In this document: in pieces, positions 1 to 38,994 of the stretch
Layout: each line of letters starts with the position of its first letter
Position numbering within the stretch: position 1 is the first letter of the stretch
Source: a virus
Virus record (IMG/VR): IMGVR_UViG_3300030105_001516
Span: 1 to 38,994 of that record
Length of the DNA stretch: 38,994 bases
Strand: one strand, 5' to 3'
Made by a program: the position numbers and the translations under genes
The notes under the pieces: model-generated
Databases searched by the model: none
Told to the model about the DNA's origin: nothing
The model's input: only the letters and a program-made list of their open reading frames with translations

Positions 1-324
1 TTTAACACCACTAGAAAAAAGAAACAAGACATTATTCTAAACCTACAGATGAACTTTGAAAACCAAAAGATACATTTGCCGTATGGTAACGAAGAAAGTA
101 GAAGAGTCACTACTGCTTTAATTGAAGAATTATCTATGTTTGCCATCACTGCAAAAGGAAAGTTTGAAGGAGTTGGCGCACACGATGACATGGTTATGAG
201 TTTGGCATTAGCGAATGCGGCAACTAAGACAATAAGTGAAAACTTCTTATTGTTGGATGACTTGGGAATCTTTGATGCGCCTATAAATAGTGGGCGTGGT
301 GGAATAATGGGATTGAATTTTTGA
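1..324 (+). CDS. Terminase large subunit, C-terminal fragment (5' end outside window)
   Basis: The reading frame is open from base 1, so this is the last 107 residues of a longer protein and the ATG at 49 is internal. The segment V-G-A-H-D-D-M-V-M-S-L-A-L-A matches the final acidic motif of the RNase H-like nuclease domain of phage large terminases, where the HDD aspartate helps bind the catalytic metal. TerL pumps DNA into the prohead through the portal and cuts the concatemer. The gene is followed after 9 bases by a LAGLIDADG protein, and the portal lies 2.8 kb downstream, which is usual order for tailed viruses. The ATPase domain is not in the window. Confidence 0.85.
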   Translation, partial: FNTTRKKKQDIILNLQMNFENQKIHLPYGNEESRRVTTALIEELSMFAITAKGKFEGVGAHDDMVMSLALANAATKTISENFLLLDDLGIFDAPINSGRGGIMGLNF

Positions 325-333
325 GGACTTATT

Positions 334-1701
334 ATGCCAACACCGGATGAACTAAGAGAGGCTAGTCAAAGACTAGAAGAAGTTGCAGAACTAGAAGAAG
401 AAGCACAGGCGGATTTAGAAGATGCTAAACAACTGGTGGGGGATGAAATACAACTTAGTTTGAGGAACAACCTATCTATATTTTCGGAACATGAGGCAGT
501 TGTCAAAGTGTGTAGTGACTATAGCATAAACGCTTCTCAAGCAAAAAGACACATGGAAAACTTTCCTAAGACCTATGAACTCTACGGTCAAAACATTCCC
601 GATGTTGTAAAGTCTATGCGTAATGAGCGTAGAAAACTAAAAGGTGACAACAGACTAAAGATGACTAAGAGCATTGATGATGTCATAGAAGGGTATTCCG
701 AACACCTATCAAAGTGTATTGATAGTGTGTATTGGCTTGGCCCATATAGAGAAGCACTCATTAAAATGAAATTTAATGAGAAGGACTTATCCAAATTAAA
801 TAAAATGAAAGAGTCTACTCAAAGAAGAAAGGTAATTGATTCTCTTTGTAAATACTGGGAGGCGGAACTCGACCAAAAGGAAACATCCTATGGTCGCCAA
901 TTCTCAATGCTACAGAAAGAAATGAATGGTGCTAAGAGAGAGTTTAGAAAGGAACTAAAAACTATCAGTGACTCTTCTATTCGCAAGACACTCAAAGAAC
1001 AAACTAATGAGTTTATTATGAAGCAGGTTATTTCAAACCAAGGAATCTCCGCTAGAGAGATACATGATAAAATGCCTTCAAAATTATATGATAGGTCTTC
1101 TTGGCATTCAATCTCTAAAATGGTTAAAATGCTAGAGATTACTTCTATTGATGGACAATACTTCAAAATAGATTCGGAGATAAAAAAGAATATTTGGGCT
1201 TATACTGCGGCCTTCATTGACTCCGATGGCTACATTACTATGGATAGAAACCATAATCCTAGAGTGGGATTGGTGGCAACGGGTGATAGAGGGAAAGCAT
1301 TTATGATGGAGATTCATAAAGAGATAGGCAATATAGGTAAACTACACTTAGACCAAAAATCTCCTCAAGATACTCGCCCTGTAAACAGATTGAACTTTTA
1401 TTCTCAAGGAGAAGTTACCGAACTATTGACAAAGTGTTTGCCTCATTTCCGAATGAAGAAAGGCAATGCTAATCTACTACTGGAACTTATTCGGATGAAG
1501 AAGTCATACAAGAAGACAGATTGGTATAAGCCTCGCTGTGATGAGATATTCAAGTTGATGAAGTGGGAGAACCATAAAGACCATGTAGGTTTTGATTGGC
1601 TTAAAGAAGGAATATACCTTGATGATATTGCTAAATTACAAGGCAACTGCAAGGTATCTACTATGGATTCATTAGAGCAAATCGGAGGAATGATAGTATG
1701 A
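334..1701 (+). CDS. LAGLIDADG-domain protein next to terminase
   Basis: This is a 455-residue protein. Residues about 1-220 are helical and charged with coiled-coil character. About 225-285 look like a winged helix-turn-helix (Q-G-I-S-A-R-E-I-H-D-K then a tryptophan-containing helix). From residue 290 the motif Y-T-A-A-F-I-D-S-D-G-Y-I-T-M matches the LAGLIDADG signature, with D298 as the expected metal-binding acid. Only one such motif is visible, so a nuclease would need to dimerise. The long N-terminal part is unlike a free homing endonuclease. Its place between TerL and portal is where HNH nucleases aid packaging in many phages, so a packaging role is possible but inferred. The start follows TGAGGAC, a Shine-Dalgarno sequence overlapping the TerL stop codon. 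Confidence 0.72.
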   Translation: MPTPDELREASQRLEEVAELEEEAQADLEDAKQLVGDEIQLSLRNNLSIFSEHEAVVKVCSDYSINASQAKRHMENFPKTYELYGQNIPDVVKSMRNERRKLKGDNRLKMTKSIDDVIEGYSEHLSKCIDSVYWLGPYREALIKMKFNEKDLSKLNKMKESTQRRKVIDSLCKYWEAELDQKETSYGRQFSMLQKEMNGAKREFRKELKTISDSSIRKTLKEQTNEFIMKQVISNQGISAREIHDKMPSKLYDRSSWHSISKMVKMLEITSIDGQYFKIDSEIKKNIWAYTAAFIDSDGYITMDRNHNPRVGLVATGDRGKAFMMEIHKEIGNIGKLHLDQKSPQDTRPVNRLNFYSQGEVTELLTKCLPHFRMKKGNANLLLELIRMKKSYKKTDWYKPRCDEIFKLMKWENHKDHVGFDWLKEGIYLDDIAKLQGNCKVSTMDSLEQIGGMIV

Positions 1702-1817
1702 CTAAAGTAGCATACTGCACCCGATGTTATACTCGTGATTCTAATAAACTACATCCGTTTGGTTTTTGTAATGACTGTTGGATTAAGGCTGGAACACCAA
1801 AGGGGATGACAAAATGA
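1698..1817 (+). CDS. 39-residue zinc-ribbon protein
   Basis: The ATG overlaps the upstream stop codon (ATGA) and its own stop overlaps the next start in the same way, so it fits exactly between two genes. The product has two C-x-x-C knuckles, C-T-R-C at residues 7-10 and C-N-D-C at 24-27, spaced like a small zinc ribbon. No further domain is present. Similar mini zinc-binding proteins are common in viruses, but the partner or nucleic acid target cannot be inferred. Confidence 0.7.
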   Translation: MTKVAYCTRCYTRDSNKLHPFGFCNDCWIKAGTPKGMTK

Positions 1818-2008
1818 CTTGGAAAGACATACTAAAGACGCCAAATAGAGCCCACTACACTAAAGATGGTAAAGTTTGGAATGGTAAAACCCATAAGATG
1901 CCTAATGGAAAACTAATGAGTGAAGACCCTCATAGTGAGAAAAGTGTTAGACTCTATCATAAAGAAGAACTACCTAAGCGTAGAAGTGTATTTACCTCCG
2001 GTGATTAA
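1814..2008 (+). CDS. Small basic protein with N-terminal WKDILK tag
   Basis: A 64-residue basic protein beginning M-T-W-K-D-I-L-K, the peptide shared by several proteins in this window. The rest contains H-K-M-P-N-G-K-L-M, a pattern I recall from small uncharacterised phage proteins. It starts with an ATGA overlap and its TAA stop is directly followed by the next ATG. No enzymatic motif is visible. The tag plus high lysine content suggests a packaged virion protein, which is inference. Confidence 0.7.
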   Translation: MTWKDILKTPNRAHYTKDGKVWNGKTHKMPNGKLMSEDPHSEKSVRLYHKEELPKRRSVFTSGD

Positions 2009-2431
2009 ATGTGGTTTGACATTATTAAGAGAACTAAGGCTCAACAGTCTCTCAAGGAATGGAGTGACGAAGATTGGGTAGATATGGGGGGTAAAAAGAA
2101 AGGCCGCTATGCGCCTAAAAAAGTTGCTGAACAATTAACTCCATCTCAAAGAGCCTATGAGAATAAGAAAAAAAGAGCAGGAACTAAGGCAGGTAAGAAA
2201 AATGTCCCAAGAGGAAAGACTGCTAAAAAAGTCTATGAACGGCATGAAGGTGTTGGTAAAGCCTACACTCCCCCTAAAGGTGTCTACACTAAACCTGCAA
2301 AAAGAAAAGAGATAAAAGACAGATTACAGAACAGTAGTAAGTATGGTGGTAAGGGTTGGAATGGTCGCAAGGCACAAGCACTAACCCGTTTATATGAAAA
2401 AGCAGGTGGGGGCTATGTTAATGGAAAGTAG
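2009..2431 (+). CDS. Very basic protein (DUF5872-like C-terminus), variant tag M-W-F-D-I-I-K
   Basis: A 140-residue protein very rich in Lys, Arg and Gly. It begins M-W-F-D-I-I-K, a variant of the W-x-D-I-L-K tag. The C-terminal part, K-Y-G-G-K-G-W-N-G-R-K-A-Q ending in K-A-G-G-G-Y, resembles a small domain I remember as DUF5872, found in many marine phage and some cellular proteins; this is from memory and unsearched. The charge suggests DNA or RNA binding. ATG follows the previous stop with no gap, behind a GGTG ribosome site. Confidence 0.7.
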   Translation: MWFDIIKRTKAQQSLKEWSDEDWVDMGGKKKGRYAPKKVAEQLTPSQRAYENKKKRAGTKAGKKNVPRGKTAKKVYERHEGVGKAYTPPKGVYTKPAKRKEIKDRLQNSSKYGGKGWNGRKAQALTRLYEKAGGGYVNGK

Positions 2432-2807
2432 TTGGCAAGATATTCTTAAAGAATATTATTGGAGAAACCAATATCCTAAAGAAATTCTTTCTACAATTAG
2501 TGATAAAGATTTGACAGAACTGGAATCTAAATATATTCTTCTTCAAGAAACTTACGGACACCCTGCTTGGCTATTGATAGAACCTATGGAGTATGCTATT
2601 GAAGTTGAAAGTAAGACTCCCGAACAGACAATAGAAAAACTACATAGAAAAATTGACAATGAAATGAAAGACGAGCGACGAAGAATTGAACGAGATGTTG
2701 ATGAGGAAATGAGGACTATGCCCGAATTAAAAAATATTTCACAACCTTCTAAAAAATGGGATTCTATTAGAGATAAAATGATTAGAGAAAAATTGGGGGG
2801 AGTATAA
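2415..2807 (+). CDS. Charged helical protein with N-terminal SWQDILK tag
   Basis: An earlier in-frame ATG exists at 2394, but a GGTGGGGG Shine-Dalgarno sequence at 2405-2412 favours ATG 2415 (or 2421). From 2415 the protein is 130 residues and begins M-L-M-E-S-S-W-Q-D-I-L-K. The rest is helical with dense Glu/Arg/Lys and no recognised domain. It overlaps the end of the preceding gene by 17 bases and its stop overlaps the next start (TAATG). The shared tag groups it with its neighbours; function is unknown. Confidence 0.65.
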   Translation: MLMESSWQDILKEYYWRNQYPKEILSTISDKDLTELESKYILLQETYGHPAWLLIEPMEYAIEVESKTPEQTIEKLHRKIDNEMKDERRRIERDVDEEMRTMPELKNISQPSKKWDSIRDKMIREKLGGV

Positions 2808-3109
2808 TGAGTTGGCAAGATATTCTTAAGAAAGACCCTGCATTAGTTAGAGCAGGAGTTTCCGGCTTTAGTAAACCAAAGAGAACACCAAAGCACCCTA
2901 AGAAATCCCATGTCGTTGTTGTCAAAGACGGCAAGAAAACAAAAACTATTCGATTCGGTGAACAAGGTGCAAGTGTAGCCGGTAAGCCAAAAGAAGGTGA
3001 AAGTAAAAAAATGAAAAACAAGCGCAAGTCATTCAAAGCCCGTCACGCAAAGAACATAAAGCGAGGCCCAACAAGTGCCGCATATTGGGCTAACAAAGTA
3101 AAATGGTAA
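2807..3109 (+). CDS. Basic phage protein (DUF6321-like) with N-terminal SWQDILK tag
   Basis: A 100-residue, strongly basic protein starting M-S-W-Q-D-I-L-K-K-D-P. The C-terminal half contains K-R-K-S-F-K-A-R-H-A-K-N-I and ends A-A-Y-W-A-N-K-V-K-W, a conserved pattern I associate with a family in marine phages (DUF6321 from memory). The middle is nearly all Lys/Pro/Val. A GGGGGGAG ribosome site precedes the TAATG start. It probably binds nucleic acid; with the tag, an internal virion protein that contacts packaged DNA is a reasonable inference. Confidence 0.72.
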   Translation: MSWQDILKKDPALVRAGVSGFSKPKRTPKHPKKSHVVVVKDGKKTKTIRFGEQGASVAGKPKEGESKKMKNKRKSFKARHAKNIKRGPTSAAYWANKVKW

Positions 3110-3161
3110 AGGGTAGTATTAAAAAGGCGTGATATTACATTGGAGACAGGGATGAGGTCAT

Positions 3162-4802
3162 ATGTCGGAGAAGCGAAGATTTGGAATAAATAATTTGTTT
3201 AGGCGGTCTACCCCTAAACCGGCTGACCGTAAAGTATTCAACTTAGGTATTCAAGAAAGAGACAATACCGCAATGATGACGGGGCCAATGCTCTACAACA
3301 TCACTCAACAATCTGTAATTGTAAGAACCTGTATCACTCAACTAAAGCAGGAGATATTTAGACGAGGGTATGTTTGGGAAAAAGCATACGAGGCTCGTTG
3401 TAAGTCTTGTCAAAAAACACATAAAATACCTGTTGCCGAATGCGCTCGGTGTGGTTCTCTTGAGTTGGAAAAGCCCGACCCTAAGCAATTAGACTATGCG
3501 GAAAAGTTTGTTGGTGGCTATGTTAATAAATCCGAACAATTGTTTATTGATGTGTTCAAGGAATTAGAAGATGACCTAAACATTATGGATGATGCATATA
3601 TTGTCCTAGTCAAAGAGTATTATTTAGACGGCAATGGTAAAATCCGTATGCACCGAATCAAGGAATTGTTTAGAGGCGACCCTGTTACTATGGCAATATA
3701 CGCTGATGAATTGGGAATTAGAGGGACAAAAGGATTCACATGCATCAACCATAGAAGTTATATTGTTACCGAACCACATGAAAATTGCTCGGAGTGCAAT
3801 AGTCCACTGTTCCCTATTCACTATGTTAATCGTGCCAACGGCGAAGAACAACATTACATCGAAGGAGAGATACTACACTTTAGTAAATATAGTCCTAGTC
3901 GTCTATACGGTCATGCCCCAGTAATGACATTGTTTAATCACATAATGACACTCATTGCTATGGAGAATTACATTAACTCCTCTTATACAAAGAGCCGTAT
4001 GCCTAGAGGTTTGCTAGCAGTCCAAACTAGAAACATGGAATCAATGGCTAGTTTTTGGAGAAGCGTAAAAGAACGCATGGAACAAGACCCCCACTATATC
4101 CCTGTAATGGGTATAGAAGCCGATAATGGAAAAGGTTCTGTTGAATGGATTAAGTTTATGGACAGTCTAAAAGAGATGGAATACACGGCTGTTAAGGATG
4201 ACTTAAGAGATAGAATTTCAGCATTCTATGGAGTTAGTAAAGTCTTCATGGCTGACAATACTACTAGTGGTGGGTTGAACAATGAAGGTATGCAAATACT
4301 TGTCACTAATCGTGCAGTTCAAATGGCACAGAATGTCTACAATAATTATGTGTTCCCGTTCTTAGTTAAGCAATTTGGTATTACAGATTGGGTATTGAAA
4401 CTCCCTCCATCCGAAGAAGAGGATGAGATTGCAGGACTTCGTAAAAGAGAATTAGAAGTTAGTATTGCGGCGGCAGTAAAGAATCTAGGATTTGAAGTAG
4501 AGATGGATGAAGACGGTCAATTTACTTTTAACAAGCCGGAGCCTGTAGAACAACCCCCTCAAGAAGAAGAAGTAAAAGCGGATAGTGGGTCTAATGCATT
4601 AGCCGGTTCTAATCTAGACCAAAGAGATTTAGATGAGAACATGCGACAAATGGCAGAGGGTGGCTCTACACCACAAGAAAATCCTGCAACCACAAGGAAT
4701 AAACCATCATTGAGCGTAGGGCCGGATAAGCGCATGACAGGATTACCAGCCGACGCAGGTAATCAAAATGTGGATAAAAGAACTGAAAGGAGAATACCAT
4801 AA
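3162..4802 (+). CDS. Portal protein with two inserted zinc-binding motifs
   Basis: A 546-residue protein downstream of TerL with a portal-like layout: an early region starting near Q-Q-S-V-I-V-R-T-C, a core including E-I-L-H-F-S-K-Y-S-P and later D-R-I-S-A-F-Y-G-V-S-K-V-F-M, and a disordered Pro/Gln/Glu-rich tail after about residue 455. The portal forms the dodecameric DNA channel at one capsid vertex. Two unusual inserts are visible: C80-x2-C83 with C94-x2-C97, and C194-x2-H197 with C209-x2-C212, each able to hold zinc. The start has a GAGGT site 4 bases upstream of ATG. The stop overlaps the next gene (TAATG). The assignment rests on position, size and core motifs. Confidence 0.82.
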   Translation: MSEKRRFGINNLFRRSTPKPADRKVFNLGIQERDNTAMMTGPMLYNITQQSVIVRTCITQLKQEIFRRGYVWEKAYEARCKSCQKTHKIPVAECARCGSLELEKPDPKQLDYAEKFVGGYVNKSEQLFIDVFKELEDDLNIMDDAYIVLVKEYYLDGNGKIRMHRIKELFRGDPVTMAIYADELGIRGTKGFTCINHRSYIVTEPHENCSECNSPLFPIHYVNRANGEEQHYIEGEILHFSKYSPSRLYGHAPVMTLFNHIMTLIAMENYINSSYTKSRMPRGLLAVQTRNMESMASFWRSVKERMEQDPHYIPVMGIEADNGKGSVEWIKFMDSLKEMEYTAVKDDLRDRISAFYGVSKVFMADNTTSGGLNNEGMQILVTNRAVQMAQNVYNNYVFPFLVKQFGITDWVLKLPPSEEEDEIAGLRKRELEVSIAAAVKNLGFEVEMDEDGQFTFNKPEPVEQPPQEEEVKADSGSNALAGSNLDQRDLDENMRQMAEGGSTPQENPATTRNKPSLSVGPDKRMTGLPADAGNQNVDKRTERRIP

Positions 4803-5026
4803 TGACAGAAGATACCGCACAGAAAGAAAGAAGACTAACAAAGGAACTAGCAGATGTTCGTTCTAAAAGAGACGCCGAAGATAGAACTACTAAAATTAGT
4901 AGAGACTATTCCGTAGGCGGAACTCCACCGGACACTAGCCATAGGCCAACGAGAGGTTCAGCCGACACTCCCGATGTTGTCCAACTCCCTACTAAGAAGC
5001 GAAGAAAGACGGAAAATAAGTGGTGA
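4802..5026 (+). CDS. Small charged protein, unknown function
   Basis: A 74-residue hydrophilic protein with a helical, charged first half and a basic end (K-K-R-R-K near the C-terminus). There is no hydrophobic core and no recognised domain, so it may be disordered or bound to a partner. It is coupled to the portal gene by a TAATG overlap and to the following gene by a GTGA overlap. Co-transcription with portal suggests a head-assembly accessory role; that is only context. Confidence 0.6.
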   Translation: MTEDTAQKERRLTKELADVRSKRDAEDRTTKISRDYSVGGTPPDTSHRPTRGSADTPDVVQLPTKKRRKTENKW

Positions 5027-7116
5027 TTCGTTTGAATATCCGCAAAGTAAATTTACCTACTGCAACCCCACAAAGGTTTGCCTATGCGGAAAAAGACAAG
5101 AAATATGAACCCCTACAAGAAATAGTTTCTAACACGACAATCAACGAGAAAGCCGAATTTATAAAATACTTGAGTGGACTATTAACTAAAATGAAATCTG
5201 TAACTATTGCGGGTTTGAAATATGCATGGGATGAAGAGAGTGAGAAGGTAATACCGCCATCCAAAAACCCAAGGAACACCACTGATAAAAAAGGTAGAAA
5301 GAAAAGTATTGCATACATTGATTATTTTACAGAAGAGATGGGCCTTAGCACTGATAGTAAATTGGTAAACGGTATTCAAACATCGTCATCTAAAGAAAAA
5401 TATAACAATTCAATAGAAGCAATAGGTGATATGGAATCCAATATTACAACCACTAACCGTCAAATTACCGACTTAGAAGGTGAGGAAGAAATTCCCAATA
5501 CAGAAGATGAGGAATGGAAAAGTCTTGAAACGGTAAAAAAAGAACTTATTATTTCAATGAAAAAACTAATAACGGAACATAATAAAATGCTACCGGCACT
5601 TATTAAAGAATCAAAGGAACAGTTTGCGCTGAATTTAGAAGAACAAAAAACATCAATCGTTGATGAGGAACCCACCCGTAAGAAAAATACTGAAATGGAT
5701 AGGGAGATTAAAACCTTAAAAGACAAAATTAAGCGTTCAAAAGAAGGTGGAGATGCTTGGAATAAACATAAAGAAGCCTTACTAAACTTACAAAGAAAGC
5801 GAAAATATCGAGGCGAAACAACATTCGAGAAACCAAAACTACCGGATAAGGAATTTGAAGAAGGTCAAAAGGGCAGAACCATAGGTAGTTATCTTTATCC
5901 AAACATGGACACAATAAAAGATAGTGAAGGTAAAGAAGTAAAGCAAATAAAAGACAAGGTTCTTCGTGATGACATAAACAAAATATTACTGTCAATGATG
6001 AAAACCATGAAATATAGTGCTTCACTTACACAACTACACAACTACTTAAATGAAGAATCACACTCCAAGTTAGACGAAAGCACTCCCGAAAACAAGAACA
6101 CTAGTAATCCAAATGATAGAGATAGAGCATTTGCTCAAGTTCATAGATTCATAGAAGAAATAAAAAGAGAGGCTACTACAAAAACACAGACAACGAAAAT
6201 AAATAAATTAGCAACTCTCTTAGATATATCGGAAAGTGCAGTGGCACTAGCCGATAAAGAACGACCTAAAGTAACAGGTTCAACTCTATCCAACAGTAAG
6301 AAACTGCTCGCCCGCCTAAAAAGATATGAAGCCGATTTTATAAAACAAGGGAGAACTACCAAAGTTAGAAACCTATTAGGCGATACTAAAAAAGAAATGA
6401 ATAATACTATTGGTTTCCTAATGGCTGTGTCGAAAAACGCACAAGAAATCCTAAAGTTTGATTTAGTGGGGTCTAAGCGAGAAGAGACAATCACATATAA
6501 ACAAGTCTCTGCCAAAATGAAAGGAGTATATTTAAGCGAAGAAGACCAAAAGATGTCTAACGCTACTAAATATACTTCTGCATTTATTGGATATGATGAG
6601 TTACTAAGCAACGGTGTTGCTATAAATAAAATACTAAACATGGAATATGATAATGTGGTTACTTCGGCTCAAATACATAGAATTGAAGCCATAAAAGAGG
6701 TTGATGACAGACTAAAAGAATTAGAAGAGTTGGGCGACCGTAGCCATCCAAGTGACAAAAATGATTTACTAGAAGACATAGACCAACTAAGCCAATACAA
6801 GACCACACTACTAATGTGGATTATTGAAGATGGTAAGACACAAGGTAGCCTAACAATATTAACAGGTGCGGAGGAACAAAGGTTCCGTTCAAAACTAGGC
6901 TCTATGAAACAATATATTAGAGATGCACATACGAAAGAAAGGAAAGTTCGTGATAAGGATAGCAAACCACCTATTGCACAACCAGCAGGGCCAACCCCCA
7001 AAGAAATGAGAACAAAAACATTTCAAACAAGAGTAGATAGAGAAGAAACTAACTTAACGGTTAAAGAACAAGAAGAACGATACCAAAACAAACACAAGGA
7101 AAGGGAAGAAAAATGA
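5023..7116 (+). CDS. Large charged coiled-coil protein, unknown (possible inner virion protein)
   Basis: About 697 residues, extremely rich in Lys and Glu, with long stretches predicted by eye as helical coiled coil, for example around residues 115-260 and 560-650. No catalytic motif or membrane segment is seen. Two in-frame GTG codons start the gene, at 5020 and 5023; the second is chosen because it overlaps the upstream stop as GTGA. The stop overlaps the next ATG (ATGA). The place between portal and capsid protease suggests an internal head or core protein, but the sequence itself does not show this. Confidence 0.65.
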   Translation: MIRLNIRKVNLPTATPQRFAYAEKDKKYEPLQEIVSNTTINEKAEFIKYLSGLLTKMKSVTIAGLKYAWDEESEKVIPPSKNPRNTTDKKGRKKSIAYIDYFTEEMGLSTDSKLVNGIQTSSSKEKYNNSIEAIGDMESNITTTNRQITDLEGEEEIPNTEDEEWKSLETVKKELIISMKKLITEHNKMLPALIKESKEQFALNLEEQKTSIVDEEPTRKKNTEMDREIKTLKDKIKRSKEGGDAWNKHKEALLNLQRKRKYRGETTFEKPKLPDKEFEEGQKGRTIGSYLYPNMDTIKDSEGKEVKQIKDKVLRDDINKILLSMMKTMKYSASLTQLHNYLNEESHSKLDESTPENKNTSNPNDRDRAFAQVHRFIEEIKREATTKTQTTKINKLATLLDISESAVALADKERPKVTGSTLSNSKKLLARLKRYEADFIKQGRTTKVRNLLGDTKKEMNNTIGFLMAVSKNAQEILKFDLVGSKREETITYKQVSAKMKGVYLSEEDQKMSNATKYTSAFIGYDELLSNGVAINKILNMEYDNVVTSAQIHRIEAIKEVDDRLKELEELGDRSHPSDKNDLLEDIDQLSQYKTTLLMWIIEDGKTQGSLTILTGAEEQRFRSKLGSMKQYIRDAHTKERKVRDKDSKPPIAQPAGPTPKEMRTKTFQTRVDREETNLTVKEQEERYQNKHKEREEK

Positions 7117-7466
7117 CTTGGGAACACATACTGAAAGGTGAAAAAATAGAAAAAGAATTCAGTCCGATACTAGAAGGACTAGAAACCAAAAAGAAAAAGT
7201 CTTTGAAAAAGACTCTTCAATCAGCAGAGCCAACTGAATACTTTGGACAAGACTTTACCCGAATGGGTGAACTGATTGACTTGCTAAGAGACTTAGATTT
7301 GGTTAAGTCCGATGACAAACTAAAAAAGAAGTTTGTAACTATTGACGAGAGGAACATTGATATGGTTGCGTTGTCGAGCAAACTTCGTAAGGAGTATGAG
7401 TTGTTGTATAGAGATTTACGACAAATTGTATATCCAAAGAGAAAGGGGGATTTGAGAGATGAGTGA
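7113..7466 (+). CDS. 117-residue protein with N-terminal TWEHILK tag
   Basis: It begins M-T-W-E-H-I-L-K-G-E-K, a member of the shared tag set. The rest is a basic/acidic helical protein with no known motif. The start overlaps the previous stop (ATGA), and its end overlaps the next gene by 8 bases. No function is evident beyond the tag. Confidence 0.65.
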   Translation: MTWEHILKGEKIEKEFSPILEGLETKKKKSLKKTLQSAEPTEYFGQDFTRMGELIDLLRDLDLVKSDDKLKKKFVTIDERNIDMVALSSKLRKEYELLYRDLRQIVYPKRKGDLRDE

Positions 7467-7686
7467 AAACAACGAAGACATGCTAATAATTTTGAAAGAA
7501 CTAGTGACTCGAATTAAAGAGTTAGAAAGTGCAGTTTACAACAAGGACAATCTATTGATGAAGTCCGGTTTTGTTGTTGTTGATTCACCTACACCCTCAA
7601 TGAACAATAGCCAAGTTCCCAACACTGATGCAATTAGTAAAATGAGTTGGAATGAGATTGAGCGATTCGTTAATGGAGGACAATAA
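7459..7686 (+). CDS. 75-residue protein with C-terminal SWNEIER tag
   Basis: Residues about 5-30 form an acidic coiled-coil helix, followed by a flexible Pro/Ser/Asn-rich linker. The last 14 residues, M-S-W-N-E-I-E-R-F-V-N-G-G-Q, closely resemble the C-terminal end of the protease-scaffold protein (M-S-W-S-D-I-H-K-A-V-G-G-N-I). The coiled coil plus linker plus terminal peptide is an adaptor-like layout. It overlaps both coding neighbours in a tight operon. Confidence 0.65.
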   Translation: MSENNEDMLIILKELVTRIKELESAVYNKDNLLMKSGFVVVDSPTPSMNNSQVPNTDAISKMSWNEIERFVNGGQ

Positions 7687-7687
7687 T

Positions 7688-8155
7688 ATGCCCGAAAAGA
7701 TGACAAAGAGAGAAGCAGAAATTAGCCGAGCAATTAGATTAGTCCGTAAAGCAAAGGAAACTATCAAACTAGTGGGTAATTCTAACGAAATACCATACGA
7801 TAGTGAAGGTGAAGAAGTTAAGGTCAAGCGACCAAAAGCCGTAAAAGATGATAAAATTAAAAACAAGACTCAAAAGAAAGAAGGCTATGGTCTTGCAGGT
7901 GAAGTTATTGGTAAAAGATATAACAGAGGCCACATTACCGATGAAAATAAACGAAACATAACAACCTCTATGAGAGGCGGAGTGTTTACTGGAACAATTG
8001 ATAAAATACTTGACGATACTATTAAAGAAATTATGAATTTAGTGAGAGACTCAAATGCCGATAGTGGGAGCATAGAGGCTGTTCTTGATGAAACAGTAGA
8101 ACGCTTTCAAGCAATACAAGACCAATTGACTGATTATGAATACAACCCTCAATGA
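7688..8155 (+). CDS. Charged helical protein, unknown function
   Basis: A frame is open from 7652, but a clear GGAGGA Shine-Dalgarno sequence at 7675-7680 places the start at ATG 7688, giving 155 residues. The N-terminal 60 residues are Lys/Arg-rich, the middle has Gly-rich basic turns, and the last 60 residues are acidic and helical. No domain is recognised. It lies just before the DNA ligase gene. Confidence 0.6.
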   Translation: MPEKMTKREAEISRAIRLVRKAKETIKLVGNSNEIPYDSEGEEVKVKRPKAVKDDKIKNKTQKKEGYGLAGEVIGKRYNRGHITDENKRNITTSMRGGVFTGTIDKILDDTIKEIMNLVRDSNADSGSIEAVLDETVERFQAIQDQLTDYEYNPQ

Positions 8156-8161
8156 TGCGGT

Positions 8162-10678
8162 ATGGCAACTACTGGCTTAATGTTTGAGAAAGACAAAGCA
8201 CCCATCTCAAATGAAATTCTATCTCTCTTTGAAAAGGTGCGAGTAGCATACTTATCATCAAGAGCCGACCCTAGCGAATATGGTGGCCGGTGGAGAAACG
8301 CCATAGAAGAAGTCAAAGAAGCATACAATTCTATCTCACCTTTAGGTAGAGAAATAAAAGAATACCTAGATGAACGCCATGTCGAGGCTACGGATGCTGG
8401 CAGTCCTTCAAGTGGTTCGGCAAAAATAATCTATGAAGGTATTAAGCAAATGCGGTTTGATTCGGATAATGTCAATGACCCCTTCTCTAAGAAATTCAAA
8501 GGTAAAGTATTGGAGAGCCTTTTGACAGATGAAAGCGTCTTTGTAAAGTTTATTCATTATGCGATTCGTTCCGATGATGACGCCCTATCCGAAGACTGCT
8601 ATGAAAGTATTGAGTTTCAAGCCGACGATATTACAGATGGTTTAGAAGGATTAGACCTACAAGTAAAGGATGTTCCGTTGTTCATCATAGAACATTATGG
8701 TGATGATAAGGACAGCAAAAAGGTTGAGTCTAATTTCAAAAAGGCACTAAAACTATTAGAAGCCGCATTCATGCATAAGTATTCCGAAGAAGAATGGAAT
8801 ACTTTACTACAAGTAGAATTGAAAAAGGCTGAAAAGAAGTCCACAGACGAAAAAGCAATATCGCACTTTATTGTTCCTAACAAACCAATGTATAGAATCT
8901 TCGATATAGACGACATGAAAGAACTACAAGGTTTTTCCGGCGACTATATAGTTCAAGAAAAATATGACGGTATGAGAATACAAATCCATAAAATAGATAA
9001 CCAAGTTAAAGTCTATTCTTATAATGAAAAAGACATTACAGATAAATGTCCTAATCAAGTTGCTGAAATGGAAAAGAAATCCTACGGTGATTGCATTTTA
9101 GATGCCGAGTTAATTCTTTTCGATGGTGATGAACCCCTCCATAGAGCCGACACTATTTCACATGTGTTCAAAAACCAATACCCCGATGCTAAATTAAAAG
9201 CACATGTCTTTGATATTATGAGACACGAAGATAAGAACATGACCGATGAGGAATTAGAACAAAGAATAAACATACTCTTCAATAACTATTCCGCCAAGTC
9301 ATCCGAATACTTAGAATTCCCTTCTAAGAAAGATACTCGAACAGCCGACTCTCTAAAAGACATTGAAGAATATGCTAAAGAGATAATGGAGATGCCAACA
9401 GCAGAAGGAGTTGTCATAAAAGACATTACCTCTACATACTTCATAGGCACTAAGAAAAACCCTAAGTGGATTAAATGGAAGAAGTTTGTTGATTTGGATA
9501 TGATAGTCCTAGATAAGAAGTCTACAAAATCAAAACTATATTCATACACATTAGGTGCTGGGCCAGTATTAGAAAAAGGAAAACACATTGTTGAATTAGA
9601 TGGTAAACTATACATGAATGTTGGAAAGGCACTCAATACTAAAACTAATGTAAACATTGGAGACATTATTAGAGTTAAGGTAGATGAAGTAAAACAGTCC
9701 GATGAACGCTTTACTCTTTACTCCGCTAATGTTATTGAAGTTCCCGAAGTAGAGTCACCGGATAAAGTAGTCACTTTGGAAATGTTATCTAAAGACACTA
9801 AGAAATCCTTGAAGTATAAAGTAGAGGCACTAACTAAGGGCATTACAATCACAGATAACATACATGGTTCGGCTACACTAATTGCTAAAAGCATGGATGG
9901 GTTTACTATCTATGGCTTTGAAGAAAGCAACCTAATGTCTAAGAATGCATTGGCTGACTTAGACCAATGGAAAGAAGAAGCCGAAATGACTTTGAAAACT
10001 CTACAAGGAACTATGACTACTGCAATAAAAAATAGACTTAAGTTTAAGGGGTCACAGACTCCTAAAGAGATGCATGAGTATTTACTAGCGGCAATGCCTA
10101 GTGAATATGAAACACTTTTCGATAGTGATGCTTCTAAGATGATGAAGATTTTAGGACATGCTTCTACTAAAGACTTAAAGAATTGGGCTAATCAAAGAGA
10201 AGGTATTAGTTTTAGAGATGGGGAATTACATGTAGACCCTACAGATATTGCTAAGGAAATGTCTCAATTTAAAATATATTCAAGGAAAGACGACAATTTA
10301 GATTTTATTATTAGTCATAAAGGTGAAACACTTTCTTGGCTTATTGACTTACCTAACGATGATGACATATTTTCTTTGTTTGGTAAAGCCAATAAATACC
10401 CTGCTCAAGTATCTAAGAATATTGCTAGAGGGCAACTAATAGATGAAGGAGATGTTGAATTAGGGGTTCAAAGACATGGCTATCACGAATACATCCTTAA
10501 AGGAAACAAGTTTGAAACTAAAATGCACTTTAGAGTCATACCTGTTAAAGAAGAAAAAATGTGGTTAGCATGGACTGGCTATGAACAAAAACCTGTAGAT
10601 AAAAAGAGTGATGACGGAATATGGAATATCTACACTGACAAGTATAAAGACTTAGTTTTACCCGATAGTGGGGAATAG
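8162..10678 (+). CDS. ATP-dependent DNA ligase with long C-terminal extension
   Basis: An 838-residue protein. The nucleotidyltransferase core has motif I K-Y-D-G-M-R with K267 as the lysine adenylated by ATP, motif III D314-A-E, motif IV E415-G-V-V-I-K, and motif V K435-W-I-K-W-K. These seal nicks via an AMP-DNA intermediate. Residues 1-245 are a helical N-terminal region that may be a divergent DNA-binding domain. An OB-fold-like part follows to about 525. The remaining 300 residues exceed the usual ligase length; around 713-726 the pattern L-D-F-I-I-S-H-K-G-E-T-L-S-W resembles the LigD phosphoesterase core, with most catalytic positions changed. A replication/repair enzyme inside the head gene cluster is unusual. 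Ligase identity is firm; the extension call is tentative. Confidence 0.9.
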   Translation: MATTGLMFEKDKAPISNEILSLFEKVRVAYLSSRADPSEYGGRWRNAIEEVKEAYNSISPLGREIKEYLDERHVEATDAGSPSSGSAKIIYEGIKQMRFDSDNVNDPFSKKFKGKVLESLLTDESVFVKFIHYAIRSDDDALSEDCYESIEFQADDITDGLEGLDLQVKDVPLFIIEHYGDDKDSKKVESNFKKALKLLEAAFMHKYSEEEWNTLLQVELKKAEKKSTDEKAISHFIVPNKPMYRIFDIDDMKELQGFSGDYIVQEKYDGMRIQIHKIDNQVKVYSYNEKDITDKCPNQVAEMEKKSYGDCILDAELILFDGDEPLHRADTISHVFKNQYPDAKLKAHVFDIMRHEDKNMTDEELEQRINILFNNYSAKSSEYLEFPSKKDTRTADSLKDIEEYAKEIMEMPTAEGVVIKDITSTYFIGTKKNPKWIKWKKFVDLDMIVLDKKSTKSKLYSYTLGAGPVLEKGKHIVELDGKLYMNVGKALNTKTNVNIGDIIRVKVDEVKQSDERFTLYSANVIEVPEVESPDKVVTLEMLSKDTKKSLKYKVEALTKGITITDNIHGSATLIAKSMDGFTIYGFEESNLMSKNALADLDQWKEEAEMTLKTLQGTMTTAIKNRLKFKGSQTPKEMHEYLLAAMPSEYETLFDSDASKMMKILGHASTKDLKNWANQREGISFRDGELHVDPTDIAKEMSQFKIYSRKDDNLDFIISHKGETLSWLIDLPNDDDIFSLFGKANKYPAQVSKNIARGQLIDEGDVELGVQRHGYHEYILKGNKFETKMHFRVIPVKEEKMWLAWTGYEQKPVDKKSDDGIWNIYTDKYKDLVLPDSGE

Positions 10679-10699
10679 GTTATATAGTCGGTTTATAAC
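10679..10699 (+). promoter_or_regulatory. Candidate TATA-like promoter for the capsid operon
   Basis: Right after the ligase stop lies GTTATATAG, then a matching TATAAC, forming a 6-bp inverted repeat (10679-10684 with 10694-10699). The TTATATAG stretch is centred about 25 bases before TTG 10708 and 34 before ATG 10717. In archaea a TATA box lies about 25 bases before the transcript start, so a short-leader or leaderless mRNA for protease/scaffold and capsid genes is plausible. The inverted repeat could instead be only a weak hairpin. Confidence 0.35.
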
Positions 10700-10716
10700 A
10701 AAAGAGATTGAGCAGT

Positions 10717-11895
10717 ATGTTACAGACCATACTTGCAGACAAGGAGACTGACTTCACCATCATCAAAGCCAAAAGCGATGAATTGATGATTGGTGGGTAT
10801 GCTTCTATTGAAATGGTGGACAAACAAAACGACCTTATCACACTCAAAGCATTAAATGAAGCAGTAGTAAAATTCATGGAGAAGAACAAGTTTAGAAATG
10901 TAATGACAAACCATTCTAATGTTCAAGTCGGAGAAGTAATACAATCATACAGAGATACAAGTGGCAAACTATGGAAAACAGAAGTAGATGATGTCGGATT
11001 TTTTGTAGTAATAAAATTAAGAGATGACATCGAAAAGGCAAAAGAAATAAATAGAGGAATTCGCAAAGGGACATTAAGAAGTTTTAGCATTGGAGGACAA
11101 GCGTTACAAAAAGTAAAGAAACATCATGTAGAATTAGGCGAGTATAGTGAAATTAGTAAACTCGAACTACATGAAGTAACAATATGCGAAAAAGGAATTA
11201 ACCCCGAAGCGAGATTTGACATATTAAAGGAGGACAAAAACATGAATAAATTAGAAAAAGCATTAGCGGAACTTGACACTCTACTTGAGGAAGTCAATAC
11301 CCTACGAAAAGAAGAAGAACCACTAGAGGAATTAGAAGCGGCAGAGCCACATCCCCTAGATGAGAAGATGGAAACAGAAGAAGAAGAAGAAGAGTCTATG
11401 GAATACATGGATGACGAAACTAAATCTACTACTGTGGATGGCAACGACGATGAAAACCTCGGCGGCGCAGGAGAACTGATGGAACAAGCAGGACTTCAAG
11501 CAAAGAAAGAAGGTATGGTTTCAAAGGCATGGGGCAACGACGAGTTTAACACTCTTAACCTAAGTGCTGAGAACATCGAAAAAGCCTACTCGCAATTCCG
11601 AGCAGAGCAACTTGAAAAGTTGGCTTATGATAACCTCTCGCAAGACTTTTCTAAGAGATTCACTGCCGAAACCAAGAACAGAGTTTCAATGGTTGCTAAG
11701 TCGGAATACGACGCACAAACTGAAATCAACGCACTTACTAGTGAATTTGCAGAACTTCGCAAGTCACTTACAGCAGAAAAAAACACAATCCGTAAGGCTA
11801 CAGAAGCCGCTACTACGACACACAGTTTCTCTACAGAAGAGATTGCTGAAATGTCATGGAGCGATATTCATAAAGCAGTCGGCGGTAATATTTGA
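10717..11895 (+). CDS. Prohead protease fused to scaffold
   Basis: Residues 1-170 match the capsid maturation (prohead) protease fold: N-H66-S-N-V-Q-V-G-E carries the likely catalytic His and R-S-F-S124-I-G-G the likely nucleophile Ser, followed by L-H-E-V-T-I-C-E. Residues 176-392 are a scaffold: helical, with a very acidic Glu-rich block, then charged helices. The last residues M-S-W-S-D-I-H-K-A-V-G-G-N-I carry the shared tag. The start is ATG 10717; a TTG at 10708 is also in frame. A strong internal ribosome site at 11228-11233 could express the scaffold alone from 11242. The stop is fused to the ribosome site of the major capsid gene. The protease cleaves scaffold and capsid N-termini during maturation. 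Confidence 0.85.
   Translation: MLQTILADKETDFTIIKAKSDELMIGGYASIEMVDKQNDLITLKALNEAVVKFMEKNKFRNVMTNHSNVQVGEVIQSYRDTSGKLWKTEVDDVGFFVVIKLRDDIEKAKEINRGIRKGTLRSFSIGGQALQKVKKHHVELGEYSEISKLELHEVTICEKGINPEARFDILKEDKNMNKLEKALAELDTLLEEVNTLRKEEEPLEELEAAEPHPLDEKMETEEEEEESMEYMDDETKSTTVDGNDDENLGGAGELMEQAGLQAKKEGMVSKAWGNDEFNTLNLSAENIEKAYSQFRAEQLEKLAYDNLSQDFSKRFTAETKNRVSMVAKSEYDAQTEINALTSEFAELRKSLTAEKNTIRKATEAATTTHSFSTEEIAEMSWSDIHKAVGGNI
11242..11895 (+). CDS. Nested in-frame scaffold protein (internal start)
   Basis: Within the protease-scaffold gene, AAAGGAGG at about 11226-11233 lies 8 bases before ATG 11242, which is in the same frame. Translation from there gives a 217-residue scaffold lacking the protease domain, as lambda Nu3 lies inside gene C. 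This ribosome site is among the strongest in the window, more so than that of the parent gene. The product would keep the acidic block and the C-terminal W tag. Expression is inferred from sequence only. Confidence 0.6.
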   Translation: MNKLEKALAELDTLLEEVNTLRKEEEPLEELEAAEPHPLDEKMETEEEEEESMEYMDDETKSTTVDGNDDENLGGAGELMEQAGLQAKKEGMVSKAWGNDEFNTLNLSAENIEKAYSQFRAEQLEKLAYDNLSQDFSKRFTAETKNRVSMVAKSEYDAQTEINALTSEFAELRKSLTAEKNTIRKATEAATTTHSFSTEEIAEMSWSDIHKAVGGNI

Positions 11896-11905
11896 GGTGA
11901 ATTAA

Positions 11906-13252
11906 ATGGGATATATTAACACGATTAGAGACTTAGAAGCGGCAACATACGGATTACCTGCATTTGGAGGTAATGCCATGTTGAAACAAGCAGGAACAAT
12001 TGCAGGTCTACATACTGCACACGATATTGGAGATGCGGTGGCAAACGGCACAACTAATGCTGGTTCAACAGCAATGTATAACCAACTATACGGACAGAAG
12101 GTTTGGTCTATGCTAAACCGAGAAGTAAATGCTCTCGCAATGCTAGCAAAGCGACCTTATACTTCATCCGGTTGGAGAATTTTAAAGAGCCGACCCTTCG
12201 GTGGTTCCGGTGCTAAACTCGCAGTGGATATTACTGGTGACGGTTCATCCGATAACGGACTAGGTGGCGCAAACCCACACGCTGATGAAATTGGTGGCGT
12301 TCCTGAAAATGCTGGACTTTCTACTGCGGCTGATGGACTTGGTTCAATGGCTCCAACATACGCTCAACTCTTTATGAGTCCTAAGACTATTGCACATCAG
12401 TTCGATATTTCCGAACTTGCTATGGAAATGGCTCAAATTGATGATGGACTCGGAGATATTCGGTCTATTATTCGTGAAGACATGGGTAAGGCACACGCTG
12501 AATCACAAAACAAGATGCTTCTTATGCCTCTTGCAGTTTATGGTGAAGTTTCGGCTCTAGCAAACATTGAGAGAAACTATACTTCTCTTAACAAGGTTCT
12601 TAGTAGCCGAGCAGAACTTCTTGCGGCTGATAATGGAGTTCTTATGACCGATACTATGACTGGTGTTGGAGTTAATCTCGCTAAAATTTACGGTGGAGAA
12701 CGATATACTGAGGCATCTTTCCTTGATGCAGAAGTAGACTTTAACGCTTCATATGCGGCTTCTTCTGTTCGACCACTAACACTTACTTTGCTTAACGCTA
12801 TGATTCGTAATTTGCGAATTGCTGGTGGCGCACCTAAGTGTATTCTTACAGGCTATGATACAATCCAAGCAATCGCTGACTTGTTACAAAGCCAAGAAAG
12901 ATTCATGGATAGAAAGGAAATTATTCCTACACATAACGGTGTTCGTGGAATTAAGGGTGCAGAAGTTGGTTTCCGAGTGGCAACCTACTACGACATCCCT
13001 CTAATCCCTTGTAAGGATATGACTGCAACTGCTAACGCATCCGATACCACTGCAATTAGTGACTTGTTGTTCCTAGATACAGACCACCTATGGCTTTCGG
13101 TTCTTAAGCCGACTCAATACTTTGAAGATGGTGTTTCTAATGGAAACCCATTCGGTGTTGGTCGTCTCGGAAACCAAGCACTTTACCGAACCATTGGTGA
13201 AGTAGGTTGTTCTTTCTTCCAAGGTCAAGGTAAAATTACTAATGTGGCGTGA
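11906..13252 (+). CDS. Major capsid protein (HK97 fold)
   Basis: A 448-residue protein immediately after the protease-scaffold gene, as is standard. Features fitting an HK97-type capsid protein are a helical N-terminal arm, a central region with F-D-I-S-E-L-A-M-E-M and a long spine-helix candidate (D-I-R-S-I-I-R-E-D-M-G-K), and a late A-domain-like segment with P-K-C-I-L-T-G-Y-D-T and D-T-D-H-L-W-L-S-V-L. It assembles the icosahedral shell. Translation uses TGAGGTG, with the stop codon of the scaffold gene inside the ribosome site. Codons are less A-rich than in neighbouring genes, as expected of an abundant protein. Confidence 0.88.
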   Translation: MGYINTIRDLEAATYGLPAFGGNAMLKQAGTIAGLHTAHDIGDAVANGTTNAGSTAMYNQLYGQKVWSMLNREVNALAMLAKRPYTSSGWRILKSRPFGGSGAKLAVDITGDGSSDNGLGGANPHADEIGGVPENAGLSTAADGLGSMAPTYAQLFMSPKTIAHQFDISELAMEMAQIDDGLGDIRSIIREDMGKAHAESQNKMLLMPLAVYGEVSALANIERNYTSLNKVLSSRAELLAADNGVLMTDTMTGVGVNLAKIYGGERYTEASFLDAEVDFNASYAASSVRPLTLTLLNAMIRNLRIAGGAPKCILTGYDTIQAIADLLQSQERFMDRKEIIPTHNGVRGIKGAEVGFRVATYYDIPLIPCKDMTATANASDTTAISDLLFLDTDHLWLSVLKPTQYFEDGVSNGNPFGVGRLGNQALYRTIGEVGCSFFQGQGKITNVA

Positions 13253-13263
13253 GGTGTTTTAGT

Positions 13264-13875
13264 ATGACACATACTATTACATTGGTCGCAGACCATAAGG
13301 GACTTACTCGCCCATCTGTTATGGGTGACGAATATACCGTTATTGGTGACATGGCTACTACGGACTACCGTATTGGCTCACCCGCTAATGCTTCCGTAAA
13401 TATCAATGCGGCAACAGACGAAACTTTGACTAGAGCAAGTGGTTCATACATTACTGATGGATTCGTTGTTGGAGATTACTGCACTATTGTTGGTTCAGCG
13501 TCGGCTAATGATGCTCACTTGATTCAAATTAAGACATTGACTGCTACTGTTTTAACAACAGAAGCCGACACTGCTTTAGGTGCTAATACTGGTGGCGGAG
13601 AAGTTATTACTCATGCAGGTGAAAAAATCCTCGCTAGTGACTTTGGATTGGCTACTATGACACATCTAGAAATTCTAGGTGGAGATAATATGAGACAACG
13701 CTATCAATTGAGTAACTTGCGGGACAACGGAAAACACTGTTACCTCTACGCATTTAATACCAATGCCGACAATAACAGCACTCTTCTAGGTGCTTCTCTT
13801 GTTGGTGCGGCCAATGCTAATGCGGGTGACACCCCTCTAGGCACTGTCCGACTACGAGCATTTGGTAACATTTGA
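13264..13875 (+). CDS. Minor capsid or decoration protein
   Basis: A 203-residue Ala/Thr/Gly-rich, probably all-beta protein directly after the major capsid gene. The frame opens at a GTG at 13249, but GAGGTG followed by ATG 13264 defines the start. No catalytic motif is seen. Position and composition fit a capsid decoration or stabilising protein; a head-completion role is the alternative. Confidence 0.6.
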   Translation: MTHTITLVADHKGLTRPSVMGDEYTVIGDMATTDYRIGSPANASVNINAATDETLTRASGSYITDGFVVGDYCTIVGSASANDAHLIQIKTLTATVLTTEADTALGANTGGGEVITHAGEKILASDFGLATMTHLEILGGDNMRQRYQLSNLRDNGKHCYLYAFNTNADNNSTLLGASLVGAANANAGDTPLGTVRLRAFGNI

Positions 13876-13887
13876 GGTGTTTACTTG
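13873..13887 (+). promoter_or_regulatory. TGAGGTG stop/Shine-Dalgarno fusion deciding a TTG start
   Basis: The TGA stop of the upstream gene forms the first bases of TGAGGTG, and the only start codon at the right distance is TTG 13885. The same element occurs at 11893, 13250, 14671, 15079 and 26163, always 12-14 bases before the next start, which supports the TTG call here. Confidence 0.7.
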
Positions 13888-14319
13888 GCAACCATACGAC
13901 TAAAAGATTCGTATATAGCCGGTAATAGATACGAGCCAACCCATCTACTAATTATTAACGGTAGTGAAGGTCGGGTTAAAGTTACTACGGCGGAGGCATT
14001 AGAAATCTCTGCCGTAGTAGCCTCTCGCTATTACTTGGGTAAACATTTAGATGTTGTTTTTACAGAAAGTGATAGAGAGGATTTACTCTCTCTACCCGAA
14101 AGAGAAGCGGCAATTCTAACCAATCTACTTAAATGCCCTGTTGAAGAAATACCGTCTAGACTACTTCCTAAAAAACTAGTAGTCAAGGCAAGTGTTCCCG
14201 AACTTCTAAAGGCTACTGCTAAGAAGGCGACCAAGAGAGTTACGCCTAAGAAGTCCACGCCTAAAAAGACCACTCCGAAGAAGGAAACGCCTAAAGAGTC
14301 CGTTTTAGAAGAAGAGTAA
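13885..14319 (+). CDS. Head protein with histone H1-like lysine/proline tail
   Basis: A 144-residue protein starting at TTG behind TGAGGTG. Residues 1-95 look like a compact alpha/beta domain. Residues about 110-140 are a flexible basic tail with repeated T-P-K-K units and close variants (T-P-K-K, S-T-P-K-K, T-T-P-K-K, E-T-P-K-E), like the DNA-binding tails of linker histones and some bacterial nucleoid proteins. It may contact packaged DNA or another virion protein. No family is recognised. It lies in the minor capsid gene group. Confidence 0.62.
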   Translation: MATIRLKDSYIAGNRYEPTHLLIINGSEGRVKVTTAEALEISAVVASRYYLGKHLDVVFTESDREDLLSLPEREAAILTNLLKCPVEEIPSRLLPKKLVVKASVPELLKATAKKATKRVTPKKSTPKKTTPKKETPKESVLEEE

Positions 14320-14373
14320 TTGCACAACCTTCATTAAGAAGTTGCCATTACCCTTGTTTACAAAGGTGTTTAC

Positions 14374-14673
14374 ATGGCAGATACAAGCAGAAGCAGTGGA
14401 GTATTAGGGGCTAGCGCAATAATTTCAAGAAATCAGTGTAGGGTTAAAAGCATGCACGCTTCTTTCGTTATTGTTAGTAATGCGGCAGTAACCATCAAAC
14501 TATTCGATAGTCTTGACAATAGCGGGACAGAAATTGCTAGAATGCACCATAGCACTACAGGCCAATACAATATTGAGTTTGACATGCATGGTGTTCTTGC
14601 TACTACGGCTTTATTCTTAGAAGTTACAGAAGCAAGTTCCTCTACAGTAAATGTTTCTGTAGAGTTTAATTGA
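14374..14673 (+). CDS. Small beta-sandwich virion protein, unknown
   Basis: A 99-residue Ser/Thr-rich protein with alternating hydrophobic strands (A-S-F-V-I-V-S-N-A-A-V-T-I-K-L-F-D, ending V-N-V-S-V-E-F-N), typical of a single jelly-roll or Ig-like fold. It starts after AAGGTG. The 54-base gap before it is larger than most here but holds no clear promoter. A decoration or fibre-like role is possible from position. Confidence 0.58.
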   Translation: MADTSRSSGVLGASAIISRNQCRVKSMHASFVIVSNAAVTIKLFDSLDNSGTEIARMHHSTTGQYNIEFDMHGVLATTALFLEVTEASSSTVNVSVEFN

Positions 14674-14682
14674 GGTGTTCTA

Positions 14683-15081
14683 ATGCCCGCACTTAACCAC
14701 GATACTAGGCTCATAATGACAATACTTTTTGTCGGGACTATTAGCGGTGCTAATGTTTTCGCATACGCTACCTTTGGTTTGAATTTTCCTTACACGGTTT
14801 TAATGCATGGTGTTCTATTCGGTTTAATTACTGTTGGTGCAATCATGGTTATGAAGGCACTATTTGACCTAGCCTTAAACGATAAAATTGAAATGTATTT
14901 ACTCGATAGGCGCATCACTTCATACTGGCAAAGAATTGCTAAGGATGAACAACAACGAAAGAAGATGCAAGAGTCACTTAAAGTATTCCAAACAGATAAT
15001 CAAACAAGTAGAGTTCCCCAAATCGCCCCTGCTTACGAGACAGATGGTGTAAGTGCCGACTTTTTAGCAACACTTCAATGA
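14683..15081 (+). CDS. Membrane protein with two transmembrane helices
   Basis: A 132-residue protein with hydrophobic segments at about residues 10-31 and 38-63, followed by a charged 69-residue hydrophilic tail with a helical Lys/Gln-rich stretch. No holin signature can be confirmed. It is translated from a TGAGGTG junction and is the first of three consecutive genes for membrane-associated proteins, leading to the GTPase, so the three may act together at the host membrane. Confidence 0.65.
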   Translation: MPALNHDTRLIMTILFVGTISGANVFAYATFGLNFPYTVLMHGVLFGLITVGAIMVMKALFDLALNDKIEMYLLDRRITSYWQRIAKDEQQRKKMQESLKVFQTDNQTSRVPQIAPAYETDGVSADFLATLQ

Positions 15082-15090
15082 GGTGGCTAA

Positions 15091-15318
15091 ATGGTATTAG
15101 GCGACATAATGGGTTTTTCGGACTCGGACTACGCCTATAATCAAAGCAGGGCGCACTCGGCTGATATTTTCTTTATGAGAATGAGAGCGTGGTTTTGGGG
15201 CGGTTGTATTTCATTGTCTTGTTTACTTATTGGTAATATGATGGGTGTTTTTGACATCAACATCATGGGTTGGCTAGTAGGTAAAGCATCGGAACTTTGG
15301 AATTGGGCGTGGCATTGA
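15091..15318 (+). CDS. Small single-span membrane protein
   Basis: A 75-residue protein with a hydrophilic N-terminal 33 residues, a probable transmembrane helix at about 34-53 (W-F-W-G-G-C-I-S-L then L-L-I-G-N-M-M) and a Trp-rich amphipathic end. It starts behind TGAGGTG. The next gene, the GTPase, begins 3 bases after its stop. It may be a membrane partner of the GTPase; this is inference from adjacency. Confidence 0.6.
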   Translation: MVLGDIMGFSDSDYAYNQSRAHSADIFFMRMRAWFWGGCISLSCLLIGNMMGVFDINIMGWLVGKASELWNWAWH

Positions 15319-15320
15319 AA

Positions 15321-15983
15321 ATGTCTGTTCTAGCGGGGTTCGCTGTTGTAGTCATTGAAGCAACAGTAGCGTTTTACAAAAGAATACATGCAATTAACTT
15401 CGGCATCTATGGTGCTACAATGGTGGGTAAAACCACACTACATCATCAGTTAAGAACAAAGGGTGAAGTCCCCGAAATAAAACAAAGAACTGTTGGCAAA
15501 GAAAGAGCCACTAGAAAAGTAATAAAAGTAGATGGTAGCACTCATACTTTAAGAACCGCAGATATTGGCGGAGAGGCTATCTATTGGAAAGAGTGGGCTA
15601 ATGACATTCGTTCAAGACATGTTAAATATATAATATTTGTAATAGACCATAGGCATTTAGATTCACCTGCTAATTTAGACCATCAGTTAGCATGGAAATA
15701 TTTAGTAGATATTATCTGTAGTGATAAGTGGGTCGGCGGAAAGAAAAAGAAGAACGGTGAATATCCTTTAGCGGTAGGTATTTGGGCTAATAAGTATGAT
15801 ATTTGGGGAGATAAATACCCCGACGACGCCCCTATTGAACAACACCCTATTTATGAACCGTTCAAATACGGTATGCAAAGACTAAATGATAAAGGAATAC
15901 CAACTTTCAAATACATAGTGTCGGCTAAATCTCAACCGGAAATGGTCTATAGAGGCGTAATGACGATGATTAAGGAGTATTGA
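15321..15983 (+). CDS. Membrane-anchored small GTPase (Ras/Arf-like G domain)
   Basis: From ATG 15321 the protein is 220 residues; TTG 15297 and 15315 are less likely starts. Residues 3-19 are a hydrophobic anchor. The P-loop is G31-A-T-M-V-G-K37-T. A D-I-G-G box matches G3 (D-x-x-G), N-K-Y-D matches G4 (guanine specificity) and V-S-A-K matches G5. This set defines a P-loop GTPase of the Ras/Arf/SRPRB type. The protein is in the middle of the virion gene cluster, between capsid and connector genes. What it controls is unknown; membrane recruitment or remodelling is a reasonable inference from the anchor and membrane neighbours. Confidence 0.82.
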   Translation: MSVLAGFAVVVIEATVAFYKRIHAINFGIYGATMVGKTTLHHQLRTKGEVPEIKQRTVGKERATRKVIKVDGSTHTLRTADIGGEAIYWKEWANDIRSRHVKYIIFVIDHRHLDSPANLDHQLAWKYLVDIICSDKWVGGKKKKNGEYPLAVGIWANKYDIWGDKYPDDAPIEQHPIYEPFKYGMQRLNDKGIPTFKYIVSAKSQPEMVYRGVMTMIKEY

Positions 15984-15985
15984 TT

Positions 15986-16519
15986 ATGTGGAAAGATATT
16001 CTTAAGGTTGATGAGTTCACTAATGAAGGTAACTCCAAAGGCCACTACGATAGTGAGTTTGATAAAATAAAAATAAACCTTGATAAGTTTTCTTCTCGCT
16101 CTGAATTATTCGATGATACTGATAGAATTAAAGAGTTTGCTACAGTAGTGGCGCATGAAAATGCACATAAAGAATATGACAAAATCATAGGGACTGAAAT
16201 GCGAAAGGCTCTCGATGATGTATTAGAAGAAACAAAAAAATACAGCAAAATACCTCATGGTAATTTTGAAGAAAGAAGAAACAAAATAAAAACCATTAAA
16301 CCCCTGCTTTATGGCTATCTCAACTATGCAATTGTCAATGAGAAATTTGCCTTTACCACTGGTGGCCCCGATATGACGGCAGGTTCTATGAGGTCAGTAT
16401 TGAATCAAATAAGTAAAAAAATAAATACCATTCTAAACGGTAAGAAAGATACATATATTTCTAAACTACAACGGGAAATATATGAGGAAGTAATTAAGAC
16501 CACTAAAAAAGAGGAATGA
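15986..16519 (+). CDS. Zincin-like metallopeptidase with N-terminal WKDILK tag
   Basis: AAGGAG at 15972-15977 places the start at ATG 15986 rather than TTG 15980, giving 177 residues beginning M-W-K-D-I-L-K. The motif V-A-H57-E58-N-A-H61 is an HExxH zinc-peptidase signature, and N-E119-K-F-A-F supplies a likely third ligand, as in gluzincins. The C-terminal 45 residues are charged and helical. A packaged protease that acts on a host or virion protein is suggested by the tag. Peptidase activity is predicted, not shown; the motif could be degenerate. Confidence 0.65.
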   Translation: MWKDILKVDEFTNEGNSKGHYDSEFDKIKINLDKFSSRSELFDDTDRIKEFATVVAHENAHKEYDKIIGTEMRKALDDVLEETKKYSKIPHGNFEERRNKIKTIKPLLYGYLNYAIVNEKFAFTTGGPDMTAGSMRSVLNQISKKINTILNGKKDTYISKLQREIYEEVIKTTKKEE

Positions 16520-16522
16520 AAA

Positions 16523-17152
16523 ATGTTTCAACAACCGAATTTGATAGGCGCAAATAGTAGCAATGTGGGAAACGCTTTCCTCCCTCCTTTGGGACAGGCT
16601 AGAGCCGCAGGGCCAATAGATGAATATGATTTTAGAGAGATAAAGCCTAAAAAGAAATTGAAGGAGATGACTAAAGTTTTAATGGCAGAAAAGAAACGAA
16701 TACTATTTATTAAATATGGTTGGAAATTCAATCTAAAAGATAGATGTATAGTGTGTGGCGCACATCATGTTTGGGAAAGTGGAGATTATATGCGGCCACC
16801 TATTCCTCTAAGTCATGTCACTAAAGGTAGGCCAATGAGAGGAACCTATTGTCCTAAACATGCTACACATCATAAACAAATGGAAATGTTACAACAACAA
16901 ATACTAGCCGATGAACACGGTTTAGATTTTAAAGCATTCATTCCTAGGCCAAGATTGCCCCAAGTTTTATCTAAGGGGCCGCTTACCACCATGTCAAAGG
17001 CAGATGTTATTTCACTTATTGGGGCCGGTTGGTTGATTACTCCGCCGGAAGTAAAAGGTGAAGAAACAACGCTTGAAGAAGTAATAAGACTCTCTGTGGA
17101 AATTCGATTAGCAAGCGAGAGAATGAACACTTTAATCGAAAAAGGAGAATGA
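16523..17152 (+). CDS. Zinc-binding virion-cluster protein, unknown
   Basis: A 209-residue protein with a flexible Pro/Gly-rich N-terminal 40 residues, then a basic helix, then a zinc-site candidate: C-I-V-C-G-A-H-H, and about 40 residues later Y-C-P-K-H-A-T-H-H. The spacing suits a treble-clef or HNH-like zinc module, but the catalytic HNH arrangement cannot be established. The C-terminal part is helical. It starts a few bases after the previous gene. Confidence 0.6.
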   Translation: MFQQPNLIGANSSNVGNAFLPPLGQARAAGPIDEYDFREIKPKKKLKEMTKVLMAEKKRILFIKYGWKFNLKDRCIVCGAHHVWESGDYMRPPIPLSHVTKGRPMRGTYCPKHATHHKQMEMLQQQILADEHGLDFKAFIPRPRLPQVLSKGPLTTMSKADVISLIGAGWLITPPEVKGEETTLEEVIRLSVEIRLASERMNTLIEKGE

Positions 17153-17156
17153 TATT

Positions 17157-17837
17157 ATGCCACTATTCGGAACAAGTAACACAGCAGTAATGGGTGCGGT
17201 TCAATCGCAAAACGACCAACAGTTTAAGAATGTAAATAATTTACTTTCTTTACAAGATAACCATGTTGAAGAATTCTTTCAATATCACGGTGAACAATTC
17301 CTATCAACCCTAGAAAAAATGATGGAGGATGTTACTGAAAGAGTTGTTAGTCAAATACTTTCTAAGTTAGAACTTACACAAGACTCTACTACTGGCAATA
17401 TGAGAATTAGTGGGGATTGTAAAACTGCTTTGAACACTATAACTCAAGAAAATATCAATAGTGACATGACTAATATATTAGCGTCTGCCGTTAATACAGA
17501 AGTAATCAATCAAAGAAAAATGGCAAAGCAACAATACTTAGAATCTCAAGGTTTTAATTCACCACAGGCAACTGGAATGCAACAACAACAACAACAATAC
17601 AACGGCGGTATGCAACAAAACAATATGCCTATTCAGCAGGGTGCTTATGGTGCCACTGGACTAGCCATGAATAATGATAGCGGCTATCCTATTCCCCCCG
17701 CAGGTAAAGATAATTACGGTCGCCCGTATTGGATTGACCCTGCTACCGGACAAATGAGTTATGAACCACCACAAAGCGGATTACACTTGGGCCAAAAAGC
17801 ACAGAAACTTGCTGCTTGGGGCAAATGGTTAATGTGA
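17157..17837 (+). CDS. Gln-rich protein with WW-like C-terminal motif
   Basis: A 226-residue protein. Residues about 15-85 are helical (probable oligomerisation), 125-170 are a Gln/Asn/Gly/Met-rich low-complexity stretch including a Q6 run, and 183-205 contain Y-G-R-P-Y-W-I-D-P-A-T-G-Q-M-S-Y-E-P-P, like the second and third strands of a WW domain though the first conserved Trp is missing. WW domains bind proline-rich peptides. The layout suggests a flexible linker carrying a binding motif. The WW comparison is weak and needs a profile search. Confidence 0.58.
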   Translation: MPLFGTSNTAVMGAVQSQNDQQFKNVNNLLSLQDNHVEEFFQYHGEQFLSTLEKMMEDVTERVVSQILSKLELTQDSTTGNMRISGDCKTALNTITQENINSDMTNILASAVNTEVINQRKMAKQQYLESQGFNSPQATGMQQQQQQYNGGMQQNNMPIQQGAYGATGLAMNNDSGYPIPPAGKDNYGRPYWIDPATGQMSYEPPQSGLHLGQKAQKLAAWGKWLM

Positions 17838-17848
17838 GTTGATTCATA

Positions 17849-19225
17849 TTGGTGGAAATCAAGTGGCCCAAATCACGGACTGAAAGCGTGACTATAGAAT
17901 TCTCTAAAGTAGGGGAAAGAAAAATAGCGGAATATATTTTCAGTGACTATTTGAAGAATGAATTTGCTAAAGAAGCAGAACGCTTCGATGGAACCCTTTG
18001 GAAACTAGACCCACAGCAAGAAAACTTTAGCGAGTTTGTTGAGCAATTAAAAACCATGACTGCTACAGTGGGTAAGAGAGGACTAGACGAAATGATTCCC
18101 CTATTCATTAAAGAGAATGCATTTACCCCTCCGTCTTTTAAGAAGGAACCAACAGTCCTAATTAGTGAAATAAGTGAATCTATTAACGACCTACAAAACG
18201 ATAGTGTTATGAAAAAACTTAGTGGGAGTGGGGAGTGGTCTACAGAGGTTATGTCGGCAACTAAAAATGTTATGGGTGACAGGTGGGGCAAACAACCAAA
18301 TAAACTAATACCGTTATTGGATGATAAAACATGGAATGACATGTCCGAAGATGAGATAGCCGAAGAATTAAAGGATGTTAATTCTATACAAAACGAAATC
18401 CGGTCTTTGGCTTGGGAACAGATTGAGATAGAAGAAAGTAAGAGTAGCATAACCATTTCTGCGGATTTAATAGAACTGAAAAAGGATATTTTAAGAAGAA
18501 GAGGAGCCAGTATAATTCGCCCCCTACCAATTCAAAAAGTGGAAAGTAAAGGACTACTCTACTTTAAATCTGTAGGAGACACTAATGAAGGTGTGTTAAG
18601 TAAGCCCGATATGGAATTTACAAAACCTGCTTTTGCCGATGAAGACATCAAAGGGCGAGTAGTTGGGGCTACTGATAATGCTGGCGATATTGATGATTCA
18701 TTAAATCAAATGCTTAGAGATGTAATGTGGGCGAGACAGGGGCCATTGTCTGTTAGGCTTCGTGGTAAGATGTATATTCAACGATTTTTTATAAATTATT
18801 TCCGCAACCAAATTAGTGATATTCAAGCAGGTGTAATACTAAAAGTAACTATCGGTCTTAGGCAATCAACAACAGAAAAAGGAAAAGCGGAAAAGGCTAA
18901 GTTTGAGGCAGGACAAGAGAGTGCCTTGAGCGTTTTGGATATAAAAACAGAAATCTCAACACAGGAAATTAAACTTACAGAGGCGAACAAGTTAAACATT
19001 AAAGGGAAAGGAGCCGTAGAAGAATATAAAGTAACAAGGCCACCAAGGGGAGAAGTAGCGGGAACTGGGTCGGCTTCATCACAACCACATTTAGACCTGC
19101 GGAACATGCCTCTAAAAGAACAAAGAAAACAAAAACAAGAAATCTCTAGTTTTTTTAATAGTTTAGTATTCCACTATGAGAATCTTTTAACATCTATACA
19201 AAACTTAGAAGGAAAGGTGAACTGA
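17849..19225 (+). CDS. Unknown virion-cluster protein, 458 residues
   Basis: The first start is TTG 17849, with GTG 17852 next; ribosome-site support is weak for either. The protein is hydrophilic and mixed alpha/beta, with an Asp/Glu-rich first half, a region around residues 270-350 with R-L-R-G-K-M-Y-I-Q-R-F-F-I-N-Y-F-R-N, and a charged helical C-terminus. No family is recognised. Its end is 1 base from the connector gene, so it may belong to the neck or head-completion set. Confidence 0.55.
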   Translation: MVEIKWPKSRTESVTIEFSKVGERKIAEYIFSDYLKNEFAKEAERFDGTLWKLDPQQENFSEFVEQLKTMTATVGKRGLDEMIPLFIKENAFTPPSFKKEPTVLISEISESINDLQNDSVMKKLSGSGEWSTEVMSATKNVMGDRWGKQPNKLIPLLDDKTWNDMSEDEIAEELKDVNSIQNEIRSLAWEQIEIEESKSSITISADLIELKKDILRRRGASIIRPLPIQKVESKGLLYFKSVGDTNEGVLSKPDMEFTKPAFADEDIKGRVVGATDNAGDIDDSLNQMLRDVMWARQGPLSVRLRGKMYIQRFFINYFRNQISDIQAGVILKVTIGLRQSTTEKGKAEKAKFEAGQESALSVLDIKTEISTQEIKLTEANKLNIKGKGAVEEYKVTRPPRGEVAGTGSASSQPHLDLRNMPLKEQRKQKQEISSFFNSLVFHYENLLTSIQNLEGKVN

Positions 19226-19226
19226 A

Positions 19227-20345
19227 ATGCCCGTAGCATCCTCCCCAAGCGACTATACTACCATTAGCCCCAACTACTCTACGGGGTATGGATATTACAC
19301 AGACATAGGCGCAGTGTCCAACCTACTACAAATCCCTGCTTTTACATCGGCAACTTATCCTAGTGCGGCTCAAGTAGGCTCCACTATCAAAAGAATAGAA
19401 GGAATGGTTGATGAGAAAATAAACCGTTCCTTTAGACCTATCATTTGGAAGAACGAGTTTAAGGATTTTGAATTTACACGACACCCAATACAAGCATACT
19501 ATGGAGGCTATGTTGGGTTTGTCCAGTTGGCTCAAATGAAGGTTCGTAAAATAGTTAGTCTAAAGGTTTGGGAGGGCAATGCATATAGAGAATTAGCATC
19601 GGCCCAAGCAAGCATAACTCTCACTTCGGGCTATAATAACTTGAGAAGTGTCACGCTACAACTCCCTAATAGTGGTTCTAGTTGGATTCTATATTATACC
19701 GGAGAGGGTAGCACTAGTGCCAACAACACTTTCAATAATTCTTTTGGAGCCAAGACTACTGCTCAAGAACTGTGTCATTTAATCAATGAAGAATACCCCT
19801 CCAATACTGCTCAATTTACTGGGGCTTCGATAGAGAAGTTCAAAAACTCCGAGGCCGATTCTTCTATTGCTATCTCGGACTTCTTCTATGCTAGCATTGA
19901 TGAAACAGATGGGGCAAAGGTAAACATTTCAAGCCTTTTAGCCGGAGAGGATGGTTCGGATTGCACTATTACATTAGCGGATAAGGGCGGCACCACTTCA
20001 AATACTGCTCATGTAGCCTTTACTGATAAACAGAATATGAAAAGACTCGGTGACTTTTGGATGATTAACGACGATGGGCGCATATTCTTTATGCAAAAAT
20101 ATCCATATCATAATAAAAACTCCGTTATTGTTTCTTATGTTGCAGGAGATGGTCGAGTCCCTTCAACTATTCACACTGCTACTACTAAATTAGTTGCGGC
20201 TGAACTTCTTAGACATGACGACCAAACTATACTTATTGCGGAAACAGGTGCTAATATCTCCACTAAGGAAAAGTATGACATACTTAGAAAAGAGGCTATG
20301 GAACTTATTGATGGAAAGAAAGACTTAGTTTATATTCTCGATTGA
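19227..20345 (+). CDS. Head-tail connector/adaptor protein with inserted domain
   Basis: A 372-residue protein. The N-terminal part (A-V-S-N-L-L-Q-I-P then V-G-S-T-I-K-R-I-E-G-M-V-D-E-K-I-N-R-S-F-R-P) has the helical pattern of head-tail adaptors of the HK97 gp6 type, which dock beneath the portal. About residues 130-265 form a Ser/Thr/Ala-rich beta domain not normally present. The end (A-T-T-K-L-V-A-A-E-L-L-R) returns to helix. Position between head genes and tail tube supports the call. Confidence 0.65.
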   Translation: MPVASSPSDYTTISPNYSTGYGYYTDIGAVSNLLQIPAFTSATYPSAAQVGSTIKRIEGMVDEKINRSFRPIIWKNEFKDFEFTRHPIQAYYGGYVGFVQLAQMKVRKIVSLKVWEGNAYRELASAQASITLTSGYNNLRSVTLQLPNSGSSWILYYTGEGSTSANNTFNNSFGAKTTAQELCHLINEEYPSNTAQFTGASIEKFKNSEADSSIAISDFFYASIDETDGAKVNISSLLAGEDGSDCTITLADKGGTTSNTAHVAFTDKQNMKRLGDFWMINDDGRIFFMQKYPYHNKNSVIVSYVAGDGRVPSTIHTATTKLVAAELLRHDDQTILIAETGANISTKEKYDILRKEAMELIDGKKDLVYILD

Positions 20346-20346
20346 T

Positions 20347-20547
20347 ATGTTGGCTAAAATGAAGAAGAAGTTGCAGGATGTTGCAGATAAACATGCTGAA
20401 AGAAACTTAGAGATGAAAAGAGTTTCCGAGATATTAGGCATAGATGTTTCTTTTACAGATGATGAAATAATGCAAAGTATTGAAGAAGACATGCTTACAT
20501 ATTTTGAACAAATGATTATTGAGGAGGCTACATCATGGATGAAGTAG
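20347..20547 (+). CDS. Small acidic helical protein, unknown
   Basis: A 66-residue protein, helical by composition with a basic N-terminus and an acidic end. It begins 1 base after the connector stop and overlaps the next start by 13 bases. GAGGAGG near its end serves as the ribosome site of the next gene. A neck accessory role is only contextual. Confidence 0.55.
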   Translation: MLAKMKKKLQDVADKHAERNLEMKRVSEILGIDVSFTDDEIMQSIEEDMLTYFEQMIIEEATSWMK

Positions 20548-21056
20548 CATTGATATTAAATCTTCTAGACACTCAATGGTCTTCTTCGGCCACTACTCTA
20601 GTTAATGCAGGAACAATTACTGCATCACATGTTGCTAAACCAAACCTTGTTGATGTCCGTTCATTAGAAAAGAATAAAGGGGTTCGCTATGACCTTTCTA
20701 CAAAGGATGTTATTGTTTGTTTTGAAGACTCCCAAAATGTAGAATATCCTACAATATTGTATGATGTTAGAAATGAAACATATTCTTTTACTTTGCATAT
20801 TCGTTGTATTCACGATGAACGAGCAGTTGGTGGTGGTGGAACCGATGCTAATTTTGGAAAGGATAGGCTAAGGGCTTTATACTTGATACTCCGTCACGCA
20901 ATTGAGAGCAAGCGCAAGGGGTATCAAGCGAGTGACGGTTCTAAGTTTAATTTACTGTTTTTAGGAAATAGAAGTGAAGCAAACGACAGAAATAAAAGAC
21001 TTTTTGGATATAAAATAAATGTAGAAGCAAAACGATACGCACAGACAGTCCCCTAG
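20535..21056 (+). CDS. Probable neck / tail terminator protein
   Basis: A 173-residue alpha/beta protein starting at ATG 20535 behind GAGGAGG. Its hydrophobic strands around D-V-I-V-C-F-E and T-Y-S-F-T-L-H-I-R-C-I-H, followed by a helix D-R-L-R-A-L-Y-L-I-L-R-H-A-I, are like tail terminator (gpU-type) or tail-completion proteins, which cap the tail tube. It sits just before the tube gene, where such genes are found. No signature motif is definitive. Confidence 0.55.
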   Translation: MDEVALILNLLDTQWSSSATTLVNAGTITASHVAKPNLVDVRSLEKNKGVRYDLSTKDVIVCFEDSQNVEYPTILYDVRNETYSFTLHIRCIHDERAVGGGGTDANFGKDRLRALYLILRHAIESKRKGYQASDGSKFNLLFLGNRSEANDRNKRLFGYKINVEAKRYAQTVP

Positions 21057-21086
21057 TAAGTATGTAAACAGGGTGAGGGATTTATT

Positions 21087-23318
21087 ATGGCAAACAACAA
21101 TATATTTTTAGGAAGCGGAACCTCGGTAACTTTTGTTCCCGAAGTAGATTTTACATTTCAAGCGGCTAGTTTGAATAGTGATAAAGACATTATTACAGTT
21201 AATACTAACATTAGTAATAACTTTTTGTTCGTAAATAATCTCTATGAAGGTTGTATTATTGATTTTTATGATAATGGTTTGGGGGCTAATCCTGCCTCTA
21301 CAACCACTACTGGAAGTTTAGGTGCTACTGTTACTACGGCAGGAACACAAGTTACTGCGGCTAAAGCGATTATAGAAAATGCCGCAATTACAGGAACAAA
21401 TGGGGTAACTTCTACAGGTGCAGAAGTTCATTTACTTCCTACTGCTCATTCAGTTCCCCTTACCTTTTCTCCCGCAGATGGTGACGGACAAAATTATGGT
21501 GCGGGAGTTATTACACTTCAAAGAGCAACTGCGGCGGGAGATTCGCCATTTGGTATTTTATTCGATGCGGCTAGTGATGCAGTTGCTAGTGATGCTGGAT
21601 TTGATGAATTTGTAGAAGTAAGTATTGCTAATTCTGCTACTGCTATCCAATGTGCTATAGCAGTTCAAACAGCACTAAATGGTGCGGGTGGACTTACTAT
21701 TACTAGAAGCGGTGCTGTATTAACTATTACTAATACTACTGGTGGATTTGTAGGCAGTGGGACTATGGCTACTAAGGGTGGTGGAGATTCTTCGGCGGAT
21801 TTCGTGTCTATTGGCACTGATACTGACGGGGGAGTAGTAGCACTAGGTAATGTTGATATTGTAAACGCAGGTTCTAGTGTTTCGGGAACCGGAACTCAAA
21901 ACCTTTCAGTTACAGGGACAAATCCTGTAATTACCTATGTTACTATTGGTGCAGGGGATGTAGTTACAGCCTATACTTCTACGCATCGAGTTATTGGTAA
22001 TACACACGAAGCATTTACGGTTTCACCCCCATTAACGGGTGTGACTTTGAGTGCGGGGAATGATTTATTTGTTTTGAATAAATATGGTGCGCCCCTACCT
22101 GCCCCTAAAAGCGGAACAGTAAAGAGACTAGCCGCAGATAATTGGCTAGGCATCATTGACAGTTTAACATTCCCCGAAAACGAAATAGAAACTAAACAAC
22201 AGAATCTATTTGTTGGTGGTAGTCGAAACTACACATACCAATACAAGGGAATTGAAACAGCAGGTTCGGCTGACTTAGGAGTTATGGCTAATCATGGTGC
22301 ATGGCTTTACTACTTCTTTGGTAATGCTACTGCCGCCGCAACTTTAGTTGTTAGTGCAAATCCCGATAGCGATATACTTGCTGATACTGCTAATGTATTC
22401 TACTTAAACCCCGATAGAAGTTCTATCGCTAATCACCGTAAAGCCCCACTATTCTACCGTTCAATTGGGACAGTAATGACTCCTCCTGTATCTGCAATGG
22501 ATGACGCACATGCGGATTTAGATAAACTAGACCCATCAGTTCTTTCGGGAACTGCTATTAGTAAGGGAATTACTTACACCTTTACAGAAGAAGATGGCGA
22601 CGACCTACCATCTTTCGCATTAGAACAATCCTTTTCTAAACTACCCGCTACTAATCCTTACCGAACAGAAACAGGTGCGGCTGATGAAAGCCTAAACTTT
22701 GTCCGTATCGCTAGAGGTAATAGAGTGAACACTCTAACACTTACTGCTAACGAAAATGAAGAACTTAAAATGTCCATGAATATGATGTGTAGGAATCTAC
22801 ATAATCTAGAACAAACAGAACCATATGAAGCGAGAAGAGGAGTCACCGATGAAACTGCATTCATTAACTACTCTTCTGTAGATTCATTCCGAGAACCTTT
22901 CTTTTTCTCAGATGGTGCAATTAACATGTTTGGACAACAGTTGCTAAAGATTACTAACTTTACTTTAACCATGAACAATACTCTTACTGATAAGAGATTT
23001 ATTGGAATGGGTAGTCGTAAGGTTAAGGATGCTATACCGGCACAGCGAACCTATGAAATGACCTTCACTGCTATGGTAACAGACAACCAAATGTATAAAG
23101 AATTACTCAACACTAGTGAAACAAGTGGTAGTGAAATTACTCTAGCATTTACAAAAGGAAACGGAGAGAAAATTAACTTGGCATTTGACAAGTATTTCTT
23201 GACTAGTAACTCTTGGCCTATGCCCGAAGACAAAGGCCCAATCATGGTTGAAGGAACCATAATGGCTAGAAGCATCGGCACATGCACAGCCCTAACTCAT
23301 TGGATATTACAAGGCTGA
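21087..23318 (+). CDS. Major tail tube protein with large insertion
   Basis: A 743-residue protein. The C-terminal ~350 residues have tube-protein character (I-T-N-F-T-L-T-M-N-N-T-L near K-R-F-I-G-M-G-S, then R-T-Y-E-M-T-F-T-A-M-V-T-D and I-M-V-E-G-T-I-M-A-R). The N-terminal half holds a Thr/Ala/Gly-rich insertion of about 200 residues, possibly surface-exposed Ig-like domains. Usual tube proteins are 150-300 residues, so this one is long. It forms the hexameric rings of the tail. A predicted intrinsic terminator follows. No sheath gene is adjacent. Confidence 0.7.
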   Translation: MANNNIFLGSGTSVTFVPEVDFTFQAASLNSDKDIITVNTNISNNFLFVNNLYEGCIIDFYDNGLGANPASTTTTGSLGATVTTAGTQVTAAKAIIENAAITGTNGVTSTGAEVHLLPTAHSVPLTFSPADGDGQNYGAGVITLQRATAAGDSPFGILFDAASDAVASDAGFDEFVEVSIANSATAIQCAIAVQTALNGAGGLTITRSGAVLTITNTTGGFVGSGTMATKGGGDSSADFVSIGTDTDGGVVALGNVDIVNAGSSVSGTGTQNLSVTGTNPVITYVTIGAGDVVTAYTSTHRVIGNTHEAFTVSPPLTGVTLSAGNDLFVLNKYGAPLPAPKSGTVKRLAADNWLGIIDSLTFPENEIETKQQNLFVGGSRNYTYQYKGIETAGSADLGVMANHGAWLYYFFGNATAAATLVVSANPDSDILADTANVFYLNPDRSSIANHRKAPLFYRSIGTVMTPPVSAMDDAHADLDKLDPSVLSGTAISKGITYTFTEEDGDDLPSFALEQSFSKLPATNPYRTETGAADESLNFVRIARGNRVNTLTLTANENEELKMSMNMMCRNLHNLEQTEPYEARRGVTDETAFINYSSVDSFREPFFFSDGAINMFGQQLLKITNFTLTMNNTLTDKRFIGMGSRKVKDAIPAQRTYEMTFTAMVTDNQMYKELLNTSETSGSEITLAFTKGNGEKINLAFDKYFLTSNSWPMPEDKGPIMVEGTIMARSIGTCTALTHWILQG

Positions 23319-23332
23319 AAATAACATACTCC

Positions 23333-23364
23333 ACCAACACCGTTTGTTTGTTTGTTGGTTTTTT
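23333..23364 (+). terminator. Hairpin with T-tract after the tail tube gene
   Basis: ACCAACA at 23333-23339 pairs with TGTTGGT at 23353-23359 around a 13-base loop made mostly of TTTG repeats, and a run of Ts follows to 23364. This looks like an intrinsic or partial terminator that would keep tube mRNA abundant relative to downstream genes. Confidence 0.55.
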
Positions 23365-23379
23365 AAGGTGGATATAATT

Positions 23380-23745
23380 ATGGAAAAAAATACAGTAAAA
23401 GATAAGAGCGTGCTATTCGCTCTAAATGAAGAGAAGTGTCACGAATTAAGAGTGTCACCGACAAGTGATGAATACCTTAAAGTTTGGGTGCGAGAACCCA
23501 CATGGCTAGAAGTAGAACAGGCCATGACTACTTTAATGAAAATTGATTCAAAAAACCAAAGTTTTGATATTGATTTAAACGGTATGTATCGTTACTTAGT
23601 AGAAAAGTTTGTTGTTCGCACTGAACCCGAACTTACTACTCTTGAACTAATCCGACTCAATCCTTACATTGGTTCTCAATTAAAGGAAATACTACCTAAT
23701 CCTATGGAATCACTTGCAGAGGATGAGCAAAAAAACGAAGAGTGA
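23380..23745 (+). CDS. Tail assembly chaperone, short form (gpG-like)
   Basis: ATG 23380 with AAGGTGG upstream gives 121 residues; an open frame from 23344 lacks ribosome-site support. The protein is acidic and helical, with a strand segment Y-L-K-V-W-V-R-E-P-T-W-L-E-V, and lies between tube and tape measure genes, the constant site of tail chaperones in long-tailed phages. They coat the tape measure during tail assembly. Its 3' end carries the frameshift site that joins it to the next frame. Confidence 0.75.
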   Translation: MEKNTVKDKSVLFALNEEKCHELRVSPTSDEYLKVWVREPTWLEVEQAMTTLMKIDSKNQSFDIDLNGMYRYLVEKFVVRTEPELTTLELIRLNPYIGSQLKEILPNPMESLAEDEQKNEE

Positions 23746-23948
23746 GAGATGCTCTTAAAGGTAGGAGTGACGACCCTACTTTAGCACCTCTCTTAATTAC
23801 CTACTCGCTTTCAATAGCGTTATCAATAAGCCCACTAGAAATAATGAAGATGCCAGCAAGTTTAGTAATGGATTTATTATATATTCATAGAAATGTAGAA
23901 GAACTTAAAGCCGAAGCAATGGATAAGGAATCAAAGAAGGCGAGGTGA
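23380..23948 (+). CDS. Tail assembly chaperone, frameshifted fusion (gpGT-like)
   Basis: A -1 shift at A_AAA_AAC (23730-23736) moves ribosomes from the 23380 frame into a second frame ending at 23948, giving a predicted 189-residue product. The second part has no convincing start of its own (only a GTG overlapping the stop of the first frame). It contains a helix P-L-L-I-T-Y-S-L-S-I-A-L-S-I-S-P-L and a charged end. This is the same design as lambda gpG/gpGT. Frame relation and slippery codons are read directly; efficiency is unknown. Confidence 0.68.
23730..23736 (+). promoter_or_regulatory. Programmed -1 ribosomal frameshift site A_AAA_AAC
   Basis: In the frame of the short chaperone the codons read caA AAA AAC, three codons before the stop. 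Both tRNAs can re-pair one base back on AAA and AAA. The -1 frame continues open to 23948. No strong downstream pseudoknot is obvious; a 5-bp stem (23761-23765 with 23775-23779) lies farther away than usual. Confidence 0.7.
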
Positions 23949-23952
23949 TACT

Positions 23953-25482
23953 ATGGGTCAAGCACAACAATTAGCCGGTCTTCAAACCTCTATGACTGCC
24001 ATGCTTGCCATAATGAAAGCGGCCACCCCTGCGATACAGGCCAATGCTAAGGCTATGGCGGATTTAGATAAGTCTACTAAAGATGCAGAGAAATCACTAA
24101 AAAGAACAGAGTCTTTTCTCGGTCGGTTTATTGGCACAGCAGAAAAAGGTATTCTAAGAAAACAAACTGGGGGTATGGGTTTCGTTCACCGCATGATGTA
24201 TGGGGTTAAGGGATATTTCATTACTAAAAACCGCTTGGATGGTATATTATCCGGTATTGATAAGTTTATTGTTAGGCCACTATCGGGTCTAAAAGACGAT
24301 GGGGAGAAACAAGGAATACTAGGAAAGGTATTTTTTGGGTTGGGGGGTTCCTATAGGAAAACAAAACAACAATTAGAAACGATAATGGATATTGCCACAG
24401 ATGCAGAACTAGATGTTTTCGGCCCACAGGTTTTCGGCCCAAAACAAAAAGGCGGGGGTGGACAGGCAAGAGAAAAAGTCAAAGGTGACATGAAGCAAAA
24501 ATTCATGAACGCTAAAGTAGTTAAGATGTCAATGAAATACTACACTATGGAAAAGAAATATGAAAAATTTAACACATTCTTGGCTTCAAAAGGCAAAAAA
24601 TGGATGAAGTCGGCAGGTTCGGCATTAAGGTCAGTAGGGGTAATGGGACTTATGTTTGTTAAATTTGCTATATTTGCCACACTTGCTTTAGCAGGAGTAT
24701 TCTTAGTATTGACATTTCTTAAAAAGGTGGGTGTTGATGGTGAGAAAATAAAAGAAATTGCGAAAGGTATGTGGAATATTATAACACATTTCGGAGGAGC
24801 AATATGGGATGCTTTAATCATAATGAAGGATGGATTTATGGATATGTATGATGCCTTTATGTCCGGTGATGTAGTTGCTTTCGTTTTGGCATGGCTTGAT
24901 GTTATATACGGCTTTATACTTGTAGTGTGGAATTTATTTTTAATGATAGCAATACCCTTATTTTGGGCTATGGTTTCTTTCCTAGAAACCGTGATAGTAG
25001 GTGTTAAGGGTGCAATTATGGATTGGATGTCCGACAAATGGGACACTGTTCATAAAATACTAAATGCACTTGCTATGGCTGGCACGATAGTAATGTTGAT
25101 TGGAGCGTTTGTTGCGGCATTTTTTACGGGTGCTTGGATTCCTGCACTTATAGCAATGATTGTTGGTGGTGTGATTGCTATAGTGTCATCACTTTTAGAC
25201 AACATCCTACCCTTTGCTGATGGAGGTTCTACAGGGCGTGGTATGTCTTTAGTTGGTGAAAGGGGGCCGGAATTAGTTAGACTACCTACTGGTTCTAGAG
25301 TCCATTCTAATGCCGAATCTAAACAAATGATGTCCGGTGGCGGAGGAAACAATATCACTGTAAATGTTCAAGGTAGAATAGGGGCATCCGATAGTGAACT
25401 GCGGCAAATTGCTACAAAAGTTAGTCAAATTATTAACAAAGAAATTAACCGAACAACTTCTTCAAGAGGATTAGGTGCTTAA
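23953..25482 (+). CDS. Tape measure protein
   Basis: A 509-residue protein directly after the chaperones. It has an N-terminal helical region with Ala/Lys repeats, basic linkers, and hydrophobic segments at about residues 233-257, 307-350 and 371-412. Near the C-terminus G-E-R-G-P-E-L-V-R-L-P-T-G-S-R-V (about 435-450) is the hallmark conserved in tape measure proteins. These set tail length and enter the host membrane during DNA ejection. At roughly 0.15 nm per residue the tail would be about 75 nm. No lysozyme or peptidase domain is seen. Start follows GAGGTG. Confidence 0.87.
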   Translation: MGQAQQLAGLQTSMTAMLAIMKAATPAIQANAKAMADLDKSTKDAEKSLKRTESFLGRFIGTAEKGILRKQTGGMGFVHRMMYGVKGYFITKNRLDGILSGIDKFIVRPLSGLKDDGEKQGILGKVFFGLGGSYRKTKQQLETIMDIATDAELDVFGPQVFGPKQKGGGGQAREKVKGDMKQKFMNAKVVKMSMKYYTMEKKYEKFNTFLASKGKKWMKSAGSALRSVGVMGLMFVKFAIFATLALAGVFLVLTFLKKVGVDGEKIKEIAKGMWNIITHFGGAIWDALIIMKDGFMDMYDAFMSGDVVAFVLAWLDVIYGFILVVWNLFLMIAIPLFWAMVSFLETVIVGVKGAIMDWMSDKWDTVHKILNALAMAGTIVMLIGAFVAAFFTGAWIPALIAMIVGGVIAIVSSLLDNILPFADGGSTGRGMSLVGERGPELVRLPTGSRVHSNAESKQMMSGGGGNNITVNVQGRIGASDSELRQIATKVSQIINKEINRTTSSRGLGA

Positions 25483-25484
25483 TC

Positions 25485-26165
25485 ATGGTAAATCTAGCAG
25501 GTGCAAATTTAGAACATGCAGTATTTTTGAAATTAGGTTCGTATAGCACTGCGGATTTGGTGACAAATACTATTCCGTTAAAGGTGACAAGTCTTTCAAT
25601 TTCTACTGCCAAAACAATTCCTTCGATGGAGGTTCCTTTTTCGGGCGCACTATCCGGTGAATCTGTTACTGCGGCACTTGATTTAGGAATGTCACAGAAA
25701 AGTGTATCATTGACTGGGTTTATTTTAGAAGACAGCATTACAAAGGCTTGGGCTGAAACTGGCGCACCCACTGGGTCTAAAACATATACTGCTATTGAAC
25801 TGGCGCAAATGATTCATTCTAGTGTAGACTCAACAGGACTACAAACATACCAAGCCATAAACGAATTAGTTTTCCTTTATGATTCTAAAGTAGATACCAA
25901 CGGCGACCAACGAGCCGCAACTCAAGTTATTCCTTTCACTTATGCTTCTAGAGGAGAGCGAAAAGAAAGAGACAATAGGGGTGCAATTTTATCCTCCGCT
26001 TTCCCCACAGACCAATTTTCTACAGGATTAAAGGGTTTTGTTCGTAGTTTTAACACCACTATAGATTCGGAAACTATTGATATTAGTTTCGATTTACAAT
26101 TTGAAATCGCTACAGTATTCCCTAGTGGAAACATCGCTACATCTATTGCAGATGCTATCTCTTGA
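25485..26165 (+). CDS. Probable distal tail / tail-tip protein
   Basis: A 226-residue all-beta-like protein just after the tape measure gene. Strand-rich text such as L-K-V-T-S-L-S-I-S-T-A-K-T-I-P-S-M-E-V-P-F and T-I-D-I-S-F-D-L-Q-F-E-I-A-T-V-F-P resembles tail-tip tube-fold proteins. This place is usually held by the distal tail protein that joins tube to hub. The family cannot be fixed by eye. The stop is fused to the next ribosome site (TGAGGTG). Confidence 0.58.
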   Translation: MVNLAGANLEHAVFLKLGSYSTADLVTNTIPLKVTSLSISTAKTIPSMEVPFSGALSGESVTAALDLGMSQKSVSLTGFILEDSITKAWAETGAPTGSKTYTAIELAQMIHSSVDSTGLQTYQAINELVFLYDSKVDTNGDQRAATQVIPFTYASRGERKERDNRGAILSSAFPTDQFSTGLKGFVRSFNTTIDSETIDISFDLQFEIATVFPSGNIATSIADAIS

Positions 26166-26174
26166 GGTGATATT

Positions 26175-27344
26175 ATGTATCGAGTATTGACAGGAAAACA
26201 GAGGAGTTTAGTGTTCCCTGTTATGTGTAATGCTCATGTAAAAATAGACTACTCGGACAATATACCTAAAGGGGCTGACAATACTCCGGCATCTAGTGAT
26301 GATGTAGTCTACGGGCTTTGGGATTTAAAAGATGCATTTACTATCGAGACTACTATTACTCCTTATGATGTGAATGGTTATGGTAGTGGCACTACATTGA
26401 ATATCCAAACCATAGAAAACTCTAAAAAAATACTTCCCGCAATAAATGGTTCGGCCACAGATACAAATTATTTATCACATTATTATTTATCGGAATCGGC
26501 TAAACTTACACATGAGATGAGAATTTTTCACAGCACTAAAGTTCAAGTTTCTTTAGTAAATGTTACCACACATAATCATAATCAACCCGCCGAATATAAA
26601 ATTAGATTTAAGTTGATTTTAGGTTCTACTACAAAGACATTGGATAGTCCTGTTTTAATCAAACCTTCTAGCGGAATAAATTGGCCTTTAGCAAACAACA
26701 CTACTAATTCTCTTACTAAGGGATTGTTTGATGCTGACGGAAAATATACACATTCGTTTGAAAGAACAACTCATAGCAGTGGGAATAATGGAACAACATT
26801 AGTATTTACTAGCCCTACATTAGCGGAAGCCAATTTTTACAACGGGCAGGAATTATTTATTTCTAATAATGGGATTCCCGAATCAATAGGGACTATAAAG
26901 CATGTAAGGGTTACTGGGGAAAGCAATGCATTACCTCCTGTTGAATTAAATACTAGTCAATCTACTGCATTAAACTCTACTGATATTTATGTAAAGACTT
27001 TACAACACCCTTCATATGTAGATAACTTTAACCATATTGCGGCAACATACGACGACAATAGTAAACTTATGTCTATCTATTTAGATAGTAGGTTAGTTGC
27101 TAGTGCAACACATGATGCCACAGGCTCAAACTTATTTGTATTTGACAAAGAAGATTTTTACTTAGGGGCTAATGGCACAGGGGGAAAAGGGGCCAACACT
27201 TCTGTTTCTAATAATCAATTTATGGGAGAACTACATGAATTTGCTATAAGTTCAATTGCCAAAAACAACTTCAATGTTTTTAATTTAACTCCTAGATATG
27301 CCAACACACTACTTTACTTTAGATTTGAAGAGGTGGATATATGA
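26175..27344 (+). CDS. Tail-tip protein with LamG/concanavalin-like domain
   Basis: A 389-residue beta-rich protein. Residues about 277-365 match the laminin-G/concanavalin-like pattern: H-I-A-A-T-Y-D then L-M-S-I-Y-L-D-S-R-L-V-A-S-A, D-F-Y-L-G-A-N-G, and M-G-E-L-H-E-F-A-I. Such domains bind glycans or proteins, so host surface recognition is a likely role. The N-terminal half is less clear and may attach to the tail tip. The stop overlaps the next ATG (ATGA). Confidence 0.72.
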   Translation: MYRVLTGKQRSLVFPVMCNAHVKIDYSDNIPKGADNTPASSDDVVYGLWDLKDAFTIETTITPYDVNGYGSGTTLNIQTIENSKKILPAINGSATDTNYLSHYYLSESAKLTHEMRIFHSTKVQVSLVNVTTHNHNQPAEYKIRFKLILGSTTKTLDSPVLIKPSSGINWPLANNTTNSLTKGLFDADGKYTHSFERTTHSSGNNGTTLVFTSPTLAEANFYNGQELFISNNGIPESIGTIKHVRVTGESNALPPVELNTSQSTALNSTDIYVKTLQHPSYVDNFNHIAATYDDNSKLMSIYLDSRLVASATHDATGSNLFVFDKEDFYLGANGTGGKGANTSVSNNQFMGELHEFAISSIAKNNFNVFNLTPRYANTLLYFRFEEVDI

Positions 27345-30300
27345 CTGTTTATGTTATGAGGAAAGGTTCTTCAATAAATCCTACGGTTGTTGCGACACTT
27401 GACAATGATGGGAATAATATTAACTTTGACTGCCCTACCAATCCTATTATTTGGAATGGAACAACTAGAGATGACACCTATAGGATGTTTGCATATATTT
27501 CTACGGATGATACACATGCATTAGCCGACGGTAGTTCTAGCAATCAAACATTTGTTCAACAATTACAAGGCAGTGATTCGGCAGGAACAGAATACGAAAA
27601 TTTAGAAAACACCGAAGGATATAAAATAAAATGTTATAGTGACTATGACTCTTTAGGTATTAGACTTAACGGGATAGACTTAACAACAAATGATTATTTT
27701 GTTTTGGTTCATTCCGATAACGGGTTGATGCATCACTTTGCTAAAATTACAGAAGTATTAACTGATGATATTGTAGGAGATACTTTTGAATTTGAGCCTA
27801 GGCTTGGTAAACAAATAGCAAAGGACACTAAGTTTATGGTTTTCAAGGGGCCAGTTGTAGATGTCACATCTATTATTGCTGTCTCAGCAGGGATAAGAAC
27901 AACAAACATAACTGCCGGTTCCACCACATACAGAATGAACAAATCATACATGTGTTCAAAACCCCACTTTTATTTCTATAACAATAGGCTGGATAAGAAA
28001 AACCAACTAGACCACAACACTAAATATTTTTTAAAATACGGCGACTCTACTATGTCCAGTGCAACTATAACTCCTGCGGATAATACTGCTTTTATTACCG
28101 TTCCCGACTATGCTTTTTCAATCAAAGATTACAGCCGATATTCGGTCAAGGGACTAATTGTAGATAATTTAAGATACCTAGACGACCCTATAAATGCGGC
28201 AAATGGCTCTAAACAAATATCTAATGAAGGATTAACTGCTGTAAATAATGACTTTACTTCTTACCACAAAAGTTTCCTTAATTCTAGAAGACCAACGACA
28301 AATCTTTCCGGTTCAATAACGGGTGGTTCGGTAATGCTCGGCCCAACTCGTTACCTTCACTATGCCTTTTCTCCTGCGAAAGCCAATGTCGCCCCTCATG
28401 TCGTTAGTAGCCGAATCCAAGAATCCGTCGGCGGGAGAGGGGGGTTCGGAGATGCAAAAATGATAGACACTCTACGAATCCTGCCATCTAAGATAGAGGC
28501 GTTTGATTCGTTTAGAATGCGTCATCAAGTCCACAGGGCGCACTTCTTTGAATGGTTTCCTTTGAAGGCAACGGTTTCAGCGAGGGTAGGTTCTACCAAC
28601 GAATATACTTTTTCTGTTGATGGAGACTATGATTTAACAAATCTATTGAGTGACAACGAAGAAGTTAGAGTTGGTGATAGGGTGTTGAGAGTTAGTGCTA
28701 GAGATGCTTTGAATACTACTGCTGATACCCAAGACATTACTTTTACGGGGGATAGTCGTTTAGATTCTTCTAAGGTATTTTCAGCAGGATATACATTGTC
28801 TAGTGGAGATAGATTATATCGCAGAGCCTTTAGTAGTTTAAACTCTACCCTCCTTACTACTTTTCCTATCATAGAAGGTAGAGAAAGTGACTTGAGGGTA
28901 GTGATAGTAGATACTAAATTTGAGGCTCTTGAGGCTACTGTTGCATCATCTAACTCAAACCAAAAACTCTTAACCTTAAGTTTCAATAATGCGGCTGGTG
29001 AAAAATACGGCTCTCCTTATTCCGCCTTAGAATATGTGGCTGGTGACTACCTTCTTGAAATAGAAAGATTTGATGGTGAAGTAGAACAGATAATAACTGA
29101 AAGAGAGAATGGACAAAACATGTTCAGCATCTCCGGTAGAGATAATTACTCTAAACTAATCTCTCCTGTAGTGAACAAGAATACTTTATTCTCCGAGGAC
29201 ATTGTTTATTCTAGTCAAAGTCCTTTTAATTCTTTAGAGAAGGTGGGGGAATTAGTTTCTTCTACTGCTTCAGATTTAACCTTTGATAGTAAAACATTTA
29301 CTTTAGATGTTGCTAAAATAAATAATGCGCCTGTTGCTGGTAATAAGTTATATGTAAAATATGTTAATGGTGTTATGGCATATCTAGGTGAAGTAGAAAG
29401 CACCGAAATTGTAAGTTTTCATACAGTAGTTACCTTGGAACATATGCCTCTTGCTCAAGCCCCATACACGACAACTAGTAATGAAATAGAAATTTGGAGA
29501 GAAGCAAATAAAAACTATATGTTTAACAAAGCATTGTCGTCTGACAATCAACTTTCTTCATTCACCACTTCATTAACAGGCAGTGCTAACAAAGGTCTAT
29601 TCTTTGAAAGTGGAATTAAAATCGCTGACGATTCAATTTTAATCGGCACCACTACCTCTCGCACTACAGAAACCGACACTAAGGCAGTAGGCTATCACAT
29701 ACACCATCCTTCTTCTGTAAGTCGAAAGGATGAACAGTTTCAAGCCCGATTAAGTGATGGTGGCACTAACTTTGAAACCTTTGATACTGTAAATACCTTA
29801 ATGGACTTTTCCGTTCTTAATGTTTCTACTGTTGAGGGTAAAACAACAATAGAGATTGCGCCATATTTACCTGTGACTCTTGGCAGGGCCGACCATAATG
29901 ACTATGATACTTATGACAACACTTACACTACTGTAGGGACAACCACTACGGCTTCAACTGTTTCGGAACTTACTGCAAATAAATGGCTAGATGTAGCACC
30001 TTCTACAGTTTCGACAATTAAAACAGTGGCTAAAGAAGGCTTACCTATCTATGTTAATTCTGTTTTTGCAGGATATTGTCTTCAAGTGGTGGCTTATGAA
30101 GGTGGTGGTAGTGCCGACACCTATAAAATATTCTTGGATAGGAGGTTTACAAACTATGCTTCGGGTGCTACAATTTCTGTATTAACTGCGGGTTCTTCGG
30201 GGCTGTCCGACTATGTTTCTAAAGACACTACTAATTTATATTTTATCAATGGGGCGCACTTACACGGAGGTAAGTATGTTTCGTTGCTAAACTCTCAATA

Positions 30301-33300
30301 TGGTAGTAATGCAGGGGATTATGAAAAACCAACATACTATAATTTTACTAGACCCACTACTTTACTTAGTAATGATTTGATGGGAACCTATGCTGAAAGA
30401 TTTGGCCCATCTCTTTTCAAACTAAATCACATAGAAAAAGGAGACTATAATAGGCAAAGCCAAACTATTGTTAGCGACCATTATAGGGCAAATACGCCAA
30501 CGGGTAGTCCTAAACAAATCGCTCTAAAAACCGACACTAATTATTATGGAGGGGGCAGCAAAATACAATACTATTCTTCGGCCTATAAAATGAGCCACGG
30601 ACAATTTAATGCTAGTGATGCAAGCGGGTATTTAACAACGGCACTTCAAAAAATACCAAGTCGTTTTAAAGAAACAGCACACCCTCATTTACCAATAGAA
30701 GAAAGAGGAACATACCCTGCCAATGGTTCATTGTTTTGGGACTACAATATCTATGAAGCCAGTCATTCTAAACCACTTGTATTTACTTCGGCTGACCCAA
30801 CTCAAGGAGGGCTAGTCAAAAGCAATTATTATAGTAAAGACTTCTTAGAACAAATAGACCCAAAAGTTGCTAGAATGTTTTTATTCGCTACTTCGGATTT
30901 ATTGCCATATTCTAAACTTAGAACGGATAGTTTGTTTTATTCAAACAGGGACTTGACTAAATTTAAGTTGTTTTTAATGAACGAACCAAACGAAGATGAG
31001 TTTTCAACAAAACAATCTAATTACGAGGGTTCGGGTTCTTCTAAGAAAATACTAGATACTGATTATCAAAGTGCAAATATTGTTGAATATGATGTAGATG
31101 ATATAACTAAATTAAAAACATTTGGAATGATGAGATTAACCGAATTAGTTTTTGATTCTACATTCAACCAAATAGATTCGGAAAACCTACCGGATAAAAA
31201 GAAAACACTAAGTAATTTTGTTTATAATTTTCATACTCTTGAAACAGTTAAGAATGCGTCGGCTACCGCATTAACTATTTCTTCGGCAACTGCTACTACA
31301 GTTGTAGTGAATGGAACACCTGTATTGTCGAGTGGTGATATTATTTGCGATTCAAGCGGTAATATGATTGGCGAAGTGTCAAGCGTTAGCACAGTTACAA
31401 TTACTCTAAAAACTCTAGCATATTCCGCTTCTGCTAATGTAGTGCTTACTGGTTCTAATTCCTTGCTTGCTACTGGTGGGCTATATAAAGCAACTCGACA
31501 TTCTAGCACTGTTAAGGGTCATGGAGAGGGTGATACATTTAACAACTTATTAGGTAAACCACACCCCTTAAAGGGCTTACTTCATGGCGGGATATACACT
31601 AGTGATGCTTTTACAAAAAGCATGACAGAAGTATTTACCGGCCCAACTAATGCAACAGGTAGTGGAACTTCTGTAAATGCCAACCATTTTAGTAATTTAG
31701 TTTTACCATTTACTTTTGGTTCGGCAACATTAAGCACTGATAAAACTGCACATTCTAGTTTATACTTCAAGGCATTAGACGCACTACCATACTCTAATGA
31801 AGCCCATGCTGATAGTGATGGTTTTTTACAATACGGTATCTTCGGAGTTGTATTTGATAGATTTAATATTGATGGAGGGACTACTGAACCTATGACTTCT
31901 TCGGGAACTGTAATGCCCCCTATTGATAACCTCCACTTAAGGAGTTATACTGGTGGGACTTTAGTAAATGCGGGTCTTTCTATTCGACCCAATGTGTTTA
32001 GACATCAATTCGGTGTAGACAATAATGGAACTAATTCTACAACTTCTAGTGCGGCTACAGATGCCGAAGGAATATACATGGGGTTCAAATTAAGAGTTGA
32101 ACTACCTACGAAAACTGCTACTCTCGATGGGCCTTCGGGAACTAGTAATTATCAATATATTTTAACTTCATCTGCCTACTCCTATTTGGATTATGTTAAA
32201 GACTTGACAGGTTGCTATTTGGTTTCGGAAAAAGGAACAGAACACGGAGAGGTTGGAACTAATGGTGTTGGAAATGTTGTCGCAGTAACCCAAACAATAG
32301 CAGAAGACGCTCAACCCCCTGCTATAAATAATATGATTCCTACAAATGTTGGATATGTTGTTACACATGAAATAGATACAGGCAACACTACCAAGAGACA
32401 TGTCATCTTAACCGACCAAGAGTTACCTGCCGGATATTATAGAGTGATGCAACCCAATCATACCTGCACTTACAGATTCACACCCGAAGAAATCAAACTC
32501 AATACTCTTTCTTCGGAATACACTAAAATGCCTTATGAAAATAAAACCTATAATGAAATCACTCCTTATTTAACCAAATACGAAAATTCGGCTAGAGTTA
32601 TAGATGTTCATGGAGGTAGCACTACTTTAAATGATACTGAAAATATAGGGCTTAACGAAGGGGTTCTTTCGATGTATGCTCTTGTAGATTTAGATGGTTT
32701 ACCCGCAAGTATTGGAACAACAAAACAGTGGGTTGTTGAACGGAACCCTGATTTAACCGTATATCAATTTTACAACAGTGACACTAAGTTTGCGGAAATT
32801 TCAAAAAACCTATGTATTAGTGACGGAGATACCACTTTTAAAACATCGGTCGAACTACAATATACGGGAACCTCTTTAGGAACTAATTTAAAATTCGGAA
32901 AGCATAAAGAAATTAAAGGGATAATGTCTTTATCCGAAACACTAACTATTACAACAAACCAAAACATAAAAGGAAACCCTAAGCGGGCCATGATAGGTTC
33001 AGTAGTTAGCATTTGTAATGAAACTGAAACACTATTAAACGACTTGCTGGAAGAGAATGACATAGAGTTTACTACTTCTTATACGAAGGATTATCCGTTA
33101 TTTATAGCACCTAACTATCAAGGTATTGATTTATTCAGTGCAATAAACTACCTAGTAGAAAAGAAGGATAAGAAATTAGTATATGAAGACAGCAAATTTT
33201 CTTTAACCGACAAAGGAACTACTGCCGAAGATTCTAAACTATTCATCACCGATAGAAATGATGACTTACATATCAAGGACTTCTCCAAACATAAAGTCAT

Positions 33301-33928
33301 GTTTGATTTCTATAATGAAGTAATTGTCTATGGTTCTAATGTCAAAGCGATTAGGAAAAACAGACAAAGCATAAAAGACAGGGGTAGAAAGACATTAGAA
33401 ATTGATGACGAAACCCTATCAACACAATCCGATGTTGATAAAAGGGCTGGCGAACTACTACACCTTCATTCTACGGATAATGAGAAACTTTCTATAGAGT
33501 TGGGCCACCTAAACATATCTCAAATCAAAGCAGGAGATACTGTAACTGTAGAATTGCTACAAGAGAATGTAGAAATTAGTGACTACATGATACTACAGAT
33601 GGAACATACAATGGAGGGTTTCATTAAATTAGAATTGGGTAAATTTAGTAAGGGGCTTTCGGATAGATTTGCCGAAATAGCACTTCATAATAAACGGACT
33701 ACTGCGGCCCTACGGCCAAAAATATTCAAAGAATCAAATGTTTCTATTTCCTTATTCGATAGTTTGACCCTAAATGAAATCAAACTTTTTATCCGTAAAC
33801 GGACTGGTGCTAGCGGGGGAACTTCTTTTAACATTGGGTTCTCACAGACAATTGGGTTCGGCGGAGTAGTTGGTTTTGGTTCCGGTGGCTCATTAACTGA
33901 AACTACAATAATGGAGACAGAACTATGA
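27341..33928 (+). CDS. Giant tail hub / tip protein, 2195 residues
   Basis: The largest gene in the window. The first ~1850 residues are multi-domain and beta-rich with many Thr/Ser/Asn/Tyr and no enzyme motif I can name. About 1860-2120 resemble a tail hub (gp27-like) region: alternating strands, F-Y-N-E-V-I-V-Y-G-S-N-V, then A-G-D-T-V-T-V-E-L and Y-M-I-L-Q-M-E-H-T. The end has a Gly/Phe-rich stretch (G-F-G-G-V-V-G-F-G-S-G-G). In siphoviruses the hub closes the tube and holds receptor-binding proteins. Start ATGA overlap with GAGGTGG upstream. Hub identity is moderate; receptor-binding parts are inferred. Confidence 0.68.
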   Translation: MTVYVMRKGSSINPTVVATLDNDGNNINFDCPTNPIIWNGTTRDDTYRMFAYISTDDTHALADGSSSNQTFVQQLQGSDSAGTEYENLENTEGYKIKCYSDYDSLGIRLNGIDLTTNDYFVLVHSDNGLMHHFAKITEVLTDDIVGDTFEFEPRLGKQIAKDTKFMVFKGPVVDVTSIIAVSAGIRTTNITAGSTTYRMNKSYMCSKPHFYFYNNRLDKKNQLDHNTKYFLKYGDSTMSSATITPADNTAFITVPDYAFSIKDYSRYSVKGLIVDNLRYLDDPINAANGSKQISNEGLTAVNNDFTSYHKSFLNSRRPTTNLSGSITGGSVMLGPTRYLHYAFSPAKANVAPHVVSSRIQESVGGRGGFGDAKMIDTLRILPSKIEAFDSFRMRHQVHRAHFFEWFPLKATVSARVGSTNEYTFSVDGDYDLTNLLSDNEEVRVGDRVLRVSARDALNTTADTQDITFTGDSRLDSSKVFSAGYTLSSGDRLYRRAFSSLNSTLLTTFPIIEGRESDLRVVIVDTKFEALEATVASSNSNQKLLTLSFNNAAGEKYGSPYSALEYVAGDYLLEIERFDGEVEQIITERENGQNMFSISGRDNYSKLISPVVNKNTLFSEDIVYSSQSPFNSLEKVGELVSSTASDLTFDSKTFTLDVAKINNAPVAGNKLYVKYVNGVMAYLGEVESTEIVSFHTVVTLEHMPLAQAPYTTTSNEIEIWREANKNYMFNKALSSDNQLSSFTTSLTGSANKGLFFESGIKIADDSILIGTTTSRTTETDTKAVGYHIHHPSSVSRKDEQFQARLSDGGTNFETFDTVNTLMDFSVLNVSTVEGKTTIEIAPYLPVTLGRADHNDYDTYDNTYTTVGTTTTASTVSELTANKWLDVAPSTVSTIKTVAKEGLPIYVNSVFAGYCLQVVAYEGGGSADTYKIFLDRRFTNYASGATISVLTAGSSGLSDYVSKDTTNLYFINGAHLHGGKYVSLLNSQYGSNAGDYEKPTYYNFTRPTTLLSNDLMGTYAERFGPSLFKLNHIEKGDYNRQSQTIVSDHYRANTPTGSPKQIALKTDTNYYGGGSKIQYYSSAYKMSHGQFNASDASGYLTTALQKIPSRFKETAHPHLPIEERGTYPANGSLFWDYNIYEASHSKPLVFTSADPTQGGLVKSNYYSKDFLEQIDPKVARMFLFATSDLLPYSKLRTDSLFYSNRDLTKFKLFLMNEPNEDEFSTKQSNYEGSGSSKKILDTDYQSANIVEYDVDDITKLKTFGMMRLTELVFDSTFNQIDSENLPDKKKTLSNFVYNFHTLETVKNASATALTISSATATTVVVNGTPVLSSGDIICDSSGNMIGEVSSVSTVTITLKTLAYSASANVVLTGSNSLLATGGLYKATRHSSTVKGHGEGDTFNNLLGKPHPLKGLLHGGIYTSDAFTKSMTEVFTGPTNATGSGTSVNANHFSNLVLPFTFGSATLSTDKTAHSSLYFKALDALPYSNEAHADSDGFLQYGIFGVVFDRFNIDGGTTEPMTSSGTVMPPIDNLHLRSYTGGTLVNAGLSIRPNVFRHQFGVDNNGTNSTTSSAATDAEGIYMGFKLRVELPTKTATLDGPSGTSNYQYILTSSAYSYLDYVKDLTGCYLVSEKGTEHGEVGTNGVGNVVAVTQTIAEDAQPPAINNMIPTNVGYVVTHEIDTGNTTKRHVILTDQELPAGYYRVMQPNHTCTYRFTPEEIKLNTLSSEYTKMPYENKTYNEITPYLTKYENSARVIDVHGGSTTLNDTENIGLNEGVLSMYALVDLDGLPASIGTTKQWVVERNPDLTVYQFYNSDTKFAEISKNLCISDGDTTFKTSVELQYTGTSLGTNLKFGKHKEIKGIMSLSETLTITTNQNIKGNPKRAMIGSVVSICNETETLLNDLLEENDIEFTTSYTKDYPLFIAPNYQGIDLFSAINYLVEKKDKKLVYEDSKFSLTDKGTTAEDSKLFITDRNDDLHIKDFSKHKVMFDFYNEVIVYGSNVKAIRKNRQSIKDRGRKTLEIDDETLSTQSDVDKRAGELLHLHSTDNEKLSIELGHLNISQIKAGDTVTVELLQENVEISDYMILQMEHTMEGFIKLELGKFSKGLSDRFAEIALHNKRTTAALRPKIFKESNVSISLFDSLTLNEIKLFIRKRTGASGGTSFNIGFSQTIGFGGVVGFGSGGSLTETTIMETEL

Positions 33929-34296
33929 TTACTGACGAGTTGAGAACAGTGCTATCTTCACACTTGAAGGCCGTCTATACAAAGGCTAGAATTGGTGTGG
34001 GTGGTAATTCTACTAGTCCATTGGCTATTGACTTAGATGTTCCTATTTTAGATGTGGCGGCATCGGCTTCTCAAAGCGATAATAATGTTATTGAGTTTAA
34101 ATTTACGGTAACGGGTGCGGCAATAGCGGGATATACAATAAGAGAAATTGCATTATTCAACAAACAATATAATAATTCGGCTGGTTCTACAATATTAGAA
34201 TATACCGAAATGCTTACTAGACTTTCTTTTGAGGGAATAGGGCCGTTTGCATCCGGTGAAGATGTAGATTTTTATGTAACGATAGAGGTTGAATGA
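33925..34296 (+). CDS. Tail-collar fibre N-terminal-like protein
   Basis: A 123-residue protein. The N-terminus resembles the conserved attachment domain of tail-collar fibres (residues beginning near L-R-T-V-L-S-S-H-L-K, then A-R-I-G-V-G-G and Y-T-I-R-E-I-A-L-F-N). That domain usually heads a long fibre; here it is a separate gene, ATGA-coupled to the hub gene and directly before a long fibre gene. It may be a baseplate adaptor for the fibre. Confidence 0.65.
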   Translation: MITDELRTVLSSHLKAVYTKARIGVGGNSTSPLAIDLDVPILDVAASASQSDNNVIEFKFTVTGAAIAGYTIREIALFNKQYNNSAGSTILEYTEMLTRLSFEGIGPFASGEDVDFYVTIEVE

Positions 34297-34297
34297 T

Positions 34298-37200
34298 ATG
34301 ACAGACAGTAAGAACATTGGAAACTATAGTAGATTGAGCAGTGACCCGACTTTAGGTGGTATGGTTGATGGAGTAGATTTTCCCCACACTGGTGTTTTCA
34401 AGGCATTGGCTGTAGCGGCTCAAGGTAATTTTGCTATTCTTAATGCGGCTACTACTTCAACTACAGAAAACTTTAGTATTGTTCAAACGGACTTAGGCGC
34501 AGACAACGCCCCCAACGCCGCTAACAAACTTACTAGATTTGTTGTTGGTTCGGGCATGGTTATGAGAGATGGTAAAGCAATTCTTGTCCCTGCGAATAGT
34601 GGCACTACAACTTTTAATACAGGAACCCCTGTTCATTTTAATCCCCCTACTTCTGTGGGTAATGGCTATTTTCTTCTAGTGGTTGCGGCGAACAATACAC
34701 TTGCTATTAAGGACAATGGAAATAGGACAACACTAAATACTGTTCCCCAATTAACGGCAGGTGATATTCCTATTGCTATGATTCGACTTGCTTATGGCGA
34801 GAGTGGTGCTACGAGACTAATACAATACTTCACTACTGCTAAATCCGAGAACTCTGTAAGTATTGGATATAATGCTTCTACGGTCTATACAGAAACTATG
34901 TCTGTTATTGGAGATGTGGATAGAACTACATTTAAAAATAAAATTGCTAATGCTGATATTAGATTTGTATTAGCGGATAATACTGGTGATGAAAAGTTTG
35001 AGGTTTTAACTGATGATGATTCGGATGGAGATGAAGGAGATACTACAAGGTTTTCTGTTGATGGTTTAGGTGCGGTTAATATTCCTGCTTTAACTGCAAG
35101 TAATATTGTTATTAGTGATGGTTCTAAGAATTTAGTTTCCGCCGCAGTTGGGACTTACCCAAGTCTTGCTGAATTGGCTTATGTTAAAGGGGCCACAAGT
35201 GCAATTCAAACCCAATTAGATGCAAAGGCAGTAAGGACTGGCGACCAAACATTAACAGGTTCTATTTTAATTGATAAAGATAGGGCGGGTAGTGTGGGGG
35301 CTGAAACCTCTAAAGCATTACATGTTGATTTTGATAGATTGGAACAATCAAGTGGAACAGCCGCACATGATGACATTGGTATTGATTTAGATGTAACTTC
35401 TTCAAGTAAAGGAACTTCAACTGCTATTGGCATGGATATTGATGTTGTTGGAGCAGGTGACGGAACTCAAGTAGTAAAAGGTTTAACAGTTGATGTAAGC
35501 GGAGGAAACACAAACTATTCAGCATTATTCAATGGAGGCTTTGTAGGTATTGGAACCACTGCACCATTAGCACCATTACATGTTGTCAATGCCGATAACC
35601 TCCCCCAAATAATTTTAGAGTCTACTGATACGGATGCCAATGTTGGGCCGGAACTACTACTAAGGAGAAACACAGGTGTTAATGGTGCCGCCGACAATGA
35701 CTTAATCGGCAAGATAAACTGGCAAGCAATGAACATAGTAGACGGACAAACAACAACTGCAATAACTGACTATGCGAATATACTTGCAACGCTACTAGAT
35801 ATTACTGATGGAACCGAAGACTCTTCTCTTACTTTTAATACTATGCTTGCCGGTTCATTAGTCAATAGAATGGATTTAACTGCAACCGAAGCGGTGTTTA
35901 ACGAGGCGGGTTCGGATATTGATTTTAGAGTAGAAAGTTCATCAAATGTAAATATGTTGTATGTTGATGCTGGAACACATGGAGTGGGAATAGGAACAAT
36001 ACCGGCGGCGACTACTGCTTTAGATGTTGTAGGGAATGTTAAAATTGTTTCTCCAAATAATGCGAGTGCGGTGCAAACAGCGTTAAATATAGATAATTTA
36101 GATACAAATTCACAAGCAGTTCATATCGAAGCGTCAAACATTACTGCTAATGTTTTAGATATTACTGCTGATACTTTAACTACACATCATGGGATAAATA
36201 TTACTGCTGACAGTTTAACTACTGGTTCTGCATTAAACATTATATCCGATTCTGATTCTACTGGAATAAGAAATATTGCTTACATTAAGAACGACCATGC
36301 TTCCTCCGTTAATGCAACTACTCTTAAATTAGAAAGCGATACCGCTACGGAAGCAAGTGCGCCGGTATTGCATGTTAAATCAGCAAGTGCTGGTGGTTCA
36401 ATTCTCCTTGAATCAACTACTGATTCTGCTGATGCAGGGCCGGAAATGCACTTTTATAGAAATGCTGGTGCTGGAACTGCTAGTGATGATTTAGGTGCAT
36501 TGAAGTTTTATGGACAAGATAATGGTGATAATAAGCACCTATTTGCACACATTTTTGCTGATATGCACTCTGTTACCAATGGTAGTGAAGCAGGGAGAAT
36601 GATGATACAAACCTTTACTGGGACTAATGCAAATAATAATATTCAAATTGAACAGGGACAAGTAGTTGTTAATGGTTCGGGTGGAGATATTAACTTTAGA
36701 CATAGGGGAAACAACGACGATTATCTAATTATGTCGGATTCCGGTCTTGATAGAATAGGCATAGGAACTGGCACACCTGCTAATAAACTACAAATCTCCC
36801 ATACCGGTGCTGATGGTGCTAATGGAATAATGATTGTAAGAGAAGATGCTTCTACTGCTGATGGTGATTTACTCGGTGGAATTGGTTTTGATTCTACTGA
36901 TGGTAATGTGCCTTCTTCGGTTTTAGAGTCTTCGGCCTTTATTGCTTCTCTTGCGACACAAGACCATACTGGCAATGATAAAGGTGGTAATCTTAAATTC
37001 GGAGTATCTCTAATTGACGAAAATGAAGATGTTGTTTCAACAGTTTTAGCGAGTGTAGGGCCACCCGATACTATTGCTAATGCGGCTTGTCATGCAGGTT
37101 TTAATTCAAGAGCAACAACGGCTATTGTTGCGGCGGCTACTTATGCCCCTACTATTACTGATTCGGGAACATTAGTAATATTTGAACATGCTAACTCTAA

Positions 37201-37411
37201 TTTAACTTTACCTTCAATTAACAATACTACAAGTGTTGGTGTTCAATTTACAGTGTTCAATGAAACAGGTTCAGCCATCAATGCACAAATAGCAGTTTCT
37301 AATTCCGCTACTGTAAATGGTGGGGCAATAGCCGCATTAGATGATATTGCTTCTTTCAAAGCCGCTACATTTGTTTGTAGTGGAAACAATACTTGGATAA
37401 GAATTGGGTGA
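34298..37411 (+). CDS. Long tail fibre with repeated modules
   Basis: The frame opens at TTG 34289 but GAGGT at 34285-34289 puts ATG 34298 as start, giving 1037 residues. Three related modules are visible: V-G-I-G-T-T-A-P-L with later G-P-E-L-L-L-R-R; a V-G-I-G-T-I-P then I-L-L-E-S-T-T-D with G-P-E-M-H-F-Y-R; and I-G-I-G-T-G-T-P then D-L-L-G-G-I-G-F. Short repeats of the type I-T-A-D-x-L-T-T occur between them. This is typical of trimeric beta-helical fibres. No chaperone or peptidase domain is seen at the C-terminus. Likely receptor binding. Confidence 0.8.
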   Translation: MTDSKNIGNYSRLSSDPTLGGMVDGVDFPHTGVFKALAVAAQGNFAILNAATTSTTENFSIVQTDLGADNAPNAANKLTRFVVGSGMVMRDGKAILVPANSGTTTFNTGTPVHFNPPTSVGNGYFLLVVAANNTLAIKDNGNRTTLNTVPQLTAGDIPIAMIRLAYGESGATRLIQYFTTAKSENSVSIGYNASTVYTETMSVIGDVDRTTFKNKIANADIRFVLADNTGDEKFEVLTDDDSDGDEGDTTRFSVDGLGAVNIPALTASNIVISDGSKNLVSAAVGTYPSLAELAYVKGATSAIQTQLDAKAVRTGDQTLTGSILIDKDRAGSVGAETSKALHVDFDRLEQSSGTAAHDDIGIDLDVTSSSKGTSTAIGMDIDVVGAGDGTQVVKGLTVDVSGGNTNYSALFNGGFVGIGTTAPLAPLHVVNADNLPQIILESTDTDANVGPELLLRRNTGVNGAADNDLIGKINWQAMNIVDGQTTTAITDYANILATLLDITDGTEDSSLTFNTMLAGSLVNRMDLTATEAVFNEAGSDIDFRVESSSNVNMLYVDAGTHGVGIGTIPAATTALDVVGNVKIVSPNNASAVQTALNIDNLDTNSQAVHIEASNITANVLDITADTLTTHHGINITADSLTTGSALNIISDSDSTGIRNIAYIKNDHASSVNATTLKLESDTATEASAPVLHVKSASAGGSILLESTTDSADAGPEMHFYRNAGAGTASDDLGALKFYGQDNGDNKHLFAHIFADMHSVTNGSEAGRMMIQTFTGTNANNNIQIEQGQVVVNGSGGDINFRHRGNNDDYLIMSDSGLDRIGIGTGTPANKLQISHTGADGANGIMIVREDASTADGDLLGGIGFDSTDGNVPSSVLESSAFIASLATQDHTGNDKGGNLKFGVSLIDENEDVVSTVLASVGPPDTIANAACHAGFNSRATTAIVAAATYAPTITDSGTLVIFEHANSNLTLPSINNTTSVGVQFTVFNETGSAINAQIAVSNSATVNGGAIAALDDIASFKAATFVCSGNNTWIRIG

Positions 37412-37415
37412 TTAA

Positions 37416-37880
37416 ATGGGTCTACATTGGCAATTCGGTGTTGTTCAAGGTGCGGCTGGTGCCGCCGCTTTAAGTCTATCTTTAAATAATACATCCGATA
37501 CTATCAATATGGAGTTTAGTGCGACTGACCCAACTCAAGCACAAGTAATAGATACTTCTGCTGGTGCTGTTGATACAACTGCAACTGCGGCAGGTGGAGA
37601 TGGTTCTTATACATTTGCTTGGACTATTACAGAAGATGCAGATGCTCCTAATACCGGAGGAAGTTCGTCAGCAGTATTAGCGGCAGGAACTCAAAATGTA
37701 GCACAGTATGATGATATTACTTTTAGAGTTAATCAAGGGCAAATAATAGACCCTTCCAATGGTAGACCAACGGGTAATCCTCCTTTCCAACAATCCATAT
37801 ATACTTTACAATGCACCGTTACAGACGGTGAAAGTTCTACGGCCACGGCTGATTATATTGTAACATTTGCGGCTTCTTGA
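37416..37880 (+). CDS. Ig-like (PKD/cadherin-type) virion protein
   Basis: A 154-residue protein. The strand pattern with G-G-D-G-S-Y-T-F-A-W-T-I-T and, near the end, Y-T-L-Q-C-T-V-T-D-G-E-S-S-T-A-T-A-D-Y resembles PKD/Ig-like domains that are common on phage virions and bind surfaces weakly. The N-terminal 30 residues are Ala/Gly-rich. It follows the fibre gene by a few bases and is likely a fibre-tip or virion surface protein. Confidence 0.65.
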   Translation: MGLHWQFGVVQGAAGAAALSLSLNNTSDTINMEFSATDPTQAQVIDTSAGAVDTTATAAGGDGSYTFAWTITEDADAPNTGGSSSAVLAAGTQNVAQYDDITFRVNQGQIIDPSNGRPTGNPPFQQSIYTLQCTVTDGESSTATADYIVTFAAS

Positions 37881-37885
37881 TTATT

Positions 37886-37990
37886 ATGAAACTAATGGAA
37901 CTAATAGCAAAAACATTTCTAATGTTAATAGTTATTTCATTTCCTTTCTTTATGGCTTTTAGCCACACCTTAATGTCTCCGCCTTGCTAA
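37886..37990 (+). CDS. 34-residue hydrophobic membrane peptide
   Basis: ATG 37886 begins 5 bases after the previous stop. The product is almost entirely one hydrophobic helix (residues 5-26, with L-M-L-I-V-I-S-F-P-F-F-M) with a short polar end. It could be a mini holin-like or membrane-anchoring peptide. Support is only an open frame, a fitting position at the operon end and the following terminator; ribosome-site support is poor. Confidence 0.4.
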   Translation: MKLMELIAKTFLMLIVISFPFFMAFSHTLMSPPC

Positions 37991-38007
37991 TCCACAACAT
38001 TAAAATA

Positions 38008-38058
38008 CTAGATTACTAATCTAGAATCTTAATTTATTTTTTACTATTTTATTATTTA
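38008..38058 (+). terminator. Rightward terminator at end of structural operon
   Basis: A perfect 7-bp inverted repeat CTAGATT/AATCTAG (38008-38014 with 38018-38024, 3-base loop) is followed by T-rich tracts to about 38058. It stands at the end of the long + strand operon, where a terminator is expected; T-rich runs alone can end archaeal transcripts. Confidence 0.55.
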
Positions 38059-38100
38059 CTTTGCCTCGCATACTCAAAAAAGGTCAAAAAAAATGCATAA

Positions 38101-38151
38101 AAAAAAGGCCACCCGATTTCTCCCTTTTTATAAGGAGAAACCGAGTGACCT
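38101..38151 (-). terminator. Leftward intrinsic terminator with strand-specific G-U pairs
   Basis: An 18-bp stem pairs 38106-38123 with 38134-38151 around a 10-base loop. Read as minus-strand RNA all 18 positions pair, three as G-U; read as plus-strand RNA those three become A-C mismatches. On the minus strand it is followed by a U-run (A-run at 38099-38106 on +). It therefore ends leftward transcription from the zinc-ribbon operon. Confidence 0.8.
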
Positions 38152-38153
38152 AA

Positions 38154-38285
38154 TCATTGCCAAATGTTGCCGCAATCTCTACATTCCCAAAGCCTAACTT
38201 TCCTTTGCGAGCCTATGTAAAAACCCTGTATTCGGAGTGCTATGGTGGATTCACCACACTCTTTACACTTCTGTTTTAAACTCAT
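38154..38285 (-). CDS. 43-residue zinc-ribbon protein
   Basis: Leftward gene starting with an ATGA overlap with the upstream gene and ending just before the hairpin terminator. It has C-K-E-C at residues 7-10 and C-R-D-C at 35-38 with basic strands between, typical of a single zinc ribbon. Zinc ribbons of this sort bind nucleic acid or occur in transcription factors; nothing more specific is visible. Confidence 0.72.
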   Translation of the reverse strand: MSLKQKCKECGESTIALRIQGFYIGSQRKVRLWECRDCGNIWQ

Positions 38286-38434
38286 TTTGTATCTTCTTTC
38301 GCTTCCTTAATCAATCGTTGCATATATTCTTCAACGCTTTGGTCGGTCAAATTAGAACCACCAAAAGCCGCAAAGAATAGTAGCACGACAACGATAAGAA
38401 AAAGAAAAAGTCCAAACCATTCCATTGTTCCCAT
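38282..38434 (-). CDS. 50-residue single-span membrane protein
   Basis: Begins as TAATG, overlapping the stop of the exonuclease gene, with GGAGGTG about 8 bases upstream, a strong ribosome site inside the end of that gene. Residues 6-26 form a hydrophobic helix (F-L-F-L-I-V-V-V-L-L-F-F), followed by an acidic/basic helical tail. Function unknown; it is coupled by overlaps to both neighbours. Confidence 0.68.
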   Translation of the reverse strand: MGTMEWFGLFLFLIVVVLLFFAAFGGSNLTDQSVEEYMQRLIKEAKEDTK

Positions 38435-38994
38435 TACCAATCCACCTCCAATTCTACAAACTCTTCTTTCTCAATTGAGAAAGCCTTTACCACGCCATTG
38501 TCTTGACCGTATTTCCACAGGTCATAAACAATCTGTGTATCTTTTAAGCAGTATTCGACTACTTCATCGAACCTACCCATTTTCCATAATTTAGGTGCGT
38601 CAGCACTATCCATCAATTTATTTTGTTTCAAAGTATTCTCTCCTAAGTTTTGAAGTTTAAACCTCTCTCCGTGACTAGCCGTTAGTATTCGGCTAGTGTC
38701 AATGTATCTCTTCTCATCTAGATATTTTCTAATGCAGTAAATATCCATTGAGTTTTTCAAAATCGGTAAATCGAAAGAAACTATATTATGTCCTAGAATA
38801 ACCCCACCCTTTTCAAAGTGTTCGTCTAGGTCATACTTCAAGTCACTTAGCGACTTAACCACATGTCCACTCTTGGCGAAAGTATCTACAGGCTCATCTA
38901 CATAGACGGTTCCTGTAGAGCCATCCCATGTAGCGACTGTAGAGACTTGAAACATATGAGTGTTTCCAAAGCCACCAATTTCATAAGACATGTT
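38434..38994 (-). CDS. DnaQ-like 3'-5' exonuclease, C-terminal part (5' end outside window)
   Basis: The minus-strand frame is open through the window edge, so 187 residues are seen. The motif G-H-N-I-V-S-F-D-L-P-I-L is the Exo II site (N-x-x-x-F-D) and E-Y-C-L-K-D-T the Exo III site (Y-x-x-x-D) of DEDDy RNase H-like exonucleases, including polymerase proofreading domains. The Exo I (D-x-E) motif is expected just upstream, beyond the edge. No polymerase palm is seen, so a stand-alone exonuclease is likely. It probably marks the replication module transcribed leftward. Confidence 0.78.
   Translation of the reverse strand, partial: NMSYEIGGFGNTHMFQVSTVATWDGSTGTVYVDEPVDTFAKSGHVVKSLSDLKYDLDEHFEKGGVILGHNIVSFDLPILKNSMDIYCIRKYLDEKRYIDTSRILTASHGERFKLQNLGENTLKQNKLMDSADAPKLWKMGRFDEVVEYCLKDTQIVYDLWKYGQDNGVVKAFSIEKEEFVELEVDW

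Follow-up and report, generated by a model that had tools for sequence, protein, structure and literature searches.

A terminal W-x-[DE]-I-L-K-type peptide on unrelated late-strand proteins of magrovirus-like viruses is a probable capsid-targeting signal

The window, which is the whole 38,994-nucleotide stretch of DNA analysed here, belongs to a magrovirus-like tailed virus, as indicated by its halovirus-type capsid protein, S78 prohead protease and DNA ligase. Its major capsid protein (MCP) was 25% identical to the MCP of HCTV-1/HVTV-1 (tblastn, E 1e-20), and such kinship to tailed haloviruses (Druskaviridae) is a criterion for Magrovirales. An ATP-dependent DNA ligase and the S78 protease were both found to be encoded in the window by profile search. 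The window is a 39-kb fragment without PolB, and PolB was present in all seven long relatives of 88–96 kb. Combined, the window and the long relatives fitted the Magrovirales profile, in which a genome of 90–110 kb encodes PolB, an ATP-dependent DNA ligase and an S78 protease. The hosts of magroviruses are Poseidoniales, which rank among the most common archaea in surface seawater. Magrovirus gene content matching that of the window and its relatives has already been published (PMC10160649), and metagenomes have been the sole source of magroviruses so far (PMC12999244).

An earlier note on this DNA had pointed to six proteins that start with nearly the same peptide, and all six N-terminal tags were found in the window translations. 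These and the associated features were located as follows.

1814–2008, + strand: 64-aa protein with N-terminal tag MTWKDILK (1814–1837)
2009–2431, + strand: 140-aa basic protein with N-terminal tag MWFDIIK (2009–2029)
2421–2807, + strand: protein of about 130 aa with tag SWQDILK within 2421–2450; start at 2415 or 2421
2807–3109, + strand: 100-aa basic protein, phrog_7595, with N-terminal tag MSWQDILK (2807–2830)
7113–7466, + strand: 117-aa protein with N-terminal tag MTWEHILK (7113–7136)
7459–7686, + strand: 75-aa coiled-coil-like protein with C-terminal scaffold-class motif MSWNEIERFVNGGQ (7642–7683)
10717–11895, + strand: S78 prohead protease plus scaffold region, with C-terminal motif EMSWSDIHKAVGGNI, MSW at 11851
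11906–13252, + strand: MCP, HK97/SU10-like, akin to that of haloviruses HVTV-1/HCTV; presumed receptor shell
15986–16519, + strand: 177-aa protein, zincin-like HExxH, with N-terminal tag MWKDILK (15986–16006)

The 64-aa protein at 1814 gave no Pfam or PHROG match. In the 2009 protein, phrog_14910 and phrog_17747 matched the body from residue 9 and from residue 90, and the tag lay outside both. The protein starting at 2415 or 2421 begins with MESSWQDILK, which places its tryptophan at residue 5–7 instead of 2–3, and the N-terminus of its orthologue L002:384 is MSWQEILKK. The 2807 body was 64–70% identical to roseophage and cyanophage proteins that begin with MPSKKDPRL or MAPKKDA, and the tag stands in place of the N-terminus of these bacteriophage homologues. 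The tag is modular, since in the 2807 protein it has taken the place of the first residues of a bacteriophage protein. The tag was interrupted in 26 of 38 orthologues of the 7113 protein, these being in other clades, which counts against a targeting role. The HExxH of the 15986 protein was HENAH in the window and HELSH in relatives.

Proteins of the window and its relatives were grouped into 708 families with the tag masked, so that it was unable to link them. Of the 708, 126 had M-[S/T/N/-]-W-x-[D/N/E]-[I/V]-[L/I/V]-K at the N-terminus, a count sensitive to the crude gene calling and to the BLAST cut-off used (E 1e-4), and the logo over these families was M-[S,N,T]-W-[K,E,Q,F]-[D,N]-I-[L,I]-K. 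The motif was N-terminal in approximately 119 families per draw, compared with 0.9 expected from the internal rate; it occurred internally in only about 8 families, and whole-protein shuffling yielded about 4 occurrences in all. Random scatter of the motif was therefore rejected, as the terminal rate was far above the internal one. The enrichment at protein ends that the earlier note had anticipated was thus evident, and neither random internal scatter nor full-length homology, which it had named as grounds for abandoning the idea, was seen in the 708 families. The expected recurrence in related viruses was also observed, with approximately 10–26 copies per near-complete relative; HVTV-1 and five bacteriophages had 0–2 copies each. 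In HVTV-1, the tag was at neither end of the head-cluster proteins read, and its DNA pattern had no match genome-wide. When contigs were scanned for the tag, only two magrovirus contigs were obtained, misbinned in a 'Maricaulis' MAG. The MCP segment WLSVLK was considered as a tag and discarded, since it is an ordinary stretch within the capsid protein.

As for gene placement, 158 tagged genes were on the MCP strand vs 1 on the opposite strand, while untagged genes were divided 631 vs 735, in agreement with the proposed location in late, head-strand clusters. The tagged genes formed blocks, mostly 8–30 kb upstream of the MCP gene and just downstream of it. In tandem arrays, fast-diverging bodies of putative cargo sit on a frozen leader. 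Eight tandem paralogues had leaders 83% identical and bodies 22% identical, and 41% of their codon pairs for identical residues differed synonymously. In family 225, the motif was found at approximately residue 40–45, between two domains, in three genomes; therefore, a free end is not always required. In magrovirus-like viruses, the motif is a protein-level, terminal and modular element found on many late-strand proteins of unrelated sequence. The open literature searched did not mention it.

Two C-terminal copies had also been claimed, one of them on a scaffold. Their W-x-[D/E]-I core is common to the N-terminal tags, but the I-L-K end was absent; the scaffold-like region was confirmed, but the polypeptide also contains an S78 prohead protease, to which that region is fused, with PF04586 (Peptidase_S78) above the Pfam cut-off at residues 24–180. 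Its reading frame starts at 10708 or 10717, ends at 11895 and lies directly upstream of the MCP gene, and its C-terminal motif was retained in all complete copies seen. In the 7459 protein, the C-terminal motif is KMSWNEIERFVNGGQ, and across its family (n=36) W-x-[DE]-[IM] was kept, except in a minor W-to-F group. The protease-scaffold and the unrelated 7459 coiled-coil family have M[SDE]Wx[DE]IHK as a common C-terminal motif, which bears out the claim that scaffold-like proteins carry a matching end. The core W-x-[DE]-[IL] was retained at the C-terminus in relatives at 52–54% MCP identity, and five to seven more families, GNAT acetyltransferases among them, carried the motif at their last residues. 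The scaffold class (W-x-D-I-H-K, then GG) and the N-terminal class (W-x-D-I-L-K) are similar, not identical, and therefore a shared receptor is a guess.

The tagged bodies included GNAT, HExxH and pentapeptide-repeat folds and possibly an ADP-ribosyltransferase. GNAT was detected in the C-terminally tagged families 296 and 404 (PF00583, 28.7 bits in L103 and 21.8 bits in L119; cut-off 20.7). The candidate ADP-ribosyltransferase of family 96 (L266) was modelled by AF2 at pLDDT 79; its eight top matches in a second structural comparison were all ART-fold, with Z at most 4.8, and Foldseek gave no significant match for it. The AF2 model of family 384, a possible ADP-ribosyltransferase with distant actinophage homologues, reached pLDDT 45 and was set aside. 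Profile searches of the PDB with families 96 and 384 returned no significant match, and 122 tagged proteins compared with PADLOC/NCBIfam gave just weak, scattered matches.

As each of these viruses carries the peptide on 10–26 unrelated proteins and its scaffold terminates in a similar one, the peptide is probably a loading label. Specifically, we give a probability of about 0.7 to the reading that it is a T4-like capsid-targeting (cargo-loading) signal, which would copy the scaffold's own contact with the head interior. A helix N-capping box would be formed by the residue preceding W (S/T/N/D/G) together with D/N/E at the second position after it; the tag would therefore be a short amphipathic helix exposing W and I, one turn apart. 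Through its C-terminal copy, the scaffold would contact the inside of the shell during assembly, and by this contact, cargo with a copy at either end would be co-assembled inside the prohead. After maturation by the S78 protease, the cargo would remain in the head, be ejected with the DNA and act on the host at once, a parallel to Alt and the internal proteins of T4. Immediately after the tag, no conserved cleavage site stood out convincingly. The shared leaders and a further C-terminal module were also considered as cleavage sites; they were suggestive but yielded no consensus. It also seems fairly likely that one helical address code, usable at either protein end and copied from the shell-binding end of the scaffold, loads 10–26 proteins per head.

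Other readings were weighed against this one. The tag may dock on the scaffold core or protease rather than on the MCP, the scaffold C-terminus being a scaffold–scaffold contact and the cargo still entering the head. The T4 capsid-targeting sequence (CTS) takes proteins into the scaffolding core, where internal proteins co-purify with gp22 (PMC9026906, PMC3012670), and the 7459 protein, a possible core component, also ends in the motif; however, with the core on two unrelated scaffold-side proteins and on cargo, one separate common receptor is simpler, and we consider such docking a serious though unlikely alternative. A destination other than the head interior, such as the tail, virus factory, host membrane or ribosome, is improbable. 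A short amphipathic helix is able to bind many partners, and some divergent relatives had few tags near the head genes, yet 10–19 genome-wide; however, the prohead protease-scaffold ends in a matching motif, the tail-region genes (17–38 kb), portal and MCP of the window all lack a terminal tag, and the cargo folds look like injected effectors, unlike structural parts. There is still less reason to view the motif as a recognition or activation site of the prohead protease that marks proteins for trimming and not loading. It does end the protease polypeptide itself, and terminal propeptides are substrates of prohead proteases, T4 Alt being cut at both ends (PMC9026906). However, its place in that polypeptide is the distal end of the scaffold region, away from the catalytic domain, and W, I and K are strongly constrained, with no scissile position evident. 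A hybrid, in which the tag first loads and then gets cut, is possible.

The position at gene starts and the frequent tandem arrangement of tagged genes would suit a nucleic-acid element, either a translation enhancer or recombination homology, that incidentally encodes the peptide. However, the motif is at C-termini too, and all synonymous codons of the tag are in use, so selection is placed at the peptide level; a DNA-level element was rejected on this codon diversity and is very improbable. Residual homology of duplicated genes is hardly credible. Some tandem arrays are true paralogues sharing the tag and approximately 30 aa, but no body similarity was detectable among the 126 families, as the earlier note had proposed for its six proteins; the 2807 protein consists of a bacteriophage body to which the tag was added, and the bodies have unrelated folds (GNAT, pentapeptide repeat). 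Accordingly, full-length homology was rejected for most tagged proteins.

A capsid-targeting signal of this kind has parallels elsewhere. In the encapsulin cargo-loading peptides and the C-terminal coat-binding domain of the P22 scaffold, a short terminal peptide or helix, to which any cargo may be fused, binds the interior of a shell with the HK97 fold; encapsulin peptides are C-terminal and non-viral, and their likeness to the magrovirus tag is drawn here at the level of concept. In the T4 IPI–III tags (MKTYQEFIAEA/MKTFKEFT), an aromatic residue is followed three positions later by a hydrophobic one, and residues 4 and 7 of the CTS carry targeting (PMC9026906). In the magrovirus motif, W and I/V are three apart, and the T4 CTS has Y/F and F at this spacing, a resemblance by sequence only. 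Both are short N-terminal peptides on otherwise unrelated small, often basic proteins, with a T/S-type cap before the aromatic/hydrophobic pair (MKTYQEFIAEA vs MTWKDILKxD), and both systems use a prohead protease in head building and have diversified cargo, putative in the magrovirus case. Unlike the T4 CTS, the magrovirus tag belongs to an archaeal-virus clade with a halovirus-type capsid and approximately 10–26 tagged genes per genome, is also C-terminal and has a like motif at the end of the protease-scaffold, and its packaging and cleavage are putative. The two show no demonstrable peptide homology, the peptides being too short to decide common descent. Phage heads carry ADP-ribosyltransferase, peptidase and other enzymes in the form of T4 Alt and polyvalent effectors, which are ejected along with the DNA (PMC5512222). 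The tagged bodies, with their GNAT, HExxH, pentapeptide-repeat and possible ADP-ribosyltransferase folds, resemble them; however, polyvalent effectors are mostly large and multidomain and lack a common tag, whereas magroviruses have many small single-domain proteins sharing one. The Dar proteins of phage P1 are likewise internal and ejected with the DNA, and DarA binds the hexon inner face; unlike in magroviruses, no short tag common to many unrelated proteins is reported in the accessible part of the source (PMC12810830).

If the tag does load cargo, genome sequences alone would suffice to list the proteins delivered on host entry, and roughly one in ten magrovirus genes would receive a first functional assignment. 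To our knowledge, archaeal viruses would thereby gain their first recognised capsid-targeting signal. It would also provide a portable peptide to load cargo into a virus-like shell. T4-like packing of diverse effector proteins would then extend to archaeal viruses, and the whole injected arsenal of these uncultured viruses would be readable from sequence.

The earlier note had described six proteins starting with a shared peptide and two ending in a related motif, and all eight were found at its positions; only gene 2415/2421 had to be corrected (W as residue 5–7). The features concerned are the following.

1814, 2009, 2415/2421, 2807, 7113 and 15986: genes with the N-terminal tag, M-[S/T/N/-]-W-x-[D/N/E]-[I/V]-[L/I/V]-K
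7459–7686: gene with the C-terminal W-x-[D/E]-I motif
10708/10717–11895: protease-scaffold, same C-terminal motif
11906–13252 (+): major capsid protein

Relatives were represented by 80 records gathered via the capsid protein and eleven long records of 72–185 kb. To prevent the tag from linking proteins, both protein ends were masked before clustering, which gave 708 families. Of these, 126 carried the motif W-x-x-[IV]-[ILMV]-[KR] at the N-terminus, 7 carried it at the extreme C-terminus and 17 internally. When one member was drawn per family, approximately 119 N-terminal, 5 C-terminal and 8 internal occurrences were counted, compared with 0.9 N-terminal and 0.7 C-terminal expected from the internal rate; family counts varied with the BLAST threshold and the simple gene caller, but the effect size did not. 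The family logo was M-[S,N,T or nothing]-W-[K,E,Q,F]-[D,N]-I-[L,I]-K, and x-D often came next.

ORF calling yielded 8–26 tagged genes per long record, the highest count coming from a 185-kb record resembling two genomes joined. This record, G012 (184,733 bp, IMGVR_UViG_3300021958_000021), contains two capsid genes, divergent from each other, and repeats offset by ~91 kb; it is probably a misassembly of two related viruses. In total, 158 tagged genes lay on the strand of the capsid gene and 1 on the opposite strand, compared with 631 and 735 untagged ORFs, and the blocks of tagged genes sat mostly 8–30 kb upstream of that gene and immediately behind it. DNA-pattern matches numbered ~10–27 per long record, compared with 0–3 for reversed-pattern controls and 0–2 in HVTV-1 and five bacteriophages. 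Searching IMG/VR for the tag itself gave matching records of which 40 were tested: 30 encoded a homologous capsid protein (52–72% identity), several others were fragments that had these same arrays of tagged genes, and the rest were single unrelated matches.

The window derives from a magrovirus-like tailed virus and represents part of its genome. The capsid protein matched those of haloviruses HCTV-1 and HVTV-1 over the whole length (25%, tblastn), the gene just upstream encodes an S78 prohead protease fused with a scaffold-like region, the head cluster also encodes an ATP-dependent DNA ligase, and DNA polymerase B was present in 7 of 7 long relatives checked. The same gene content has been published for magroviruses (PMC10160649; PMC12999244). 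The polymerase profile matched two ORFs ~0.6–1.3 kb apart in G001, G005, G007 and G011 (the records behind contigs L015, L041, L052 and L078), reflecting either a split polymerase or an intervening sequence, and a single ORF in G040 and G055. The ligase (8162–10678) has long flanking regions and, in the relatives seen, a conserved [DE]G[IL]W[DN]IxxDKY-like end; the ligase may also be a component of the virion. An ORF at 334–1701, directly behind the C-terminal piece of a probable terminase, contains a LAGLIDADG-like stretch (AAFIDSDGYI) and had no Pfam match above cut-off; it is possibly an intein or homing endonuclease. Magrovirus contigs L259 and L260 (NZMJ01000101.1, NZMJ01000024.1) were binned with a GTDB MAG assigned to Maricaulis sp., probably in error.

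Every synonymous codon was used for I, L and K of the tag, which is a modular, protein-level motif. The clearest graft lies in the window: the 2807 body is 64–70% identical to roseophage and cyanophage proteins that start MPSKKDPRL or MAPKKDA, whereas the archaeal-virus copy starts MSWQDILKKDPAL; thus, the phage N-terminus was replaced by the tag. In one relative, eight tandem genes had a common 31-residue leader (tag plus ITQSRVKEIEDIDIDIDDDDC) with 83% identity, compared with 22% for the bodies, and 41% of codon pairs at identical leader residues differed synonymously. Further records had similar arrays with other leaders; in such arrays, the leader stays constant while the remainder diverges. 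The arrays at L349:7083–11890, L350:5416–9360, L351:818–6600 and L291:5444–9578 (related contigs) have clade-specific ~30-aa leaders with an acidic end, often with Cys, and fast-diverging bodies. In one family, the motif lay between two domains in three genomes. Tag-like peptides were also internal at L021:83–598, where the W is missing (TKEDILKRKPKSG), G003:86019, G005:47100 and L028:1420, in proteins resembling two-module fusions. In other clades, orthologues of the protein at 7113 had an interrupted tag. A second module, [EK]xAGxV[TS][ST]...LF...GGKRKRKKKDE, forms the conserved C-terminus of about one tagged protein per genome behind an unrelated middle (G001:1247, G002:74756, G003:10071, G004:57356, G007:12800, G008:55077, G011:87760, G012:1907 and G012:95411). 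The smallest such protein, of 64 aa, consists of tag and module, and the module is possibly a second packaging or cleavage signal.

Most tagged bodies matched no known family. The recognisable ones were basic phrog_7595/DUF5754 proteins, HExxH peptidase-like proteins (15986 in the window), a pentapeptide-repeat protein, GNAT acetyltransferases tagged at the C-terminus (Pfam, above cut-off) and EF-hand-like proteins (below cut-off). For the AlphaFold model of one family, the eight best second-look matches were ADP-ribosyltransferase folds with weak Z (≤4.8), and Foldseek gave no significant match for the same model. Microbacterium and Mycobacterium phages encode distant homologues of a tagged family with KPxGLWYS...W...DGIE...GWDxDSGCxW (L108:1165–1719, L046, L028); the family is possibly an ADP-ribosyltransferase, the AF2 model being too poor to tell. 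Such enzymes and basic proteins are cargo that phages hold in heads and eject, one example being the ADP-ribosyltransferase Alt of T4 (PMC9026906, PMC5512222).

Every complete protease-scaffold copy seen had W-x-[D,E] then I/L/V within its C-terminal end, typically AEMDWSDIHKMVGG. The 7459 family (75–85 residues), unrelated to the protease-scaffold, has nearly the same ending, MDWSDIHKMVEKVGGQ, with F in place of W in a minor group. Both motifs were kept where capsid identity to the window was only 52–54%. Since W-x-[D,E]-I occurs at the protease-scaffold end and in the tags, the core is common to cargo and scaffold. A helix N-capping box could be formed by S/T/N/D/G before W together with D/N/E two residues after it, and the tag's moment suggests an amphipathic helix.

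In T4 IPIII, the first ten residues are enough for packaging, targeting resides in residues 4 and 7, and elsewhere the internal proteins can vary freely (PMC9026906; PMC3012670). The N-termini of T4 IPI–III (MKTYQEFIAEA or MKTFKEFT) resemble the magrovirus tag in the three-residue spacing between an aromatic and a hydrophobic residue (W and I in the tag). A cleavage site was looked for behind the tag and none was found; loading, receptor, cleavage and ejection of tagged proteins are what we infer. Most likely, the tag is a capsid-targeting signal: the scaffold C-terminal helix would touch the inner side of the growing shell, and cargo bearing a copy of that helix at either end would go in alongside the scaffold.
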